A stretch of 64,000 nt of DNA from a virus. The position numbers and the translations under genes were made by a program. Location: positions 1-64,000 of IMG/VR virus record IMGVR_UViG_3300042731_008016, one strand, 5' to 3'. The notes beneath the pieces were generated by a model, which was not told where the DNA came from, searched no databases, and was given only the letters and a program-made list of their open reading frames with translations. Position 1 is the first letter of the stretch; the number at the start of each line of letters is the position of its first letter. Below, one piece after another: positions 1 through 64,000 of this stretch.

Positions 1-3000
1 GCTACATTTCTTACTAATGGTACTGATTATTCATTAGAGGATACTTCAACATGGACAGATATTGATATATCTGGTGATACTGGTGGTGAAACTGCAATAG
101 GTGCTATTTTTGAAATAGTTTGTTATGCAAATCAAGTCTATAGAAATTGTGGATTTAGAAAAAATGGAAGTACAGATACTCATATTTCTGGAACTTTTGG
201 ACACACTGGTAATGGTGGAAGGGGTGCTGGAGTTATTGGAGTTGATGGTAGTGAGATTTGTGAAGGTTATATAATAAATACAGATGTTGATTTTTGGTTA
301 GTTGGTTATATTACTGCTGATACTACATTTAACACTAATGCCACAGATTATTCATTGGGTTCTACTGGTAGCTATCAAGATTTAACTACATTACCAACTG
401 GTGCAACTGGGGGAATTATTGATGTTGTTTGCCCTTATTATTATATTTGTGCATTAAGAAAAAACGGATCTAGTGAAGATATATATTTATATGGAACGCA
501 AAGGATGTTCGGGTTAATAGAAGCTGATGAGGATAGAATTATAGAAGGAAAAATAAATAATGTTAATGTTGATTTTTGGTTAGTTGGTTATTTTAGTGAG
601 GGTAGCACTACTTCTACTAAGACAGTTTCAGCTAAGGCACATGTATTGAGTTCTGGTGTAACTAAAACAATTCAGGCAAAAGCAAAAATTCAAATTGGGC
701 ATACAAAAACGATTACGGCAAAAGTAAGAATTAAAATAAGCAATTTTCAAACAATTGCTTCAAAAGCTGCGATTATCAATTTAACTCCAGCTCATTTCCT
801 AGATGATGTCCAACAGCAAAGTGGTAATTCATGGGCATCTGTTGCCAAGAAAATTCCAGCTAGTCATTTCTATAGAAAAGCAAGCCAAGGAGTAACACCA
901 AGCCACAATTTTGAAATCTTTAGTGTAAAAACATTATTTCAATGGTCAGACTCTGATAAAGAACAGGGAACTTTACGATGCAAAATTTATGAAACATCTG
1001 GAGAAACCCCAACAGGATCACCAATAGCCACAGCTATTAATACTCAAGAAATGGCTGATATCAAATATTGGGGTGATGATGCTCCTAATTATACAATATC
1101 TTACTTTTACTTTGCTCCTGGAACAGTTTTAGAATCAGGAACTAAATATTGTATTGTTTTAGAGGTTGATAATAACGATTTACCAACTGGCAATGATCTA
1201 AATACCTTTATTCAAACAACTAATCCCTATGCTGGTGGTTTATTCTCGCAAGAAAGATCAATAGATGATGGTGAAAGCTGGCACTGGACATATAGTAGTG
1301 CAAACGATCTTTACTTTGCAGCAGAAGAGTATGGAACTAGACAAACAATTACTATCACAGCTAAAAGTCGCATCCAAATAGAATCAACTCAAACAACAAC
1401 TTCAAAAGCAAGAATTCAAATTAGCGAAACTCAAACTATAGATACTAAAGCGAATATTTTCGGCACAACTTCACGAATAATAACCGTAAAAGTAAATATT
1501 AAAAAATTATCAACTCAAACGATTTCAGTTAAGGGAAAAATTACGACAATAAGCACGCAAGCAATAAATGCTCTTGGACGAATTACTTCTACATACAACG
1601 AACAGACTATTGAGGCTAAAACCAGAATCCAAAAATCTACCACTTACACAATAACTGCAAAAGGAAGAATCAGCGTAGGTAGAGAAGAGACCATCACTGC
1701 AAAAGGTAGAATTAGAAAACAATTCAGTCAAACTATTAATGCTAAAGGGAGAATTCAGAAAAGTTTTGGTCAAACACTTTCTGTGCTAGGTCGAATTCAA
1801 AAACAATTCCAAGCTACAATTAATGCTTTGGGAAGAATTGAAATAACTAAAACTAAAACCATTAGCACTTTGGGAAGAATCCAATTAGGTGGAGATAAAA
1901 ATATAGAAGCTAAGGCTAACATTAAAGCAACTCAATCCCAAACAACATCGTCATTAGCAGCTATCAAGAGAACATTTGAAAAAACTATCACCGCTGTTGG
2001 TCGAATTACCATATTTTCAGAACAAACAATTGACTCTAAAGCGAGTATTGGTAAGACATTTACACGAACAGTAAATGCTATCGGACGAATCCAAAAACAA
2101 TTTGACCAAACCATCTCAGCATTAGGAAGAATCCAAAAAGAGGCCATTCAAACAATTGAGGCTCTAGGTAGAGTTCAAATTGGAAGCACTCAAACCGTTA
2201 ACACCAAAGCAGCTATCCAAAGATCGGTAGAAAAAAATATTAGTGTTCTTGGAAGAATCACGATTATTTCTATCCAAACAGTCAGCACTCTAACTGATAT
2301 TAAAAAGCAAACAAACAAAATTATAAGAGCCATAGGAAGAATTGGAATAGCTGAAGGTAAAAATATCGAGGCCAAAGGTAATATCAAAGCAAATCTAGAA
2401 CAAATTGTTTCTGCCAAAACTGCAATTCAAAGAAGTTTTGAACAAAACATTGAAACCAAAGCTAGAATTACTATTGTCAATGAGCAAACAATTGAGGCTA
2501 AAGCTGACATTAAAGTTAATCAAATTCAAACCATAAATTCAAAAGCTAGAATTACTATTACAAACCAAAAAACAATAGAGATTCTAAGTCGAATTCAAAA
2601 ACAATTCACTCAAAATATTAGTGTTTTAGGTAGAATTACGGTAAATACCTCTCAAACATTATCTACAAAAGCTGCTATTTTGAAAAACTTTACCAAGACA
2701 ATCAGTGCTTTGGGAAAAATCGCAATTAGCTCTACTCAAACCATAGATGTCAAAGCTTCGATTAAAAAATTAACTGAAAGAACAATTCAGGTAAAGGGTC
2801 GAATTCAAATAAGTAGTGAAAAATCACTCACTTCTAAGGGAAATATCAAGAGAGAGCAGTCTCAAATAATAAGTGCTCTTGGAGACATCAAGAAACAATT
2901 CGAGCAAACCATAGAGACAGTTGGACGTATTCAAATATCTACCGAACAGCAAATCAATGCTATCGGTAATATCCTTGTAACCCAACCAAAAACTATATCA

Positions 3001-4011
3001 GCCAGAGGAAGAATAACACGCACATTCTCAAAGACAATTTCTGCTCTTGGAAGAATAGAAAAGCAATTTAGCCAAACAATTTCTGCTCTCGGACGAATAA
3101 CCATTTCAACTGAACAAAACATCTCTACTAAAGCTGCAATTAGACGAGTATTTACTCAAACAGTTGAAGGTAAAGGAAGAATATCTATCACGTCTGAGCA
3201 ACAAATATCTGCTAGAGCCGATATTAAAAAGGAACTATCTCAGACAGTAGAGGCTAAAGGTCGGATCGGGTTGGTGGAAAATGTTCAAACCGTAGAAGCT
3301 AAAGCTAATATCTTGGCAATCCTAGAACAAAGCATAGAGGCTCTTGGTACTATTAAAAAAACGTTCTCACAAACAGTCTTAGCAATTGGTCGAATTGAAA
3401 TCAGCACAAACCAAACAATTGATGCCATCGGTAATATAAAGGCAACTCAATCTAAAACAGTTAATGCTAAAGGTAGAATTACTAATAACTACAGTCAAAC
3501 AGTAAATGCTCTTGGACGAATCATAGCCACAACAAATCAAGAAATAACTGTAGAAATCAAAGGTTCAATTAAAAAGAATCTATCACAAACAGTTGAATTT
3601 AAAGGTAAAATCCAAATTTTCAGTGAACAAACTATCGTTGTAAATGCAGATATTAAACTTGAGCAAAGTAAAACAATTTTTGCAAAAGCGTCTTTATTCT
3701 CAGTCACCATACAAACAGTTCAAGCCAAAGCTCAATTGCAAACAGGTGGCGAGGAGCAAACTATACAAACAGGCGCCCGTATTGTAAGATTAAGAACAGA
3801 GACAATTTCTGCTAAAGCAAGGATTATAACCTATGCGATAGTAGAAATTATCGACAGAGTTAGAAGTCAAGACCTTATCGAAGAGTTAACTTATGTTAAA
3901 TCTAGAGTGAGAGCAGTCTCATATAGTAAGGTCTCAGTAGTAAATATCTGTGATCCTAGCAGAGTAGTCCGAACTAAATGGATGACTACTAAGGCCAGAA
4001 TTACACATTAA
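1..4011 (+). CDS. Partial giant repeat-rich virion fibre or decoration protein
   Basis: The frame is already open at base 1, so the start lies upstream; at least 1,336 residues are encoded. Order: two tandem copies (about 115 residues each) of a domain sharing the phrase VDFWLVGY; four 14-residue units; a unique segment of about 180 residues resembling a surface beta-sandwich (contains ESGTKYCIVLEV); then about sixty more 14-residue units (consensus xTIxAKxRI) to the C-terminus. It ends just before a strong ribosome site for the neck gene, a position where head decoration fibres often sit. I infer a long fibrous surface protein; head versus tail is not shown. No catalytic motif seen. Confidence 0.75.
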   Translation, partial: ATFLTNGTDYSLEDTSTWTDIDISGDTGGETAIGAIFEIVCYANQVYRNCGFRKNGSTDTHISGTFGHTGNGGRGAGVIGVDGSEICEGYIINTDVDFWLVGYITADTTFNTNATDYSLGSTGSYQDLTTLPTGATGGIIDVVCPYYYICALRKNGSSEDIYLYGTQRMFGLIEADEDRIIEGKINNVNVDFWLVGYFSEGSTTSTKTVSAKAHVLSSGVTKTIQAKAKIQIGHTKTITAKVRIKISNFQTIASKAAIINLTPAHFLDDVQQQSGNSWASVAKKIPASHFYRKASQGVTPSHNFEIFSVKTLFQWSDSDKEQGTLRCKIYETSGETPTGSPIATAINTQEMADIKYWGDDAPNYTISYFYFAPGTVLESGTKYCIVLEVDNNDLPTGNDLNTFIQTTNPYAGGLFSQERSIDDGESWHWTYSSANDLYFAAEEYGTRQTITITAKSRIQIESTQTTTSKARIQISETQTIDTKANIFGTTSRIITVKVNIKKLSTQTISVKGKITTISTQAINALGRITSTYNEQTIEAKTRIQKSTTYTITAKGRISVGREETITAKGRIRKQFSQTINAKGRIQKSFGQTLSVLGRIQKQFQATINALGRIEITKTKTISTLGRIQLGGDKNIEAKANIKATQSQTTSSLAAIKRTFEKTITAVGRITIFSEQTIDSKASIGKTFTRTVNAIGRIQKQFDQTISALGRIQKEAIQTIEALGRVQIGSTQTVNTKAAIQRSVEKNISVLGRITIISIQTVSTLTDIKKQTNKIIRAIGRIGIAEGKNIEAKGNIKANLEQIVSAKTAIQRSFEQNIETKARITIVNEQTIEAKADIKVNQIQTINSKARITITNQKTIEILSRIQKQFTQNISVLGRITVNTSQTLSTKAAILKNFTKTISALGKIAISSTQTIDVKASIKKLTERTIQVKGRIQISSEKSLTSKGNIKREQSQIISALGDIKKQFEQTIETVGRIQISTEQQINAIGNILVTQPKTISARGRITRTFSKTISALGRIEKQFSQTISALGRITISTEQNISTKAAIRRVFTQTVEGKGRISITSEQQISARADIKKELSQTVEAKGRIGLVENVQTVEAKANILAILEQSIEALGTIKKTFSQTVLAIGRIEISTNQTIDAIGNIKATQSKTVNAKGRITNNYSQTVNALGRIIATTNQEITVEIKGSIKKNLSQTVEFKGKIQIFSEQTIVVNADIKLEQSKTIFAKASLFSVTIQTVQAKAQLQTGGEEQTIQTGARIVRLRTETISAKARIITYAIVEIIDRVRSQDLIEELTYVKSRVRAVSYSKVSVVNICDPSRVVRTKWMTTKARITH
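1340..3940 (+). repeat. About sixty tandem 42-base coding repeats (14-residue units)
   Basis: Units follow one another at exactly 14 residues over most of the stretch, for example QTISALGRIQKEAI then QTIEALGRVQIGST. Positions Q/K1, T2, I/V3, A5, K/L6, R8 and I9 are conserved and the rest vary. DNA copies have diverged, so this is an old amplification and not a recent slippage product. The alternating hydrophobic pattern suggests short beta strands stacked in a solenoid or prism (inference). Confidence 0.85.
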
Positions 4012-4025
4012 AAAGGAGGTAAAAT

Positions 4026-5000
4026 ATGATCGACCAAATATTAAAAGATACCTCTGACAAGATTGAAGTCGACATTTACTATAACAATGTCCTGACTCCA
4101 CCTGATTCAATTAGTATTAGGGAAATAAGAGACCCAAATGGAAATATTATCCTAACCAATCAATCAGTTACCGCAGGATCAACCACTGGAAGATATGAAT
4201 ACACCATGGGAGCAGCTTACACCTCTACTCTTGGTGTATACACTGCCATTTGGAGATTTGTAATCAATAGCGCTACTTATGAGCATACTCAATATTTTGA
4301 GGTTGTCTCTTCTCTTCGTCAGGGATATATCACACCATACGAAGTAAGACAGAAAACTGTTTATGAGGGAATCACCGATGATAGCCCGACTGATGCTGTT
4401 CTTCAAAAGTATATTGATAGATCCACAGCCATAATGGACAACTTTTTCGGTGGTTCAATTAACTACGCTATTTACACAGAAAAAAGACGCTGTGTTTTAG
4501 ATAAAGTTCATAATGGAGTTCATATCCAATTGAAATATAGACCGATTGTGAGTTTAACTTCAGTTCAATTAATGCAAGGTCCAACTAATACTCTAGATCT
4601 TGATACTGATTACATCAGAATTAATGAAGAGGCTGGTTATCTAGAATATTTTAATGATATCAGCGTTCCAACTTTAAGAATTTGTACTTTTGATCCATCA
4701 AGAACACAAATTATTCCTGTCGCCACCGTTGTTTATACAGCTGGATATGTAACTGTACCAGATAACGTAAAAGAAGCTGCAGCAATGTTAGTTGAATTCT
4801 TATACAAACAAACAAAAGGTGATGATAAACAATTGGTAAGATTCACTATTGATGAGGTAACTGAACAATACAGGACATCAAAAACCGAAGAATCAGCGAT
4901 GGCAGAATTAGGAGTCGGTAGTGTGCAACCAATATTAAAACTATTAAGACCATACAGATTGCCATATAAGACTTTGCCGTTTGTTGGTCCACTAGGATAA
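4026..5000 (+). CDS. Head-tail connector (neck) protein with N-terminal Ig-like domain
   Basis: The start is set by AAAAAGGAGG seven bases upstream. Residues 1-95 look like an immunoglobulin-type beta domain (GRYEYTMGAAYTSTLGVYTA). Residues 100-320 resemble the gp6/gp15-type head-tail connector: a helical N-part (TPYEVRQKT), a central strand region (YRPIVSLTSVQL) and a helix beginning VPDNVKEAAAMLVEFLYK. Such proteins form the ring under the portal. Neighbours are the head-closure and tail-completion genes, in the usual siphovirus order. Family assignment is from pattern and position only. Confidence 0.7.
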   Translation: MIDQILKDTSDKIEVDIYYNNVLTPPDSISIREIRDPNGNIILTNQSVTAGSTTGRYEYTMGAAYTSTLGVYTAIWRFVINSATYEHTQYFEVVSSLRQGYITPYEVRQKTVYEGITDDSPTDAVLQKYIDRSTAIMDNFFGGSINYAIYTEKRRCVLDKVHNGVHIQLKYRPIVSLTSVQLMQGPTNTLDLDTDYIRINEEAGYLEYFNDISVPTLRICTFDPSRTQIIPVATVVYTAGYVTVPDNVKEAAAMLVEFLYKQTKGDDKQLVRFTIDEVTEQYRTSKTEESAMAELGVGSVQPILKLLRPYRLPYKTLPFVGPLG

Positions 5001-5004
5001 AGCC

Positions 5005-5433
5005 ATGAGCATTCGAAGAATACCTGATAGGTATTTAATCACTAGATTATATTTTTTTAGAGAAAGCACAATCATTGATAGCGTTGGAGATCATGATGTT
5101 AGTGAAACATTAGCATACGCTGAAGTTAAAGCCAGTGTCCAACCAAAAACGAGTGATATTTCTTACGAGCTTGCTGGAGTTACTCATAGACAAACTCATG
5201 TTGCCAGATTCAATCGATTTGAAGATGATACTCTTAGATTAATTCAACCAACTGATAGAGCTCTAGACAAAGAAACTGGAATGAGTTTTATGATTCTGGC
5301 AATAAAAAATTGGCAAGCAGCTCAAGACAGTATTAGTGATAGCCATCATATAAGTTTGATATTAAAGAATGTAACTGGCCAATATGACACAACTCAATTC
5401 AAGACAGTTACTTCGAAAGCACGAATATCATGA
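5005..5433 (+). CDS. Head-closure/head-tail joining protein with C-terminal repeat unit
   Basis: 142 residues, four bases after the connector gene. Size, order and a middle beta region (QPKTSDISYELAGVTHRQTHVARF) fit a siphovirus head-closure protein acting as stopper below the connector. The last 13 residues (FKTVTSKARIS) match the 14-residue repeat that fills the giant upstream protein, so a single repeat unit has been appended to a neck protein. This odd tail is directly visible; its role is unknown. Confidence 0.6.
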   Translation: MSIRRIPDRYLITRLYFFRESTIIDSVGDHDVSETLAYAEVKASVQPKTSDISYELAGVTHRQTHVARFNRFEDDTLRLIQPTDRALDKETGMSFMILAIKNWQAAQDSISDSHHISLILKNVTGQYDTTQFKTVTSKARIS

Positions 5434-5492
5434 GAAATAAAGTTGTAACTCTAAGAAATATAACAAAATTATAAATTATTAAAAAGGCTAAT

Positions 5493-6008
5493 TTGAAATT
5501 AGGTTTATCTTTATCTGGCATCAATCAAACAATAAAAAATCTTGAAGGTGCTGGCTTTGTTCTTCAAACAAACTTTAAATCCGAGCTAATCAATCAAGGA
5601 AAAAGTTTGAAAAATAAAGCCAAAGAAATTCTAGAGAGAGAATCTAGTCTTCGAACTAATAAGAGATTTTGGACTGGTAAACTTCAAGACTCTATAGAGA
5701 TGAACATTCTTCATGAAAAAGGTGATATTATTGGTATTAGTGTTGGACCAGATATGAGGAAAGTTCCTTATGCAGAGTGGGTTGAAATAGGGCACTATGT
5801 TTATGGAGGATTTTATAGCACCAAAGGAGATTGGTGGGAAGGTTATCACTATATGGAGCAAACTTACGCTGAAGTAGAACCAAATATTGCAAAACAAATA
5901 GCTGATACCTTAAAAGTTAAACTCAATAGTTATGCCAGAACTGCATCAAAGAGAACTCAACATAAAAAGACAGGTCGCTTTGTAGCAGGATTCGGAGGTT
6001 GGAACTAA
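5493..6008 (+). CDS. HK97 gp10-like tail completion/neck protein
   Basis: 171 residues. The start is a TTG preceded by AAAAGG; no ATG fits before the conserved part. N-terminal helices (KSLKNKAKEILE) lead into a strand-rich core with VGPDMRKVPYAEWVEIGHYVYGG, the pattern of gp10-like minor virion proteins (PxAxxxExG). It lies between head closure and tail terminator, as expected for a protein joining tail to head. Its stop and the next ATG are one base apart. Confidence 0.65.
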   Translation: MKLGLSLSGINQTIKNLEGAGFVLQTNFKSELINQGKSLKNKAKEILERESSLRTNKRFWTGKLQDSIEMNILHEKGDIIGISVGPDMRKVPYAEWVEIGHYVYGGFYSTKGDWWEGYHYMEQTYAEVEPNIAKQIADTLKVKLNSYARTASKRTQHKKTGRFVAGFGGWN

Positions 6009-6009
6009 T

Positions 6010-6450
6010 ATGTCAACATACGACAAAAACATACACTATCTAAAAGAAGCAATATTTAGCAAATTAAATAATAGCTCTGATTTGGCTACTTTATTGGGAG
6101 GATCTGGTAGAATTTATCATCGACAACCACCCAACGAAGCCAAATATCCCTGCCTAATTTATTCTATTATCAATGACACTGATAATGTATTCAATGAAGA
6201 TCGATCAACTGGCGAGGTAACAAGAGCATTTATTAGAATTAGTATTTTTTCAAAGTCGAAAAAAACCGAGGAGTCTGACAACATAGAAGCTAAGGTTAAA
6301 TCGCTTTTACACGGCCAACGTACTTTGGACACTACTAAGATAATTTGCTATAGTTGTTATAGGGACAACCTCTTAGAGCCCAGAAGAGACCCTGATGATA
6401 AAATTTGGATAACCCAAACTAGATATCGGACAAGTTGGGCAGTAAAATAA
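6010..6450 (+). CDS. Tail terminator protein
   Basis: 146 residues. Fits the siphovirus tail-terminator (DUF3168-like) pattern: an N-terminal helix followed by IYHRQPPNEAKYPCLIYSI and later strands with RTYRTSW-like ends. These proteins cap the tail tube and set its end. Position just before the tube genes supports the call. Translation is probably coupled to the gp10-like gene because the two genes almost touch. Confidence 0.65.
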   Translation: MSTYDKNIHYLKEAIFSKLNNSSDLATLLGGSGRIYHRQPPNEAKYPCLIYSIINDTDNVFNEDRSTGEVTRAFIRISIFSKSKKTEESDNIEAKVKSLLHGQRTLDTTKIICYSCYRDNLLEPRRDPDDKIWITQTRYRTSWAVK

Positions 6451-6476
6451 GTTAGAAGGAATAGTAGGAGGAATTT

Positions 6477-6830
6477 ATGACAACTCAAGTAAAAGTTCAA
6501 ACAAATCCTAAAGGTACGCTTGTTAAAAAGCCATCATATCTTTTGGAACTTGAAGCTAAATGGAAAAGATGGACAGGTATCGACGATAAAGAAGCTTTTG
6601 AAGCTCTCAAGGATTTATCTGGCGACCTATGGGGTGAATTAAGAAAACTTGAGGCACAACTCTGTAAAGAAATTGAAAACAGAGAATTGCCAGAAGATTT
6701 CAAAGAATTCACTAAAGCCAAAATCAGAGATACTTGGAGAGATATTATTGGCCACCAAAAAATTGGTTTGGACAAACTCTGCATAGTAGTTAGAAGATAC
6801 CTTGACGAAGACGTTAAGGAGGACAAATAA
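6477..6830 (+). CDS. Conserved-position hypothetical virion-region protein
   Basis: 117 residues, helical and charged (LELEAKWKRWTGIDDKEAFEALKDLSG), with a good AGTAGGAGG site. No domain recognised. It sits between tail terminator and tail tube in the late operon, so a small structural or assembly role is likely but unproven. Confidence 0.7.
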   Translation: MTTQVKVQTNPKGTLVKKPSYLLELEAKWKRWTGIDDKEAFEALKDLSGDLWGELRKLEAQLCKEIENRELPEDFKEFTKAKIRDTWRDIIGHQKIGLDKLCIVVRRYLDEDVKEDK

Positions 6831-6833
6831 AAT

Positions 6834-7280
6834 ATGAACAAAACAAGAAGATCACGATCTTCTGAACCAGAAGAAAAGATCGAGACCAAAGCAGTCATCG
6901 AAGAACCTAAGGACGAAGTTGAATCAACTAAATCTGAGGAGACTAAAGATGATGACGAAGTAACTGTTGTCTCTCGTCCAAAAAAGATCGTTCGAAAAGG
7001 TACTACTAAATCATCTCGACCTCAAGTAAAATATAGAGAGGTAGTATATCTCGGCACTGCCGATAAATCTACTGTAAGAGGTGCGGTAACAGGCAATAAA
7101 TACACATTCATAAAAGATGAGTATGATATGCCAGTAGCAGTAAATGTAGATGAAAGAGACTACCCTGCAGTTATCGCTCTTAAAGGAAAAGGTTGCGCTC
7201 GAAGGGACCCACGAGCTTTATTTATGAATAAACAAGATTGGGACCTAGAAATAGCATCAGCTAAACGAGCAAATAGTTAA
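6834..7280 (+). CDS. Hypothetical virion-region protein with disordered acidic N-terminus
   Basis: 148 residues. Residues 1-60 are low-complexity and rich in Glu, Lys and Asp; residues 60-148 look folded (YREVVYLGTADKSTVRGAVTG). AAGGAGG lies about 12 bases before the ATG. Position before the tube gene suggests an assembly or minor tail protein. Not recognised. Confidence 0.7.
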   Translation: MNKTRRSRSSEPEEKIETKAVIEEPKDEVESTKSEETKDDDEVTVVSRPKKIVRKGTTKSSRPQVKYREVVYLGTADKSTVRGAVTGNKYTFIKDEYDMPVAVNVDERDYPAVIALKGKGCARRDPRALFMNKQDWDLEIASAKRANS

Positions 7281-7332
7281 AGTCATAGTTTCAGTGTCAG
7301 ATCGTTATTAAAATTTTAGGAGGATTCAAACT

Positions 7333-7893
7333 ATGGCAGTCACAACCACAAACATTAACGTTTCTGGTGCCGTGGTCAGATTAGGAGGAACCGTAACAGC
7401 TGACGGCGGAAACGCCGACTGGTACGATGTAAGCCCCCAAGGAACTGATGTCGGATGTACTCAAGGAGGAGTTACTGTAACTTACTCTCTTGATTTATCT
7501 GATATCTTCTGTGATCAAATCACCGTCCCAGTTGATGTTGCTATAACAGGTGAGACAGCTGCAATCGAATTCTCAATGTTAGAATCTACAGCCGAAAACA
7601 TGAAGCTGGCTTTAGCTGACTTCGCTTCGTCAGAAGATGAAGCTGGAGTTGCTTACTGGCTTGGTGTTGGTGGTATTAACACAGTTTCGTTCACACCACT
7701 TGAGCTAGAGATTACTGACAACGACACAGGATATTTGACAACCTGGACATTCTTCAGAACAATCTGTGGCGGAATCGAGACTAACTTTGAGAGAGAGAAT
7801 CCAACTGCATTTGGTGTTACGTTTACAGCCTACGCTGATACAACACATAGCAGTGGAAAACAGCTGTTTCAAGTTCGACAGAACAAGGCATAA
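7333..7893 (+). CDS. Major tail tube protein
   Basis: 186 residues, strand-rich, with AGGAGG upstream. The opening VRLGGTVTADGGNADWYDVS, the central EFSMLESTAENMKLAL and the closing AFGVTFTAYADTT follow the fold of siphovirus tube subunits. It is immediately followed by the frameshifted chaperone pair and the tape measure, which is the standard order. It would polymerise as hexameric rings around the tape measure. Confidence 0.75.
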   Translation: MAVTTTNINVSGAVVRLGGTVTADGGNADWYDVSPQGTDVGCTQGGVTVTYSLDLSDIFCDQITVPVDVAITGETAAIEFSMLESTAENMKLALADFASSEDEAGVAYWLGVGGINTVSFTPLELEITDNDTGYLTTWTFFRTICGGIETNFERENPTAFGVTFTAYADTTHSSGKQLFQVRQNKA

Positions 7894-7927
7894 ACGAAGC
7901 GTAACACCCCTATAAGTTAGGAGTATT

Positions 7928-8404
7928 ATGTCTGAAGATGCTATAAATAAACCAGTAGAAACAAAAAAAACTGGAGAAAATACTGGTGGCGAAACAACCG
8001 CTAGTATTTCTTTTGGAGAAAGTAAATATACCCTCAAAAAATTGAAAGCGGGTAAATTTTATGCTGCCTTAAAAGTCTACATGCAGATGATTAAGGAAAT
8101 TGCTCCAGGAGCACAGGCCCCAGGTGAAGAAGCAACTGTCGATTTTGACAAGCTAGTTGTTAGCATGTTTGAAAGTTGGCCAGAAAAGATGGTTGATTTT
8201 ATCGCCATCTGTTGCTCAACCGTAGAATCAGAAACACCGTTAACAAAAGAATATATTTTAGAAGAGGCATACCCAGAGCAAATCTCTGAAGTTTTCGAAA
8301 CTTGTTTGAAACTCAATAACGTGGGTGCAAACTTAAAAAACTTCGTCGCCCCTATAGGAAAGCTGGGGGCAGAGGTACAGGAGGCCAAGCAGCCCAAAAA
8401 GTAA
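7928..8404 (+). CDS. Tail assembly chaperone G
   Basis: 158 residues between tube and tape measure, the place of the lambda gpG equivalent. It has a small beta start (TASISFGESKYTLKKLKAGKF) followed by helices. The gene ends in codons CCC AAA AAG TAA, and the -1 frame is open across the stop into the next segment, so a minority product extends into the T domain. These chaperones coat the tape measure during tail assembly and are not in the finished particle. Confidence 0.75.
   Translation: MSEDAINKPVETKKTGENTGGETTASISFGESKYTLKKLKAGKFYAALKVYMQMIKEIAPGAQAPGEEATVDFDKLVVSMFESWPEKMVDFIAICCSTVESETPLTKEYILEEAYPEQISEVFETCLKLNNVGANLKNFVAPIGKLGAEVQEAKQPKK
8393..8404 (+). promoter_or_regulatory. Programmed -1 frameshift site of the tail chaperone pair
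   Basis: The zero frame reads CCC AAA AAG TAA. A -1 slip on the A-run (C AAA AAG) restores an open frame that runs through to 8727. It resembles the AAAAAAG class of slippery site, but the first base is C, so it is not a perfect XXXYYYZ heptamer. The open -1 frame from here to the T domain is seen directly. Confidence 0.65.
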
Positions 8405-8727
8405 GGGTACCTAGTATCGACTTCTTATATTGGTGTTTTGATATTTTAGCTTTCCGTTACGGTTGGACCAAACAATACATGGAAGAAGAATTGTATTGGG
8501 AGGAATTCTGGAAATTCGTTCAAATGGCATCCAACTTTACGGCAGACGAAAAAAATGCCGATCTGCGATTCCATTTCATGCTACACGCTGACAAAAAATC
8601 TGCGAGAAAGTGGAAAGATTTACCTATACCATTCCCTGCGGAAAACGACGATAACATTGCTCAAGATAAGAGTGGCATTACTCAACTGCCTCCTCATTTG
8701 AGAGGCTCAGTCATAAGGGAAGACTAA
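8398..8727 (+). CDS. Tail assembly chaperone T domain (made by -1 frameshift)
   Basis: The segment is open in the -1 frame of the G gene and reads SIDFLYWCFDILAFRYGWTK, typical of gpT-type C-domains, before the internal ATG at 8479. Taking that ATG as the start would lose this conserved part, so I treat the segment as the extension of G, giving a G-T fusion of about 266 residues. The T domain binds tube subunits while G binds the tape measure. It ends just before the tape measure start. Confidence 0.7.
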   Translation, partial: KVRVPSIDFLYWCFDILAFRYGWTKQYMEEELYWEEFWKFVQMASNFTADEKNADLRFHFMLHADKKSARKWKDLPIPFPAENDDNIAQDKSGITQLPPHLRGSVIRED

Positions 8728-8728
8728 T

Positions 8729-11700
8729 ATGGCACAAATAGGTGAACTACTAATCGCACTACAAGGAGATTCTAAAAGCTGGTCCAGCACAATGAAAACA
8801 GCTGGCCAAGATCTAAGAACACTTGTAAAAGAAAGTCAGAAAGCTGGACAAGAGCTTAATGATTTTAATGCCAAAACAGTCAACTTACTAAAAGGTTGGA
8901 AAAATGAAATTGGTGATGCCTATCGAAGTTTAGAAAAATCTCTCGATCCAGTAAAAAAAGGATTAGTAGAACAAGGCAAAGCTCTTAGTGTTAATCAAAA
9001 AGGCATCAATAAATTAGCTTTAGAAGCAGTTGTTGGTGCTGAGAAGATGAAGACTTTAAACGATAGTTTAAAAACCACATCTAATTCATTGTGGTTAATG
9101 AATCGAGGTCTTCAACAATTTGGCATCTCGATGACAACTGCCTTTACAGTTCCTATTTTAGCTGCAGGTGCACTATCAGTAAAACAATTTGCTGAATGGG
9201 AACAAGGAACACTTTCAATTCAAAGAGCTGCTGAAATTACAAGAACTGAAGCTGAAAATATTACTGAATCCTTTGTCAAAATTTCTCAACAAGTACCATT
9301 AACTGTCGAAGAACTTCAAAAAGCTGGTTATGCAGCTGCTCAGGCTGGTGTGACTGGTGAAGAATCGATCACTAACTTTGCCAAAGCTGCAACTATGCTA
9401 AGTAAGGTTGGCGGAGATGCGTTCAAAGACCTCCCTGTAGAAGACTTAGCCAATAAATTAGCCTATCTTGGTATTGCTTTTGGAGAAACTGGTGAAAATT
9501 GGAGTAACGTTAATAATTTAGCGTCTACTTTACTGGTTGTTGCAAAAGCCGTTCCAGGAGGATTATCGGAAATTATTGAGGCTATGAGAAGAGCTTCTGG
9601 TGCAGCTTCAACATTCGGTCTGTCATTATCTGACACTACCGCAGCCATGGGTACGCTCGTAGCTGCAGGTGTTCCAGCTTCAAGAGCTGGTACTGAATTC
9701 CAATCAGTATTACTAGATATGGCAACCAATGCAGATAAAGTTGCTCAATCATTGGGATACACAAATGAAAACATGAATGAATTCAAAGAGCGAATGGAAA
9801 CAGACATGCTTGGAGTTCTTGATGAATTAATTCAAAGATATGGTTTAGTTGATGGGAAAATAGATGAAACTCAACATTTACAAGAAATTTTTGGAAAAAC
9901 ATCTTTGAAAGCATTATTACCATTGATTGAAAATGTAGATTTGTTCCATGATTTGCAAGCCAGAGCTAATGGAGAAATGGAAAACGGAGCGTTGTTGGCA
10001 GCTGAATTTGCTGTTGAAGCTAATAGCTTGAGTGGAACATTCTCTGTCTTTAAAAATAATGTAGATGCTCTCAAAAAGGCAATTGGAGATGACTTAGCTC
10101 CCTATGTTAATTTATTTCTCAAAAGTGTTACTACAGGACTTCAAAGTGTAGTAGCATGGTGGGAAAAACTTAATCCCACTATTAAGGTTGCTATTGTAGC
10201 CTTTGCTGCCTTATTAGCCTTAATCGGACCATTAGCATTATTGTTAAATACTCTTTTTATAAGCCCAATTTTCAGTTTAAGTAGATTACTATCTGGTTTA
10301 GTTGGTTTAGTTATCGAACTTGGCGCTACTGCTTCAGCTGGAACAGTAGCAAGTGTTTCTATGAGTGGTTTAAGTGGGGCATTTGTAGCTGCTACTGGCG
10401 CTGTAGCATCATTGATTAAAGGAATCGCTATCTTAGCACTTCAATTAGGAACAATAGTGGCCATTATTGGAGTTGCAATTGCTGCAGTTTATTTATTGGG
10501 TAAAGCCTTTGGTATTGGATTTAAACTACCAAAAATGCCAGAAATTAAATTGCCTAAGTCTAAGGGAACTGGAGCTGGTGCAATAACCGATCTTGGTGGT
10601 CAAGAAAAATTAGCTCAAGTTGATGAAGATGCTGCTAAAGAAAGAGAAAAAGCCCTTAAAAAAGAAATGAAGGAAAAGAAAAAAGCTAGAGATAAAGAGC
10701 TAAAAATCATTGATAAAAATATTAAAGATTTCCAAAAAGTTAGCGACAGGGAAATTAAAGCAAGACAAAAATTAGTTGATGAACAAGAACAGGCTTTATA
10801 TGACAGACGAGAGCAGTGGGAAGATGAACAACGACTTGAACAAGAAAAAATCAGAATGCAAGAGGAAACTCTAGAAACTGCAAAAGAAACTCTTAAAAAA
10901 GCTAAAAAAGAACTTAATGCTTTGGAAGATGCTCAAGATGAACAAGTAGACTTGGCAGAAGATAAAGTTGATTATGCAGAAATGAATTTAAAGGCTGCTC
11001 AAGATGCTTTAAAAAGAGAAAAATTACTTGGTAAAGATGAATTTGATGCAAGCTATAGAGCTGCTCTAGAACGTGTCGAGGCATGGGAAGCAGCTACACA
11101 ATTGGCTAGAGAAAATGTAATTGCAGTTAAAAAAGAATATCAAAAACAAATCAATGCTCAAGAAGAAATTGTTGACGCTAATGAAGAACAAGTAGATTTA
11201 CAAACAAGTGCCTTGGATGATTTGAAAGATGCACTTAAAGAAAGAAAAGCTGTAGTTGATAAAGAAATTGATGTTCTTCAAGATGAGTTAAAAATCAGAC
11301 AAGATGCACTCAGTGATTATAAATCTAGTGCCGATGAAAAACTTGATTTATTACGTGAAGAAAAATCAGCTCGTCAAGAAGCTTGGGATGAAGAATTGGC
11401 TATTTTACAAGATCAATTAGATGCAGCTAGAGATTTTGCTGATGAACTAAGTAACTCTGGCATATCTGAACTTCCGAAAGCAACTCAGGGAGCAATTGAT
11501 AGTTTTGAAGCTCTTGATGCTGAATTCCAAAAACAAATTGAAGAAATGCAAACTGATATTAAAAAAGCAATGTCATTTGGTCCAGAAATAAAAGAGGGTG
11601 GATTAATTGCAGATTATAAAAATGCATGGGAAGGTGCTAAAGAACTAGCAGAAACAGAAGGTAAAAGTGCTGGACAAATATATGTCGAAGCAATGTGGGC

Positions 11701-12661
11701 CAGTCTAGTAGACACAGTTTCTAGCACTGTAGATGAAATTTTTGGTCAGTTAGTTTTTGGAGATAATATGGATGAAGCTAGAAAAATGGCAAAAGAAGAA
11801 GGTAAGTCATTTTCTCAATTGATATGGGAAGGAGTTAAGGAATGGTGGGAACGTGAAGTTAAAGAAAAATTTTCCAAATGGATTAATGAAAAAATTATCG
11901 ATCCAATAAAAGATATTTTACCTAATGTAAAACAAAAAGGAAAAGATATTATTGGAAACGTAGCTCAGGGAATTTGGGAAGGATTAATTTGGATAAAAGA
12001 CGCAGTTACAGCAATCGGGACTTGGCCTCTTGATGGAATAAAAAATATAATTAGTATAGCTAAACAATTTGGAAGAGAAATAATTGGAAATATTTCTCAA
12101 GGTATATGGGACGGACTAGATTGGGTTAAAACTGCAATTAATACTATTGGTGGTTGGCCGATGAACGAAATCAGAAATATAATTAACAATGCAAAAAATT
12201 GGGGTAAAGATATGATAGGTAACTTTGCCCAAGGAATTTGGGATGGTATGAATTGGGTTAAAGACGCAGTTAAAAATATGGCTAATTGGCTTAAAGGAAT
12301 TTTACATTTTTCCGAACCAGACTTTGGCCCCCTAAAGGGAATGAATGATTGGGGTAAAGACATGATTAAAACTTATATAGATGGAATTAAGAGTGAAATA
12401 CCAAATCTAGAAGACACATTAAATAAAATAAGCGTTAATAAAAATCTTGAAAATATTAATGGAAATGTTGGAAATTCATTTACTGGAATGGCCTCAAATA
12501 GCATAGCAGAAGGAAAAGTTGCACCAGCTATAGCTCAATCAACCTCAACAGTCAATAAAAATTACTATATTCAACCTGGTCAAATGATTGCAACCAGAGG
12601 TGAAGTTAGAAGTTTTGTGAGATTATTAAAAGAATATGACAAATTCGAAGAGGAAAGGTAA
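8729..12661 (+). CDS. Tail tape measure protein
   Basis: 1,310 residues, the longest complete gene of the tail block. Residues 100-480 resemble TP901-type tape measures (WEQGTLSIQRAAEITRTEAE; ASRAGTEFQSVLLDMATN). Hydrophobic segments follow at about 490-600 (AIVAFAALLALIGPLALLL and others), then a long Glu/Lys/Gln coiled coil at about 630-900. The C-terminal part carries three tandem units of about 40 residues built on IGNxAQGIWxGxxWVK. The protein sets tail length and is ejected ahead of DNA. The ATG overlaps the G-T end by a one-base gap. Confidence 0.9.
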   Translation: MAQIGELLIALQGDSKSWSSTMKTAGQDLRTLVKESQKAGQELNDFNAKTVNLLKGWKNEIGDAYRSLEKSLDPVKKGLVEQGKALSVNQKGINKLALEAVVGAEKMKTLNDSLKTTSNSLWLMNRGLQQFGISMTTAFTVPILAAGALSVKQFAEWEQGTLSIQRAAEITRTEAENITESFVKISQQVPLTVEELQKAGYAAAQAGVTGEESITNFAKAATMLSKVGGDAFKDLPVEDLANKLAYLGIAFGETGENWSNVNNLASTLLVVAKAVPGGLSEIIEAMRRASGAASTFGLSLSDTTAAMGTLVAAGVPASRAGTEFQSVLLDMATNADKVAQSLGYTNENMNEFKERMETDMLGVLDELIQRYGLVDGKIDETQHLQEIFGKTSLKALLPLIENVDLFHDLQARANGEMENGALLAAEFAVEANSLSGTFSVFKNNVDALKKAIGDDLAPYVNLFLKSVTTGLQSVVAWWEKLNPTIKVAIVAFAALLALIGPLALLLNTLFISPIFSLSRLLSGLVGLVIELGATASAGTVASVSMSGLSGAFVAATGAVASLIKGIAILALQLGTIVAIIGVAIAAVYLLGKAFGIGFKLPKMPEIKLPKSKGTGAGAITDLGGQEKLAQVDEDAAKEREKALKKEMKEKKKARDKELKIIDKNIKDFQKVSDREIKARQKLVDEQEQALYDRREQWEDEQRLEQEKIRMQEETLETAKETLKKAKKELNALEDAQDEQVDLAEDKVDYAEMNLKAAQDALKREKLLGKDEFDASYRAALERVEAWEAATQLARENVIAVKKEYQKQINAQEEIVDANEEQVDLQTSALDDLKDALKERKAVVDKEIDVLQDELKIRQDALSDYKSSADEKLDLLREEKSARQEAWDEELAILQDQLDAARDFADELSNSGISELPKATQGAIDSFEALDAEFQKQIEEMQTDIKKAMSFGPEIKEGGLIADYKNAWEGAKELAETEGKSAGQIYVEAMWASLVDTVSSTVDEIFGQLVFGDNMDEARKMAKEEGKSFSQLIWEGVKEWWEREVKEKFSKWINEKIIDPIKDILPNVKQKGKDIIGNVAQGIWEGLIWIKDAVTAIGTWPLDGIKNIISIAKQFGREIIGNISQGIWDGLDWVKTAINTIGGWPMNEIRNIINNAKNWGKDMIGNFAQGIWDGMNWVKDAVKNMANWLKGILHFSEPDFGPLKGMNDWGKDMIKTYIDGIKSEIPNLEDTLNKISVNKNLENINGNVGNSFTGMASNSIAEGKVAPAIAQSTSTVNKNYYIQPGQMIATRGEVRSFVRLLKEYDKFEEER

Positions 12662-12663
12662 AT

Positions 12664-12726
12664 ATGGCAAATAGAGATAAATTGGAAAGATTTATAAATG
12701 GTTTTAAAAATAATAACAAAAAATAA
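12664..12726 (+). CDS. Small ORF of 20 residues after the tape measure
   Basis: ATG with GAGGAAAGG just upstream encodes a basic peptide (MANRDKLERFINGFKNNNKK) before a TAA. Spacing and ribosome site look real, but so short an ORF could be chance. No homologue recognised. Confidence 0.35.
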   Translation: MANRDKLERFINGFKNNNKK

Positions 12727-12755
12727 ATTTAAGATTTTATAAAGGATAAATAAAA

Positions 12756-13127
12756 ATGCAAATATCTAAACCAACATTCGGTGTAGCAACATTACCATTC
12801 CCAGATATGGCTACTATAACTCCTGTTTGGGTCAGCGCTGATGTTACCACTCTAGGAGGAAAAACTAGACGAGACGTAATGGCAAGAAAGTACCAATATG
12901 TCTTACAATGGAGATATATAAAAGTAGATGCCTATGATGCTCTTGAAGCCATAGTTAATACTTTATCTCCAGCTACCTTCGTATATGGGAAATGGCCACA
13001 AAGCTCCACCCCAGGAGTAAGTTGTTTAGGATCGCTGTCACAAAGAAGACTAGAGGTTGGAACTGGTGATTCTAGTTACTACTCAAGTGTAACCCTAACA
13101 CTTACCGAAGTAAACAGTAGGATATAA
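12756..13127 (+). CDS. Small tail protein between tape measure and hub
   Basis: 123 residues, strand-rich (ITPVWVSADVTTLGGKTRRDV; YYSSVTLTLTEVNSRI). It lies where siphoviruses encode the distal tail protein but is short for that family, so I only infer a tail-tip role. The ribosome site AAAGGA is moderate. Confidence 0.65.
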   Translation: MQISKPTFGVATLPFPDMATITPVWVSADVTTLGGKTRRDVMARKYQYVLQWRYIKVDAYDALEAIVNTLSPATFVYGKWPQSSTPGVSCLGSLSQRRLEVGTGDSSYYSSVTLTLTEVNSRI

Positions 13128-13130
13128 ATT

Positions 13131-15611
13131 ATGGCACAATTAGATACAACTTCTCTTAATAATGATGAAAATTTGAAAGCTTATTATAAATTTAGTAGCG
13201 GTTCTGACACTACTGATTCATCTGGTAATGGTAATACTTTAACGCACGTTAACACACCAACTAATACTACGGGAAAATATGGGGAGGGTATGCTTTACAC
13301 TAGATCTAGTAATGAATACTCTTATGCTGGAGATACTGCAACACTTTCTATTACTGGAGATCTTTCATTTGTTTGTTGGGTAAAAATTAGTCAATTACCA
13401 TCAACAGCTGGAGATGATTTTCAATTTGGATCTAAATGGATTTCGGTGGCAGGTGATCGTTCCTATTTTTTTAGAATTAGGGATGATAATATTGGCGATT
13501 TTAGATATTCACAAACAGGTAGTGACCAAACCCAAGTACAAACGTCAGCTCCCTATTTTGTTGCAGATGATGTTGGTAATTGGGTTCATTTTGCGATAAC
13601 AATTGATGTATCAAGTCAGACGTTTGTAGTATATAAAAATGGATCACCAGTTTCTCTAGGAAGTGTTAGTGGAACTAATACCGCTATTAATGATTGCGAA
13701 ACAGCATTTGGTATTGGTGTTAGAGAAGTGGGTGGAACGCCAGCTGGACATATGGATGGAGTGATGGATGATGTAGCCATCTTTGATAGAATTTTAACTG
13801 ATGATGAAGTTGCAGAATTATATAGTCAAAGATTTACCATTAATGCAAAAGCACATTTGTTGACAGTTGGAACCCAAACAATTCAAGCTAAGGCTTACAT
13901 TTCAACCAACTATACAATTCAAACAATTCAAGCTAAGGCATATCTTTCAGAATTTGACCACACAACCCAAACAATTCAGGCAAAAGCTAAAATTATAGAA
14001 ATAACAGAAACCACTACTATAAGTGGATTACAGGCAGTAGCACGAATTATTCCATCACAAGCATTTCTAGATGAGGTTGATGCTACGGTTAGAGAAATAA
14101 ACTATAAACTTGAAATTCAATGGGATGGCTTTTCATGGACAGACGAATCAGACTATTTTGTAAGCGCAAAAGCAAATGAAAAATTATCAGAAACATCTGG
14201 AGAAGGAATTGCCTCAACCCTCGATGTGGAATTACAAAATACAACCGAAAGATTTACCCCAGGTAACACATCTTCACCAATTTATGCCTACTTGAAACCA
14301 AGGGTGGAGATAAAATTGTCGATGATAATGGGTGGCTATACATACAGAATGTTTACTGGATATGTGAAAAATATCCATCCAAGTTTTAGAACAAAAGTAT
14401 GTAGTCTCGAATGCTATGACAATCAAGTTTTAGTTTATAACAAAAGAGCTAATGGAATTGTTTATCAAGACAAAAGAAGTGACCAATTACTGACCACACT
14501 ATCTGAACTTGCTGGTTTAACAGAAGATCAATTTAGTTTTGATATTGGAACTCACATTGTTAACTTTGGTTATTTTGAAGATAGAAACGTATGGCCAATC
14601 ATGGGAGAAATTGCAGTAGCCGAGAGAGGAAGAGTTTTCTTTGACAGAGATGGAATATTAAAATTCTGGAATAGAGATAAATTACATAATAGACACGCAT
14701 CAACAACAATTACTTTAGCCGATCATATTACTGACTTAGATTATTCAGTAGCAGAACATGAAATCAAAAATGCTATTATTGTACAAGCCACTCCAAGAGC
14801 AAGTGCTGGAATTAAGGTTATTTGGTCAAGTGGTAACGCAGAATATCTAAATCCGTACACTGACACGCTTGTTTGGATTCCAGCTAATAATAGTCAGGTT
14901 GCCACTCTTGAGTTAGATGATCCATGTACAACGTTTATTACTCCAGTTAAAAACATAGACTATACTGCCAATAGTGCCCAAGATGGGACTGGAGACGATC
15001 TAACCGACAACATTGTTATTAATGAATTTATTAACTATGGAAATGCGGTTTTCATTAGTGTCTTAAATATCGGAGATACTGATGCTTACCTAACAAAATT
15101 CCAAGTAAGAGGAAATCCAGCTGAAATTTTGAAATGGATTAGAGTTACCTCTACAGACGATCAAAGCATCAATGCTTATGGACGACAAGAATTTAAAATC
15201 GAAAACAACTTTATTGATAGTGAAGATTCAGCACGAGAAATTGCTGAAGAAGAACTATATCGAAGAAAAGATTCAGTAAATTTGTTCAGAATTAATATAA
15301 TTGGAATTCCTCATTTATTGTGTGGTGACGTAATCAATGTCGAACACCAAAGTGGTGTTTTTAAAGAATTTATGATTGATGAAATGACTTGGGATTTAGA
15401 TGATGGTGGATTTAAACAAAAACTTACTCTAGTCAATCCTTATATCTTCCCAAATAGAAAGACAATTGATGCTAGAGCTAACATTGTAGCTGCATTAAAG
15501 ACAGTTGCATCAAAAGCTAGAATTAAAGGTGCTAAAAACATAGTCGCTAAAGGAAGTATTAAATTAACCACAACCAGAACGGTGACTGGTAAAGGTAAAA
15601 TTGGCGCATAA
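13131..15611 (+). CDS. Tail hub/tip protein with LamG-like lectin domain and repeat units
   Basis: 826 residues. Residues 1-230 are a LamG/concanavalin-like domain (LKAYYKFSSGSDTTDSSGNG; DGVMDDVAIFDRILTDDEVA). Residues 235-290 hold three 14-residue units (QTIQAKAYI). Residues 310-765 resemble the baseplate hub or gp44/gpD-like tail protein (ITDLDYSVAEHEIKNAIIV). The C-terminus returns to four repeat units (KTVASKARI). A glycan-binding domain on a hub suggests contact with the host surface. The fusion of lectin, repeats and hub is the odd point. Confidence 0.75.
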   Translation: MAQLDTTSLNNDENLKAYYKFSSGSDTTDSSGNGNTLTHVNTPTNTTGKYGEGMLYTRSSNEYSYAGDTATLSITGDLSFVCWVKISQLPSTAGDDFQFGSKWISVAGDRSYFFRIRDDNIGDFRYSQTGSDQTQVQTSAPYFVADDVGNWVHFAITIDVSSQTFVVYKNGSPVSLGSVSGTNTAINDCETAFGIGVREVGGTPAGHMDGVMDDVAIFDRILTDDEVAELYSQRFTINAKAHLLTVGTQTIQAKAYISTNYTIQTIQAKAYLSEFDHTTQTIQAKAKIIEITETTTISGLQAVARIIPSQAFLDEVDATVREINYKLEIQWDGFSWTDESDYFVSAKANEKLSETSGEGIASTLDVELQNTTERFTPGNTSSPIYAYLKPRVEIKLSMIMGGYTYRMFTGYVKNIHPSFRTKVCSLECYDNQVLVYNKRANGIVYQDKRSDQLLTTLSELAGLTEDQFSFDIGTHIVNFGYFEDRNVWPIMGEIAVAERGRVFFDRDGILKFWNRDKLHNRHASTTITLADHITDLDYSVAEHEIKNAIIVQATPRASAGIKVIWSSGNAEYLNPYTDTLVWIPANNSQVATLELDDPCTTFITPVKNIDYTANSAQDGTGDDLTDNIVINEFINYGNAVFISVLNIGDTDAYLTKFQVRGNPAEILKWIRVTSTDDQSINAYGRQEFKIENNFIDSEDSAREIAEEELYRRKDSVNLFRINIIGIPHLLCGDVINVEHQSGVFKEFMIDEMTWDLDDGGFKQKLTLVNPYIFPNRKTIDARANIVAALKTVASKARIKGAKNIVAKGSIKLTTTRTVTGKGKIGA

Positions 15612-15613
15612 TT

Positions 15614-16261
15614 ATGGGAACACAAGTAAAAGTACCAAGTGGTAGTAAGCCAGGAAGTAATTTTCCACCTGTTGAAGTTTTTGAGATAGGTACACCAGGA
15701 AAACCAGGTGAGCTTATTATCCACAACGGAAAACTATATATCTATAACGAAAATGGAGAAACCCTCATTGATGGGGGAATTATCCAGGCTGCTGCTATAT
15801 TGGCTAACTCAATTACCGCCGATAAACTTACTATTGGATCAAAATCGTTTAGCCATAATTTAACCTGGACAGCTACAGACCAAGACACAGCTTCTTGGAG
15901 CGCTGGCACAATCAAGCTTGCAGATGATGAAACTACGGCCATTAACGCTGGAAATACTGGGAACATAAATTACACAACTTTTATTTACTTCGATGGCACT
16001 AGTGTTTTGAAAACAACTACAAATTATGCAAATGCCGTAGGTGACAGTAAAATTTTGCTTGCAATTGTTGAAAAAGGACAATTGGGAGGTGGCTGTGCAA
16101 TTACTCCAATCCAGTCAGCGGGAACAACCATTGACGCTAATAAAATAGTTACTGGTAAAGTCCAGTCAGTCGATGGTCAAACATATTTCGATTTAAACCT
16201 AGGTAGGATGATTATTAATGATGATAGCAACGACATTATCCTAATAGGAAAAAAACCATGA
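15614..16261 (+). CDS. Tail tip/fibre protein A
   Basis: 215 residues. A basic start is followed by GTPGKPGELIIHNGKLYIYN and then IQAAAILANSITADKLTIG, a segment commonly seen in phage tip and central fibre proteins. It is closely similar to the next gene over residues 25-205 (SFSHNLTWTATDQDTASWSAG against KFIHNITWTAVDMNTASWSA), so the two are a tandem duplication. Its end overlaps the next start by four bases. Confidence 0.7.
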   Translation: MGTQVKVPSGSKPGSNFPPVEVFEIGTPGKPGELIIHNGKLYIYNENGETLIDGGIIQAAAILANSITADKLTIGSKSFSHNLTWTATDQDTASWSAGTIKLADDETTAINAGNTGNINYTTFIYFDGTSVLKTTTNYANAVGDSKILLAIVEKGQLGGGCAITPIQSAGTTIDANKIVTGKVQSVDGQTYFDLNLGRMIINDDSNDIILIGKKP

Positions 16262-17271
16262 GTATATTAAATAAAATACTGAGCGGAGCAAGATTTGCGG
16301 GAAAAACATTGGAAAAACTAGAAGTAGGTAAACCAGGAAAGCCTCCGCAATTACTTATCTATAATGGAAAAATTTATGTCTACAACTCTGATGGTCAGGC
16401 ATTAATTGATGCTGGTTTAATTTCTGCAAATGCTTTTTTAGTAAATTCAATTACAGCTGATAAACTATCATTTTCTTCTAAAAAATTTATCCATAATATT
16501 ACTTGGACAGCGGTAGATATGAATACTGCTTCCTGGAGTGCAGGAACCATTAAGTTTTCCGATGGAACTTTGGCTGATATTTTTGCTGGTACCACTGGAA
16601 ATATAACTGAAAAACAATACATTTACTTTGATGGAAGCTCAACCCTTAAAAAGACAAAATACTACAATTCAGCTGTTGGTGGAAACCATGTGATTTTAGC
16701 AATTGTTCAACCAACAACCGATCCAGATGGTAAATGTATTCTCTCAACCTTTTTTTCTACAGGAACTACTATTGACGGAGATTTAATTACTACTGGTAAA
16801 GTTCAATCAATCAATGGAAAAACTTTTTTTGATCTAAACAATAACTTTTTTAAAATTCATGATGGAATTAAGACTAGATTGGTAATTGGAAAGCTTGCAG
16901 AGGGCTCCTATGGCATTAAATTATCGCTTTTTAGTTATGATGCCTTAACTGATACCGATATTAACCATTTTGCTCTTTGGGCTGCCTCAGACGACGCTAA
17001 TGACAATGTTTTAATCAAAGAAAAGACAAGAGGAAGTGTTTCAGTTGGCGCTTCTAGCAGTCAAAATATTGCTCATGGGCTTTCATATATTCCACTTTGT
17101 TTGGTATTCGTTGAATCTGCAGCTGGAGTATATACAAAAGCATTTGGACAAGGAATTTCTTTAGCCGATCAGTATTATGAAATCGATGGTACTTATTTAA
17201 GACTATATAATGATGGAGGGTCAGCAAAAATTTTTAAATATTATATTTTTTATGACCGAATGACAACATGA
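16258..17271 (+). CDS. Tail tip/fibre protein B, paralogue with extra C-terminal domain
   Basis: 337 residues. The first 210 residues are a duplicate of the preceding protein. The extra C-terminal domain (FSYDALTDTDINHFALWAA, then AHGLSYIPLCLVFVE) recurs in the next two genes. A core shared between proteins with different ends is typical of receptor-binding tips. ATGA overlaps couple it to both neighbours. Confidence 0.7.
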   Translation: MSILNKILSGARFAGKTLEKLEVGKPGKPPQLLIYNGKIYVYNSDGQALIDAGLISANAFLVNSITADKLSFSSKKFIHNITWTAVDMNTASWSAGTIKFSDGTLADIFAGTTGNITEKQYIYFDGSSTLKKTKYYNSAVGGNHVILAIVQPTTDPDGKCILSTFFSTGTTIDGDLITTGKVQSINGKTFFDLNNNFFKIHDGIKTRLVIGKLAEGSYGIKLSLFSYDALTDTDINHFALWAASDDANDNVLIKEKTRGSVSVGASSSQNIAHGLSYIPLCLVFVESAAGVYTKAFGQGISLADQYYEIDGTYLRLYNDGGSAKIFKYYIFYDRMTT

Positions 17272-17672
17272 GCTATATAATCGCAATCGCTAAAAATGGA
17301 TATGATGCACCAAATGAAAATGATCCTGAAAACTTCATTTTTCATTCTAGTTATAATACTTTTAAGATTATTAGAACTGGAAAATTAACTATTTCTGTGG
17401 CTGCTGCTACTAACGGACAAAAATTCTACGAACCACATCGTCTAAGTTTTACTCCATTAGTAATGGCGTTTGCAAAGGAAAGTGGTTACGACCAAGTATT
17501 TCCTCCAAATACTGAAAATATTTATTCTTATGGAGCAATGGCAGGATTAATTGGAACTGGTTTAAAATTTGTATCAGTCTCATCAGATGGAACAAATTTA
17601 ATTTTTGAATTTGATAATTCTGGCGGAGAGAAAACAGTTTACGTTAGATATTATTGTTTGGAGACTATTTAA
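17268..17672 (+). CDS. Fibre-tip domain protein
   Basis: 134 residues made almost only of the domain found at the C-termini of the flanking genes: AKNGYDAPNENDPENFIFHS, then PHRLSFTPLVMAFAKE. It probably makes a stand-alone receptor-binding or tip subunit. Function is inferred from position and paralogy only. Confidence 0.65.
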   Translation: MSYIIAIAKNGYDAPNENDPENFIFHSSYNTFKIIRTGKLTISVAAATNGQKFYEPHRLSFTPLVMAFAKESGYDQVFPPNTENIYSYGAMAGLIGTGLKFVSVSSDGTNLIFEFDNSGGEKTVYVRYYCLETI

Positions 17673-17674
17673 TT

Positions 17675-18652
17675 ATGTCACAATATGATGAACAAGTATC
17701 AGCGTCAACAGAAGATGGAGCAACATATACTGGCTCTAATTATTGGAGTGTGTTAAATAATTATTTAGCTGTTGGAAATAATCAAGTTGGATTTTTCAGA
17801 TTTAATAATCTTCCAATGGGACAAGGTGCCACAATTGACTCTGCCTATTTCAAAGTTTGGACACATGAATATGGGTTTTCTAATTCAGTTCAATTAAAAA
17901 TTAGAGCTATTGACCAAGATGACACTGCAGCATTTCCATCAAGTAACGGAACCAATACAGATCCATTAAATAGACCAAGAACTAGCGCTGGTATTGATTT
18001 TGATTTTGATGGTACTCGAAATGTTTTGCGTACTTCACCTGATATTAAAACAGTCATTCAAGAAATTATTGATCGAGCGGGATGGACTGGTGGAAACGAT
18101 CTAGCGATAGTTTTAGAAAATGATGGTTCTGCCTACAATAATGAACTCTGGCCATACGATTATGGATCAGCTAAAGCAGCAGAATTAATTATTAACTATA
18201 CTGGAATCAGTACCCATCAACAACAAATATCTGCAGCTGCTCACATCATTAATCCAACTCTTGATTATGGCATTATAGTAATGAAGTCAACTTATGATGT
18301 CTTAACTGATAAGAATCCAGCACATCAGGTTTTCAATTCTGATTATGGAACATTAAAATACTTCGTAAGTGGTTCAGTAGAAATTTATTTGGCAGCTGGA
18401 TATTTAGCAGCAGTACAAAGTTACGAACATAATTTAGGTTATATTCCATTTGTAGAAGTTTATGCTGAAACAGTTTTAGCAAATAGATATCAGTATGCCC
18501 CTTATAGTGGGGCTGGAGCTACAGTCTTATATGGAGTAACTTATAGGATTACATCAACTCATATTTATTTTTATGCTGAGTCAACTGGATTTGCTGGAGA
18601 TACAACTTTTAAAGTTAAATTCTTTTTGTTCAGGAATGACTTAGACTTATAA
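17675..18652 (+). CDS. Receptor-binding-like protein with beta-sandwich domain
   Basis: 325 residues; ATG at 17675 chosen because GGAG lies 11 bases upstream, rather than an upstream TTG. Residues 1-175 resemble DNRLRE/CBM-type beta sandwiches (LPMGQGATIDSAYFKVWTH; GGNDLAIVLENDGSAYNN). Then comes one copy of the 14-residue unit (QQQISAAAHIINPT), and residues 200-325 are the tip domain shared with the two previous genes (HNLGYIPFVEVYAE). Last gene of the tail block, so probably host recognition. Confidence 0.65.
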   Translation: MSQYDEQVSASTEDGATYTGSNYWSVLNNYLAVGNNQVGFFRFNNLPMGQGATIDSAYFKVWTHEYGFSNSVQLKIRAIDQDDTAAFPSSNGTNTDPLNRPRTSAGIDFDFDGTRNVLRTSPDIKTVIQEIIDRAGWTGGNDLAIVLENDGSAYNNELWPYDYGSAKAAELIINYTGISTHQQQISAAAHIINPTLDYGIIVMKSTYDVLTDKNPAHQVFNSDYGTLKYFVSGSVEIYLAAGYLAAVQSYEHNLGYIPFVEVYAETVLANRYQYAPYSGAGATVLYGVTYRITSTHIYFYAESTGFAGDTTFKVKFFLFRNDLDL

Positions 18653-18670
18653 ATAAGTTAAAATGAAATT

Positions 18671-18949
18671 ATGATAATCTTTTACAACAAACAAACTGGC
18701 CGAATAATAGGCACGATTGAAGGTAGAATCCACAGCGATGAACAACTCAAAATGTGGATCGGAAGTCGTGAAGACAATGATAGGCTAGTATTTGATTGGG
18801 GAAAAAACGATGAAGGCGTTTATAAACCAAAAGTAAACGATAAGCAGCAGATGGAAATACTTGAAAAAGTTGATAAAGACCCTGCTAGTATTTATAATTT
18901 TGCTGTAGACATTACTACAAAAGATTTAACAAGCAATGATGCTAAGTGA
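18671..18949 (+). CDS. Hypothetical protein
   Basis: 92 residues, polar (MIIFYNKQTGRIIGTIEGRI). It lies between the tail block and the lysis genes with no strong ribosome site. Not recognised; position suggests a virion accessory protein. Confidence 0.65.
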   Translation: MIIFYNKQTGRIIGTIEGRIHSDEQLKMWIGSREDNDRLVFDWGKNDEGVYKPKVNDKQQMEILEKVDKDPASIYNFAVDITTKDLTSNDAK

Positions 18950-18963
18950 AAGGATTAACAATT

Positions 18964-19284
18964 ATGATAGATGAATTTATTAAAACCTTGCTCGAGACGC
19001 ATCACCAGTATACCTGGCCCAAAATTGGATTATATGTGTTGTCTGGTATTTTGGCTGGCCTCGTAAGATTAACCATCAGAAATCACTCTAAAGCAGACCT
19101 ACGTTCATGGTTAAATGATGGCTCCCTACTTGGTGGTATTACCATCAGCATTGCGGGAGCTTTAATTTTTGATTCATCGTTTCTGTGGTCATTTTTAGGT
19201 GGTTACTTTTTTGTCTACGTTCTCAATTACATTGAGAAAAGATTAGAAAAGAAAGGAGGCTCAAATGGTAGCGACACTAAATAA
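18964..19284 (+). CDS. Putative holin (small membrane protein)
   Basis: 106 residues; ATG at 18964 preferred over an upstream GTG because AAAGG precedes it. Hydrophobic segments: IGLYVLSGILAGLVRLTI, ITISIAGALIFD and FLWSFLGGYFFVYVLNYI, with a charged C-tail (EKRLEKKGG). Small size, two to three membrane spans and location just before a peptidoglycan-type peptidase fit a holin. The end overlaps the next gene by 20 bases. Confidence 0.55.
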   Translation: MIDEFIKTLLETHHQYTWPKIGLYVLSGILAGLVRLTIRNHSKADLRSWLNDGSLLGGITISIAGALIFDSSFLWSFLGGYFFVYVLNYIEKRLEKKGGSNGSDTK

Positions 19285-19756
19285 TTTAACAATGTGTTTC
19301 GACTATCCGAGGGGTGCAATTATACACACCATAGTTTTCAGTCTTTCTTTTTTCCTCTTCATTTATTGGAGTAAGAAAAAAGCTTTAATTAGTTTTAGGG
19401 CATGGACTCTTTTAATGACGATTTTGCATATATTTTATATTGCAACTACCTGTATGGTATTTCGTCAAGCTATGAATATCACCATGCGAGACATCTTCTT
19501 TATAAGAGGATTAGAGGCACTAGCAACAATTATTACGATGTTGCGTCTTTATTTCATCATAGACGCTCATGGAATCGATATCAGCGATACAAAAAGATTC
19601 AAAAATGAAGATATCGAACCAATTTCAAGGCTTGTAAAGAGCTTTGGAGAAGCTGTAAAAATGCCTCAAAATCCATCAAAAATCAATGGAAATGGCAAAA
19701 AACTAGCAAAAAAGCCTAATAGTTTAAAGAAAAAGTTAATAGATTTGTTGTTTTAA
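19265..19756 (+). CDS. Membrane protein in the lysis cluster
   Basis: 163 residues, with AAAGGAGG upstream. Three membrane segments (IIHTIVFSLSFFLFIYW, LLMTILHIFYIATTCMVF, ALATIITMLRLYFII) precede a basic soluble tail (NGNGKKLAKKPNSLKKKL). Could be a second holin, an antiholin or a channel anchoring the endolysin. Not assigned to a family. Confidence 0.55.
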   Translation: MVATLNNLTMCFDYPRGAIIHTIVFSLSFFLFIYWSKKKALISFRAWTLLMTILHIFYIATTCMVFRQAMNITMRDIFFIRGLEALATIITMLRLYFIIDAHGIDISDTKRFKNEDIEPISRLVKSFGEAVKMPQNPSKINGNGKKLAKKPNSLKKKLIDLLF

Positions 19757-19763
19757 GTAAAAT

Positions 19764-20717
19764 ATGTCAAAAATACTAGAAGTACCATATAAAAGTCAGT
19801 GGGATAATGATGCCACGACATCAAAAAATGACTGTGGACCATGTTCTTTGGCCATGGTTTTGAAATATTTAGGTGTGGATGTGGCGACAAGCGTTATTTT
19901 AGAGAAAACTGGTGCTGGAACAGGCTATGTAAGCTTCCAACAACTTCAAAAAGTTGCCTCTGAATATGGTTTCTCATCTAGAATTGAAAGAAATAGAACT
20001 CCTCAAAGAATTAAGGACCTAATAGATCAGGGTATTCCTCCAATTGTGGTAGTTCACTATGGTTACTTATCTAGTAGACAGGATCAAGGATTCGCTGGAG
20101 GTCACATTATGGTGGCCGTTGGTTATCGTGATGACGGCTATTTCATAAATGATCCAGATTTCTGGGGAAATTACCGTGCTCACGGCGACCATCATTTTTA
20201 TACGAAGGAAGAGTTCGAAAAATCATGGGAGAAATCCACTGAAGATGGTAACGCCTCGAACACTTTGTTTTTCCTTCAACCTAAAGAGAATCCGACTGAG
20301 CCAACAATACCAAGCGGGGATGATGAATATGCCAGTGGTATAAAAAATTACCTAGTATCTATCGGCTATACATACTCCGAAGCCCATCTTAAAGTTATCA
20401 AGGAATTGCACAAGTCGGACTTAAATTTAAAGTCTGGAGACTATATACTAAAGGAGGATTGTACCAAAGAGAAAGAGGATTTGAAAACGAAACATAAAGA
20501 AGAAATTAGTAAATTGAAGTCAGACTTTAAGACTGAGAAAAAGGAGGCGATTGAAGATGCCCTCAAAGAAGCAAAGAAAGAGTGGAAAGTTGAAGATTTG
20601 GAGAGTCAGGTTGCAGAATATGAGAAAATTGTTAACAGTACGGCTTACAAAATTGCAAAAACTGTTAATGAAATTCTCGAAGCAATAAATATTATTAAAA
20701 AATTAGGAGGAAAATAA
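19764..20717 (+). CDS. C39-like cysteine peptidase, probable endolysin
   Basis: 317 residues. Residues 1-175 carry the papain-like C39 signature: catalytic Cys in NDCGPCSLAMVLKYLG, His in GGHIMVAVGYRDDGYFINDPD, and the following Asp. The C-terminal 140 residues are a Lys/Glu coiled coil (KEEISKLKSDFKTEKKEAIE). Following two holin-like genes it most likely cleaves cell-wall peptide cross-links at lysis. A virion-associated role is possible because no classic wall-binding domain is present. Confidence 0.7.
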   Translation: MSKILEVPYKSQWDNDATTSKNDCGPCSLAMVLKYLGVDVATSVILEKTGAGTGYVSFQQLQKVASEYGFSSRIERNRTPQRIKDLIDQGIPPIVVVHYGYLSSRQDQGFAGGHIMVAVGYRDDGYFINDPDFWGNYRAHGDHHFYTKEEFEKSWEKSTEDGNASNTLFFLQPKENPTEPTIPSGDDEYASGIKNYLVSIGYTYSEAHLKVIKELHKSDLNLKSGDYILKEDCTKEKEDLKTKHKEEISKLKSDFKTEKKEAIEDALKEAKKEWKVEDLESQVAEYEKIVNSTAYKIAKTVNEILEAINIIKKLGGK

Positions 20718-20720
20718 CCT

Positions 20721-20993
20721 ATGGCAAATACAGCACCAGGGTATCTGACAACTCCTAGGGGTCAAGTTGCTAAATACATTTACTACCGATCCAATAGAAC
20801 GGTAGAAAATCCTGACTACATCTTTGATGCCGAAGCAACAGGTTTGCAAGGCACAGATGAATTACAAGGCGTCATTCAAGCAACATTGAATAATTTAAAC
20901 AACGCCAACTTTAAAACCTATGGCGGAAATGTTTTAACGTACAACCCTATCACTGACAGATATGACATCAAACCAGGAGAGTACGTACTCTAA
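20721..20993 (+). CDS. Hypothetical late protein
   Basis: 90 residues, with AGGAGG upstream. Polar with aromatic patches (GQVAKYIYYRSNRTVENPDY). Sits after the lysis gene. Not recognised; a small virion or tip protein is possible. Confidence 0.65.
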   Translation: MANTAPGYLTTPRGQVAKYIYYRSNRTVENPDYIFDAEATGLQGTDELQGVIQATLNNLNNANFKTYGGNVLTYNPITDRYDIKPGEYVL

Positions 20994-21045
20994 AGTAAAA
21001 GTTTTAGTATAATAAAAATAATTATCAATTAAGGAGGTGAAAACT

Positions 21046-21252
21046 ATGGCAGGTAACACACCAAGTAACCCAAGTAAAGCTCCTAGCGTTCCAACTGGAC
21101 CTAGAGCTTCAAGTAAAGGTTCAAAATCCAAGGTCATGAGTCCTATGTCTAAAGCAGGGACAACTACTCCTCGTGGTGGCCAACCAGCTAGTCGCCGAAG
21201 CGTAAATTCTAGAGCTTCTAGCCAAACTGTCCAAGGAGGACCAAGAAAATAA
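21046..21252 (+). CDS. Small basic Ser/Pro-rich protein
   Basis: 68 residues; ATG at 21046 follows AAGGAGGTGA, a near-perfect ribosome site. The whole chain is low complexity (SNPSKAPSVPTGPRASSKGS), net basic and probably disordered. A weak TATAAT at about 21010 could serve it. It is the last gene before the late terminator. Role unknown; disordered basic proteins often bind nucleic acid. Confidence 0.65.
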   Translation: MAGNTPSNPSKAPSVPTGPRASSKGSKSKVMSPMSKAGTTTPRGGQPASRRSVNSRASSQTVQGGPRK

Positions 21253-21285
21253 GCTTTTAAGTTGTGCACAGCTTAAAGGTTAGGG

Positions 21286-21311
21286 GGGAACTGAGAAGTT
21301 CCCTCTTTTCT
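21286..21311 (+). terminator. Rho-independent terminator closing the late region
   Basis: Stem GGGAACT/AGTTCCC with a GAGA loop, followed by a T-rich run (TCTTTTCTT). It lies between the convergent late plus-strand genes and the minus-strand island. Confidence 0.8.
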
Positions 21312-21355
21312 TAGTTATCTTTTACTCATAAATGAGGGAATATTAAATATAAAAA

Positions 21356-21463
21356 TGGAGCTGATGGAGAGAATCGAACCTGTATTTGTGGTTTACAAAA
21401 CCACTGTTAAACCATTTAACTAGAGAGGCAAGTGCCTTGCTCTACCAACTGAGCTACACCAGC
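21356..21463 (-). tRNA. Expanded tRNA-Thr(TGT)-like gene, 108 bases
   Basis: On the minus strand: acceptor stem GCTGGTG/CATCAGC (7 pairs), discriminator T and an encoded CCA, D-arm GCTC...GAGC, and a good anticodon arm GTGGT-TTTGTAA-ACCAC (anticodon TGT). Between D-arm and anticodon arm lie 32 extra bases that can form two hairpins (AGGCA/TGCCT and GTTAAA/TTTAAC). The T-loop TTCGATT is present, but its stem has only about 2 of 5 pairs. It could be a functional odd tRNA, a processed precursor, or a decaying gene. Confidence 0.65.
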
Positions 21464-21484
21464 TTCCCCTCTATTTTACCAGAG

Positions 21485-22978
21485 CTAACTTAAAAGCGTG
21501 CGTAGATTGGTAGAAATAATTCCCCTAAGGTTCTGTAACATTTCGTAATTCTCGTCGTTTGTTGTCTTCAGCTCAGCTGCTGCCATTGCATAAGCTAAGT
21601 AGTCTGCTGCTGAAATAATATTCTTGCGATTTTTGTTTTCTAGCAACACTTCTTTGTAGAAGGCATGATCGATATTCCATTGAACAACAATCACCTTGCC
21701 TTGCTGAAAGAAGTCTACGAATGGACCAGTTGGACCCAAACTAACTTCTTCAAATTTAGCACCGATACCACGAGGGGATGTTTTAGTTTTGCGTGGTTCA
21801 CGCTCACCTTTTCCAGGCCCATGAGGAACAGTTATTTTCCTTTTCTTTGGATCACGCTTCTCAGTAATTGCTTTGGGTGTAATCAATAATCTTGCCTTCT
21901 GAGCGATCACAGACTCTGAATCAGAGTGTTCTAGTGGGTCTTCCGACTTAACCTGCTCTTTTTCCAGTTTTGAACGAATAGAGCGGATTTGGCCTGACAA
22001 CTCAGTAGCAATTTTATCCAAAATCTGTTGATTAGGTTCAATTGTTTGTTTAGTAAAAGATAAACCCATTTCTTCATCAAAAACCGCAGGATAAAATAAC
22101 TCTGCCCTAAATCTATTCATAGTATTGTGTTTTGCAAAAAGACCAAAACTTTTACCATAAGCAATCTCACGGTTGTTTCTTAGAACAGAGAAGCCTTGAT
22201 TTGCCTGATTAATACCTAACTTTCTATTTACTCCAGTGGAAAAGTTTGGTAATAAAAATAATTTTATTCTTAACTTACCTGTTTTCCCGTTTAAAGTAAT
22301 TTCATAGGCTTCATTACTCCAAATTTGAGTTTTTGGATGAAACAAAATCTCAGATGTATGGTCTAGAGCTATAACACCATTCTTTTTCCCATCTTCATAA
22401 CGAACAGTGATCTTTTTACCAGCTGCTAGAAAATGACGATAGATTCTAGTTAACTTACCAGCCAGAGTAGAAACAAACGTAGGAATGTGTTTATTTTGGA
22501 GTTGATCTGTTTTTGAAATTTGTACTCTAGTTCCAGAATGCTTCTTATTTTCTAGCTTCTGCATGGTTTTAACAAAAGCATTTTGCTTTATCACCTCATC
22601 AATATCCTGACAACCAAAGCTACAATAATCATCTCCATTATGGCCACTTAATACTCTAAGACATCTGCCAATAGAAAGTGACGCAGTAACCAAACCCATT
22701 CCATATCTACCAAGATCAGTTTCAATGTTACGCTCAGTTTTAGAACCAAGCCTCAAGGCTTGATCCAAAGTATCATAATCCATGCCCTCACCATCATCAA
22801 CTATTGAGATGGTAATGTCACCTTTTTCCCTATTAACAAAAACATCCACTTTCGTGGCGTTAGCGTCAAAAGAGTTATCGATGATGTCTGCTATTGCAGA
22901 GTAGGATGAATATCCTGTGCTTCTTAATGAAGAGAGAAGTTTGCCCGCATTGGGCGAATTGTCGACAAAATTTGTCAT
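21485..22978 (-). CDS. GHKL (Hsp90-like) ATPase
   Basis: 497 residues. ATP-site motifs are intact: N-box AIADIIDNSFDANATKVDV, G1 DDGEGMDYDTL and G2 GRYGMGLVTASLS. This arrangement is closest to the MORC/Hsp90/MutL-type fold. The central part is mixed alpha/beta, the 350-400 region is basic and disordered, and the C-terminus is helical. AAGGAGGT precedes the start, and a TTGATT-17-TATAAT promoter lies 60 bases further up. It is the only large gene on the minus strand, surrounded by tRNA genes, so an accessory or host-interaction role is likely. Confidence 0.75.
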   Translation of the reverse strand: MTNFVDNSPNAGKLLSSLRSTGYSSYSAIADIIDNSFDANATKVDVFVNREKGDITISIVDDGEGMDYDTLDQALRLGSKTERNIETDLGRYGMGLVTASLSIGRCLRVLSGHNGDDYCSFGCQDIDEVIKQNAFVKTMQKLENKKHSGTRVQISKTDQLQNKHIPTFVSTLAGKLTRIYRHFLAAGKKITVRYEDGKKNGVIALDHTSEILFHPKTQIWSNEAYEITLNGKTGKLRIKLFLLPNFSTGVNRKLGINQANQGFSVLRNNREIAYGKSFGLFAKHNTMNRFRAELFYPAVFDEEMGLSFTKQTIEPNQQILDKIATELSGQIRSIRSKLEKEQVKSEDPLEHSDSESVIAQKARLLITPKAITEKRDPKKRKITVPHGPGKGEREPRKTKTSPRGIGAKFEEVSLGPTGPFVDFFQQGKVIVVQWNIDHAFYKEVLLENKNRKNIISAADYLAYAMAAAELKTTNDENYEMLQNLRGIISTNLRTLLS

Positions 22979-23037
22979 ATTACCTCCTTATGCCCTTCGA
23001 TACTAAACGTACCAAAGAATTTTTTATAAGTGAGTAT

Positions 23038-23066
23038 ATTATACCACAACCCCCCTTTAAAATCAA
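23038..23066 (-). promoter_or_regulatory. Sigma70-like promoter for the GHKL ATPase gene
   Basis: Minus strand TTGATT, 17 bases, TATAAT, with TGTGG just before the -10, as in other promoters of the window. Confidence 0.75.
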
Positions 23067-23335
23067 ACTAGGTGATAGCTTCTGCCAGGGAATAAGGTTG
23101 TACAAATATTACCAATATTTGAATTATAAACAACGATTATTTGAATACCCCTAAAACCTACTTGATGAATAGTGATGCAAGATGTTTGTCTTCCTAAAAA
23201 TATGCTTTTCCCGCTTTTTATTTGATTGCAGAGTTGTTTATATTCCGATCTATCTACGTCGACGCCGTATCGTTCTCTCATGCGTCTTTTAAAGTGAATA
23301 AAATTGTTTCTGACCTTAGATCGGGTTCTTCTCAT
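23063..23335 (-). CDS. Small basic protein, possibly RelE/DUF4258-like
   Basis: 90 residues from the ATG at 23335 (preceded by GGAAG); a longer frame would start inside tRNA-Asp. The chain runs HFKRRMRERYGVDVDRSEYK, then LGRQTSCITIHQVGFRG, then IIVVYN, ending in TTLFP. This helix-then-strands layout recalls RelE/BrnT/DUF4258-like small RNase folds. That is a weak resemblance, and I would not assign activity. Confidence 0.5.
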   Translation of the reverse strand: MRRTRSKVRNNFIHFKRRMRERYGVDVDRSEYKQLCNQIKSGKSIFLGRQTSCITIHQVGFRGIQIIVVYNSNIGNICTTLFPGRSYHLV

Positions 23336-23399
23336 AATTTTCTTTCTTCCCAGTGGGAGAGGGAAAGCACTGCCCCAACTAACCCCCTCCCGTGCCTGG

Positions 23400-23473
23400 T
23401 GGCGGGCCATAGGAGAATCGAACTCCTGCGAATGCCTCGACAGGGCACCAGTCTGCCATTAACTTAATGACCC
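23400..23473 (-). tRNA. tRNA-Asp(GTC)
   Basis: Acceptor GGGTCAT/ATGGCCC with discriminator G and encoded CCA; anticodon loop CTGTCGA on a GTGCC/GGCAT stem; T-arm AGGAG-TTCGATT-CTCCT. The D-stem is short. Confidence 0.85.
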
Positions 23474-23478
23474 AAATG

Positions 23479-23550
23479 AGGCCCAAGTCGGAATCGAACC
23501 GACGCATAGTGGGTTTGCAAGCCACCGTGTTTCCCCTTCACCATCGGGCC
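23479..23550 (-). tRNA. tRNA-Cys(GCA)
   Basis: Acceptor GGCCCGA/TTGGGCC with discriminator T as usual for Cys; anticodon loop TTGCAAA, stem 4 of 5 pairs; T-arm GTCGG-TTCGATT-CCGAC. CCA is not encoded. Confidence 0.85.
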
Positions 23551-23556
23551 ATATTG

Positions 23557-23640
23557 CGGTAGTGCTGGGATTCGAACCCAGGTAACGGATATCGTTCCAA
23601 CTTAGCAGGTTGGTGATCTCCCGACTCGATCATCACTACC
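23557..23640 (-). tRNA. tRNA-Ser(GCT)
   Basis: Acceptor GGTAGTG/CACTACC; anticodon arm CCAAC-CTGCTAA-GTTGG; long variable arm AACG...CGTT as expected for Ser; T-arm CTGGG-TTCGAAT-CCCAG. First gene of the minus-strand tRNA transcript. Confidence 0.9.
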
Positions 23641-23727
23641 ATGGTAGTCCTCCCCATACTCATCATTCCATTGCTTTAGTTGGCCAAGCCAATTAACTGG
23701 TTTTTTGCAATGTGGGCATTCTTTCAT
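23602..23727 (-). CDS. Possible leaderless zinc-binding microprotein overlapping tRNA-Ser
   Basis: 41 residues (MKECPHCKKPVNWLGQLKQW...). Its ATG lies six bases after the TATAAT of the minus-strand promoter, so the transcript would start at or near the start codon. CPHC is a zinc-knuckle half-site. The last 39 bases lie inside tRNA-Ser and the TAA falls near the anticodon. Could be coincidence. Confidence 0.35.
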   Translation of the reverse strand: MKECPHCKKPVNWLGQLKQWNDEYGEDYHGSDDRVGRSPTC

Positions 23728-23733
23728 GCTTAC

Positions 23734-23762
23734 ATTATACCATAAAGGCGGTTGTAGGACAA
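23734..23762 (-). promoter_or_regulatory. Sigma70-like promoter for the minus-strand tRNA group
   Basis: Minus strand TTGTCC, 17 bases ending CTTTATGG, TATAAT. The same TTTATGGTATAAT block recurs upstream of several plus-strand operons. Confidence 0.75.
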
Positions 23763-24005
23763 GACCCCGTTATGGGTCCCGTTTTTATAATTCCCTTGGC
23801 TTAGGTGAAAAGACGGTATGTTTTTTAGGAGTCCCATGTTCAAATCTAGGCATTTTTTGCCAAATCTATGCAAATCTTGCGCTCTCTCGAGGTTTTATGG
23901 ATATTTGTATAGGGGTAAATAATGAATATTGGTATATCAAATGGTGGGTTATAAGGATAAAAATAGTAAGGTGTAAGAGGTATCGACCCACACTGTTATA
24001 GGCTA
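23763..24005 (+). other. Non-coding divergent intergenic stretch
   Basis: Between the minus-strand tRNA promoter and the first early plus-strand promoter. It holds a hairpin GACCC/GGGTC followed by CCGTTTTT that could terminate plus-strand transcription, and a second small hairpin (AGGCA...TGCC). A stretch with TTCAAAT vaguely recalls a T-arm, but no acceptor stem can be drawn. No convincing gene. Confidence 0.5.
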
Positions 24006-24034
24006 TTGACTTAATCCTAGTACCCCCCTTATGA
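24006..24034 (+). promoter_or_regulatory. Possible promoter for the early gene run
   Basis: TTGACT, 17 bases, TTATGA. The -35 is good and the -10 weak. First plus-strand gene starts 45 bases downstream. Confidence 0.4.
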
Positions 24035-24078
24035 TGTTATTAGTTATTAAATATTTATTACTTGTAAAGGGGGCAACC

Positions 24079-24465
24079 ATGACAAGACAACAACAACAAA
24101 CACAATATGACTCACTGATGAGTGAATTTATATTGACTCATGAGATAGCTTTGTACACGCCAAGTACAAGCGATGTATACAAGCAGATCACCAAGAAGGC
24201 ACACACCCAGAGGACAGACACCATAGCCAGCGTGTTCTCTGATTGGTTTGGGGGGGCTACTATTGAGCAGGTAGGGGGCTTTTATAAGGCTAATAACGGA
24301 GACAAGATCAAAGAACCCATAAATAAAGTATATGCAGGATGTACAGCCGAGCAATTAAAAGAACGGCTAGCCGACTTCTTTAATCTAGCCAGAGCCAAGG
24401 CGAAAGCCTGGGGACAAGAAAGCATCATGATTGAGCTTGACGGCAAGAAAGCCTTTATAAGTTGA
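24079..24465 (+). CDS. Hypothetical early protein
   Basis: 128 residues; ATG at 24079 follows AAAGGGGG and is preferred to an upstream ATG pair without ribosome site. The chain has a Gln-rich start and helices (AEQLKERLADFFNLARAKAKA). Not recognised. First gene of the early block. Confidence 0.65.
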   Translation: MTRQQQQTQYDSLMSEFILTHEIALYTPSTSDVYKQITKKAHTQRTDTIASVFSDWFGGATIEQVGGFYKANNGDKIKEPINKVYAGCTAEQLKERLADFFNLARAKAKAWGQESIMIELDGKKAFIS

Positions 24466-24474
24466 TTATATATA

Positions 24475-24499
24475 GGGGGCTTTTACTCGAGAGCCTCCC
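24475..24499 (+). other. GC-rich hairpin after the first early gene
   Basis: Stem GGGGGCT/AGCCTCC (one G-T pair) around a ten-base loop. There is no T-run after it, so it may be a processing or pause site more than a terminator. Confidence 0.5.
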
Positions 24500-24659
24500 A
24501 TTATGCAATCAATAAAAACAAATAACAAAAAAAATAAAAAGAGAGAACGTTATATATTTATTAATAAAATACTAGCTATACTGTTTTATATATACAGTAA
24601 TCTAGTAATAAATAAGGCTAATAGTAAGAGTAGGGAAGAAAGCAATATATACAAAGGGC

Positions 24660-24689
24660 TTGACAGCTTAACCCCACTTATGATAATAT
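24660..24689 (+). promoter_or_regulatory. Promoter with consensus -35
   Basis: TTGACA, 18 bases, TAATAT (or TATGAT slightly upstream). It precedes the small membrane-protein gene by about 40 bases. Confidence 0.6.
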
Positions 24690-24729
24690 GTTAAGTAATA
24701 GAGAATTAATAAAAAAGAGAATTAAGAAA

Positions 24730-24966
24730 ATGAAAAATAGAAAACTAAAAAACATAATTCACACATACGCTATATACACAAGTTTGATAATAGCGGGCGG
24801 GCTTATCTTCGGGCTTGCTTTTACTCATGCAATAGATCAATCAATAAAAAATCAGGATACTATGCTTTGCAATAGTGCCAAGCGGTCAGGCAATGCGGAG
24901 TATCTCAACAAGTGCCAATGTTTTTATAACACGGGTGATATTACTTGTTTACGAAAGGAGAAATAA
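24730..24966 (+). CDS. Small membrane protein
   Basis: 78 residues from ATG 24730; an earlier ATG overlaps the promoter -10. One membrane span (TSLIIAGGLIFGLAFTHA) then a Cys-containing tail (CNSAKRSG; CQCFYNTGDITC) likely outside the membrane. Not recognised. Confidence 0.55.
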   Translation: MKNRKLKNIIHTYAIYTSLIIAGGLIFGLAFTHAIDQSIKNQDTMLCNSAKRSGNAEYLNKCQCFYNTGDITCLRKEK

Positions 24967-24968
24967 TC

Positions 24969-25298
24969 ATGTCAAGATATTTTGAAATCAACTTCAACGA
25001 CTTGAGCGATGATAAAAAACAGGAGCTTATTGACGATGTAGTCGAGAGTATCCGAGACGAGAGAAAAGAGGAAGCCGAGCAAGCCATTAAAAACGATAAG
25101 CAAGGCGAATATAAGGGCATGAGTTGGCAAGAGGTATATTGTCGAATTTACTTAATTGATTATGAATACTGGGACGATAGCGAAGAAGACGCAAAGGATT
25201 TTGATTGGGAGTATGCAGTCGAAAGCGACCTAGAAGAAAAAGCAGAAAACGAATTATATCAAGCTATGAAATATTTAGAGATAGAAGTGGAGATTTAA
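24969..25298 (+). CDS. Acidic hypothetical protein
   Basis: 109 residues, ATG 24969 with AAAGGAGA upstream. Very acidic and helical (DDKKQELIDDVVESIRDERK; DSEEDAKDFDWEYAVESDLE). Strong negative charge could indicate a DNA mimic, but that is speculation. Followed closely by another small gene. Confidence 0.6.
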   Translation: MSRYFEINFNDLSDDKKQELIDDVVESIRDERKEEAEQAIKNDKQGEYKGMSWQEVYCRIYLIDYEYWDDSEEDAKDFDWEYAVESDLEEKAENELYQAMKYLEIEVEI

Positions 25299-25300
25299 AA

Positions 25301-25438
25301 ATGAAAAAACAACAAATAATAAATTACTTAGTCGATTGTCTAGGATACAGCGAAGATCAAGACTTGAAAGACTTAACACGTAGCGAATTGATGGATTTAG
25401 TCGAGAATAAGCAAGATTTAATAAATTATACAAATTAA
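25301..25438 (+). CDS. Small helical protein
   Basis: 45 residues (KKQQIINYLVDCLGYSEDQD...). GGAG lies ten bases upstream, overlapping the end of the previous gene. Two predicted helices. Not recognised. Confidence 0.55.
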   Translation: MKKQQIINYLVDCLGYSEDQDLKDLTRSELMDLVENKQDLINYTN

Positions 25439-25469
25439 CTCATTGATGAGTAAAAAGGAGGATTTAAAA

Positions 25470-25643
25470 ATGAAAGAATTTACAACTCTACAAAACGAGC
25501 TTAATAATTTGCCACCATACGTAAATTTTAGCGACCTATCAGAAGAAGCGGAACTCAACGCCAGAGCAGAACTAGCCGAGATTGAGCAAATAGAGGCAGA
25601 AGTTACCGCAGAGCTTGAAGGAGAGCAGATATCAAACTTTTAA
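25470..25643 (+). CDS. Small acidic protein
   Basis: 57 residues, AAGGAGG upstream decides the start. Acidic and Ala/Glu-rich (EEAELNARAELAEIEQIEAE), helical. An inverted repeat CTCATTGATGAG lies 20 bases before the start. Confidence 0.55.
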   Translation: MKEFTTLQNELNNLPPYVNFSDLSEEAELNARAELAEIEQIEAEVTAELEGEQISNF

Positions 25644-25668
25644 TAATTAAAAAAAGGAAAAAAACAAC

Positions 25669-25833
25669 ATGATTTATATATTAATAAAAGACGGATTAAT
25701 CCATAGTGTTTGGGACAACAGACCAGACGCAGAAAATCAGCTCGAAAAGTTAAGACAATCAGGCTCCAAAAACGAGCTATATATTGAAGAAATAGCGGGG
25801 ACAATTCCCCAAAATGGACAATATTACTCATAA
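25669..25833 (+). CDS. Small protein of 54 residues
   Basis: Begins MIYILIKDGLIHSVWDNRPD with AAAAAGG upstream. A short beta-then-helix layout with a polar end (PQNGQYYS). Sits tightly in the early gene run. Not recognised. Confidence 0.55.
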   Translation: MIYILIKDGLIHSVWDNRPDAENQLEKLRQSGSKNELYIEEIAGTIPQNGQYYS

Positions 25834-25877
25834 AAAATAAAAATTAAATTAATAAAAACTTGAAAGGAATAGAAACA

Positions 25878-26336
25878 ATGAAAATATTTAAAATAGATAA
25901 AAATATAGAAATAGTTTGCGACTGGAAGAAAACCCGCAACGGTTTTAAACATATCGCAACGCTACTCTATAACGGCAATGAATGCGAGAGCGTCCAATGT
26001 TGCTATTTAAACAAAACTTGGGAGCGATACGAATATGAAAGCGTTTTGAGAAAGTTAGCAGAGAAATCGACAACACTATCAAAAAATGATAAAGCCAGAG
26101 TAACAAAATATATCAAGGTTTACGAACCAGAAAACCCATTTAGAGCGGTGGCAATGGTGGCTAAACTAGGCGACATATTAACCAAAGATCAAAAAGCCTC
26201 TAACGACTGGAAAACCAGAATGTTAAAAGCAGGGCTTGAGGGTAAAGGCTTAATCATGCCCGAAGACTGGGACACTTTGAGCGAAGACGAGAAACAAAGT
26301 CGACTTGATAAAGTAATCGCCGAACTAGGCAAATAA
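25878..26336 (+). CDS. Hypothetical early protein
   Basis: 152 residues; ATG 25878 has GAAAGGA upstream. N-terminal strands (IVCDWKKTRNGFKHIATLLY) and a helical C-terminus (EDWDTLSEDEKQSRLDKVIA). Not recognised. Confidence 0.65.
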   Translation: MKIFKIDKNIEIVCDWKKTRNGFKHIATLLYNGNECESVQCCYLNKTWERYEYESVLRKLAEKSTTLSKNDKARVTKYIKVYEPENPFRAVAMVAKLGDILTKDQKASNDWKTRMLKAGLEGKGLIMPEDWDTLSEDEKQSRLDKVIAELGK

Positions 26337-26345
26337 GGGGGAAAC

Positions 26346-26489
26346 ATGACAGTCAAAGAATTAATAAAAATTATTAAAGTCTTGAAAGGAGACTACACAA
26401 TAAGGATTGATGACGGTGACTCGGGGCTTGATCTTGTAAAAATCGAGATCGATACCGAACACGAACAAATATTATTAAAATCCTATTAG
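26346..26489 (+). CDS. Small protein of 47 residues
   Basis: ATG preceded by AAGGGGG. MTVKELIKIIKVLKGDYTIR then an acidic beta-like end. The KELI...L...LKGD layout resembles short phage proteins that start with a helix and strand. Not assigned. Confidence 0.55.
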   Translation: MTVKELIKIIKVLKGDYTIRIDDGDSGLDLVKIEIDTEHEQILLKSY

Positions 26490-26501
26490 AAAGGGGGCAA
26501 A

Positions 26502-26807
26502 ATGAAAAAATATCGAGTTATTTTCACGCAGACCGAACACAGTTATATCGAGGTTGAGGCACACAATAAGACCGAGGCTTTAGAAAAAGCTAACGCGGAA
26601 TGGGAAAACGGCAACGATGGCGAGTTATTGAGCCAAGAAATGGACACCAAAACCCAAGACATAACCGCGAGACTTGAATACTTGCGAGGTGAGATTGAGG
26701 CAGAGCGGATTAGTTACGGCGAAATTAACGAACTACAGAGCCTAGCCGAGTATATCGAACCAGGGGACAATCTGCTTTTAGAATGGGCAGGAGTAGCAGA
26801 AAATTAA
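26502..26807 (+). CDS. Hypothetical protein with N-terminal beta-alpha domain
   Basis: 101 residues, AAAGGGGG upstream. MKKYRVIFTQTEHSYIEVEA followed by NKTEALEKANAEW is a strand-strand-helix module frequent in small phage proteins that adopt a ferredoxin-like or DpnD-like fold (weak resemblance). The rest is acidic and helical. Confidence 0.6.
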   Translation: MKKYRVIFTQTEHSYIEVEAHNKTEALEKANAEWENGNDGELLSQEMDTKTQDITARLEYLRGEIEAERISYGEINELQSLAEYIEPGDNLLLEWAGVAEN

Positions 26808-26837
26808 AAATTATTAAAAAGAAAGGAAAATTTAAAA

Positions 26838-27173
26838 ATGAGTTATCTAAAACTTATAGAAGAAAACACTTTGCGATGTGAAGCAAGCTACAGGGGCGGA
26901 GGGATTGAAATTGACTTGTCAGAGCTTTTCCCCTACCTTGACGAGCCTAAAATGACCGCTTATCAAAACTATCTAGGCGGTGGAATGCTAGGGCGGATTT
27001 GTTCGAGCTACAACTTTGACACTAACGAAGTCAAAGCCGAAGATCAAGACAAACTCGAAGAAGTCACAGAAGAATTACAAAGATATTTTCACAACTTGAC
27101 TAACCACGCTGATGATGAATGGGAATCCGAAAGTTTTGAACGAAACCAAAATAAGCCAGTAAGTGCTTATTAG
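26838..27173 (+). CDS. Hypothetical early protein
   Basis: 111 residues, GAAAGGA upstream. Gly-rich patches (YRGGGIEIDLSELFPYLDEP; YLGGGMLGRIC) precede an acidic helical end. Its TAG stop lies inside the first copy of a repeated RNA hairpin. Confidence 0.6.
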   Translation: MSYLKLIEENTLRCEASYRGGGIEIDLSELFPYLDEPKMTAYQNYLGGGMLGRICSSYNFDTNEVKAEDQDKLEEVTEELQRYFHNLTNHADDEWESESFERNQNKPVSAY

Positions 27174-27226
27174 AGCTTGATGTAGCCTTTAACGGTTGCC
27201 CCTTGAAGGCTACACTCAGACCCTAA
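27170..27226 (+). ncRNA. Repeated 57-base RNA hairpin, copy 1
   Basis: Base stem TTAGAGCTTGAT with TCAGACCCTAA (two mismatches), apical stem GTAGCCTT/AAGGCTAC, 16-base loop. Copy 2 has the same base stem and loop length but a different apical stem that is still fully paired, so the structure is conserved and not only the sequence. No T-run follows. Confidence 0.7.
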
Positions 27227-27257
27227 TTAATAATTAATAAAAAGGAGGTGAACAGCT

Positions 27258-27641
27258 ATGCTACATAAGCTATTCATGGTAAGGAATTTTAATAAAACCT
27301 ACCAAAAACATTTAAAAAGGATGAGTAATCTAGAAGAGCTAATGAAAGAGCAAGATCTAGATTATGACAGCTTTTTAGATAGTGAGTCTTGGGTGACTAT
27401 TGAAACCCAAACATACAAAGTATTTTCTCGCTGGAATGATATGGGAATTAAAACCACCCAGAAACAGCTTGCAAGGCTCATAAATGACGAGACTAGAAAA
27501 GTTATTGTCAACAGTCTCGAATATTATGACTTGCCCAAGAGTTACGATACAGCATTTTTCATAATGAACTATCAAAAAACTATTGAGGGCATGGTAGAAA
27601 TTTTGCAAAACTTTATTGATAGGGGAGAATTTATAGAATAA
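27258..27641 (+). CDS. Hypothetical early protein
   Basis: 127 residues, AAAAAGGAGGTGA upstream. Mostly helical and charged (NKTYQKHLKRMSNLEELMKE; YQKTIEGMVEILQNFIDRGE). Lies between the two copies of the repeated RNA hairpin. Not recognised. Confidence 0.65.
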   Translation: MLHKLFMVRNFNKTYQKHLKRMSNLEELMKEQDLDYDSFLDSESWVTIETQTYKVFSRWNDMGIKTTQKQLARLINDETRKVIVNSLEYYDLPKSYDTAFFIMNYQKTIEGMVEILQNFIDRGEFIE

Positions 27642-27698
27642 TTAGAGCTTGATAGTAGAGTTAAGGGGCACAGCTTGACTCTACTAATCAGACCCTAA
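27642..27698 (+). ncRNA. Repeated 57-base RNA hairpin, copy 2
   Basis: Starts directly after the TAA of the upstream gene. Base stem TTAGAGCTTGAT with ATCAGACCCTAA, apical stem AGTAGAGT/ACTCTACT, 16-base loop beginning TAA and ending CTTG as in copy 1. The apical stems of the two copies differ at most positions yet both pair. Confidence 0.7.
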
Positions 27699-27724
27699 AA
27701 ATACTCATAATGAGTGAAATACTA

Positions 27725-27753
27725 TTGAAGACTTTCCTCATTTATGGTATAAT
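27725..27753 (+). promoter_or_regulatory. Promoter of the 28-35 kb operon
   Basis: TTGAAG, 17 bases ending ATTTATGG, TATAAT. A palindrome CTCATAATGAG sits just upstream at 27704-27714. Downstream are a short leader ORF, a terminator and then a long gene run. Confidence 0.8.
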
Positions 27754-27784
27754 ACTACGAAGTATTAGAGAATAAAAGAGAATT

Positions 27785-27850
27785 ATGAAAATCAGTTACT
27801 ATAAAAAGATCACTAATCAATTAATAAACTATCCATGCCAGCCATGTTAA
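27785..27850 (+). CDS. Candidate leader peptide of 21 residues
   Basis: MKISYYKKITNQLINYPCQPC, preceded by AAGAGAA. Its last codons (TAT CCA TGC CAG CCA TGT) form the 5' arm of the intrinsic terminator that follows. Translation speed at Tyr/Pro/Cys codons could therefore alter terminator folding. Confidence 0.5.
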   Translation: MKISYYKKITNQLINYPCQPC

Positions 27851-27865
27851 TGGGCTGGTTTTTTT
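27838..27865 (+). terminator. Intrinsic terminator in the operon leader (attenuator-like)
   Basis: Stem CCAGCC/GGCTGG with a nine-base loop and seven T. It lies about 85 bases after the promoter and 23 bases before the first operon gene, so it would stop most transcripts unless relieved. Confidence 0.75.
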
Positions 27866-27887
27866 ATGGCAAAAAGGGAATTACTAG

Positions 27888-28286
27888 ATGAGCAAATCAA
27901 AAATTATTAAAGCAGGCATGATTATCTTTGCATTTATAAAAAGTCCAATATTAGGATTGATGATCTTAGGATACCTAATAGTCATGGAAGATAAATGTAG
28001 AAATTTAAAAAATCAAATACTTGCCTCTATAGAGGAAGACAAAGTGAAGAAAAAACCCTTTAAAATGCCAATGACAACAGCTAGTAAATTTGACATTTAT
28101 AAAGATTGTTTTATTGAACAACACGGAGACAAGTTTTATATCAAAAAACCAAGCGGAGAATACTTGGAAAAAATATTTAATAAAATTGAAAACGCTAAAG
28201 AGGAGATTGATATTATTGAACCATTCTTAGAAAAAAAGAAGGCAAACGAGCGTTATAAAGTACACAATATCAGATTCGTAAAATGA
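27888..28286 (+). CDS. Membrane-anchored hypothetical protein
   Basis: 132 residues. A hydrophobic N-terminus (AGMIIFAFIKSPILGLMILG) precedes a soluble basic domain with strands (YKDCFIEQHGDKFYIKKPSG) and a Lys-rich helix. AAAGGGAA upstream. First gene after the attenuator; overlaps the next by four bases (ATGA). Confidence 0.6.
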   Translation: MSKSKIIKAGMIIFAFIKSPILGLMILGYLIVMEDKCRNLKNQILASIEEDKVKKKPFKMPMTTASKFDIYKDCFIEQHGDKFYIKKPSGEYLEKIFNKIENAKEEIDIIEPFLEKKKANERYKVHNIRFVK

Positions 28287-28648
28287 GAAAATCTACTAAA
28301 CAAAAACTAATAAAAAAGCCCAATATCACGATCACAATCGAGAAGAAGGGCAAAAAGCCAGAGATAGTCAAAAACCCAGAGGCTTATGTATTGTTTGCAA
28401 TGCTTAAAAAGCCAGATGACAAGACCAACAAAGAGGGCGAAGCCCTGGGATTTTCACAGATGGCTGGACAAATGGGAGATATCCTATTTTGTCTCTACCA
28501 ATTACTAGAGGCAGTCAGAGAAGACTTTGGTATGGAAGAGTTACAAAGGATTTTACATTTATTTTTTCAGAGGAACTTATCTGAAATCATAATGCTATCA
28601 AAAATGCAACAGATGGCTAATGATGGAGAGGATAGAGTCGTAAACTAA
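28283..28648 (+). CDS. Hypothetical protein
   Basis: 121 residues. Basic N-terminus (STKQKLIKKPNITITIEKKG) and a helical C-terminus (LLEAVREDFGMEELQRILHL). Start overlaps the previous stop, suggesting coupled translation. Not recognised. Confidence 0.6.
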   Translation: MRKSTKQKLIKKPNITITIEKKGKKPEIVKNPEAYVLFAMLKKPDDKTNKEGEALGFSQMAGQMGDILFCLYQLLEAVREDFGMEELQRILHLFFQRNLSEIIMLSKMQQMANDGEDRVVN

Positions 28649-28649
28649 T

Positions 28650-29270
28650 ATGAGAGACCAAGATACTATTTGCTACAAAGTCAGCGAAGCCATAAGAGAA
28701 CTTGAAAACACAGTGGCTACTAACTCTTTAAATGTTGGCAGATTAGCAAAACTGTTACACGGCATAAGACAAGACGCTCAGACCATGGAAAACGGGTTAA
28801 AACTTAGAAAATCAATGATGAGTGAGGCTGGAATCGAAGATAAGTACCAAGAGGCTAAAGGGAAGGCTAGAACACCAGGGGGAATCAATAAAATTCACAA
28901 TAAAAAGGAGTACACCAAAGGCAAAACTCAATTTGAGTTTATAATTAAAGATCAAAAAACAGGTGAGACAGTCTATCAAAATGCTTCTCATGGCGGAGTT
29001 ATATCAACAGTAGAAAGAATTGAAGACATTGATAAAGACGGGCATATTGACGGACAAGCACAAGTCTTTCAATTCGGACATACTCTAGTTTATTGGTTTG
29101 CTTATGACCAATTAAGACAAGCTATAGAAGCTAGAAAAGTTCAAATTATATCTGCAATTAAGGAAGCAATATTATCAAATAAATTATCAGATCCAAAGGT
29201 TAGAAAACAAATTGTTGGTTTTGTTAACCAGATAGAAAGGAAAAAAAATGCCAGACATAACACCAACTAA
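28650..29270 (+). CDS. Hypothetical protein
   Basis: 206 residues. Helical ends with a central strand region (FEFIIKDQKTGETVYQNASH; DIDKDGHIDGQAQVF). The DKDGHIDG patch looks like a calcium-loop fragment but is isolated. Overlaps the next gene by 23 bases. Confidence 0.6.
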   Translation: MRDQDTICYKVSEAIRELENTVATNSLNVGRLAKLLHGIRQDAQTMENGLKLRKSMMSEAGIEDKYQEAKGKARTPGGINKIHNKKEYTKGKTQFEFIIKDQKTGETVYQNASHGGVISTVERIEDIDKDGHIDGQAQVFQFGHTLVYWFAYDQLRQAIEARKVQIISAIKEAILSNKLSDPKVRKQIVGFVNQIERKKNARHNTN

Positions 29271-29604
29271 AAAAAGATACTTTGTTATTAAAGTCGGAGC
29301 TGGATATAGTAGTAAAGATTTATTCTACTTCACTGATTTAGATACCGCCTTAGAAGTATTCAAATTTTTACAAAAAGGTGAATACATTACTGTAGATAAT
29401 AAATCAGTTAAAACATACGTGCCAAAGAGTGAAGATAAAGACGGTTACACTTATAAGTATTATCATTTTGAAGATAAAAGAGCTGGTCAATTTACTCTCG
29501 AATCAAAAATTATTGATATTTATACCAAAAAACAGATCAAGGAAATCGCCAAGTACGAAGAAGAAAGAATTAAAAAAGCCACCAAGAAAGGGGGTAAAAA
29601 ATGA
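29248..29604 (+). CDS. Hypothetical protein
   Basis: 118 residues, GAAAGGAA upstream. Mixed strand-helix (RYFVIKVGAGYSSKDLFYFT) with a Lys-rich tail (ATKKGGKK). Ends with an ATGA overlap into the next gene. Confidence 0.6.
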   Translation: MPDITPTKKRYFVIKVGAGYSSKDLFYFTDLDTALEVFKFLQKGEYITVDNKSVKTYVPKSEDKDGYTYKYYHFEDKRAGQFTLESKIIDIYTKKQIKEIAKYEEERIKKATKKGGKK

Positions 29605-29849
29605 CAGACATGACCTACAGAGATTTAGTCTATAAATTTATAGCTCAGAATCCAAAGGGTAAAGTTGAGTTAGTAGCTGATCCCCATACTTATTATGGCA
29701 GTGATGAGGTCGGAGCCAGTTACATATTAAAGCTACATAAATTTAAACTAGATGGTGCTTTTGTCTATAGACTAGAGTTTGAAGGCAAGACAGAGGCAGA
29801 GGTCTTTGAAGAGGCTTATAAATTCATGGTTAGGAAGGGGGAAAAATGA
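29601..29849 (+). CDS. Hypothetical protein
   Basis: 82 residues, with AAGGGGG ahead of the ATG. A compact alpha/beta chain (GASYILKLHKFKLDGAFVYR). Coupled to both neighbours by four-base overlaps. Not recognised. Confidence 0.6.
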   Translation: MTDMTYRDLVYKFIAQNPKGKVELVADPHTYYGSDEVGASYILKLHKFKLDGAFVYRLEFEGKTEAEVFEEAYKFMVRKGEK

Positions 29850-30355
29850 GTACAAAAATTTATAACGCATACCTTTTTAATAGTGATATCTTTAAATTAC
29901 AAGAAGAACTAAATAAAATTCGAGAACACCATTTTAATTTATGTGTTGAAGATGCTAAACGAATACTAATAAAACCAAAAGCTGGAATTGATTGGACAAA
30001 AAGGTGTCTTGACTTTGTTAAACTTCTAGAAACCTCAAGGAAATCAACTTCTGCTTCTCCTATTGATTTTAGTGCGGAGGCAGTAATTTTCCCGAAGGCT
30101 AATAACAAATTTTTAGTACAGTTTTTTAGACTACATCACAAACTAGAAATACCAAAAATATTCATTGAATATCATTATCAAAATCAAACAGATCAACCAG
30201 AGGGAATAAGTGATGAGGAGTGGGAGCAAAGAAGAAAAGACTGGGATGAGATATACGATAAATATATTAGTCCATCTGAAGCTGGATTTATTTATGAAAT
30301 TTTTGGAGCAAATCAAGAAACAAATATGTTTTTAAAATTAACGGAGCAAATATGA
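29846..30355 (+). CDS. Hypothetical protein
   Basis: 169 residues, GGAAGGGGG upstream. Helical N-terminus (NSDIFKLQEELNKIREHHFN) and an acidic middle (PEGISDEEWEQRRKDWDEIY). Not recognised; part of the early operon. Confidence 0.6.
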   Translation: MSTKIYNAYLFNSDIFKLQEELNKIREHHFNLCVEDAKRILIKPKAGIDWTKRCLDFVKLLETSRKSTSASPIDFSAEAVIFPKANNKFLVQFFRLHHKLEIPKIFIEYHYQNQTDQPEGISDEEWEQRRKDWDEIYDKYISPSEAGFIYEIFGANQETNMFLKLTEQI

Positions 30356-30546
30356 CCAACACTAAAAAACAATTTTTAGAAGGTATGGAATACATGAATA
30401 GAAATCTTGAAAACTGTTCTAGCTTTGAATATAAGCATGAAATGGATGTAGAAACTGGACTTGAAACAGTTGAATTAAATATGCAAATTCAACATATACC
30501 AGTGCCAAAAGTTTTTAATCTTGAAGGAGAAGAACAAAATGAGTAA
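30352..30546 (+). CDS. Hypothetical protein
   Basis: 64 residues, start overlapping the previous stop (ATGA). Polar (ETGLETVELNMQIQHIPVPK). Not recognised. Confidence 0.55.
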   Translation: MTNTKKQFLEGMEYMNRNLENCSSFEYKHEMDVETGLETVELNMQIQHIPVPKVFNLEGEEQNE

Positions 30547-30997
30547 ACGATACTATCCATATCTATATAGCAAAAAGAAGCTTGAGAAAAAAAAGAAGTG
30601 CGAGAAGTGTGAAAAGCAGGCAACTTGGGAACTTGAATGGCAAAACTCATGGTTTAGAGGCGATGATGAGATAGAGTGGCTTTGTGATGAACACATGGAG
30701 AATAGTATTGCAGAAACAGAAGCCTATCATCAAAAACAACGAATGCGAAGTCAAAAAGTTCAACAACGAGAGGCAGAGTTTTGGGCTAAGATGAAGGCAA
30801 GACTAGAAGAAAAATATACAGTTGAATATCTTACTGAATATCAGTGGCGTATCAATGGGGTAGTCGATATATATCCAGTAAATAGACGCTATCATATTTT
30901 AGAAACAAATAAGCGTGGTGATTATCGAGATATGCACCACTTTTTATTAAAATTATTTGGGAGACAAAATGACAAACAGAAAACAAATCCTAGATAA
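30539..30997 (+). CDS. Zinc-binding hypothetical protein
   Basis: 152 residues; ATG 30539 has GAAGGAGAAG upstream. CEKCEKQATWELEW then WLCDEHMEN gives a possible CxxC...CxxH zinc site at residues 20-55. The rest is helical and basic. A treble-clef-like phage protein; function unknown. Confidence 0.6.
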   Translation: MSKRYYPYLYSKKKLEKKKKCEKCEKQATWELEWQNSWFRGDDEIEWLCDEHMENSIAETEAYHQKQRMRSQKVQQREAEFWAKMKARLEEKYTVEYLTEYQWRINGVVDIYPVNRRYHILETNKRGDYRDMHHFLLKLFGRQNDKQKTNPR

Positions 30998-31085
30998 ATT
31001 AGGTAAGCAAATCGAAGGTTCACAGTTTGCCAGTAAAATCTTTGGCGATAGTCCTACTAAAACAGAAGTCATTAAAGAAAGCTAA
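30969..31085 (+). CDS. Small protein of 38 residues
   Basis: MTNRKQILDKLGKQIEGSQF..., overlapping the previous gene end. GGGAGA precedes the ATG. Probably real given the tight packing; not recognised. Confidence 0.5.
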   Translation: MTNRKQILDKLGKQIEGSQFASKIFGDSPTKTEVIKES

Positions 31086-31106
31086 AAAAAGAGGAGGTAA
31101 AAAGAA

Positions 31107-31265
31107 ATGAAAAATATACTTTTAATCTTAATGGGGGTTTTAATCGGTTTGATTGTGGGTGGAACATTCTACTCAAATAAATACCTAGAACTTTATGACA
31201 AATATGAAAGTCGAGGAGAAGCATTACTAATATTTAACAGAGCTTTAAAACAATGCTCAAAATAA
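31107..31265 (+). CDS. Small membrane protein of 52 residues
   Basis: A strong GAGGAGG precedes the ATG. One N-terminal membrane span (LLILMGVLIGLIVGGTFY) and a short polar tail. Signal-anchor-like. Ends inside the next gene. Confidence 0.6.
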   Translation: MKNILLILMGVLIGLIVGGTFYSNKYLELYDKYESRGEALLIFNRALKQCSK

Positions 31266-31549
31266 CAGGAAAAATTGCTACCAGAGAGGTTTTCATTGAC
31301 GATGTAAAGCTCCATCCAGATGAAAGCCAGAAATTATACAATCATAGCCCCGACGGGTTTGCATGGGGCTATGGTGGCTCTGGACCGAGCCAGTTAGCTT
31401 TAGCAATTATGCTCAAATGCACAGATGCTAAGCAGGCTCAACGGCTATACCAGGACTTTAAAGCAGATATTATAGCCGAGTTACCAAAAGATGATGACTT
31501 CACCCTTTGGTTCGATTTTGAACAATGGTTGGAAGACAGGAGAAAATAA
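31253..31549 (+). CDS. DUF6166-like protein
   Basis: 98 residues. The core FAWGYGGSGPSQLALAIMLK matches the GYGGSGPxQLAxAIL signature I associate with the DUF6166 family, common in phages and plasmids, of unknown function. Length is typical. Start lies within the end of the preceding membrane-protein gene. Confidence 0.65.
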   Translation: MLKITGKIATREVFIDDVKLHPDESQKLYNHSPDGFAWGYGGSGPSQLALAIMLKCTDAKQAQRLYQDFKADIIAELPKDDDFTLWFDFEQWLEDRRK

Positions 31550-31550
31550 T

Positions 31551-31913
31551 ATGAACATAAAAACAAAGAAAGTCTACTACTGCGAATTCTGTAAAAAGCA
31601 TGGGTTGCGAAGAGACAGTATCGAACAACACGAAAGATACTGTACTGCTAATCCAAAAAGAGAATGCAGAATGTGTGAAGACGTTGATCCTGATATAGAT
31701 TTTGAGATCACTGGTAAAAAAGAACCAGGGTGGGCTAGTGATTATGTTGTTAAATCTATTGTAGTTGGAGATGAATGTCCAGCCTGTATTCTAGCTTTTA
31801 TTAGAAGAAATAAAATTGATGTAGTTAAAACCAAAGACGGTAAAGAGTGGAATTATAAAGAGGCCGTCGAGAAATGGTGGGCAGAAAGAAACGCAAATGA
31901 AAACTATTACTAA
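31551..31913 (+). CDS. Zinc-finger protein
   Basis: 120 residues from ATG 31551 (GGAGAA upstream). CEFCKKHGLRRDSIEQHERYC is a C2HC-type finger, followed by CRMC and CPAC pairs that can form a second zinc site. Such proteins bind nucleic acid or protein; target unknown. Confidence 0.65.
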   Translation: MNIKTKKVYYCEFCKKHGLRRDSIEQHERYCTANPKRECRMCEDVDPDIDFEITGKKEPGWASDYVVKSIVVGDECPACILAFIRRNKIDVVKTKDGKEWNYKEAVEKWWAERNANENYY

Positions 31914-32424
31914 AACAACCAGTTGCGACTGTAAAAAATGTAAGCAATGTTGCTGGAGAAGCATGGGCTGGTTCGGCTCTATTAAAGAAATTGAGGGTGC
32001 AGCTTTAATAAAGGGAATGTCTGTTAAAGATTTTGCTAAAGAATATTTAATAAGGGAATGGTGGGTTGGTGATGAAGATATCTATGTGCCAGCTCCTAGA
32101 AAAAACTTTTCAAGATATATAGATGAACTAAAAGAAGTACATAAATTTTATAAAAAACATAAAAGCAACTTATTCAAAGAACAACACGAAAAAAATGGTA
32201 AAGGTTTTAAAGTAGCCAGTTGGGGACACAATTTAATGAGTGGGTATGCTTGTATCTTCTTAACTAAAGACCAAAAATGTGGAATTCATGCAAGCAAACC
32301 AAGAGAATGCAAAAGAGCTTTTGCCTGTCAACCTGCTACTAAAAACGATATTAATATCAGAGAAAAAATAGTCAAATATTGGGCTAAACATCAAGATTAC
32401 GTTAATAAATTATTGGAGAATTAA
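31897..32424 (+). CDS. YkgJ-like CxxCxxCC cluster protein
   Basis: 175 residues. N-terminal SCDCKKCKQCCWRSMGW and C-terminal CGIHASKPRECKRAF give the paired cysteine sites of the YkgJ/UPF0153 family, thought to bind iron-sulfur or zinc. A second member lies at 46 kb. Role in phages unknown. Overlaps its upstream neighbour by 17 bases. Confidence 0.65.
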   Translation: MKTITKTTSCDCKKCKQCCWRSMGWFGSIKEIEGAALIKGMSVKDFAKEYLIREWWVGDEDIYVPAPRKNFSRYIDELKEVHKFYKKHKSNLFKEQHEKNGKGFKVASWGHNLMSGYACIFLTKDQKCGIHASKPRECKRAFACQPATKNDINIREKIVKYWAKHQDYVNKLLEN

Positions 32425-32425
32425 T

Positions 32426-32575
32426 ATGAATATAGAGACCTATTTTAATATCTTGCTTATAATTATTTTGCATATAGCCTGTATTTTCTCAAAAGAACTT
32501 TTTAGAGTAGTGGTTCTTATCTATTTATTTTTAATAATACTCATTCTAGTTAGTGCGAAAGGATCATTATGTTAA
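32426..32575 (+). CDS. Small membrane protein of 49 residues
   Basis: GGAG upstream. Two hydrophobic stretches (FNILLIIILHIACIF and VVVLIYLFLIILILV) form a hairpin in the membrane. The stop overlaps the next ATG. Confidence 0.55.
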   Translation: MNIETYFNILLIIILHIACIFSKELFRVVVLIYLFLIILILVSAKGSLC

Positions 32576-32790
32576 GAGTCTTAAAATATGGCACGGGTCA
32601 TCCAATTCCAGAGGGAGCAATCTATCTTTGCACTAAAACTGAAACCGTCACTAAACCTGGTAGTTTTGAGGGAGTGAGCCACTGCACATTTAAAAGAAAT
32701 GTTTTAGTCTGGCACTATTTTTTAGTTGAAGACAATACTAATAATAAAAATACAAAAGTCTTACCACCAAGACCAAATCCAGGAGATTAA
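32569..32790 (+). CDS. Hypothetical protein
   Basis: 73 residues with GAAAGGA upstream inside the previous gene. Strand-rich (HPIPEGAIYLCTKTETV) with a Pro-rich end. Not recognised. Confidence 0.55.
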   Translation: MLRVLKYGTGHPIPEGAIYLCTKTETVTKPGSFEGVSHCTFKRNVLVWHYFLVEDNTNNKNTKVLPPRPNPGD

Positions 32791-32793
32791 ACT

Positions 32794-33090
32794 ATGTCAA
32801 CAAATAAAAATAAAAACTCTTACGATAAATTAATTGAAAGCTTAATTACTCTTCACAAAGAATATCAAGCTGGCTGTGTAGAAGCAAAAATAAAATTTAG
32901 ATTCAACGTAAAATACTTTGTTAAATTTTCAGTAAGTAATGATGAAAAAGAACTTCAGGGAAATAATGAACTTCTAGAACTACTTGAAACTGCAAAAAAT
33001 GCTCTCAGAAGCTACCAATATCACAATGCTTCGCCAGATTTAGCAAAGGAAGTGGCAGATAAAATTGAATCAGTTATTAAAGAGGAATAA
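32794..33090 (+). CDS. Hypothetical helical protein
   Basis: 98 residues, AGGAGA upstream. Helical (YDKLIESLITLHKEYQAGCV; LLELLETAKNALRSYQYH). Not recognised. Confidence 0.55.
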   Translation: MSTNKNKNSYDKLIESLITLHKEYQAGCVEAKIKFRFNVKYFVKFSVSNDEKELQGNNELLELLETAKNALRSYQYHNASPDLAKEVADKIESVIKEE

Positions 33091-33096
33091 AAAAAT

Positions 33097-33330
33097 ATGC
33101 CAGCCAAAAAGAAAAAACTCAGTGAGGAAATCAATGAATTACTAGAAATGGGTAAAAAGCGATTAGCTTTCAGAAGTGCCATCAGTGGCTTTATGGAAAT
33201 GTACGCTAAATACCCAAAAGATAAAGAAAAATATCTTGATAAACTCTTAGAGTTTTTAGATGAAACAACAAGAAATAATCAAAAAGTTGAAGAGGGTGAA
33301 GTCATTGATGCAGATGATCTACCCTTTTAA
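33097..33330 (+). CDS. Hypothetical helical protein
   Basis: 77 residues, basic start (PAKKKKLSEEINELLEMGKK) and acidic end (VEEGEVIDADDLPF). The acidic-aromatic tip DDLPF resembles the SSB C-terminal tip, as does the protein at 47 kb. Not recognised otherwise. Confidence 0.55.
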   Translation: MPAKKKKLSEEINELLEMGKKRLAFRSAISGFMEMYAKYPKDKEKYLDKLLEFLDETTRNNQKVEEGEVIDADDLPF

Positions 33331-33338
33331 GGAGAATT

Positions 33339-33488
33339 ATGAAAAATAAACAAATTTTATTTATCTTTGCTAATATCTGGTTAATTGTTAGTTTAACTTT
33401 ACCAGTAGACAGGGCGTTTGATTCAATGATTGCCCTCGTAATGGGTTTAATATGTCTTTATAAATCAACTCAAGAAAGAAAAAAATGA
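33339..33488 (+). CDS. Small membrane protein of 49 residues
   Basis: AAGGAGA upstream. Two spans (ILFIFANIWLIVSLTL and SMIALVMGLICLY) and a basic tail. Overlaps the next ATG. Confidence 0.55.
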   Translation: MKNKQILFIFANIWLIVSLTLPVDRAFDSMIALVMGLICLYKSTQERKK

Positions 33489-33745
33489 AAAAAATATCTA
33501 AAACATATCTATGGTGGATCGAAAATAAAGACGGTGCAAGTCAGGGTGAATTCAAGAGTCTACAAGAGGCTAAGAATGCTATTAAAGAGGGAATAGAGTC
33601 TGGTTGGTTAAGTGAAGAGGGTGAGTGGAAACCTATTAAACATGAAGCAGAACCATGTCCGACTTGCGGAAGACCCACTCCAAAGGTTATCATAAGGGGA
33701 GTAGGAGAATGTCTTAGATGCGATCATGTAAGAGGCGACCTGTAA
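33485..33745 (+). CDS. Zinc-ribbon hypothetical protein
   Basis: 86 residues. A helical N-part (GEFKSLQEAKNAIKEGIESG) and a C-terminal CPTCGRPTP...CLRCDH zinc ribbon. Its stop codon lies in a GC-rich inverted repeat. Confidence 0.6.
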   Translation: MKKISKTYLWWIENKDGASQGEFKSLQEAKNAIKEGIESGWLSEEGEWKPIKHEAEPCPTCGRPTPKVIIRGVGECLRCDHVRGDL

Positions 33746-33812
33746 TAGGTTCCGAAGCGAGGGTGGTGGCGGGGAGATCTCAAAACTGCGCTCGTCTCAG
33801 AGTCTATTACAG
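33740..33812 (+). ncRNA. GC-rich structured element closed by a 9-bp stem
   Basis: CTGTAATAG at its start pairs perfectly with CTATTACAG at its end. The interior contains CGAG/CTCG and GAGATCTC inverted pairs and is clearly more GC-rich than its surroundings. It spans the stop codon of the zinc-ribbon gene. No T-run follows, so it is not a simple terminator. Confidence 0.5.
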
Positions 33813-33843
33813 AGTCTAATCAAGAAAATTAGGAGAATAAACT

Positions 33844-34164
33844 ATGCCTGTAATGTGGAAAAATAAAACTAAACGCCCAGTTTACTGGGAATACAAAGAT
33901 GGAGAAAGCTCTAAATTTTGGGCTGCTCATATCATAAAACAACCAAAACCAGATAATACACCTACTGGCGAACTTGTTCCTCGTTTTTCAGGCACAGCCA
34001 CTTCAGCAGTTCCTATGTACTATGTCCTCATTAGAAAATGGGGAAGAATTGGCACCAAAGGTCAAAAAATGGAACAAACTTTCAACGATATTTATCAAGC
34101 AGAAAAAGCCCTCGATGTTCTAATCAGGGAAAAACAAAGTAAGGGATACAAACCAATCTTTTAA
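33844..34164 (+). CDS. WGR-domain protein
   Basis: 106 residues. YVLIRKWGRIGTKGQKMEQ followed by a helix (DIYQAEKALDVLIREKQSKG) is the WGR domain seen in PARPs and in bacterial MolR-type proteins, where it binds nucleic acid ends. Here the domain stands nearly alone. AGGAGA upstream. Target unknown. Confidence 0.7.
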   Translation: MPVMWKNKTKRPVYWEYKDGESSKFWAAHIIKQPKPDNTPTGELVPRFSGTATSAVPMYYVLIRKWGRIGTKGQKMEQTFNDIYQAEKALDVLIREKQSKGYKPIF

Positions 34165-34165
34165 T

Positions 34166-34330
34166 ATGAAACAGGTCACTATAAAAACTGCCCAAAAAAG
34201 TGAACCAAAAGATAAAAGATGTGCGTGTGGTGAAAAAGATAAACAAGGAAATTCAAGATGGGCAAATTATTGCCAGTGGTGTCAAAGTCAAAATACAGAA
34301 TTAAGAAAACGCCTACATGGTGGAAATTAA
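34166..34330 (+). CDS. Small zinc-ribbon protein of 54 residues
   Basis: CACG...CQWC gives a four-cysteine zinc site; the ends are basic. Starts one base after the WGR gene stop, so probably coupled. Not recognised. Confidence 0.5.
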   Translation: MKQVTIKTAQKSEPKDKRCACGEKDKQGNSRWANYCQWCQSQNTELRKRLHGGN

Positions 34331-34342
34331 AAAGGAGAATTT

Positions 34343-34708
34343 ATGTCGGAAATTGATCGACTCAAAATATTAGAAAGCATGTCTGAAAAGCTAGATGGTA
34401 ATACTATCTACAAGAGAACCCATTGGATTATCATGGACAAAAAAAGAAAACTTATTGTTAAAGACAGACTAGGTAGAAGAGGTAAATATCTTTGCTTTTT
34501 AGATAAAGAAGAAGACTTAAAAAAGAGAATAGTCACCTATTCAACTGGTGGTGTAACTAAAAGATCTATTAAAACAACTGGGTTTTCTGTTTATGCTGAT
34601 GTTCGTGCATATTTAGAAAAAGAATACAATTTAGATAAAAACGGTTTCTATGGTAATTATAAAAACTGTCTTGAAGCTGTGGAGGCTACTATAATAGTAA
34701 GAATATGA
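34343..34708 (+). CDS. Hypothetical protein
   Basis: 121 residues, AAAGGAG upstream. Basic strands (IYKRTHWIIMDKKRKLIVKD) and helices. Overlaps the next start by four bases. Not recognised. Confidence 0.6.
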   Translation: MSEIDRLKILESMSEKLDGNTIYKRTHWIIMDKKRKLIVKDRLGRRGKYLCFLDKEEDLKKRIVTYSTGGVTKRSIKTTGFSVYADVRAYLEKEYNLDKNGFYGNYKNCLEAVEATIIVRI

Positions 34709-34956
34709 GTCAAGAATACATAACACTATTTAACTATAAAGGCAAAGATATCTTGATTAAAAAAGTCAAGGAGCACTTCATTGTTGGAATCAGAGGAGAG
34801 ACTGGAATTGATATCTGGTTGGAGAATGTGAGGTATAATAATTTTAGGTTAGCTCGAACAAGCGGACGAGAGTATGCCAGAATAATAATTGACAAAATAC
34901 TCGTTTCTCGGAAGGAGGAAACCAAAGTATGCCAAGAAAAACAGAAGACCCTTTGA
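34705..34956 (+). CDS. Hypothetical protein
   Basis: 83 residues (MSQEYITLFNYKGKDILIKK), strands then a basic helix. The end overlaps the lysozyme-like gene by 28 bases. Not recognised. Confidence 0.55.
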   Translation: MSQEYITLFNYKGKDILIKKVKEHFIVGIRGETGIDIWLENVRYNNFRLARTSGREYARIIIDKILVSRKEETKVCQEKQKTL

Positions 34957-35663
34957 TACGGGTGAGTATCAACTGGAAGAAGTGGAAACACCTCTTCAGA
35001 AAAACAGGAGAATTTATACTAAAGACAATTTTGAGAATTTTGACTCTTCTAGTCAGAGGAACATTCATAGTTTACAAGGGATTTAGTAATTTTGCTAAAA
35101 GTAAACAATATGGAATCTGGATCATTTTCCTCATAATTATTCTTTCAGCAGTTGTTAGTTTTAGTGTAAAAGCTCTTTCTATAAAAAAGCAAAGATACGA
35201 AGAGCTTCAACAGTTTAATCAACAACAAATTAAAGAAACTGAAAAACTAATTCAGGAAAATCAAGAGCTCGAGCAAGAACTTGAGCAAACTAAAGAAGAA
35301 CTGGAAGCAGAACTAAATAAACCAGTAACAGTGGCTACGGCCAGGGTAACGGCAAATAAACCCTTACCAGAAGAAATCAAAGGATATGTGGCTACCTACG
35401 CAGATCAGTATGGAGTCAACAGAAAATATCAAGAATGTATCATCACTTGCGAGTCAGGAGGTAATTCAGAAGCAATTGGTGATAACGGAGCAGCGGTTGG
35501 AGTAGCCCAATATCATTTAGGAACCTATTTAGCTGATGCTAAGAGAGCTGGACTACCTGTTCAAGATGACAGACGAGATCCAGAAAAGTCAGTTAAAGCA
35601 ATGGCTGCAGCACTTTCAAGAGGAGAAGACTCGAAGTGGACAGCATCTAAATATTGCAATTGA
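34929..35663 (+). CDS. Membrane-anchored lysozyme/transglycosylase-like protein
   Basis: 244 residues, AAGGAGG upstream. Basic N-terminus, a membrane span (IWIIFLIIILSAVVSF), a coiled coil rich in Glu and Gln, then a C-terminal SLT-like domain: ECIITCESGGNSEAIGDNGA then VAQYHLGTY. The Glu in ESGG would be the catalytic acid of the family. It lies in the early region, far from the lysis genes, so it may remodel the wall from the host membrane. Activity is inferred. Confidence 0.65.
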   Translation: MPRKTEDPLIRVSINWKKWKHLFRKTGEFILKTILRILTLLVRGTFIVYKGFSNFAKSKQYGIWIIFLIIILSAVVSFSVKALSIKKQRYEELQQFNQQQIKETEKLIQENQELEQELEQTKEELEAELNKPVTVATARVTANKPLPEEIKGYVATYADQYGVNRKYQECIITCESGGNSEAIGDNGAAVGVAQYHLGTYLADAKRAGLPVQDDRRDPEKSVKAMAAALSRGEDSKWTASKYCN

Positions 35664-35682
35664 CTCATTAATGAGGTATAAT
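35654..35682 (+). promoter_or_regulatory. Promoter with operator-like palindrome for the MoxR-VWA genes
   Basis: TTGCAA, 17 bases, TATAAT. The spacer contains the palindrome CTCATTAATGAG, ideally placed for a repressor. It overlaps the end of the upstream gene. Confidence 0.75.
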
Positions 35683-35713
35683 AGTAAAAATTAAGATAAT
35701 TAGGAGAATTAAT

Positions 35714-36871
35714 ATGCCAGATAAAAAATCTGCCGTTAATGGTAATTTATTTTCAAACAAAATTCTTGGTCTAGTAGATAGAGATCGAGAAATCAAACAG
35801 TTAATGTATGCCCTGTTTACCAAGGAGCACATGCTCTTAATGGGGCCTCCTGGTACTGCTAAATCACTTTTTGCTTCAAACGCTTTCAAAGCTATTGACG
35901 GAGCAAAATTATTTTCCATTCACTTAACCAAACAAACTACAGAAGAATACGTTTTTGGACCACTTAATATCATTGAGCTCAAAAAAGGAAACGTTGTTCA
36001 CAATACTAAGGATTCTATTTTGGAATCTGACTTTGCATTCATCGATGAGTTTTTTGATGCCTCTGACGTGCTCCTAAGATCGCTTTTAGGCGTCTTAAAC
36101 GAACGTGTATGGATGAAGGGTCAACAAAAGATAAATGCCAAGCTTCACACGGCTATCCTGACCTCCAACTACCAAAGAGAAAACGATGTTACCGAAGCTG
36201 TTTTGGATCGTGTGGTATTTAAAGCTGAAATTCAACCAATCACCGCTAAAAGCAAAAGAATGAGAGTTTACAAGGATTATCTTGGAGACTCTAACTTCCA
36301 ACCCCCAAAGATACTTGATCTCAAAAAGCTGAAAGAATTCACTGAGAAAGTGGATGATCCAAAGTCTGTAAAATTTAGCGACGACATTCTAAAGATATTT
36401 GATGAACTAGTCGATGAATATGCTAAAGAAACTAAAAAATACATATCTCAACGTACAGCTAATAAAGCTCTTAAAGTGCTCAAAGCTTCAGCCTTACTTA
36501 ACGGTAGAAAAGAAGTAGTCTACAAAGATATGGAAGAGCTCAAATATGTATTATGTGTGCTGAATAGAAGAGTTGAAGAAGAAGTTTTTGATGCTGTTTA
36601 TGAAAAATATGTTGGCAATGCCGAAGAAGAACAGATAGTTATGACTGACCTCGAAGAAATTGATGAGAAATTTTCTAAAGTTCCAACTAATTTTGATAAG
36701 CTTGGTGATAAAGATTTTGTAGAAAAAATGGCTGAACTCACAGAACTAGTAAATCTCTTAGAGAATATGAACTGTCCAACTCAACGAAGTAAACAAACTA
36801 GGGACAAACTCATGGACAAAATGAGAAAAGTCGTTGATGAAAACAGGGATAAATTATTTAAGAGAAGTTAA
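35714..36871 (+). CDS. MoxR/RavA-type AAA+ ATPase
   Basis: 385 residues. Walker A GPPGTAKS at about residue 46, Walker B FAFIDEFFDAS, sensor region ILTSNYQRENDVTEAVLDRV. The HxTKQTTEEYVFGPLNI segment is typical of MoxR/RavA. The C-terminus is helical. These ATPases act with VWA-domain partners as chaperones that load metal or remodel complexes. The partner is two genes downstream. GGAGAA upstream of the ATG. Confidence 0.85.
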   Translation: MPDKKSAVNGNLFSNKILGLVDRDREIKQLMYALFTKEHMLLMGPPGTAKSLFASNAFKAIDGAKLFSIHLTKQTTEEYVFGPLNIIELKKGNVVHNTKDSILESDFAFIDEFFDASDVLLRSLLGVLNERVWMKGQQKINAKLHTAILTSNYQRENDVTEAVLDRVVFKAEIQPITAKSKRMRVYKDYLGDSNFQPPKILDLKKLKEFTEKVDDPKSVKFSDDILKIFDELVDEYAKETKKYISQRTANKALKVLKASALLNGRKEVVYKDMEELKYVLCVLNRRVEEEVFDAVYEKYVGNAEEEQIVMTDLEEIDEKFSKVPTNFDKLGDKDFVEKMAELTELVNLLENMNCPTQRSKQTRDKLMDKMRKVVDENRDKLFKRS

Positions 36872-36873
36872 CT

Positions 36874-37311
36874 ATGAGCATTAATACGCATAATCTAATT
36901 GTAGATTTCGGGAAACATAAGGGTGAGCGATGGACTAGAGTACCAGCAAGTTATCTTAGATGGTTAGTCAATCAACCCGAAGAAATCCCAGGAATGGAAA
37001 AAAACAAAGATATTGCAAAAGCTGAACTTGAACGTCGAGGAACTAAGATTGGTAAAGGAATTGTTGAAATTTCAAGTCATGCCATTGATTCGGCAAGCCT
37101 TCGGGTAAGAAAAACGTGGCATGAAACCAGTAATAAAGGAGAGGGTCTATACACTTGGCTACTTAGAATTGCTCAAGAAGCAGTCGAGAGTACCAATGAA
37201 CAACCAGAAAAATTAATATATAAAGGAATTAAATTCGTTTTTAAATGGGGCAATGAATTCCCAGTTTTAAAAACAGTAATGCCAGCTAAACATGAGAGTC
37301 ACAAAAACTAA
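36874..37311 (+). CDS. DUF3820-like protein between MoxR and VWA genes
   Basis: 145 residues. The N-terminus VDFGKHKGERWTRVPASYLR followed by WLVNQ matches the short DUF3820/exonuclease-X-tail motif (FGKxKGxxWxxVPxxYLxWL). The remainder is helical and unassigned. Starts two bases after the MoxR stop and overlaps the VWA gene, so all three are one unit. Confidence 0.65.
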   Translation: MSINTHNLIVDFGKHKGERWTRVPASYLRWLVNQPEEIPGMEKNKDIAKAELERRGTKIGKGIVEISSHAIDSASLRVRKTWHETSNKGEGLYTWLLRIAQEAVESTNEQPEKLIYKGIKFVFKWGNEFPVLKTVMPAKHESHKN

Positions 37312-39007
37312 ACTAAAAAAACAAATAAAAGAGCAGATTGCAAGCATGGTCGATGAGTCAGTCGTAGTAGATGACTTTACTTTATCCACTGATTTTGCTG
37401 AAGATCTATACGCATTATTTGCAGAAGAAATAAGTAAGCGTGGTATATTTAAAGGCTATTGGGAATTGTTCAAAGATGTAAAAAATCTATTTATTAGATT
37501 TAAAATCGGTGAGTTAATGAAGAATGTTGAGTTTTACTCACGGGTGAGGCAATTCTTTAGATATTTCATAACCTCAAAGCTTTTCTATGAGCTTGATAAG
37601 CTTGATGCAATGGAAGCCCTAGAAGCATTTCTAAGAATGTTTCAACCACCTCCACCACCAAATCAACCTCAACCAGGACAAGGCCAAGGAAATGATTCTG
37701 AAAATCAAGAAAGTCAACAAGACCAAAATGGTGACGGTCAAGGTAACAGCAAGCAAGATCAAAGCCAGCAAGGTCAAGGAGATCAACAACAAAGTAGTCA
37801 AGGTGATGGTGACGGCCAAGACAAACAGGATGGTCAACAAGGTCAAGGTGAAGGTGATGGAGATGGCAAAGAGAATAATTCAGAAGATGGCAATAGTGAA
37901 GAAGATCAAGATGATTCTCCTGGCAAAAGCAAACAACAACAGGGTAAAAAACAATCTCAACCTCAAAGCGGTAAAGGACAGGGTGGTAACAGTGAAGGGA
38001 AAGGTTCTGGTCAACAGCAACAACAGGGTGGAGATGGCAACCAATCACAACAGCCACCAAGACCACCAAGACGCAATACCCAAGATAAACAAGGCTTGAG
38101 TGCTGATGAAAAAAATCTTCCTATCGATATGACTAAGTTTAGACAAAGCCTTCCTAAAATCGAAAAGGCTATTGCTACTGGCATATTTGATAAAAACGAT
38201 GTGAAAAAATACCTAAATAAAAATGCTGGTATTGCCGAAAATGAACTTAAAGTTCACAACGTTATGGAAATCATTGACAAAATCTCAAGAAATGTTCGTG
38301 AACGTGATATGGATATTTTATATGTAGCCAGAATGAAAGAGGTTACTGAACGCTATCGTAGAGACGAAGTAATTAGTAGTGTTCCCTACCCAGATGATGA
38401 AATGACTATCAAAAATATTGAAGACTCAAATGAATTACTCAGGGTATTGCCAACAGAATTTATTCACGACGATGACGTCTTTATGCAAAAGTTTGTTAAA
38501 AAAGAATTGCAAATTAAGGACTATCAAGCTAGACGTTTAAAAAGACAAGTTTTATATCTCTTGATTGATGTTTCTGGAAGCATGAGGGGTTCAAGAAATG
38601 TCTACGCATCAGGAGTAGCTTTAGCTTTTGTTAGACAAGCTGTAACTGAAGGCTCTACTTATTTCCTACGCTTCTTTGACCACGGAATTAAACAACTAAA
38701 TACGGTCACTAATGAAAAAGAGGCAGAAAAAATGATGGATACTCTTATTAGACAACCTTACTCTGGGGGTGGTACCAGTATCAGCAATGCTCTTAGAACA
38801 GCAGTGAAGGATATTACTTCTGATCCTGAAGGATTTGAGAAAGCTGAAATCATGCTTATCACTGATGGTGAAGATAGTGTTGATTTATCTAAAAAAGATC
38901 TCAAAAAGATTAGGCTACACTCTACAGTCATAGAGGGTAATAATAGAGACCTTGAAGAGTTATCTAACAGTTATGTAGAGCTCAGAGAAAGAGACTTTAA
39001 GAGTTGA
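37292..39007 (+). CDS. VWA-domain partner of the MoxR ATPase
   Basis: 571 residues. Residues 1-115 are helical; residues 120-270 are an extreme low-complexity linker of Gln, Gly, Asp and Ser with a few Pro; residues 415-570 are a von Willebrand A domain with MIDAS parts LLIDVSGSMRG, GGGTSISNAL and LITDGEDSVD. This is the CobT/NorD/ViaA type of MoxR partner. Substrate in a phage is unknown. Its end overlaps the -35 of the next promoter. Confidence 0.8.
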   Translation: MRVTKTKLKKQIKEQIASMVDESVVVDDFTLSTDFAEDLYALFAEEISKRGIFKGYWELFKDVKNLFIRFKIGELMKNVEFYSRVRQFFRYFITSKLFYELDKLDAMEALEAFLRMFQPPPPPNQPQPGQGQGNDSENQESQQDQNGDGQGNSKQDQSQQGQGDQQQSSQGDGDGQDKQDGQQGQGEGDGDGKENNSEDGNSEEDQDDSPGKSKQQQGKKQSQPQSGKGQGGNSEGKGSGQQQQQGGDGNQSQQPPRPPRRNTQDKQGLSADEKNLPIDMTKFRQSLPKIEKAIATGIFDKNDVKKYLNKNAGIAENELKVHNVMEIIDKISRNVRERDMDILYVARMKEVTERYRRDEVISSVPYPDDEMTIKNIEDSNELLRVLPTEFIHDDDVFMQKFVKKELQIKDYQARRLKRQVLYLLIDVSGSMRGSRNVYASGVALAFVRQAVTEGSTYFLRFFDHGIKQLNTVTNEKEAEKMMDTLIRQPYSGGGTSISNALRTAVKDITSDPEGFEKAEIMLITDGEDSVDLSKKDLKKIRLHSTVIEGNNRDLEELSNSYVELRERDFKS

Positions 39008-39032
39008 TAGAACTCTTGATTTATGGTATAAT
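39004..39032 (+). promoter_or_regulatory. Sigma70-like promoter
   Basis: TTGATA, 17 bases ending ATTTATGG, TATAAT. Drives the 39-41.6 kb genes; the -35 overlaps the VWA stop codon. Confidence 0.8.
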
Positions 39033-39055
39033 AAATTAGTAAAATAAGGAGAATT

Positions 39056-39349
39056 ATGAACGAAACTATATATAGAGAAGCAGATTTAGACTATATCTTC
39101 ATAAGAACCCAGTCACCTGATGGACACTGGGGAAATTCCTCCCTCAAAGAAGCCTCTGATAAACAATTTTTAGATTGGCTTACACATAAATTTGGACCAT
39201 TACAAAACTTGGAAAAAATCATCCCTCCTGGAATAATCTGGACAGCAGATAAAAGAGTCAAGTTATTAAACGATCTTCAAGAAAGGCTTGGTTTTTCTGC
39301 AGCTATGATTAAAAGAGAAGCACGTGACGAATTTAATAAAAATATTTAA
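39056..39349 (+). CDS. Hypothetical protein
   Basis: 97 residues, AAGGAGA upstream. Reads DYIFIRTQSPDGHWGNSSLK then LDWLTHKFGPLQNLEKI. Not recognised. Confidence 0.6.
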   Translation: MNETIYREADLDYIFIRTQSPDGHWGNSSLKEASDKQFLDWLTHKFGPLQNLEKIIPPGIIWTADKRVKLLNDLQERLGFSAAMIKREARDEFNKNI

Positions 39350-39359
39350 AAGGAGAATT

Positions 39360-39635
39360 ATGCTCACACCAAAATATATTGTCAAAAGAGATACCCCAGA
39401 ACTCAAAAAAGGGGCAATTTTAGAAGTTGATGGGTGCTATTCAAATGGTGATTATGAATATACTTGTGAAGATAAATCATCTTGTAAATACGAAGATCAA
39501 GGTGGTGTTACTTATTCTAAATCAGTTGTTGAGAAACAGCCGAAATGGTTTGAAAAAGTAAGCCCAGTTTGGCTCACCAAAGACCAAATGAAAAAATTAA
39601 ATAAGATTTTAAATTTAGGTAAAAAAAGAAAATAA
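39360..39635 (+). CDS. Hypothetical protein
   Basis: 91 residues from ATG 39360 (AAAAGGAGA upstream). Strands at the start (KYIVKRDTPELKKGAILEVD), a cysteine-containing middle, and a basic end. Not recognised. Confidence 0.6.
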   Translation: MLTPKYIVKRDTPELKKGAILEVDGCYSNGDYEYTCEDKSSCKYEDQGGVTYSKSVVEKQPKWFEKVSPVWLTKDQMKKLNKILNLGKKRK

Positions 39636-39675
39636 GGAAATCTTTATTATCATTTAACAAAGAAAAGGAGAATAT

Positions 39676-40194
39676 ATGAACGAAGATAATCAACTAGAAC
39701 AATTAATTGAAGAGCTTGAGATCGATCAAGATCAAGTCAAACCTATTGAGCTTGGTAAGGGATTAATCGAATATCGAAAATATCTTTGGGCTCTAAAGTT
39801 CATTAATGAAAAAATCGATAGATTAAAAGCTTATAAACTGGAGGTCACAAATGATATCGATCAAGCAATTGCTACCCAAGAAAATAACGTGGCAAGGATT
39901 AAAGACGTTATTGAAAAATCTATCATTGCTGACCCAATTGCGGATCGCACTAAGTCTGGAGGACGAACACTTAGTTTGCCAGATATCGCTACCGTCTCTC
40001 TCAGCAAACTCTCAGAAAAAATCGACATCGAAGACCCAGAAGCAGTCTTAGATGAGCTTGGTGAAGAATATAAAAAAGTTAAAGTTTCTCTAGATACTTC
40101 CAAGGCTAAAAAACATATTCAAGAAACTGGAATATTACCTAAAGGTGCCAGTAAACGAGAAGCTAGAACTTTATCAATTAGATTTAAACGATAG
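39676..40194 (+). CDS. Siphovirus Gp157-like protein
   Basis: 172 residues, AAAAGGAGA upstream. A long coiled-coil region (FINEKIDRLKAYKLEVTNDI) precedes a basic strand-rich end (ASKREARTLSIRFKR). This layout and size match Gp157/Gam-like phage proteins linked to DNA end protection or phage resistance. Assignment by pattern only. Confidence 0.6.
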   Translation: MNEDNQLEQLIEELEIDQDQVKPIELGKGLIEYRKYLWALKFINEKIDRLKAYKLEVTNDIDQAIATQENNVARIKDVIEKSIIADPIADRTKSGGRTLSLPDIATVSLSKLSEKIDIEDPEAVLDELGEEYKKVKVSLDTSKAKKHIQETGILPKGASKREARTLSIRFKR

Positions 40195-40202
40195 GAGGAT
40201 TT

Positions 40203-40430
40203 ATGGAAGTCAAAGTATTAGACAAACTTTATAAAATAGTAAGTGAATTCCAGGGACAAACCCTAGAAAACGTGGCTTTCTTAAAAAAGACAGTCCACGG
40301 AAAGGAGATACTAACTGCAGAACTTACATTTAAAGATCAAGCAGATGTCAGCAGAATAATGGTGTTTGCTTTAGATCAAGAATTAACTGAAGGAGATCAC
40401 GTAGAAATGGTAGAAAAACTTCTTCAGTAA
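40203..40430 (+). CDS. Hypothetical protein
   Basis: 75 residues, AGGAGG upstream. Strand-helix chain (EILTAELTFKDQADVSRIMV). Sits between the Gp157-like gene and two conserved phage genes. Not recognised. Confidence 0.6.
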   Translation: MEVKVLDKLYKIVSEFQGQTLENVAFLKKTVHGKEILTAELTFKDQADVSRIMVFALDQELTEGDHVEMVEKLLQ

Positions 40431-40466
40431 AAATTATTATAAGAGAATTTAAAAAGGAAAATTAAT

Positions 40467-41117
40467 ATGCCAATATCAGAAAAAGTACAAATCAATCCCC
40501 TAAAGATCAAAGTAATTGATGTTACCATTGTTGGTACTACTAGCATGATTCAGCATCGTTTTGGTCAAAAAGCTAGAATGCAGATTCTAGAAAAACAAAT
40601 GAGAACTGCTAAAACTGGGAAAAAGCCAGTAAGAGATCCAAATAATGAATTTGAGCAAGGCTTACATGTCATGGAGGAAGGTAAGTTTACCTACACAAAT
40701 AAAGAGAATCCTGGATTGGGTGAAGTTAAGTTCACTGGTAAAGTTGGATTCCCAGCCTTCGGAGTAAAAGCAGCTATAGTTGCAGCAGCTCGAAATGTAG
40801 ATGATCTTCCAATGACTCTATTAAGAGGGGCTCTTTTCCTTAAAGGTGATGAAAACGATTTAATTGAGGTCGAATACAAAAAACTCATTATGAGGGAACA
40901 TACTGTAGTTATTGGAAGAGGAACTACCGATCTAAGATATCGCCCAGAATTGAGAGACTGGACAATGAAATTACAAATTGAATTTAACTCTGACGTTTTA
41001 ACCGTTTCAGAAGTTATCAATCTGCTTTCAATTGCTGGATTCAGTGTTGGTTTGGCAGAGATGAGACCTGGAAAGACTGGTGGAAACTACGGGAAATTCG
41101 AAGTAAAGGAGCAATAA
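40467..41117 (+). CDS. Conserved phage protein of the FRPGK/GxYGxF type
   Basis: 216 residues. The ending LAEMRPGKTGGNYGKFEV and the internal FPAFGVKAAIVAAARNVDDL recall a widespread phage protein found next to recombination and replication genes. I do not know a proven function. AAAGGAAA upstream; the next gene starts two bases after its stop. Confidence 0.6.
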   Translation: MPISEKVQINPLKIKVIDVTIVGTTSMIQHRFGQKARMQILEKQMRTAKTGKKPVRDPNNEFEQGLHVMEEGKFTYTNKENPGLGEVKFTGKVGFPAFGVKAAIVAAARNVDDLPMTLLRGALFLKGDENDLIEVEYKKLIMREHTVVIGRGTTDLRYRPELRDWTMKLQIEFNSDVLTVSEVINLLSIAGFSVGLAEMRPGKTGGNYGKFEVKEQ

Positions 41118-41118
41118 A

Positions 41119-41571
41119 ATGTCTAAGCTAAAAAGAGTAGAAAAAATTGCAATTGTCTGTGAAAAGATTGAGAAAAGAGATGGTATTCTCACTCCTCAGG
41201 CGGTTGTTGATGAAGCAAAATCATCTACATGTCTAATTCACGATATGTTTGATTGGAATGATATTAGTGCTTCAGAAAAATATCGACTCGGACAAGCTAG
41301 AAAACTAATTAAAGAAGTAACTATTACTTACGAAAACAAAGAGATTCATAGTTATCAAAATGTTTTACTTAAAATTCAAAATCAGCAAGTTCAAGGTTAT
41401 GCTTCAACTGTAAACATTTTGCAAAATGATGATTTGCGAAAACAAGTAATAGCAAAAGCTTTACAAGAACTTTTGTACTGGCAAGCTGAATATGCTAAAT
41501 ACAAAGAATTAGCTGATTTAGTTGATGCTGATAAATTAAACAGTCTTAGCAAAAAACATAAAACTAAATAA
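41119..41571 (+). CDS. Conserved phage protein, HDxFxW type
   Basis: 150 residues. LTPQAVVDEAKSSTCLIHDM then FDWNDISASEKYRLGQARKL matches a family common beside recombination genes in Firmicutes-type phages (VVEDAR...HPLHxxFEWDD). AAGGAGCAA upstream. Forms a pair with the previous gene. Confidence 0.65.
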   Translation: MSKLKRVEKIAIVCEKIEKRDGILTPQAVVDEAKSSTCLIHDMFDWNDISASEKYRLGQARKLIKEVTITYENKEIHSYQNVLLKIQNQQVQGYASTVNILQNDDLRKQVIAKALQELLYWQAEYAKYKELADLVDADKLNSLSKKHKTK

Positions 41572-41583
41572 AAGATAAGCTCT

Positions 41584-41995
41584 TTAACAATTAAATAAGT
41601 GACTATTGAGGCAGGTGTGTTAAGGCACGCTGAAATACGTTGTGTGTCGGTTCGGGCTGGGTGAGATAAGTCCAGATTGGGTAAGGCAGGTCAGTTAGGA
41701 TTTGGTAGATAGTGCAGCGATCAGATGAGCTCTGGAGGGATCAGGTTAGGTTTGGCAGGTAAGTTGGGTTGGGTTGGGTAGAGAATTGTTTAGTTACGGT
41801 CCGATAAGGCAGGTGTGATGGGTTTGGTTCCGATATGATGGAGTGCGGTTAGTTCTGGCAGGTGGGTTGGGCTGAAATGTGTCGGCAATGGACAGGTGGG
41901 TTATGGCAGGTGGAATTAGTTGCGATGTGTTCGGTTCAGGAGCGTTGCGATTAGGTGGGGTTTGATGTGTCACTTATTTAATTGAAAATTGTTAA
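41584..41995 (+). other. C-poor, G-rich non-coding block inside a perfect inverted repeat
   Basis: A 16-bp perfect inverted repeat (CAATTAAATAAGTGAC at 41588-41603 with 41969-41984), extended by a second register of TTAACAATT, encloses 365 bases that by my count are only about 10% C and about 40% G on this strand, unlike anything else in the window. Six exact GGCAGGT copies start at 41610, 41685, 41754, 41808, 41857 and 41905. A run of three GGG triplets separated by TT is at 41764-41778. No ORF. It lies directly upstream of the ParB-like gene, so a partition site, an origin or a structured RNA are all possible. Confidence 0.7.
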
Positions 41996-42027
41996 AATAA
42001 AATTGTGTTAATTAATTAGGAGTAAAT

Positions 42028-42912
42028 ATGGAAGAACAAAAAATATTAATAGTTCCAATCGGCTCTATTAGACCAGATCCAGATCAACCAAGAAAAACAT
42101 TTCTTGATAGTCATATTAACAGTCTAGCTCAAAGCATAAAGCAAGAAGGATTCATAAATGAGATTGAAATTGATGTTAATAACATGATTGTTACTGGAGA
42201 ATGTAGATGGAGAGCTGCTAAAAAGCTTAATCTTACTGAAGTTCCGATAAAAATAAACGAAACACAGTTCACATCGTACACCAGATTACGAAGACAAATG
42301 GCTGAGAATGCCCACCAATCTGGGGCATCATACGAAAGAGCAATGAATCCTTTGGAAATAGCTGAGGGTTACGCTAGATTAATTAAGCTTAAAACTGGAA
42401 AAGATTGTCGGCCTGGCCAACAATCTCGTGAAGAATCTTACGGTTTAATAAAAGGGGTTGCCTCTGAATTAGGTCTCCATAGATCGACAGTTTATGAATA
42501 TTTAGAATTAATTGAACAACCAAAGGAACTTAAAAAAGCAATTGTCGAGAAGGGATTGCCACGAACTTATATTAGAGAAATTGAAAAAGCTCCTGAAGAA
42601 ATCAAACCAGCACTTCAGAAAAAAGCAGTTGAGGGTGGTTATTCAAGCAGAAGAGAAATCAAAGAAGACGTTAAGTTAGCCAAAGATCATCCCGATGTTG
42701 CTGAAAAAGTTATTCCTAGACAAACTCCAGAAGCAGCTAAAAAAGAATCTATTGGAGGAGGAAGGTTGCTTACTTGGATCAGTGAGGGAGTTTTGGCTTT
42801 GAGAGCAATTCCTAGAAGAGAAATAAGAATTGAAGAAAAAGGAGCAGTTGAACAACAGCTTGAATGGATAGTAGAAAAAATCAACGCTTGGCAGCGTGAT
42901 GAAAAAGTCTAA
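42028..42912 (+). CDS. ParB/Spo0J-like protein
   Basis: 294 residues. ParB N-domain: RPDPDQPRKTFLDSHINSLA then GFINEIEIDV and the signature TGECRWRAAKKL. A helix-turn-helix follows (GVASELGLHRSTVYEYLELI). The C-terminus is helical. ParB proteins bind parS sites and use CTP to slide on DNA. No ParA partner is visible here. AGGAG upstream. The adjacent G-rich repeat block is the obvious candidate target. Confidence 0.85.
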   Translation: MEEQKILIVPIGSIRPDPDQPRKTFLDSHINSLAQSIKQEGFINEIEIDVNNMIVTGECRWRAAKKLNLTEVPIKINETQFTSYTRLRRQMAENAHQSGASYERAMNPLEIAEGYARLIKLKTGKDCRPGQQSREESYGLIKGVASELGLHRSTVYEYLELIEQPKELKKAIVEKGLPRTYIREIEKAPEEIKPALQKKAVEGGYSSRREIKEDVKLAKDHPDVAEKVIPRQTPEAAKKESIGGGRLLTWISEGVLALRAIPRREIRIEEKGAVEQQLEWIVEKINAWQRDEKV

Positions 42913-42914
42913 AT

Positions 42915-43103
42915 ATGACTCAACCAGTGCCTTATGAGCAACCAAATAATAATCAGACAATGCAGATTTGTCAGAGGTGCTTTGAACATGTAGCTTTAAA
43001 AATCTGTGCTAAATGCGGTTGCCCACTTTGCACTGAATGTTGGCCTAAACATATTTGTAATCAACCAGATCTAGGAGATAAAGAAGACAAAATAATAAAC
43101 TAA
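42915..43103 (+). CDS. B-box-like zinc protein
   Basis: 62 residues with CQRCFEH, CAKCGCPLCTECW and KHIC, giving two possible zinc sites of B-box or RING-like spacing. Starts two bases after the parB stop. Role unknown. Confidence 0.6.
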   Translation: MTQPVPYEQPNNNQTMQICQRCFEHVALKICAKCGCPLCTECWPKHICNQPDLGDKEDKIIN

Positions 43104-43228
43104 TGTCAAAAAGCAAAAAGAAAAAAAACCTAACTAAAAAAAGGCGAAAACGCCTAAAAAAGAAAATTAGAAAAGAAAAGAAAAGAGGTGATGATTATGT
43201 CAAAAGTTTATGTCAAACGAAACCTTAA
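43103..43228 (+). CDS. Very basic 41-residue protein
   Basis: About half of the residues are Lys or Arg (KKKKNLTKKRRKRLKKKIRK). The start overlaps the previous stop. Its gene contains a hairpin GGCG-AAAA-CGCC. Could bind nucleic acid; could also be a chance frame in A-rich sequence. Confidence 0.4.
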   Translation: MSKSKKKKNLTKKRRKRLKKKIRKEKKRGDDYVKSLCQTKP

Positions 43229-43541
43229 ATATTATAGTTGGTCAATTGAAAGTGAGGGTAATAACCTACCTTACTTAGTCATTCACGATAAAAGAAATGA
43301 CATCACTATTAAGATAGATAAGGTTTATACAATGTCTCTTCATAAATTTATTCCAAATTATTTGGACAAATTGAGAATACTTCAAGGTAAGTCACTGAGA
43401 ACCAAAATGTCCAAGATGAAAAAAAAGTATAAAGAATCAATGGCCAAACAAAAGGCAAAGGTAAAAGCTGTCAAAAATAGACAAGCCTCACTTTTCACAA
43501 AGGCCAGAAAGGTTAAAAATGAAAGAGAAACAAGAAGATAG
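43197..43541 (+). CDS. Hypothetical basic protein
   Basis: 114 residues; ATG 43197 lies eight bases after GAGGTG. A strand-rich start (YVKRNLKYYSWSIESEGNNL) and a long basic helix (KKKYKESMAKQKAKVKAVKN). Not recognised. Confidence 0.6.
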   Translation: MSKVYVKRNLKYYSWSIESEGNNLPYLVIHDKRNDITIKIDKVYTMSLHKFIPNYLDKLRILQGKSLRTKMSKMKKKYKESMAKQKAKVKAVKNRQASLFTKARKVKNERETRR

Positions 43542-43620
43542 AATAAGAGATTTTTGTGAAATATGGGCAAGCAGTAATAAAGATATAAAAAACTATGAAA
43601 ATATTCGCAGTTGGAGATAA
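43519..43620 (+). CDS. Small ORF of 33 residues
   Basis: MKEKQEDRIRDFCEIWASSN..., overlapping the previous gene end. AAAGG lies nine bases upstream. It ends five bases before the homing endonuclease start. Low certainty. Confidence 0.35.
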   Translation: MKEKQEDRIRDFCEIWASSNKDIKNYENIRSWR

Positions 43621-43625
43621 GTAAT

Positions 43626-44264
43626 ATGAAAAATATTTATATTATTCAAGATGATAATATTAGAGTTCTTTTTGGAACTCTTTTAGGCGATGCTTATTTC
43701 CCTAAATTGGCATTTAAACAACAAAATAGAAAAATAGCATGGGAACATACTGATAAACAAAGAGATTACGCTATTTGGAAAGCAAGAAGAATTGGATTTC
43801 AATGGAATAAATATGAAAGAAAAAGACTTGATAAAAGAACCAATAAAACATATAAATCAATTACGATAGTATTACGGGCAAATGAATCGTTTAATAAGAT
43901 TTACAAAATCTTTTGTCCAAAAAGCAAGAAGATAGTTACAAATGATATTCTAAGTTATTTATCTAAAGAAGCTGTTGCTATTTGGTATTGTGATGATGGG
44001 AATTTATATCAAAATAAAGATACTAATCATTTAACATTATCTATACAATCTTTTAAAAATAAACAGTTAATTATTGACTTCTTTAAAAGAAAATTTAGTG
44101 TTAATTTTAAATTAAATGATGGAGCAATTAGATTAGTTAATAAAAACGAGATCAGAAAATTTATTGATTCAATAAAACCTTATGTTCCAATCATGATGCA
44201 ATACAAAATAGATTTTGTTGATTATAAAACGTATAAAGGACGATATTATGGTAAAGACAGATAG
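43626..44264 (+). CDS. Free-standing LAGLIDADG homing endonuclease
   Basis: 212 residues. Two LAGLIDADG-type helices: [17 protein letters not shown] and [15 protein letters not shown], with the acidic residues in place. No intron ends are evident around it. Its last 17 bases lie inside the start of the phosphatase gene, so it abuts its probable target. AT-rich composition and absent strong ribosome site fit a mobile insertion. Confidence 0.8.
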
Positions 44265-45012
44265 AATTTTTTGCGTGGGCGACATCCATGGTTGTTACAC
44301 TGAGCTAATGTTGCTCATGGAGAAGCTACCAATCAATCCAGAAAAAGACCAGGTAGTTTTCCTAGGAGACTATATTGATAGGGGACCTGATTCAAAAAAA
44401 GTTGTTGAGCAATTAATCAAGTGGAAGAAGAAATACCCCCATTGGGTATTCTTGTGTGGTAATCATGAAGATATTTTTTATGACTATTTAGTTAGAAGTG
44501 GAGCTTTGTATGGTTTTCAAAACTGGTTTGTTAATGGTGGAAAAATTACTTACCAAAATTATGGAGGCCATTTTGGAGCTAAAGTATATGACAAAGAGTT
44601 AAAAAAAGTCGTTTTTGAGGCACCTAGACCTGCCGATTTTCCCAAGGAACATCTAGATTTTCTATTTAAGGAACTTCCATTCACTTATGAGACAGAAGAT
44701 TACTTTTTTGTTCATGGTGGTGTAATTCCTGAAGCTTCCCTGGAAGAAAGTAAAAAGCATTGGAAAACTATGCTGTGGGCTCGGGACGGTTTTATTGATA
44801 GTGAATACGATTGGGGGAAAAAGATTATCTTTGGTCATACTCCAGCTTATAAAAAGGAATGGGGTGTATTTGGCCAACCAATCATTATGAAAAATAAAAT
44901 AGGTCTTGATGGAGCTTGTTGCCCAGGAGCATGTAAAAACTTAATTGCTGTTGAGCTTCCTTCAGAGAAATTCTATTTACAGGAGAATGTAACATGCAAA
45001 AAAGAAAAATAG
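44248..45012 (+). CDS. PPP-family metallophosphatase
   Basis: 254 residues. All PPP motifs are present: GDIHG (residue 11), [17 protein letters not shown] and FGHTP. These enzymes, such as lambda NinI-type phosphatase, remove phosphate from proteins or nucleotides with two metal ions. ATG 44248 was chosen because the motif starts 10 residues later. It overlaps the homing endonuclease end. Confidence 0.85.
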
Positions 45013-45371
45013 TTACCAATCACCAGATATCTGTTTTTAAAATCAGAATAGATATAATTCAAGAACATGCTATTGGTTTTGAATTATTTGCTGGAGATAA
45101 AGTTAAAGATACCTATGTCAATGTTGTTGCCAAAGGTGGCTATGGAACTCAAGCAAGACTTTTGTTAACCCCGAAACAATTTTCGGATTTTGCCATTAGA
45201 ACAATTTCTTATGTTTATTTAGGGTTTTCAAGACCGTTAACTGATAATGAACTGATGATTTTGTGGGAATTGAGATTAAATATTTTTGACGTTGAGAACC
45301 AGCAAATATCAGGATCAATATTTGATAACTACAGAGAAAAGATTAAAAGATACAGTTCCAAGAAAGGATAA
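44994..45371 (+). CDS. Hypothetical protein
   Basis: 125 residues, AGGAGAA upstream within the phosphatase gene. Mixed strands and helices ([20 protein letters not shown]). Not recognised; its 19-base overlap suggests coupling to the phosphatase. Confidence 0.6.
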
Positions 45372-45375
45372 GACA

Positions 45376-45987
45376 ATGACTAATAATATGGTACCGTCAA
45401 AAAGTAATCCAATTACTTTAGACCCAAACTTTTTAAACAACGCACAGGATTGGGAGGACTTTGTTAGCCTTTGGATGGTGTCCAAGGAAATTGATGTTCG
45501 TAACCAATGGTTTAAAGGTGATATTGCCAACAGAGTTGCCGTTGTTCATGGAGAGGGTAGTTTAAGAAAATTTGCCCAAGAAGTAGGTGAATCGCTCAGA
45601 ACCGTGGAACATTATAGACGTGTTTCTCGTGCTTTCACTGGCAACGATAGGCTACTCAATCTCAGCTGGACCCATTATTTGATTGCTTCATTCTCTGATT
45701 CATACAAAAAAGGAGAAGGAAAGTTTGATGGCACTGACAGGCTTAAATGGATTGAAAAAGCCAATGATGAGGGTTGGTCAACTACTAGACTTGTAGCAGA
45801 AATTAAAAAGGCAGGAGCTATTGCTGATAAACAAAGTGTCTATGCTTACTACAACGATTACTTTGACAAACTAAAAAATATTCTGATGCACATTGAGAAA
45901 GATTCACTCACTGATAAGGAAAAATCAAAGTTAGTTGCAAAGCTCACAGATACCTTAATTGAGTTCAAAAACTACCTTAAATCCTAA
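45376..45987 (+). CDS. Helix-turn-helix protein
   Basis: 203 residues from ATG 45376 (GAAAGGA upstream). GSLRKFAQEVGESLRTVEHY followed by RRVSRAF reads as a helix-turn-helix of the type found in phage DNA-binding proteins; the C-terminus is a coiled coil (LVAKLTDTLIEFKNYL). Possibly a regulator or replication accessory. Confidence 0.6.
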   Translation: MTNNMVPSKSNPITLDPNFLNNAQDWEDFVSLWMVSKEIDVRNQWFKGDIANRVAVVHGEGSLRKFAQEVGESLRTVEHYRRVSRAFTGNDRLLNLSWTHYLIASFSDSYKKGEGKFDGTDRLKWIEKANDEGWSTTRLVAEIKKAGAIADKQSVYAYYNDYFDKLKNILMHIEKDSLTDKEKSKLVAKLTDTLIEFKNYLKS

Positions 45988-45999
45988 GGGGGGTTGTTA

Positions 46000-46028
46000 T
46001 TGATTTTTGTTTAGTTTTTTGGTATAAT
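46000..46028 (+). promoter_or_regulatory. Sigma70-like promoter of the replication block
   Basis: TTGATT, 17 bases ending TTTTGG, TATAAT, 24 bases before the next start codon. Confidence 0.75.
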
Positions 46029-46052
46029 ATAATTTAGAAAATTAAGAGAATT

Positions 46053-46988
46053 ATGGACCAAAAAGAAGCTAAAAAACTACTAAACGATATTAAAACGGGG
46101 AAGCATCAAACCTTGAGAATGAATGATACATTTCAATTTAAGTGTACTAGCTGTGGAAAGTGTTGTTTCAATAATGAAGTCTTACTAAATTGTTATGATC
46201 TTATTAGATTGAGGCATGGTTTAAGAGCGTCCACTAACGATATTCTCCAACAAAAACTTATTTCATTTCATATCGGACCATCATCAGGATTACCAGTCTG
46301 CATGATTAATTTTATGGATCTTGCTTCTAGAATGTCAAAGTGTCCGTTTTTAGCACCAGCTATTAAGGCTGACGTTAATAAAAGAAGCAAGTCTGAAATG
46401 AAAAGGGTATTGGCACAAGGAGCCGAAATTGAAAAATGGTTATGTGCTATTCACAAAGATCGTCCATTAGCTTGTAGATTCTATCCATGTGGTCGGATTA
46501 AGAAAATTAACAACAAAACTGGTAACGTAAAATCTACTTTTATACTCCAAGATATCGCCGATTTCTGTCCAGGATTCAAAGAAAAACAAAAACAAACATT
46601 AAAGCAATATTTGAAGGAATCTGACTTTAAGCAGTATGACGCTGGGAGTGCTAAATACGCTTCGTTGATGGAAAGACTGATATCATCGGGTTTTTTTATA
46701 CCCACCAAACACAACAAATCGGGATCCAATGACCAAAAACCATTATTGACCGATAAATCAAGGATTCTTTTTTTACTAGCGAACACAATGTACAACTTCG
46801 ATTCGTTCAATTATTTCAGTAACGATGAACGAGTCCTTAAAACGATCAATGATCCTGATGCAAATCACGATGATTTTATGTATGTCTTCACTAAAATCAT
46901 TAAAATGGTAGAGCATTTGATTAAGCTCTATAAAGAAAATGATGAAGATGAAGAAGCCGTTTATAAATTAATTAATAGTCAAAACTAA
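46053..46988 (+). CDS. YkgJ-like CxxCxxCC protein (long form)
   Basis: 311 residues. FKCTSCGKCCFNNEVLL at about 30 and CAIHKDRPLACRFYPCGR at about 130 are the two cysteine groups of the YkgJ family; CPFL and FCPGF add more cysteines. The C-terminal 130 residues are extra and helical. Twice the usual family length. Stands first in the replication block. Confidence 0.65.
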   Translation: MDQKEAKKLLNDIKTGKHQTLRMNDTFQFKCTSCGKCCFNNEVLLNCYDLIRLRHGLRASTNDILQQKLISFHIGPSSGLPVCMINFMDLASRMSKCPFLAPAIKADVNKRSKSEMKRVLAQGAEIEKWLCAIHKDRPLACRFYPCGRIKKINNKTGNVKSTFILQDIADFCPGFKEKQKQTLKQYLKESDFKQYDAGSAKYASLMERLISSGFFIPTKHNKSGSNDQKPLLTDKSRILFLLANTMYNFDSFNYFSNDERVLKTINDPDANHDDFMYVFTKIIKMVEHLIKLYKENDEDEEAVYKLINSQN

Positions 46989-47001
46989 GGAGGTGGATAA
47001 T

Positions 47002-47892
47002 ATGCCAACAAAAAAGACTAAAACCAAAAAAGATAAAAAAGTAAACGTTCCAGTCAACGCCGAAGAAGAAAGTAATGTTGAACTGTCACCTTACGAAGCA
47101 ATGGATTTAGCTGATGAAGCTCAAATCATTGATGAATTAGAGGGAAAGCTATCGCCAATCGATATGGAAACATTCGTTTACAGTTTCATGGACAAATCGA
47201 CTGGTAAGGAAATTACTGGCCTTTCATGGAAAGGTACTAAAGCAACTTGGTGGGAACTTAACAGTCGTAAGTTAACTGATATGACAGTTACAAAAGACGT
47301 AAAGATCACTCAGGGTGAAGGATATGTTGATGTCGCAGTTTATGCCTATGATAATAAACGAAAAATTGGTGCTTGGGGAATGGCTCGTGGCTATACAAGT
47401 ATGCAAACCAGAAATGGTTCGATGGTAGATAGATTTGCTTCAGCTAAAGCAATGAGCAAGGCTCAACGAAATGCTTTGAATCAATTGTTCCCATCAGAAT
47501 TAGTAGCGAAACTCATTAAAGAGTGGATCGATAAAGGCCATGCCAAAAAGCTCAGTCCTCAATCTACAGCTCAAACTAGGCAGAGAGTAGTACATTCAAG
47601 TCAAGTAAGAAGTGGTCCTAGCCAAGAAAATTTGATGAACAAGTACGGGATGGACACTAAACAGGTGCCACCAAAATGTCCTAGCTGTGGCGCTACTATG
47701 AGGATCATTGAAAGAAAAGATAAAACTGGAATTTTCTGGAGTTGTCCAAACTGGAGAACCAAAGGTTGCAAGGGATATAGTATCGATGAAGTCGATTTAG
47801 ACGGAACCATTACTATGAAAAAGAAGTCTGCTCCTAAAAAGCAGGCACCCAAAACAACAGCAGAAGATGTAGCAGACGACATTCCGTTCTAG
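47002..47892 (+). CDS. Putative ssDNA-annealing protein with zinc ribbon and SSB-type tip
   Basis: 296 residues, AAGGAGG upstream of ATG 47002. N-terminus basic; residues 60-175 form a folded domain ending FASAKAMSKAQRNALNQLFP, a motif I associate with phage recombination proteins (not proven). Residues 230-262 are a topoisomerase-type zinc ribbon (CPSCGATMRIIERKDKTG ... WSCPNW). The chain ends VADDIPF, like the C-terminal tip of bacterial SSB. Confidence 0.6.
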   Translation: MPTKKTKTKKDKKVNVPVNAEEESNVELSPYEAMDLADEAQIIDELEGKLSPIDMETFVYSFMDKSTGKEITGLSWKGTKATWWELNSRKLTDMTVTKDVKITQGEGYVDVAVYAYDNKRKIGAWGMARGYTSMQTRNGSMVDRFASAKAMSKAQRNALNQLFPSELVAKLIKEWIDKGHAKKLSPQSTAQTRQRVVHSSQVRSGPSQENLMNKYGMDTKQVPPKCPSCGATMRIIERKDKTGIFWSCPNWRTKGCKGYSIDEVDLDGTITMKKKSAPKKQAPKTTAEDVADDIPF

Positions 47893-47898
47893 AAATCA

Positions 47899-47929
47899 GG
47901 GGGTTTTGTTTAAGCTCACAAGACCCCCT
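47899..47929 (+). terminator. Strong hairpin after the annealing-like gene
   Basis: GGGGGTTTTGT pairs with ACAAGACCCCC (11 pairs, one G-T) around an eight-base loop. Only a weak T-run follows, so it may be partial. Confidence 0.6.
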
Positions 47930-47944
47930 TCTTGTGGAGACGAA

Positions 47945-48124
47945 ATGAAAACGAAAAAGAAAATTATTAAAAAGTTTAAGTTCGACAGATGCTATAAATG
48001 CAAACGTCTAATTTGGCCATGGGAAAAAAGAGTATTTATTGGTGTAGATTTTGCTCACCACTCGTCTAGCTTTATAGCCTGTTTTAAACATTCAAAGGAG
48101 AATAATGAAACAAAGAATAACTAA
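47945..48124 (+). CDS. Small zinc protein
   Basis: 59 residues from ATG 47945 (GGAGACG upstream). Basic start, CYKC and a His/Cys group (FAHHSSSFIACFKH). Overlaps the next gene by 20 bases. Not recognised. Confidence 0.55.
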   Translation: MKTKKKIIKKFKFDRCYKCKRLIWPWEKRVFIGVDFAHHSSSFIACFKHSKENNETKNN

Positions 48125-48362
48125 ATATGGAGAATTAGTTGTCATTGTCACTAAAGATAATGGTTATTGGCACCTGAGTGTTTCTCATAGAAATCGCTAT
48201 CCCACCTGGGATGAAATTAAAGATGTCCGTTATAAATTCCTCCCGAATGAAATTACGGTTGGTCTTTTATTGCCTCCAAAAGAGGAGTACGTGAATGTCC
48301 ACCCTAATTGTTTCCACTTATGGGAAGTTCGATGTGAGGGTGAAAGGATAACTAGCCTATGA
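48105..48362 (+). CDS. Conserved phage protein (DUF7694-like)
   Basis: 85 residues. WHLSVSHRNRYPTWDEIKDV then FLPNEITVGLLLPPKEEYVN and CFHLWEV are highly typical of a small phage family usually found beside replication genes. Function unknown. AAAGGAGA upstream. Confidence 0.7.
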   Translation: MKQRITKYGELVVIVTKDNGYWHLSVSHRNRYPTWDEIKDVRYKFLPNEITVGLLLPPKEEYVNVHPNCFHLWEVRCEGERITSL

Positions 48363-49180
48363 CAAAATTTCCAGGATTCCCAAAAGAACCCGCGACAAAT
48401 TATTGGCCATACCCGAAAGCCTTAAATGGCTGGTGGCATATATTAAGCGGGGCTGAACAAAAAATTTTGGATTATATTTTGAGACATACGTGGGGTTTTA
48501 AAAAGAATGCTGATTTTATTTCTTACTCACAATTTAAAGAAGGTGTTAGGGGATGCGATAAAGGATGTGGACTTAAAAGCGATACTACAATAGCAAAAGC
48601 GCTTGAAGGTTTAGAAAGTAAAGGATTTATTAATAGAAGTGGTGGTAAACCTCAGAGTGGAAAAACCCGAAGATATACATTAACTTTTCTAGGTACTCCA
48701 GAAAATGAAGAACTCTTTAATAGTTCTTCAAAAAATGGAGAAGGTTCTCCAGAAAATGAAGAAGGTTCTTCAGAAAATGGAGATACAATAAAGGATTTAT
48801 CAATAAAGGATATTATCAATAATAATAATATATATAAGAAAAATAGCCCTCAACAAAATATTTGGCTTCATTATTGCAATAAATTCCAAAGAGATCCTAA
48901 AAGATATAAACTCTCAGCAAAGAGAATTAAAAAAATTAACTACAGATTAAAAGAATTTAGTGAAGCAGCAATTATAAAGGCAATCACTAATGCTTCAGAG
49001 GATTATTTTTACTCTGGAAACAATAACAGAGGATGGACCGCTGACCTTGATTATATTACCAGAAACTATGAAATTATGGAGCGCTTATATAATCTAAAGC
49101 CAAGAAAAACAAATGTAGATTACCAATCTCCTAAAAATGTGACCATCGCTAAAAAGAAAGGAAAATATGCAAACTTCTAA
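48359..49180 (+). CDS. Replication initiator with winged-helix N-terminus
   Basis: 273 residues. Residues 20-118 are a phage O/RepA-type winged helix (GAEQKILDYILRHTWGF; TIAKALEGLESKGFINRSGG). A linker of short repeats follows (SPENEEG, SSENGDT), then a helical DnaD-like C-domain (SEAAIIKAITNASEDYF then a GWTADLDYIT motif). It would bind the origin and recruit the loader encoded next. Repeats and an AT-rich tract inside the gene may be the origin itself. Confidence 0.75.
   Translation: MTKFPGFPKEPATNYWPYPKALNGWWHILSGAEQKILDYILRHTWGFKKNADFISYSQFKEGVRGCDKGCGLKSDTTIAKALEGLESKGFINRSGGKPQSGKTRRYTLTFLGTPENEELFNSSSKNGEGSPENEEGSSENGDTIKDLSIKDIINNNNIYKKNSPQQNIWLHYCNKFQRDPKRYKLSAKRIKKINYRLKEFSEAAIIKAITNASEDYFYSGNNNRGWTADLDYITRNYEIMERLYNLKPRKTNVDYQSPKNVTIAKKKGKYANF
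48692..48844 (+). other. Candidate replication origin inside the initiator gene
   Basis: Four 21-base copies of a GGTTCTxCAGAAAATGxAGA-type unit; the last three (48722-48784) are exactly adjacent, the first is 9 bases earlier. They are followed by 60 bases almost without G or C (ATCAATAATAATAATATAT). Iterons plus an AT-rich unwinding tract within the initiator gene is the lambda-type origin layout. The unit is seven codons, so a protein repeat is the alternative. Confidence 0.5.
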
Positions 49181-49853
49181 CGATAAAAAAACTATAATTT
49201 GTGAGCTTTGTGAAAAACCTTACGAAGTTGATTCCTGGGAATTAGGTTATAAAAAAATTCTTGGTCATCCAGAATGTGAAGAAAAAATTAAAAGACATAC
49301 TCGAATTGGAATTGATAAAAGATTTTGGAATTTACCTAAATTTAAAATAGAAAAAGACAACGCCAAAGCTTTTAAAGCTGTAGAGCAATTTATTAAAAAT
49401 CCTGGAAAAATTGGTTTATTTTTATACGGAGATGCTGGAAGTGGAAAAACTCATTTGGCAGTAAAGATAGCTCAAGAAATTAAGTTAAATACTAAGTTTG
49501 TTAAAACATCAAAATTATTACTTGAAATGAAAAGCAATTTTGACGGCAAAAGCTGGGAAAACGAAGCTATGGTTAAAAAGCTGTCTGAAATTGATTTATT
49601 AATTTTAGATGATTTGGGAGCTGAAAAAACAACTGAATGGGTAGCTGAAACATTTTATTTACTCATAGATGAGCGATATGGGAAAATGCTCCCAATTGTA
49701 ATTACGAGCAACCTTTCTCTTGAAGAAATTGAAAAAAGATTTGGAGATAGAATTTGTTCCAGAATTACAGAAATGTGTCAAGTAATTAAAATAGATTCTG
49801 AAGATGCGAGAATCAAGAAAAATAAACAAATATCAGTTGCCGATATTAATTAA
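49167..49853 (+). CDS. DnaC-like helicase loader ATPase
   Basis: 228 residues. An N-terminal zinc region (CELC; HPEC) and AAA+ core: Walker A GDAGSGKTHLA, Walker B LLILDDLGAEKTTEW, sensor ITSNLSLEEIEKRFGDR and arginine finger RICSRI. Would load the replicative helicase (not in the window). Overlaps the initiator gene by 14 bases. Confidence 0.85.
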   Translation: MQTSNDKKTIICELCEKPYEVDSWELGYKKILGHPECEEKIKRHTRIGIDKRFWNLPKFKIEKDNAKAFKAVEQFIKNPGKIGLFLYGDAGSGKTHLAVKIAQEIKLNTKFVKTSKLLLEMKSNFDGKSWENEAMVKKLSEIDLLILDDLGAEKTTEWVAETFYLLIDERYGKMLPIVITSNLSLEEIEKRFGDRICSRITEMCQVIKIDSEDARIKKNKQISVADIN

Positions 49854-49896
49854 ATTGGTATTATTGGAAAAATGAAAGGAGTTGTTCGCAGATTTA

Positions 49897-49925
49897 TTGA
49901 TTCAAAAGGGGATTTATGGTATAAT
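49897..49925 (+). promoter_or_regulatory. Sigma70-like promoter of an almost leaderless gene
   Basis: TTGATT, 17 bases ending ATTTATGG, TATAAT. The next ATG is only ten bases beyond the -10, leaving a 5' leader of a few bases. Confidence 0.75.
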
Positions 49926-49935
49926 ATATTTAAAT

Positions 49936-50301
49936 ATGCCTTACGGAAAAGTACCATACGACCCAATAATAGATAGCTTTAGATGTGAATACCCTGTAAA
50001 AGATAGTAGCGGGAACGATGTTCCCTGTGGAAAATGGTGTAGAGATCTTGCAAGACATATTACTAGACATCACAAGATAACTGTTAGAGAATATAAGCAA
50101 ATGTTTGGATTAAACATGAATGCTTCTTTAATCTCAAAATCAACAAAAGAAAAACTTAGACAGGCTGTACAAAAACATAAAACTTATGTTAATTTAGAAA
50201 AAGGCAAAAAATATAGATTCAAAAAGGGTGAAACAACAGTTCAAAATTACAAACGCAGTGCACAAACAAAATCTCGCTTGAGAAAACTTCGCTCTAAATG
50301 A
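49936..50301 (+). CDS. MucR/Ros-like zinc-finger regulator
   Basis: 121 residues. FRCEYPVKDSSGN, then CGKWCRDLARHITRHHKIT followed by VREYKQMFGLN is the MucR/Ros pattern (CxxC...HxxxH finger and the YK/FGLN motif). The C-terminus is basic. ATG 49936 is taken because the promoter -10 lies ten bases upstream, ruling out earlier starts. A DNA-binding regulator is likely. Confidence 0.7.
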   Translation: MPYGKVPYDPIIDSFRCEYPVKDSSGNDVPCGKWCRDLARHITRHHKITVREYKQMFGLNMNASLISKSTKEKLRQAVQKHKTYVNLEKGKKYRFKKGETTVQNYKRSAQTKSRLRKLRSK

Positions 50302-50307
50302 TATAAT
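50278..50307 (+). promoter_or_regulatory. Probable promoter for the RecA-SSB genes
   Basis: TTGAGA, 18 bases, TATAAT; overlaps the end of the MucR-like gene. 28 bases before the next start. Confidence 0.55.
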
Positions 50308-50334
50308 TAATTAAGAAAAATTAGGAGAATAATT

Positions 50335-50595
50335 ATGGAAAATGATAATAAAAATTATGAGACTACGAATTTCCACATTTGCGTTTGGTTGCAAATGAAT
50401 GGGATTCATTTAAAAGATGTCGACTGGGCAAATAAACGTAGGGCGAAATTTATATTTGACGATTTTGAAGATAGGGAACTTTTGGTAAGTAATTTTTTCA
50501 AACAAGAACAATTGCAAAATTATATTTCTGTGTCACAAGAAACAAAGGCACGAATGTATGCTGTGAATCCACCAGTCGAATATGAGCGATCTTAA
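50335..50595 (+). CDS. DUF5659-like protein
   Basis: 86 residues, TAGGAGAA upstream. WANKRRAKFIFDDFEDRELL then VSNFFKQEQLQNY and an ending KARMY fit the small DUF5659 pattern seen in phages and mobile elements. Overlaps recA by 14 bases. Confidence 0.6.
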   Translation: MENDNKNYETTNFHICVWLQMNGIHLKDVDWANKRRAKFIFDDFEDRELLVSNFFKQEQLQNYISVSQETKARMYAVNPPVEYERS

Positions 50596-51544
50596 TAAAG
50601 CAATACTAGAGATTAATAAAAAATTCGGTGAAAATACAATTGGTAAGATTGCCGATATGCCTGTTATAAAAACAGAGCGAATTTCTTCAGGTTCCCCTTA
50701 TCTTGATTGGTCTATAGGTGGCGGATGGCCACGAGGTAGAAGTATTGAACTTTACGGACCATATTCATCAGGAAAATCCCTTATAGCACTCAGAACTATA
50801 GCAGAAGCCCAAAAACAAGGACTTAAATGTGTATATTTAGATGCTGAAAATACTTTTGATCCAGATTTTGCTGAAAAAATAGGCGTTAAAATGGATGAGA
50901 TTATAATTTCTCAAATTTCTTCAGGAGAACAAGTTTTTAATATTTTAGACAAGCTTATTGAAAGCAAAGATGTTGCCATTATAGTTATCGATACAGTAGC
51001 TTCATTAGTTCCAGAATATGAAGAACAAGAAGGAATGGAAAAACAATCAATGGGATTGCAAGCTAGATTAATGAGCAAAGCCATGAGAAAAATTACTGCT
51101 AAAGCAGCAAAAAATAAAACTCTTCTTCTTTTTATTAATCAATTGAGAGAAAAAATTGGATCATACGGAAACCCATTTACAACACCAGGAGGAAACGCTC
51201 TAAAATTCTATTCATCAATTAGATTGGAAGTACGTAGAGGCGAATTACTTAAAGATGAAAAGAAAATCATTGGTCAACAAGTTAAATTTAAAGTTACTAA
51301 ATCTAAAGTTGGGCCTTCATTTAGGGATGGATACTTTATGTTTTATCAACCAGATCCAAGTGCACCAGATATTGAACTATTTGACGAAGCTGATGAGATA
51401 GTATCAATGCTCTTATTAAATAAAAAAATAAAAAGAAGAGGCGCTTACTATGATGCTGTTGGAAAAACATTTAAAGGTAGAGAAGAACTTGAAAGAGAAA
51501 TTAGAGTTAATAAAGACTTTAGAAAGCAATTAGAGGCACTATGA
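50582..51544 (+). CDS. recA: RecA-type recombinase
   Basis: 320 residues. Walker A GPYSSGKS at about 59, Walker B VAIIVIDTVASLVP, loop L1 region (EGMEKQSMGLQARLMSKAMR) and L2 with INQLREKIGSYGNPFTTPGG. The first residues (IGKIADMPVIKTERISSGSP) are RecA-like. Slightly shorter than cellular RecA (about 350) because the C-terminal domain is reduced. Would catalyse strand exchange with the SSB encoded downstream. Confidence 0.9.
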   Translation: MSDLNKAILEINKKFGENTIGKIADMPVIKTERISSGSPYLDWSIGGGWPRGRSIELYGPYSSGKSLIALRTIAEAQKQGLKCVYLDAENTFDPDFAEKIGVKMDEIIISQISSGEQVFNILDKLIESKDVAIIVIDTVASLVPEYEEQEGMEKQSMGLQARLMSKAMRKITAKAAKNKTLLLFINQLREKIGSYGNPFTTPGGNALKFYSSIRLEVRRGELLKDEKKIIGQQVKFKVTKSKVGPSFRDGYFMFYQPDPSAPDIELFDEADEIVSMLLLNKKIKRRGAYYDAVGKTFKGREELEREIRVNKDFRKQLEAL

Positions 51545-51792
51545 TAATCTTACCAAAAAATATTAAATTTGAACTAGACTATTTTGAGTTTGGTTACCTA
51601 TTCACTTCAATCAAAGAAGACGCATGGGATAGAATGCCCCGTAGACTATGGTTATTATTTAAGATAACTTCTCTAGAAGCTTATCGGAAACACCCTGCAT
51701 TCGGTAAAAGGGACAGGGAAAAACTCGATAAGTGGAGAGAAGAATTACAAAAATTAGAAAAAGGAGGTCAAGATGGCACGAAGTCTAAATAA
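51541..51792 (+). CDS. Hypothetical protein between recA and ssb
   Basis: 83 residues, start overlapping the recA stop (ATGA). Helical, basic at the end (LDKWREELQKLEKGGQDG). Not recognised; position suggests a recombination accessory. Confidence 0.6.
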   Translation: MIILPKNIKFELDYFEFGYLFTSIKEDAWDRMPRRLWLLFKITSLEAYRKHPAFGKRDREKLDKWREELQKLEKGGQDGTKSK

Positions 51793-52183
51793 AGTGATAC
51801 TCATTGGGAATCTGACCAGAGACCCAGAATTAAAATATACTCATAGTGGAACTGCAGTTTGTAGTTTTACTGTTGCTACAAATAGACAGTGGAAAGATTC
51901 TAGTGGAAATGAACAAGATCAGGCAAGTTTTCATCGTTGTGTAGCTTGGAGTAAACTAGCTGAAATTTGTGGTCAATATCTTTTTAAAGGAAAAAAGGTG
52001 TATATTGATGGTAGGATACAAAATAGAAGTTGGGAAACCCAACAAGGTGAGAAAAAGTACATGACCGAGATTGTAGTCAACGAGATGATTATGCTCGGAG
52101 ATAATAGAAGTCAAGGTATTACTCCCCAGGATGCAGAAAACGCTCTAGGAGCTGAGGATTATCCACCAGAGCCAGAAGAATAA
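51773..52183 (+). CDS. ssb: Single-stranded DNA-binding protein
   Basis: 136 residues. OB fold with LNKVILIGNLTRDPELKYT, CSFTVATNRQWKDSSG and KVYIDGRIQNRSWE, close to bacterial SSB. The C-terminus (EDYPPEPEE) is acidic but lacks the usual DDIPF tip. AAAGGAGG upstream. Protects ssDNA during replication and RecA-driven exchange. Confidence 0.9.
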   Translation: MARSLNKVILIGNLTRDPELKYTHSGTAVCSFTVATNRQWKDSSGNEQDQASFHRCVAWSKLAEICGQYLFKGKKVYIDGRIQNRSWETQQGEKKYMTEIVVNEMIMLGDNRSQGITPQDAENALGAEDYPPEPEE

Positions 52184-52210
52184 TAATTATTAATCAAAGA
52201 GGTAAACTCT

Positions 52211-52465
52211 ATGCAATTAGCAAGCGGAAGCGGACTAAACTATGTAGAGCCAATCATCACCTCTGACCGTGCCCAAGAGGTCGAAGAAGTTGTGGTTGAA
52301 GAAAAAATAGCCACCACTCAAACTGAGGTTGCACAACCAACTCCCCTTTCAGAACCTACAAAGGATACTTCAAGTCCAAGTTGGATTGTATTGTTCTTAG
52401 TAATGGTTGTATTAGGGGCTATCGCTGTTGTTCAGATGATTCGAAGTAGCAAAACTAAAAAATAA
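52211..52465 (+). CDS. Tail-anchored membrane protein
   Basis: 84 residues. Acidic soluble N-part (EEVVVEEKIATTQTEVAQ) and a C-terminal membrane span (WIVLFLVMVVLGAIAVVQMI) with basic end. GAGG upstream. Not recognised. Confidence 0.55.
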   Translation: MQLASGSGLNYVEPIITSDRAQEVEEVVVEEKIATTQTEVAQPTPLSEPTKDTSSPSWIVLFLVMVVLGAIAVVQMIRSSKTKK

Positions 52466-52770
52466 TGGCTAAACAACATTGGCAGAAAAAAGAAAGCAAG
52501 GATGCTGATGAATTCGGGGGAAGAGTCACACCCCGCAGTGGCGGGATGTGGTCTTTCCCTGGTGACGTTAAAACAGAACACTTTCTTATTGATGCCAAAA
52601 CTACCAATCATAAGAGCTTTAGTATTACTGCGAGTATGTGGAGGAAACTCTATGCCCAGGCTCTAAAGTCTCAAAGATTACCATGTTTATCTATTGAACT
52701 TGTCGACGAAGATATAGAAGTGGTAGTATTGGATAAGAACGACTTTATTTCGTTTTTTAAGGAAAACTAA
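52465..52770 (+). CDS. PDDEXK-like resolvase/endonuclease
   Basis: 101 residues. EFGGRVTPRSGGMWSFPGDV then HFLIDAKTTNHKSFSI is the D...(D)xK core of small Holliday-junction-resolvase-like PDDEXK proteins. Start overlaps the previous stop by one base. A second protein of similar pattern lies at 56.6 kb. Would process recombination intermediates. Confidence 0.65.
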   Translation: MAKQHWQKKESKDADEFGGRVTPRSGGMWSFPGDVKTEHFLIDAKTTNHKSFSITASMWRKLYAQALKSQRLPCLSIELVDEDIEVVVLDKNDFISFFKEN

Positions 52771-52771
52771 T

Positions 52772-52960
52772 ATGATTCAAACTAAATATTTTTGCCCAAT
52801 TCATCAAACAAGTATTTCAACAACTGATCCCAATTTTGCAAGTGATAAAATGTGGATTAAGAGGGCTAGATCTTTTATGGAAACCCATAAAAACTGTAGT
52901 GAGACCATTAAAAAACAACTAGAGGAATACAATGCCTACAAGAACGGGAAAAGACACTAA
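52772..52960 (+). CDS. Hypothetical small zinc-like protein
   Basis: 62 residues: FCPIHQT at the start and HKNC later could bind zinc. Helical end overlapping the next gene. Not recognised. Confidence 0.55.
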   Translation: MIQTKYFCPIHQTSISTTDPNFASDKMWIKRARSFMETHKNCSETIKKQLEEYNAYKNGKRH

Positions 52961-53156
52961 AGGTTGTTATGCCCGCTGGGGTGGGCATGGCAAAAAATAT
53001 TATTATAAATGTGGCGATAAAAAAGCCAGAGAAAGAGCTAAAGCCAAGGCAGACGCACAAGGAAGAGCTGCACATGCCCACGGTTATAAAGGCTCTACTA
53101 CTACAAATTGTTACGCCACAGGATATAAAGGAGACTTAAATGACAAAAACACGTAA
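52932..53156 (+). CDS. Conserved small phage protein, GCYARWGGHGKKY type
   Basis: 74 residues, Gly, Lys and Ala rich: KGCYARWGGHGKKYYYKCGD then ARERAKAKADAQGRAAHAHG. Similar short basic proteins occur in many phages; function unknown. GAGG lies upstream. Confidence 0.65.
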   Translation: MPTRTGKDTKGCYARWGGHGKKYYYKCGDKKARERAKAKADAQGRAAHAHGYKGSTTTNCYATGYKGDLNDKNT

Positions 53157-53382
53157 GGTTAAGCTTTTAGAGGTATCAGTTCAAATAGTAACAGAGCTTT
53201 GCAAAAAGGCTGTAGAGAATAAATTACCTGATGACGCCTCTGTTATCAGAACTTCTTATAATCCCCTCACAAACAATTTTGATGTAATCGTTCACAGCGA
53301 AGAGTTTGATGAAGTACCAGAGGGACAGATGATCCCAAAAGTTAGTAAAACTCCAGTTGTCTCGACGGATGTGCTAAAATAA
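53140..53382 (+). CDS. Hypothetical protein
   Basis: 80 residues, AAAGGAGA upstream. MTKTRKVKLLEVSVQIVTEL, later strands (NNFDVIVHSEEFDEVPEG). Not recognised. Confidence 0.6.
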   Translation: MTKTRKVKLLEVSVQIVTELCKKAVENKLPDDASVIRTSYNPLTNNFDVIVHSEEFDEVPEGQMIPKVSKTPVVSTDVLK

Positions 53383-53385
53383 TAA

Positions 53386-53514
53386 ATGAGTCTAGTTGAC
53401 TCGTATATGTTTAGACTCTTAATAGGAGCCATCGTGTTCCTTACCTTGGTGGGAGTCTTTTATTTTATTACAAAATGGGAAGACAAATTACCACCAACAA
53501 AACATAAAGTCTAA
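53386..53514 (+). CDS. Small membrane protein of 42 residues
   Basis: One membrane span (LLIGAIVFLTLVGVFYFI) and a polar tail (KWEDKLPPTKHK). Starts three bases after the previous stop. Not recognised. Confidence 0.55.
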   Translation: MSLVDSYMFRLLIGAIVFLTLVGVFYFITKWEDKLPPTKHKV

Positions 53515-53526
53515 GGAAAAGGAAAA

Positions 53527-53886
53527 ATGATATTTTGCTTACCATGCCTATCATTAATAGTGTACTTTGCAATCATTGGTATCTTTGTTCCAAGTAAAAG
53601 GGGGTTTATAAAAGATGCAATTAAGTGCTTTTGGAAAAAACTTACAAGACAGCACTGTACAGATGCCTTTGATGATTTAGTTCACAAGCAATTTGTCATG
53701 TGGTTAGCCGATAAAAATACTCGAGTAGCAAAGTTATTTAGTGACAAAAGAGTCTTTGATCTTGCAGTAAGTCTATCTCTTATTGCATTTTCACTCATAA
53801 ATGTCATATTATTGTATGTACTGTATCAATGGTTATTTATTAAGAGTCCCTGTGATACAGCAGGAGAGGGGGTGTGTCCACTATGA
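53527..53886 (+). CDS. Two-span membrane protein
   Basis: 119 residues, AAGGAAAAGG upstream. Spans at the N-terminus (CLSLIVYFAIIGIFV) and C-terminus (SLIAFSLINVILLYVLYQWL) with a basic cytoplasmic middle containing several Cys and His. Not recognised. Confidence 0.6.
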   Translation: MIFCLPCLSLIVYFAIIGIFVPSKRGFIKDAIKCFWKKLTRQHCTDAFDDLVHKQFVMWLADKNTRVAKLFSDKRVFDLAVSLSLIAFSLINVILLYVLYQWLFIKSPCDTAGEGVCPL

Positions 53887-54146
53887 AACTTTATCAATAC
53901 GACGATCTAAAGAAAGTAAATCAAGCTCTTGGAAGCTTCAAAAGGAATAAAGTTCCTGTAAGCGATGTCAAGATTCTCACTGTCGACGGTAAGGTTCAAT
54001 ATTTTATCGTAGCTGATCCTGTTTATACTCCTAAACCAGAAGAGGATAAACCAAAAAAAGAAGAAACCAAACCTGTCGATAAAAAAGAAGAAGTGGTAGC
54101 CGAAGAAAAAGAAGAGACGCCAAAAGAAGAAAAAGAGAAAAAATAG
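53883..54146 (+). CDS. Hypothetical protein with acidic-basic tail
   Basis: 87 residues from ATG 53883 (GGAGAGGGGG upstream). A folded N-part (GKVQYFIVADPVYTPKPEED) and a Lys/Glu-rich low-complexity tail. Overlaps the membrane-protein stop. Confidence 0.6.
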   Translation: MKLYQYDDLKKVNQALGSFKRNKVPVSDVKILTVDGKVQYFIVADPVYTPKPEEDKPKKEETKPVDKKEEVVAEEKEETPKEEKEKK

Positions 54147-54165
54147 ACTATCTTAGAGAGCAATT

Positions 54166-54432
54166 ATGTCTAAATATGCAGAGTGTCAAAGTTGTGGCAC
54201 TATTCATTATATAATCAGTAAAGAAGAGGCTAAATCCCTTATCGATGAGGGATATTTAGCTGCTGAATTTTCTGATCGTAATTTAGAGCATTGCTCCAAC
54301 TGTGGTTTAAAAAAAGGTTTTTCAAAAGTCACTGACGATTATGTGGATAAATACTCCAATGGAGACCACATACAACCAATCCTGCTCGATAATGAAAATC
54401 TTAAAACAATCACAGAACAGTCTAAGTCTTGA
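54166..54432 (+). CDS. Zinc-ribbon protein
   Basis: 88 residues. CQSCGTIHYIISKEEA ... HCSNCGLKKGF forms a clear CxxC...CxxC ribbon. GAGAG upstream. Small adapter-type zinc proteins are common in phages; target unknown. Confidence 0.6.
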   Translation: MSKYAECQSCGTIHYIISKEEAKSLIDEGYLAAEFSDRNLEHCSNCGLKKGFSKVTDDYVDKYSNGDHIQPILLDNENLKTITEQSKS

Positions 54433-54604
54433 ATTTTTTCTAGACAAGATGAGTCAATTAGATAGATTACTAGAATCTTCTAATTTGATGTCTACTGAAA
54501 GTAAAAAGAATATTCAATGGTACTGTAATTATAGAATTTCTCAATATTACAAAAGATATGTTGCTGAAAACCCACCTTCTGTGATAAAATGCGTTGAAAA
54601 TTAA
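54392..54604 (+). CDS. Hypothetical protein upstream of the tRNA group
   Basis: 70 residues from ATG 54392; other in-frame starts are possible and none has a good ribosome site. Helical (LEFFLDKMSQLDRLLESSNL) with aromatic-basic end. It ends exactly one base before tRNA-Trp. Its end contains the probable tRNA promoter. Confidence 0.4.
   Translation: MKILKQSQNSLSLEFFLDKMSQLDRLLESSNLMSTESKKNIQWYCNYRISQYYKRYVAENPPSVIKCVEN
54561..54590 (+). promoter_or_regulatory. Possible promoter of the plus-strand tRNA group
   Basis: TTGCTG, 18 bases, TAAAAT, placing transcription start a few bases before tRNA-Trp. Confidence 0.4.
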
Positions 54605-54675
54605 AGGTTGGGCGCTGGGCGCAAGAAGCACTCCAAACGCCTCTTTGCAGGGTTCGACTCCTTGACAGCCTGCCA
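54605..54675 (+). tRNA. Reduced tRNA-Trp(CCA)
   Basis: 71 bases. Acceptor AGGTTGG/ACAGCCT (6 of 7 pairs), discriminator G and encoded CCA; T-arm CAGGG-TTCGACT-CCTTG; anticodon loop CTCCAAA (CCA). The D-arm is tiny (GC/GC) and the anticodon stem has two A-C mismatches. Identity from loop, discriminator and overall match to tRNA-Trp. Confidence 0.65.
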
Positions 54676-54686
54676 AGCGGGATTAG

Positions 54687-54715
54687 TTGATTTTATAACT
54701 AATACCCACTATAAT
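54687..54715 (+). promoter_or_regulatory. Promoter of the first HNH cassette
   Basis: TTGATT, 17 bases, TATAAT. The HNH start codon is eight bases beyond the -10, so the mRNA would be leaderless or nearly so. Confidence 0.7.
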
Positions 54716-54723
54716 GTGGCTAT

Positions 54724-55083
54724 ATGCCATATAAGGACATTAAAAAACGAAGACAGAGTTCTCGAAAATACTATTATGCAAATCGAGAGAGGCTAATCGA
54801 GCAACAACGAGAGTATCGAGTAAAGTTGCGATTAGAGGTTCTTTCTCATTATAGTAATGGAGAGCCAAAATGTGCGTGTTGCAAAGAAAGCCAAATAGAA
54901 TTTCTAGCAATAGACCATATCAATGGAGGTGGTACTAAGCATAGAAAAAGAATTGGCGGAGGAATGCACACCTATCTTTGGTTGAAAAAGCAAGGCTATC
55001 CGAAAGGATACAGAGTCTTATGTCATAATTGTAATCAAGCTTATGGCTTTTTCGGATACTGTCCTCACAATAAGCGGGATTAG
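54724..55083 (+). CDS. HNH homing endonuclease overlapping tRNA-Gly
   Basis: 119 residues. A basic N-terminus (KKRRQSSRKYYYANRERLIE), then CACC ... IDHINGGGTKHRKR ... VLCHNCNQAYGFFGY, the zinc-bound HNH fold of phage endonucleases. The last four codons and stop lie inside the 5' end of tRNA-Gly. No ribosome site precedes the ATG. Likely cuts tRNA-Gly genes lacking the insertion (inference). Confidence 0.8.
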   Translation: MPYKDIKKRRQSSRKYYYANRERLIEQQREYRVKLRLEVLSHYSNGEPKCACCKESQIEFLAIDHINGGGTKHRKRIGGGMHTYLWLKKQGYPKGYRVLCHNCNQAYGFFGYCPHNKRD

Positions 55084-55147
55084 TGTATTGGCGACACGAC
55101 ATCCTTCCAAGTTGTAGAAAGGGGTTCGATTCCCCTATCCCGCTCCA
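55074..55147 (+). tRNA. tRNA-Gly(TCC)
   Basis: Acceptor GCGGGAT/ATCCCGC, discriminator T and encoded CCA; anticodon loop CTTCCAA on ACATC/GTTGT (one T-T mismatch); T-arm AGGGG-TTCGATT-CCCCT. Its first ten bases are shared with the HNH coding end. Confidence 0.9.
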
Positions 55148-55225
55148 AACATTATGATGTTGACAATATAATGTCGAAAAAACAAACATTATAATGTTGT
55201 TATTAATAAATCTAGGAGAAAAGAC

Positions 55226-55289
55226 CATGACTATATAGTCGCCTAACCCATTATTTTGAAGGGCGACCCCGAAGGGGGTGATAGTCATG
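55226..55289 (+). promoter_or_regulatory. Three-stem leader that hides a ribosome site, with a 3-codon mini-ORF
   Basis: Outer stem CATGACTAT/ATAGTCATG contains the start codon of the next gene. Inner stems are GTCGCC/GGCGAC and ACCCC-GAA-GGGGT, the last containing the g-rich ribosome site. The 5' arm of the outer stem is a tiny ORF, ATG ACT ATA TAG, with AGGAG eight bases upstream. Ribosomes on the mini-ORF would open the outer stem. Just upstream is the palindrome ACATTATAATGT. Confidence 0.6.
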
Positions 55290-55475
55290 AGTACGCCTAG
55301 AAAAGGCCGAGGTAAATCTGGTAGTAGAAAATACGGTAGAAACAAGGTCAAATGTGCCCTTTACCGTGTGCAAAATCGAAGAGAGAAAAATAAATTGAGA
55401 AAGCTAAAAAAACTCTCTAAGAAACAGCCAAACAACAAACAGATTCCAAAGCTAATCAAAAAGCTAGAAGGATAA
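55287..55475 (+). CDS. Small very basic phage protein
   Basis: 62 residues, rich in Lys and Arg (RKGRGKSGSRKYGRNKVKCA; REKNKLRKLKKLSKKQ). ATG 55287 is preferred over a GTG because GGGGGTGA precedes it. Similar basic proteins with a KYGRNKxKCxxYR-type phrase occur in other phages; nucleic-acid binding is likely. Confidence 0.65.
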   Translation: MSTPRKGRGKSGSRKYGRNKVKCALYRVQNRREKNKLRKLKKLSKKQPNNKQIPKLIKKLEG

Positions 55476-55530
55476 TTAAATGTTAACCGATGCTAAATAC
55501 CATCATAAAAGCTACGGCATCACCTTTCAT

Positions 55531-55603
55531 GGTGACGGTAGCTTAGTGGCAAAGCACTCGGTTGTGGTCAGAGGGACGGGGGTTCGAATCCCCTCCATCA
55601 CCC
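55531..55603 (+). tRNA. tRNA-His(GTG)
   Basis: Acceptor GGTGACG/CATCACC (6 of 7), discriminator C as usual for bacterial His; anticodon loop TTGTGGT on CTCGG/CAGAG; T-arm CGGGGG-TTCGAAT-CCCC. The 20 bases upstream contain a second ATCACC that can pair with the 5' acceptor strand. Confidence 0.85.
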
Positions 55604-55650
55604 AAAGCACATTAAATAATCAACAGAACTAATTACATCCTGCGCATTAT

Positions 55651-55721
55651 TGCGGAGTGGTGTAACGGTAGCACGCTGGGCTTTGAACCCAGAGGTCTTT
55701 GTTCGAATCAAAGCTTCGCAT
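55651..55721 (+). tRNA. tRNA-Gln(TTG)
   Basis: Acceptor TGCGGAG/CTTCGCA; anticodon arm CTGGG-CTTTGAA-CCCAG; T-arm CTTTG-TTCGAAT-CAAAG. CCA is not encoded. Confidence 0.9.
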
Positions 55722-55728
55722 CATAGAA

Positions 55729-55757
55729 TTGACAATATATATTTGAATTAATAAAAT
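55729..55757 (+). promoter_or_regulatory. Promoter of the second HNH cassette
   Basis: TTGACA, 17 bases, TAAAAT, starting seven bases after tRNA-Gln. The HNH ATG follows the -10 by six bases. Confidence 0.7.
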
Positions 55758-55763
55758 AGTTCA

Positions 55764-56108
55764 ATGCCACATAAAAATGTAGATGCTAGAAGAGCTTATG
55801 CTAGAGAATATTATAAAAGAAATCCACAAAGATGGATTGAAAAAAATAAAAAACGTAAAAAAGAAATATATAAATTTATAAGCGAATATAAAAGAAAAAA
55901 TGGGTGTAAATTATGTGATGAGAATGAACCAGTAGCTTTAGATTTTCATCATATAAATAAAAACAAAGAAATCAATTTAGCACACGCTCAAACTAGAATG
56001 TGGGGAAAAACAAGAATTTTAAAAGAAATTAATAAATGTGTTGTATTATGTGCAAATTGTCATAGAAAAGTAGAAGCTGGAATAATAAAATTATCCAGGG
56101 AAGCATAA
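55764..56108 (+). CDS. HNH endonuclease overlapping tRNA-Asn
   Basis: 114 residues. Basic N-terminus (REYYKRNPQRWIEKNKKRKK), then CKLCDENEPVALDFHHINKN and CVVLCANCHRKVEAG, the zinc-type HNH fold. The final five codons including stop lie in the first 15 bases of tRNA-Asn. It differs in sequence from the first HNH protein but has the same build: own promoter, no leader, 3' end inside a tRNA. Confidence 0.8.
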   Translation: MPHKNVDARRAYAREYYKRNPQRWIEKNKKRKKEIYKFISEYKRKNGCKLCDENEPVALDFHHINKNKEINLAHAQTRMWGKTRILKEINKCVVLCANCHRKVEAGIIKLSREA

Positions 56109-56167
56109 TTGGCATTTGCATCGGACTGTTAATCCGAAGACAGAAGGTTCGAATCCTTCTCCTGGAG
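56094..56167 (+). tRNA. tRNA-Asn(GTT)
   Basis: Acceptor TCCAGGG/TCCTGGA (one G-T), discriminator G; anticodon arm TCGGA-CTGTTAA-TCCGA; T-arm AGAAGG-TTCGAAT-CCTTCT. CCA is not encoded. Confidence 0.9.
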
Positions 56168-56181
56168 CACCTTAAAAATTT

Positions 56182-56417
56182 GATAGTTCGCACATGGGTG
56201 GCTGAATGAACCGCTATGCAGGGTTAAGGCACTATTGATGAGTACCTCATTTAAGGGGGCTTAATTTGCTCACGATAGGTTGGGACGGTCACATATACCT
56301 AGTATGACTAAACTAAGACATACTACTGCAGAGATCGTCGTACTTGGGAAGTAAGTCCGAAGGAGGAGCAGAAGTGTTCGGTACGGAGGATGGTCTTCCC
56401 CCCAGTTGTGAGCTATC
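56182..56417 (+). ncRNA. Unassigned 236-base structured RNA between tRNA genes
   Basis: The ends pair over 11 contiguous positions (GATAGTTCGCA with TGTGAGCTATC, three G-T pairs), then, after a 2x2 mismatch, TGGG/CCCA. Inside are good hairpins: ATGAG-TAC-CTCAT, TTAAG-GGGG-CTTAA, TAGTATG/CATACTA, TACTT-GGG-AAGTA and CCGAA/TTCGG. No ORF. I checked by eye for RNase P, tmRNA and group I intron core motifs and found none convincing. It is probably co-transcribed with the tRNAs. Confidence 0.65.
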
Positions 56418-56424
56418 AAAACAT

Positions 56425-56592
56425 ACCCGAATCGTCTAGTGGTTAGGACGGCATAAATTTAGCACTAGGACAAGCTCCCTAGGGCAACAAGAAATTGAAG
56501 CCCTCAATTAACAGGTTATGCTCGTTTCGAATGAGCATAATTAGTAAAATGGGCCAAATGTGCAAACCTAGGTTCAAATCCTAGTTCGGGTT
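56425..56592 (+). tRNA. Greatly expanded tRNA-Arg(TCG)-like gene
   Basis: Acceptor ACCCGAA/TTCGGGT (7 pairs), D-arm GTCT...GGAC and T-arm CTAGG-TTCAAAT-CCTAG are all perfect. The stem where the anticodon arm should be (GCATA/TGTGC) encloses 103 bases in place of a 7-base loop. Within them is a strong arm TTATGCTC/GAGCATAA with loop centre TTTCGAA (anticodon TCG) and a possible pseudoknot (AGGGC/GCCCT with AATTG/CAATT). About 90 bases longer than normal; too short for a typical group I intron. Confidence 0.6.
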
Positions 56593-56617
56593 CAAAAGAT
56601 TATTAGGAAAAACAATT

Positions 56618-56953
56618 ATGGGTAGTAAATCATGGAAAAATTTAGAATACGATGCTGCCGAAACACTCGGCGGAAAACGAATTAGCAGAGGAGCTAATTT
56701 CTCCGATTCAGCCCCAGATGTATGGATTGAAGATTTCCCAAAGTTCAAAATAGATACTAAAAGACGCAAAAAGTCTAATGCCTTGACGTTGTATAATGAA
56801 ATCAAGGATAAATACTGTACAAAGAAGGGCGATCAGCCTATTCTTATAATAAGGCAACATTACAAAAAAACAGCCTTAGCAGTTATAGATATAAAGTTGT
56901 TGGCAAAATTATTCGATTTTGTCAGAGAACATGAAGGTCAAGATGGGTTCTAA
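56618..56953 (+). CDS. PDDEXK-like resolvase homologue
   Basis: 111 residues, TTAGGAAA upstream. WKNLEYDAAETLGGKRISRG then SAPDVWIEDFPKFKIDTKRR gives an E...D...DxK core of small resolvase-type nucleases. Reminiscent of the protein at 52.5 kb. First gene after the RNA region, in the packaging block. Confidence 0.6.
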   Translation: MGSKSWKNLEYDAAETLGGKRISRGANFSDSAPDVWIEDFPKFKIDTKRRKKSNALTLYNEIKDKYCTKKGDQPILIIRQHYKKTALAVIDIKLLAKLFDFVREHEGQDGF

Positions 56954-57779
56954 TTACACTATTGCAGTTATAGGTTACACAGGAATGGTCGGCAGTCCGA
57001 TCTACAGATGGTTTAAAGAACGAGGGGATAAAGTAATGGGTTGGACTCCAAGCAAACAAACTCATTCTTTTGACGAAATAAACAAAGAAGCAGATTATAT
57101 TTTTATTGCAGTTCCAACTCCCTTCAACTGGGAAACAAATAAACCAAGTATTGACTTCATAGAACAAAATCTTGCTAAGTTAGCAGACGGAAAAAGAGTA
57201 GTAATTAAATCAACAATTCTTCCAGGAACAACAAGAGAACTTCAAAAACAATATCCAAATTTAAACATACTTTTCAATCCAGAATTTTTAAGTGCAAAAA
57301 CTAATTGGGAAGATTTCATTAATCCAGATCGTCAATTAATTGGGTATACAAAACAAAGTTATCAATATGCCACAGAAGTTTTAAATATACTTCCAGAGAG
57401 TCCTTATGGCATGATAATGAAATCAACTGAAGCAGAAATATGTAAATATGTTAATAATTTCCATGGCTCATTAATGGTTATCTTTGCCAATTTCTTTTAC
57501 GATATTTGTGAGAAGACTGATGCAGACTTTGAAGTTGTCAAGGAAGCTTCTCAAGCATCAAAATGGGTTGGATCTCCTATGGGAAGAATGTATTGGAATG
57601 TTTTCCATGGAGGATTCAGAGGTTTTGGTGGTGGATGTTTCCCTAAAGATATGAACTCGTTATTGGTTTGGGCCAAAGAAATGGGTCTTTCTCCAGATGT
57701 TTTGGAAGCTACAATTGAAGTTAATAAAAAATTATTAGCTGAACAAAATATGACTGAGGAAGAAGCTCAAAAAGCATGA
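56943..57779 (+). CDS. Shortened UDP-glucose/GDP-mannose dehydrogenase-like enzyme
   Basis: 278 residues from ATG 56943 (GAAGG upstream). N-terminal NAD Rossmann motif AVIGYTGMVGSPIYRWF, the family middle (KSTEAEICKYVNNFHGSLMV) and the active-site Cys in GGGCFPKDMNSL. Family enzymes are about 430 residues; here the C-terminal sugar-nucleotide domain is absent. Substrate is therefore uncertain. Overlaps the small terminase start by four bases. Confidence 0.75.
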   Translation: MGSNYTIAVIGYTGMVGSPIYRWFKERGDKVMGWTPSKQTHSFDEINKEADYIFIAVPTPFNWETNKPSIDFIEQNLAKLADGKRVVIKSTILPGTTRELQKQYPNLNILFNPEFLSAKTNWEDFINPDRQLIGYTKQSYQYATEVLNILPESPYGMIMKSTEAEICKYVNNFHGSLMVIFANFFYDICEKTDADFEVVKEASQASKWVGSPMGRMYWNVFHGGFRGFGGGCFPKDMNSLLVWAKEMGLSPDVLEATIEVNKKLLAEQNMTEEEAQKA

Positions 57780-58441
57780 CTGACTTAAATGCCCTATTAC
57801 CAAATCCAAAAGATATTAATTTATCTGCAGCTCACGTTGATTTTAAACACCTAGATAAAACAGCTCTCAGACGTGCAAAAGTTCGTGAATTAATGCAGAT
57901 GGGTTACAACAATACCCAAATTTCCCTAATTTTAGAAAAAGGAATTAGAGTTGGTGAGGGAAATGAACAAAAAGAAGTTCAAGTCCCCTGTAGTGAAGGT
58001 ACTATCAGAAATGATATTAACTACATTCAAACTGAGTTCCTTTCAGCTGATGATGACATGTTGGTCAAAAGAGGCGAGCTTCTAGATAAACTTGGATTTC
58101 TTTATAATCAAGCTGTATCAAATTACACAACAGCAAAAGGGGCAGTTAAAAATAGTTTCTTGAATACAGCTTTAAATGTTATTAATAAGATTATGGAGGT
58201 TGAAGGTGTAAAATCTCCAGAGAATCTTAATGTTAATCTAAATGCAGAAGCTAAAGTAGCTCAGTTTGCTGCAGAAATACATAAATTAAGCGAAAATGAC
58301 AAATCTACTATTCTCAGCGCAATTCGAAAAGTTCGTGAGGGACGCTTCAACAAAGGAAATGGAGAATCTGGAGTTTCTGATTCAGAACCCGAAGTACGAG
58401 CATCGACCAGTAACGATGAAGGAGTTCCTGGAGAATCCTAA
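57776..58441 (+). CDS. Terminase small subunit
   Basis: 221 residues directly before the large subunit. ALRRAKVRELMQMGYNNTQI is a helix-turn-helix that would bind packaging-site DNA; the centre is a helical oligomerisation region, the end is acidic and disordered (GESGVSDSEPEVRASTSNDE). Starts within the dehydrogenase stop (ATGA). Confidence 0.7.
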   Translation: MTDLNALLPNPKDINLSAAHVDFKHLDKTALRRAKVRELMQMGYNNTQISLILEKGIRVGEGNEQKEVQVPCSEGTIRNDINYIQTEFLSADDDMLVKRGELLDKLGFLYNQAVSNYTTAKGAVKNSFLNTALNVINKIMEVEGVKSPENLNVNLNAEAKVAQFAAEIHKLSENDKSTILSAIRKVREGRFNKGNGESGVSDSEPEVRASTSNDEGVPGES

Positions 58442-61400
58442 ATTTGTTAATCCACAGGATGCTCCAAGACCTCATAATAAGCAACTCTTAATCGATATTT
58501 TTGATAGCGGTAAAACATTTGAAGATTTTGAGAACCTTGGTAAATACGAGGAGGCTCTCTATATTGCTGGAATTGGGAGTGGTAAATGTCTTGCTAGGGG
58601 AACCAAAATCATCCGCTATTCAGGTAAGGTTGATGTTGTAGAAAATATTAAACAAGGTGACTTGTTAATGGGCTGGGACAGTAAGCCAAGAAAGGTGATC
58701 TCACTATCAAGGGGCAGGGAAAAATTATATAAAGTAACTCCAACTAAAGGCGAACCTTTTATCATAAATCAATCCCATATTTTGTCGCTTAAAAGAACAA
58801 ACAGGGGTATTATTGCCAATAATGGCAGGTTAGATCAAAAAGCAGGAGAGATAATAAACATATCAGTCTTGGAATATCTAGAGTTAAGCAACAAAATGAA
58901 GAACATTTTAAAACTATGGAGGGTTGGTATAAATTTTAAGAAAAAGAAGGTTAGTATAGATCCATACTTTTTGGGACTATGGTTGGGGGACGGTAATTCT
59001 CATAATATCGGAATCGCCACACAGGACATTGAGATTAAGAATGAAATATATAAACAAGCAAAAGTTTGTGGACTCGTGGTAAATATTAATCAAAATAAAA
59101 ACAAAACTTGTCCAACATATATTGTCACAAGTGGAACAAAGTTGGGAAGTAAAAACAGAAATTCGCTATTAGAAAATTTTAAACAATATAATCTCATCAA
59201 AAATAAATATATTCCGCAAGTATATAAATTCAACTCAAAGAAAATCAGATTACAGTTGTTAGCAGGGCTAATTGATAGCGATGGATATCAAGGAAATAAC
59301 TGTTTGGAGTTTTCCAATAAAAATAAAACCTTAATTGATGATATTACATACCTGTGTCGTTCGTTAGGTTTTGCTGCCTATATAAAACAAAGGAAAACTT
59401 CCTGCAATGGAAAATCATTCATATCATATAGAGTTTCTATATCGGGAGATTTAGAAAAAATTCCTGTTCAACTAGAAAGAAAAAAATGTACTAAAAGGAC
59501 ACAAAAGAAGGATGTTCTTTTAACTGGATTTAAAATAGAACCTATTGGAATTGGTGATTATTATGGATTTGATGTAGATAGAGACCATTTGTATTTATTA
59601 GGTGATTTCACAGTTACCCATAATTCTTATGTTTCCTCAATGGCCATTGTTTATAATATTTATCGTCTTCTTTGCTTAAAAGATCCACAAGCCTATTTTA
59701 AATTTGCTAAAGGCACAAAGATTGCTTTTATTAACATTTCCACATCTTTTTCACAAGCTAAGGATGTTGTTTTTAGCGAAATTAAAAACCGTGTTGATAA
59801 CAACCAATGGTTTCAAAACTTCTTTCCACCTAACCCGAGAATTAAATCACTTCTTCAATTCCCTAAAAATATTTATATTTTGCCTCTAGGATCAAATGAA
59901 GAGTCTCCTCTCGGATACAATATTTTTGGAGCCGTCATTGACGAGGCTTCATTTCATACTTTAACTAAAGATAAAGATTACGCTGAAGAATCTTATAACC
60001 AGATTAAGAAACGTATTCGTTCTCGATTTTTATCTAAAGGAAAACTTTTCATTATTACTTCACCTCGGTACGTTTATGACTTCGCTGAGAAGAAAATGGA
60101 AGAGGAAGCTGATAATCCAAAAGTTTATAAAAAAAGAACTCCTCTCTGGGATGCTATGCCACCAGATAGATTCTCTGGACAAAAATTTGATCTAGGCAAA
60201 TATCTCCCCGCCTATAAGGGCGTCATGGTCCCCGTGGAATACGAGGACGAGTTCAAACAAAATCCCGAGAAAGCCATGCGGGACTATGGCGCCCAACCAT
60301 CTCAAGCTATCCAAAGCTTTTTTGCTAATCCATCAATCATTGATGATAATGCTAATTATGATAGAAAACACCCAATTAATCCCAAAGATGGTGAATTTCA
60401 CACATGGTTTTTCAACAGAGCAAGTCAAGAAGATTATGATTCAGATAAAAGATTTATTCATGTTGACCTTGGACTTAATAGAGAAGGAAAAGGCGACTGT
60501 GCTGGGTTTGCTATGGGTAAATTTGATGGATGGATTGAAAAACAGAGTACATCTGGAAAAATGGAAAAGCGTCCAAAAGTTAAAATTGATCTTATGTTAA
60601 GAATTGAGGCTGGACCACGCAAAGAAATTAAATTTGAAGAAATCAGACAAATGATCTATAAAATCAGAGATATTGGTTATAATATTCACAAGATTACTTT
60701 TGATGGTTGGCAAAGCGAAATTGGAAGTACAATGGTCAAGTTGCTTGATGGGACAAACAAAAGAATGGATGAAATTACAAACGGTGCTTGGATTTATTCA
60801 TTTGACTTAAATAAAAAAGAAATTGTCCCAGCCTTTTGTAAACCAGTAAAACAAACTGGAATAAATGCTCCAGTTTACGAAATCATCATAGATAATGGAC
60901 AAAAAATATACCTAACAAAAGAACATCCATTGTTAATGAAAAATGGAACCTATAAACAAGTAGAGTTTCTTAAATGTGGAGATAGTTTGATGCCATTTAA
61001 TACAAGCTTTTTAGAAAGAAAAAACAAAACTAATACAAAACCAAGACAATATGAAAAAATATTCCAACCAAATACAAATACTTGGGAAATGACACATGAT
61101 ATGGTTGCTAGGAATGTTTATGGAGAAAAACCAAAAAATAATGTAGTTCATCATAAAGATTTTAATTCTCTAAATAATGAACCAGACAATTTAGAGTATT
61201 TATATGTTAAGAAGCATACTGCATATCATCGAAAATTAACTCAAAAATCTAATCAAATCAGATGGTCAAAAAAAGGTGAAAGACGGAAGCAAGCTCAATT
61301 AATGAGAGATAGAAATAAAAAATATAATTTACCATCTTTATTAAAACCACCAACTAAAGAGATTGCTAAAAAAATAGCACTAACAATTAAAAACAAATGG

Positions 61401-62042
61401 GACAATAATAACGAATATCAAGAAAAAATGGCAAAAAGACCAGTATATTGTGGTGAGTATTCTCCACATTTTAATAGAGATATACCTAATGAAATATTAT
61501 TTAAAGCCTGTGCTACCAGTAATTCTCTGGAAGAAGTTAAGCAAAAATTGAACCTTAAAAATACGTTTTTTGTTATAAGAAGATTAAAGACATTGGGTTA
61601 CAAAGGATTCAAGGACTACAAATCACAAAAAAATCATAAAGTTGTATCTGTCAAATTTCATGGATATGAGGATGTTTATGACATAGAAGTACCAAAATAT
61701 AATAATTTTGGACTTTCGGCAGGTATATTTGTTCATAATTCCATAGACTCTATTCAAATGCTTAATTCAGCTGGTTTTAAAGCTGAGACATTCTCAATCG
61801 ATAGGAATCCAGAAGCCTACTATACCGTCAAAGCTGCAATTTTAGATGATCGTCTTGATTATTACTATTACGCACCATTTTCTGAAGAACTTAAACAACT
61901 TGAAGAAATTAAAGGCATGAAAATCGATCACCCTAGACAAGGAAAGAAAGACGTAGCTGATGCTGTAGCTGGAGTATGTTATCACGCTGCACAAGGAACT
62001 CCTGGTGTCGGATTTCTTGGAGTCAAACAGACACAATCTTGA
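58359..62042 (+). CDS. Terminase large subunit carrying two inteins
   Basis: 1,227 residues before splicing, about 539 after. Start at ATG 58359 keeps the conserved N-phrase YEHRPVTMKEFLENPKF; ATGs at 58296 and 58416 are possible. ATPase: Walker A GIGSGK/S is split by intein 1; Walker B is FGAVIDEASF. Nuclease: HVDLGLNREGKGDCAGFAMG, FDGWQ/S (split by intein 2) and DVADAVAG. Packages DNA and cuts concatemers. Confidence 0.85.
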   Translation: MENLEFLIQNPKYEHRPVTMKEFLENPKFVNPQDAPRPHNKQLLIDIFDSGKTFEDFENLGKYEEALYIAGIGSGKCLARGTKIIRYSGKVDVVENIKQGDLLMGWDSKPRKVISLSRGREKLYKVTPTKGEPFIINQSHILSLKRTNRGIIANNGRLDQKAGEIINISVLEYLELSNKMKNILKLWRVGINFKKKKVSIDPYFLGLWLGDGNSHNIGIATQDIEIKNEIYKQAKVCGLVVNINQNKNKTCPTYIVTSGTKLGSKNRNSLLENFKQYNLIKNKYIPQVYKFNSKKIRLQLLAGLIDSDGYQGNNCLEFSNKNKTLIDDITYLCRSLGFAAYIKQRKTSCNGKSFISYRVSISGDLEKIPVQLERKKCTKRTQKKDVLLTGFKIEPIGIGDYYGFDVDRDHLYLLGDFTVTHNSYVSSMAIVYNIYRLLCLKDPQAYFKFAKGTKIAFINISTSFSQAKDVVFSEIKNRVDNNQWFQNFFPPNPRIKSLLQFPKNIYILPLGSNEESPLGYNIFGAVIDEASFHTLTKDKDYAEESYNQIKKRIRSRFLSKGKLFIITSPRYVYDFAEKKMEEEADNPKVYKKRTPLWDAMPPDRFSGQKFDLGKYLPAYKGVMVPVEYEDEFKQNPEKAMRDYGAQPSQAIQSFFANPSIIDDNANYDRKHPINPKDGEFHTWFFNRASQEDYDSDKRFIHVDLGLNREGKGDCAGFAMGKFDGWIEKQSTSGKMEKRPKVKIDLMLRIEAGPRKEIKFEEIRQMIYKIRDIGYNIHKITFDGWQSEIGSTMVKLLDGTNKRMDEITNGAWIYSFDLNKKEIVPAFCKPVKQTGINAPVYEIIIDNGQKIYLTKEHPLLMKNGTYKQVEFLKCGDSLMPFNTSFLERKNKTNTKPRQYEKIFQPNTNTWEMTHDMVARNVYGEKPKNNVVHHKDFNSLNNEPDNLEYLYVKKHTAYHRKLTQKSNQIRWSKKGERRKQAQLMRDRNKKYNLPSLLKPPTKEIAKKIALTIKNKWDNNNEYQEKMAKRPVYCGEYSPHFNRDIPNEILFKACATSNSLEEVKQKLNLKNTFFVIRRLKTLGYKGFKDYKSQKNHKVVSVKFHGYEDVYDIEVPKYNNFGLSAGIFVHNSIDSIQMLNSAGFKAETFSIDRNPEAYYTVKAAILDDRLDYYYYAPFSEELKQLEEIKGMKIDHPRQGKKDVADAVAGVCYHAAQGTPGVGFLGVKQTQS
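58587..59624 (+). mobile_element. Intein 1 (LAGLIDADG type) in the terminase P-loop
   Basis: 346 residues. Begins with Cys (CLARGTKIIRYSGKVDVV), ends VTHN, followed by Ser, the classic splice junctions. It sits exactly between Lys and Ser of the Walker A motif, so the ATPase is dead until splicing. Homing endonuclease motifs LGLWLGDGNSHN and LLAGLIDSDGYQ are intact. Confidence 0.9.
60714..61739 (+). mobile_element. Intein 2 (HNH type) in the terminase nuclease domain
   Basis: 342 residues. Begins with Ser (SEIGSTMVKLLDGTNKRMDE), has block B YLTKEHPLLM, ends GIFVHN, followed by Ser. It interrupts the FDGWQ-S nuclease motif. The insert between splicing blocks has an HNH site (NVVHHKDFNSLNNEPDNLEY). 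Confidence 0.85.
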
Positions 62043-62073
62043 CGTTTCCTAGAAACCCCAGTAAGATTAAAAA

Positions 62074-62523
62074 ATGTTAAGTTTACAATATTTAGCTGGA
62101 TTTACTGACGCTGATGGAAGCATAACCATAAGCAAATTTAAAACAACAACTGGTTGTGGTCTAAAATTTAGAATTAGGGTTCGTATAGCAAACATAAGAC
62201 TTGATATTTTAGAGCAAATTAAAAAACAATATGGTGGGTGGATAGAAAAAATACCAAGAAAAGCAAACGATAGACAATGTTATAGATGGTGTACTGCCGA
62301 TAAATCTGCTGCTAAATTTTTACAGAAAATATATCCATATTTATTTATTAAAAAGAAACAAGCAAGTATGTGTCTAGAACTTTATGAGATGAGTAAAAAA
62401 TTAAAAACTCAAAGAAAAAATACTGGGCAATTTATAAAAGCATCTAAAAAAGAATTACAAAGGAAACTTCAATTAGTAGAAGAAATTAGATTGCTCAACA
62501 GACGTGGATTTTTAGGCGCATAA
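62074..62523 (+). CDS. Free-standing single-motif LAGLIDADG endonuclease
   Basis: 149 residues. YLAGFTDADGSITISKFKTT is the LAGLIDADG helix; only one motif is seen, so it should act as a dimer. KFRIRVRIANIRLDILEQIK and a basic C-terminus follow. It lies between large terminase and portal with no clear intron ends. Confidence 0.8.
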   Translation: MLSLQYLAGFTDADGSITISKFKTTTGCGLKFRIRVRIANIRLDILEQIKKQYGGWIEKIPRKANDRQCYRWCTADKSAAKFLQKIYPYLFIKKKQASMCLELYEMSKKLKTQRKNTGQFIKASKKELQRKLQLVEEIRLLNRRGFLGA

Positions 62524-62601
62524 TAGTGTATACTCAAATTAGGAATTTTTAGCAGAAACTTAATTTTATTTAAAAAAAATGCTAAAAAATAAAAAATAGA
62601 T

Positions 62602-64000
62602 ATGAAAATTCCAAAAATTTTCGAAAAAACCATCCTTAATTCAGAACAAGTACAAGCTAAAGTTGAAGCTGCCAAAGACGAAGCTATAAAAAATGCGAAA
62701 GAAGAAATTGAACAGTCAGCTAAGACAAAATACAATAAAGAAGTTGTTAAAAGTGTAAACGAAGCTTTAGTTGCTGCTAAGAAGGATTGGGCTGTTGATA
62801 CTGTAAAAGCAATGGATCGAAAGTTTGGAAAATCTAGACAATATGTTTCAACTACTGGTAATTATGGTCAAGAAAAATTTAATGCTAAAAAATATGAATC
62901 TGGTAAAAACTACAATACTTTAACCACTTTATTTAGTGATTCTCCTGGATCAATTCAAGCTGCTTCTCGTATAAAAGATGCTGTTCTTGGTGGTGGATAT
63001 GTTATCAAACCAGAAGAGAAAAAAGGCACCAAACAAGATTTTAAGAAATTAATTAATTTCTTTGATATGCCTAATCCAGATGACACAATTGAAACATTAT
63101 TAGGTGTTTCTATTGAAAATTATTTAGCTTATGGAAATTTTTACTGGGAAAAAGTCCCAACAAGAGGTTCCGCAAATAAAAAGAAAAAAATTCTAGCATC
63201 GGTTTATAATCTTGATCCAACCAAAATGATTATTTTAGTTGATGCTGCTCAAAAGAAAAAAGGTGTGTTGGAAAAAGTTGGCTTTGCTAGAAAAACTGAC
63301 CAAAATAAATCAGTAATTTACTCATTAGATGAGGTATTCCATGTTCGAAGACCAAGCAGAAAAGCTGATCTTTATGGTAGAGCTGTTTTAGAAGACAATA
63401 TGGCCACTCTTCAACTTCTATTGAGAGCTGTTACTTTCAATATTAATATTTTAAGAAATGGTGGTCGTCCACCTTTGCAATTAATTCTCCCTGAAGATTC
63501 TACTGAAGCTGATGCCGAAGCAGTATCAGCATGGTGGGAAAAGAACTATGAGGGACCACACAATGCTGGTAAAACACTGATTACATTTAAAGGAGCTAAA
63601 GCTGATCCCCTCGGAATCACTCCACAAGAAATGGCCTATCTAGAATTGTTACGCTATGGTTTAAGACTCGTAGCTGGACAATATGGTGTTCCATTATTGT
63701 TAATGGGATTTCCAGAAGGTACAAATCGAGCTACTGCTTCAGAAGCCAGACGTTCATTTTATTTAACAAATATTTTCCAATTAAGAAAACTTATTTCTCA
63801 AAAAATAACTAGAGAGCTCATCAAAGACGGAATGGGTATTGAGGGTTGGAGAATTGACTTTAAATCTGCTGGTCTAGAAGAATCAGAATCTTCACGAAGA
63901 GACTTCATGACTGGATGGGCTAAAGGTCTATACACATTTAATGAAGCTAGAATTGCAATGGGTCTATTACCAATTGATGAGAAATGGGCAAATAAATACT
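62602..64000 (+). CDS. Portal protein, HK97 type (3' end outside the window)
   Basis: At least 466 residues. A helical Lys/Glu-rich N-terminal extension of about 100 residues is unusual. The core shows FHVRRPSRKADLYGRAVLED, GLRLVAGQYGVPLLLMGFPE and TNRATASEARRSFYLTNIF, typical of HK97-family portals. The ring forms the DNA gate on the capsid and docks the terminase encoded upstream. Confidence 0.85.
   Translation, partial: MKIPKIFEKTILNSEQVQAKVEAAKDEAIKNAKEEIEQSAKTKYNKEVVKSVNEALVAAKKDWAVDTVKAMDRKFGKSRQYVSTTGNYGQEKFNAKKYESGKNYNTLTTLFSDSPGSIQAASRIKDAVLGGGYVIKPEEKKGTKQDFKKLINFFDMPNPDDTIETLLGVSIENYLAYGNFYWEKVPTRGSANKKKKILASVYNLDPTKMIILVDAAQKKKGVLEKVGFARKTDQNKSVIYSLDEVFHVRRPSRKADLYGRAVLEDNMATLQLLLRAVTFNINILRNGGRPPLQLILPEDSTEADAEAVSAWWEKNYEGPHNAGKTLITFKGAKADPLGITPQEMAYLELLRYGLRLVAGQYGVPLLLMGFPEGTNRATASEARRSFYLTNIFQLRKLISQKITRELIKDGMGIEGWRIDFKSAGLEESESSRRDFMTGWAKGLYTFNEARIAMGLLPIDEKWANKY

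Follow-up and report, generated by a model that had tools for sequence, protein, structure and literature searches.

A repeat unit of 14 residues is shared by three virion proteins of the phage studied here: a giant fibre protein, the tail hub protein and the head-closure (stopper) protein, HCP. We consider it fairly probable that this unit is a fibre-shaft repeat of all-beta structure which serves as a promiscuous linker, that the giant protein is anchored at the neck or a vertex, and that the bare units on HCP and the hub join or seat the shafts. The arrays would then space variable lectin-like modules away from the conserved parts that anchor them in the virion, namely the C-terminal anchor of the giant protein, the core of the tail hub and, in one relative (L007), the distal-tail protein. 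The position of the arrays between variable modules and conserved virion parts is well supported. Each unit presumably contributes one beta strand, and the shafts would be oligomeric, probably trimeric. As for the giant fibre, its C-terminus most likely holds it to the neck or to the capsid vertex next to it; attachment to the neck is suggested by the gene order and by the likeness of the C-termini of HCP and the giant protein. The bare single units at the C-terminus of HCP and at the ends of the hub are most likely short strands by which shafts are joined or seated, and probably serve as docking stubs.

The window, the whole stretch of DNA that was analysed, comprises bases 1-64000 of the 100,839-base IMG/VR virus record IMGVR_UViG_3300042731_008016. 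The record is circular, the final 69 bases being a copy of the first 69, and the phage genome thus has 100,770 bp. The frame of the first gene stays open to base 1 and continues over the join of the circle. Because it crosses the origin, the giant protein has 1440 aa, starting with MSVTWITP at 100459 of the circular record. With a position-specific matrix trained on the giant's own units, 63 units were detected. The first-pass annotation had described about sixty units of exact period filling this protein. The count agrees, and 56 of the 62 spacings are exactly 14 residues; the others are 15 (four times), 16 (once) and one gap of 200 residues, which is an inserted other domain. The units do not fill the protein from end to end, as the N-terminal modules and a C-terminal anchor of 59 aa are without array. 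This anchor is kept in all seven giants that have a C-terminus. The head of the giant (window 1-620 and the part before the origin) contains three copies of a module of ~95 aa (..GSWVDVD..GVILHI..RKNGSTD..), probably a binding domain. The features are collected in Table 1.

Table 1. Repeat-bearing proteins, their neighbours and associated features (window positions unless a locus is named)
Feature	Position	Strand	Basis
Giant repeat fibre protein, C-terminal 1336 of 1440 aa	1..4011	+	open frame to base 1, 69-bp end repeat, 63 units
First short array, 4 units, between N-terminal modules	622..774	+	unit scan
Longest unbroken run, 40 units at exactly 14 residues	1603..3282	+	PSSM scan
Conserved C-terminal anchor, ending in unit-like strand KWMTTKARI	3832..4008	+	alignments A2 and A8
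Head-tail adaptor	4026..5000	+	phrog_442 head-tail adaptor, E 1e-23
Head-closure (stopper) protein, HCP	5005..5433	+	PF05521 below cut-off (E 0.003); Foldseek
Single C-terminal unit KTVTSKARIS	5401..5430	+	kept in relatives, predicted free arm
Protein at distal-tail position	12756..13127	+	gene order
Tail hub protein, LamG - 4 units - hub core - 4 units	13131..15611	+	Pfam PF13385 E 1e-16, PF24032; PHROG tail proteins; unit scan
Four units between LamG and hub core (hub aa ~235-288)	13833..13994	+	unit scan
Four bare C-terminal units after ...NPYIFP (hub aa ~777-824)	15459..15608	+	unit scan
Lone unit-like stretch QQISAAAHI in last fibre gene (17654/17675-18652)	18221..18247	+	score 13.7
Endonuclease-like ORF	L006:11276-11797		by-eye call
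Endonuclease-like ORF	L006:14549-15025		by-eye call
Endonuclease-like ORF	L022:3716-4612		by-eye call
Endonuclease-like ORF	L034:4595-5482		by-eye call

Pooled over 466 units, the consensus is Q-T-I-[TSE]-A-K-[GA]-R-I-[QK]-[KI]-x-x-[TS], with I, V or L at positions 3 and 9, A at position 5 and G or A at position 7. Thr, Ile and Val together account for 33% of the residues and Pro for 0.3%. Gly ranges from 0.17 to 1.0 per unit; it occupies position 7 in half of the family's units and is rare elsewhere. The net charge per unit is +1.3 to +3.2, and Thr plus Ser amount to 15-26%. This chemistry fits beta strands. The PDB sequence matches of the arrays were only to coiled-coil proteins (spike and haemagglutinin stalk sequences, found with phmmer) and were judged spurious; a coiled-coil reading was rejected because Gly or Ala at position 7 and the high content of Thr, Ile and Val are unsuited to helices. 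At the DNA level the units are ~48% identical, and adjacent units are no more alike than distant ones, which rules out recent tandem duplication. The arrays are old, and since their period has stayed strict despite this divergence, it must be the structure that is under constraint.

No array-wide or above-cut-off match was obtained for the arrays in Pfam, PHROGs or NCBIfam. None was found in the 50,697 phage records of INPHARED either, where the low-complexity masking of BLAST may conceal some. The patterns applied to 84,980 species genomes confirmed neither an array nor an adaptor homologue; the pattern QTI[TS]AK[GA]... does not cover units of the K type, as found in far relatives. A viral scan with a K-type array recovered only the query's own contig. 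We regard the 14-residue unit as a putative shaft repeat that is undescribed in the libraries searched and whose distribution over fibre, hub and neck is unusual.

Related IMG/VR phages that form a family were collected with the hub, the adaptor, HCP and the anchor as queries. In all contigs that extend far enough, the giant repeat gene is the immediate or nearly immediate upstream neighbour of the head-tail adaptor gene. All intact giants of this family consist of variable N-terminal modules, 54 to 122 units and a conserved C-terminus of 59-85 aa, which across relatives ends in a unit-like strand, KWxTAKARI. The N-terminal modules differ between relatives and include LamG, Disaggr/DNRLRE-like, SGL and others. 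In the hubs a conserved core is preceded by units and followed, after ...NPYIFP, by 0 to 4 more; the modules and arrays on its N-terminal side are variable. Bare C-terminal hub units are present in five of six phages, and single bare N-terminal ones in L007 and L030. The distal-tail protein of L007, a homologue of the window's protein at this position, has an N-terminal extension with about 20 units, and L012 has an additional 332-aa protein carrying four. The unit thus behaves as a promiscuous module of giant, hub, distal-tail protein (L007) and extra protein (L012), with counts that vary among relatives. This supports the earlier suggestion of repeated domain capture: array length, position and attached modules vary, while the virion-anchoring parts are conserved.

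In the hub of the window, where three plus four units had been reported, both arrays are present but contain four units each, with scores of 10.4-22.6. The unit assigned to the last fibre gene did not hold up. It is a lone stretch which by its score is within chance: nine other lone matches of score 12 or more occur in ~1,566 ORFs, several of them on the wrong strand, and 0.15 matches above 12 are expected per shuffled genome. The stretch is preceded by 'INYT', which also precedes arrays in L015; this is a hint only. Hence, of the at least four virion proteins that the first-pass annotation had listed as sharing the unit, the giant, HCP and the hub are secure in the window and the last fibre protein is unproven. 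In L009, L012 and L016 the homologue of the major tail protein (gene at window 7333-7893) starts with a weak unit-like stretch (ANINVKGAV, TNINVKGAI; scores 10.1-11.7), which is probably due to chance.

HCP was recognized as a stopper by its barrel fold in Foldseek and by its position after the adaptor gene; the best Foldseek matches were neck proteins of lambda, 7-7-1 and Pam3 (best E 1e-3). One unit had been noted at the very end of this protein, and indeed its last ten residues reach a unit score of 20.6, compared with 13.7 for the best 9-mer in the window's non-repeat ORFs. In 10 of the 12 phages whose HCPs were scored, the tail is the top-scoring 9-mer of the locus, above all non-repeat proteins. 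Among 1,176 non-array ORFs there are ten with a unit at the C-terminal end, nine of them HCPs. Ten relatives with 47-59% identity retain the tail in the alignment (A11), in which F132, T136, K138 and I141 are conserved at 90% or more. The match of the HCP tail to the unit is not chance. An AlphaFold2 model of HCP with ten homologues gave a barrel of moderate confidence, outside of which residues 125-142 were unstructured (pLDDT below 50), and the tail is therefore taken as an arm separate from the barrel. The tag is thus predicted to be free and not buried in an unrelated fold; such burial had been named as an outcome that would refute a shared module. The C-termini of giant and HCP are similar in the family (KWxTAKARI and KTVTSKAKI). 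A profile comparison left the HCP tail unaligned with the array and aligned other segments at 9% probability.

Arrays are also found in phages outside the family (L037-L039). The spacing in far relatives is 14 or 15 residues, either mixed or mainly 15. In L038 the arrays are near lysis genes, so that a link to the neck is not universal. In L039 the giant gene adjoins the adaptor gene, and no ORF beside these two genes ends in a unit. At the C-terminus of the shafts of L039, L045, L049 and L072 there is a short segment without repeats, which is similar in L049 and L072. A conserved protein, referred to as the 168-aa protein (164-173 aa, beginning MAATF(Q/N)W), is encoded at 98003-98509 of the record (L006:14003-14509). 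The proteins of the window's phage and L039 are 55% identical, and in L039, too, the gene lies upstream of the array gene. A scan with the 168-aa protein yielded 47 IMG/VR loci (L034, L040-L085) in widely different phages. Where at least 4 kb of downstream sequence was available (27 loci), an array gene starts 1.2-2.3 kb downstream of the 168-aa gene in 15 cases; in three more it follows farther on. The protein has no family match and no match in 50,697 phage records; it may be a partner of the fibre or form its base. In 28 of 41 loci the 4.5 kb upstream of the 168-aa gene contain glycosyltransferase-like genes. The genome studied here has at least seven glycosyltransferases, one of them with two domains, at 64001-98000 of the record (L005, L006); seven were confirmed by Pfam. 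Small endonuclease-like ORFs, judged by eye, are variably present between structural genes near the fibre cassette; for the two in L006 there was no Pfam match.

Since the HCP tail links nothing, a linker role cannot account for it. One would naturally suppose that it docks to the fibre, but a plain arm adding a strand to a neighbouring neck protein is about as likely. In its general form, as the common docking or strand-swap system suggested in the first-pass annotation, docking would mean that the units on HCP, hub and fibres join these proteins like with like, by strand exchange or in mixed bundles, with use as a linker being secondary. This is possible, though rather unlikely. It would explain why bare units end chains to which no module is attached, as seen at the C-termini of HCP and of most hubs and at the N-terminus of two hubs, as well as the predicted free arm and the similar last strands of giant and HCP. 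It would also suit L053, an unrelated phage in which a 142-aa protein of four units adjoins a 621-aa protein with three bare N-terminal units. However, the bare units could be relics, a role as shaft or linker explains most copies well, and the neck proteins of L039 have no C-terminal unit despite the adjacent array gene. A more far-reaching proposal, and a more doubtful one, is a strand-docking code: one 14-residue strand unit, which the head-closure ring and the tail hub carry bare and the fibres in up to 122 copies, would join virion proteins to interchangeable adhesive fibres; several lineages of uncultured phages would have it as a cassette with the conserved 168-aa protein and often with glycosyltransferases. 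We likewise think it rather unlikely that the HCP tail is an ordinary C-terminal arm which adds to a sheet of an adjacent neck protein and resembles the unit by convergence. Such arms have a precedent in phage Milano, where the C-terminal arms of the tail terminator add a strand to the sheath (PMC10491603), the AlphaFold2 model is as expected for one, and lone unit-like peptides of score 12-18 do arise by chance. Yet convergence does not easily explain that the tail beats every 9-mer of the locus's non-repeat proteins in 10 of the 12 phages scored, nor that the enrichment at C-termini is specific to HCP.

For the array itself, AlphaFold2 of a monomer of array plus anchor gave an all-beta model of low confidence (pLDDT 44); isolated peptides of the adenovirus shaft likewise remain unfolded (PMC8869412). 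With a presumed rise of 4.8 to 13 Angstrom per unit, a shaft of 63 units would be about 30-80 nm long. A monomeric beta-solenoid, formed by the stacking of successive units of a single chain, would agree with the short strict period and the alternating hydrophobic pattern, and the giant of L010 has a weak, below-cut-off Pfam match to Fil_haemagg. It is improbable nevertheless: the arrays have no superperiod of 28 or 42 residues, AlphaFold2 yielded no confident solenoid when supplied with 42 in-register rows, and within-protein covariation, evaluated against within-protein shuffles, revealed no same-position coupling for unit distances of 1 to 8, which leaves stacking within one chain unsupported. 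The absence of such coupling is compatible with an oligomeric shaft but no proof of one. Still less probable is a cationic glycosylated stalk, in which the array itself would bind a polyanionic host surface and its Thr and Ser would be glycosylated by phage enzymes. The positive charge and the Thr and Ser content of the units point in this direction, as do the glycosyltransferases of this genome and those upstream of the 168-aa gene. However, a glycosyltransferase is present in ~11 of 15 well-covered loci with arrays and in 2-3 of 6 without, which, for loci of the 168-aa gene, is no clear difference. The preferred reading is the all-beta fibre shaft.

Such a shaft has partial counterparts in known systems. 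The adenovirus fibre shaft, a triple beta-spiral, has a similarly short repeat of ~15 residues, alternating hydrophobics and a rod-like form, and the periods found here (14 in the family; in far relatives a mixture of 14 and 15, or mainly 15) are of this kind. However, triple beta-spirals have a conserved turn Pro or Gly, which was not found in the present units with their 0.3% Pro and 0.17 to 1.0 Gly per unit. The Ig-like domains of phage virion proteins (Fraser et al. 2006) and of T4 Hoc (PMC10385173) are likewise promiscuous surface modules on several kinds of virion protein. In contrast to these, the module described here is not a folded domain but a 14-residue strand unit, which occurs in arrays of up to 122 and as bare single units on neck and hub; 14 residues are too short for an Ig-like fold, and no array region had a Pfam Ig match. 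The triple-stranded beta-helix of T4 gp5 (PMC4576200) is also a strand repeat on a component of the tail hub, but its motif is the 8-residue VxGxxxxx, whereas here the period is 14 and the VxG pattern is absent. The neck fibres of Anabaena phage A-1(L) (gp80-gp82, PMC10966104) and the T4 whiskers resemble the proposed giant fibre in being long, anchored at the neck and equipped with a carbohydrate-binding module at the far end. The fibres of A-1(L), however, are chains of separate trimeric beads, whereas here one chain bears all units and would attach to the neck.

The repeat family has no entry in the searched libraries and is absent from the cultured phages searched; annotation by sequence therefore currently overlooks it. 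Phage fibres determine what a particle can adhere to. A short shaft unit of adjustable length, common to fibre, hub and neck, would explain how adhesive modules can be exchanged without rebuilding the particle, and if the bare units dock shafts, the unit would be a plug-in connector inside virions.
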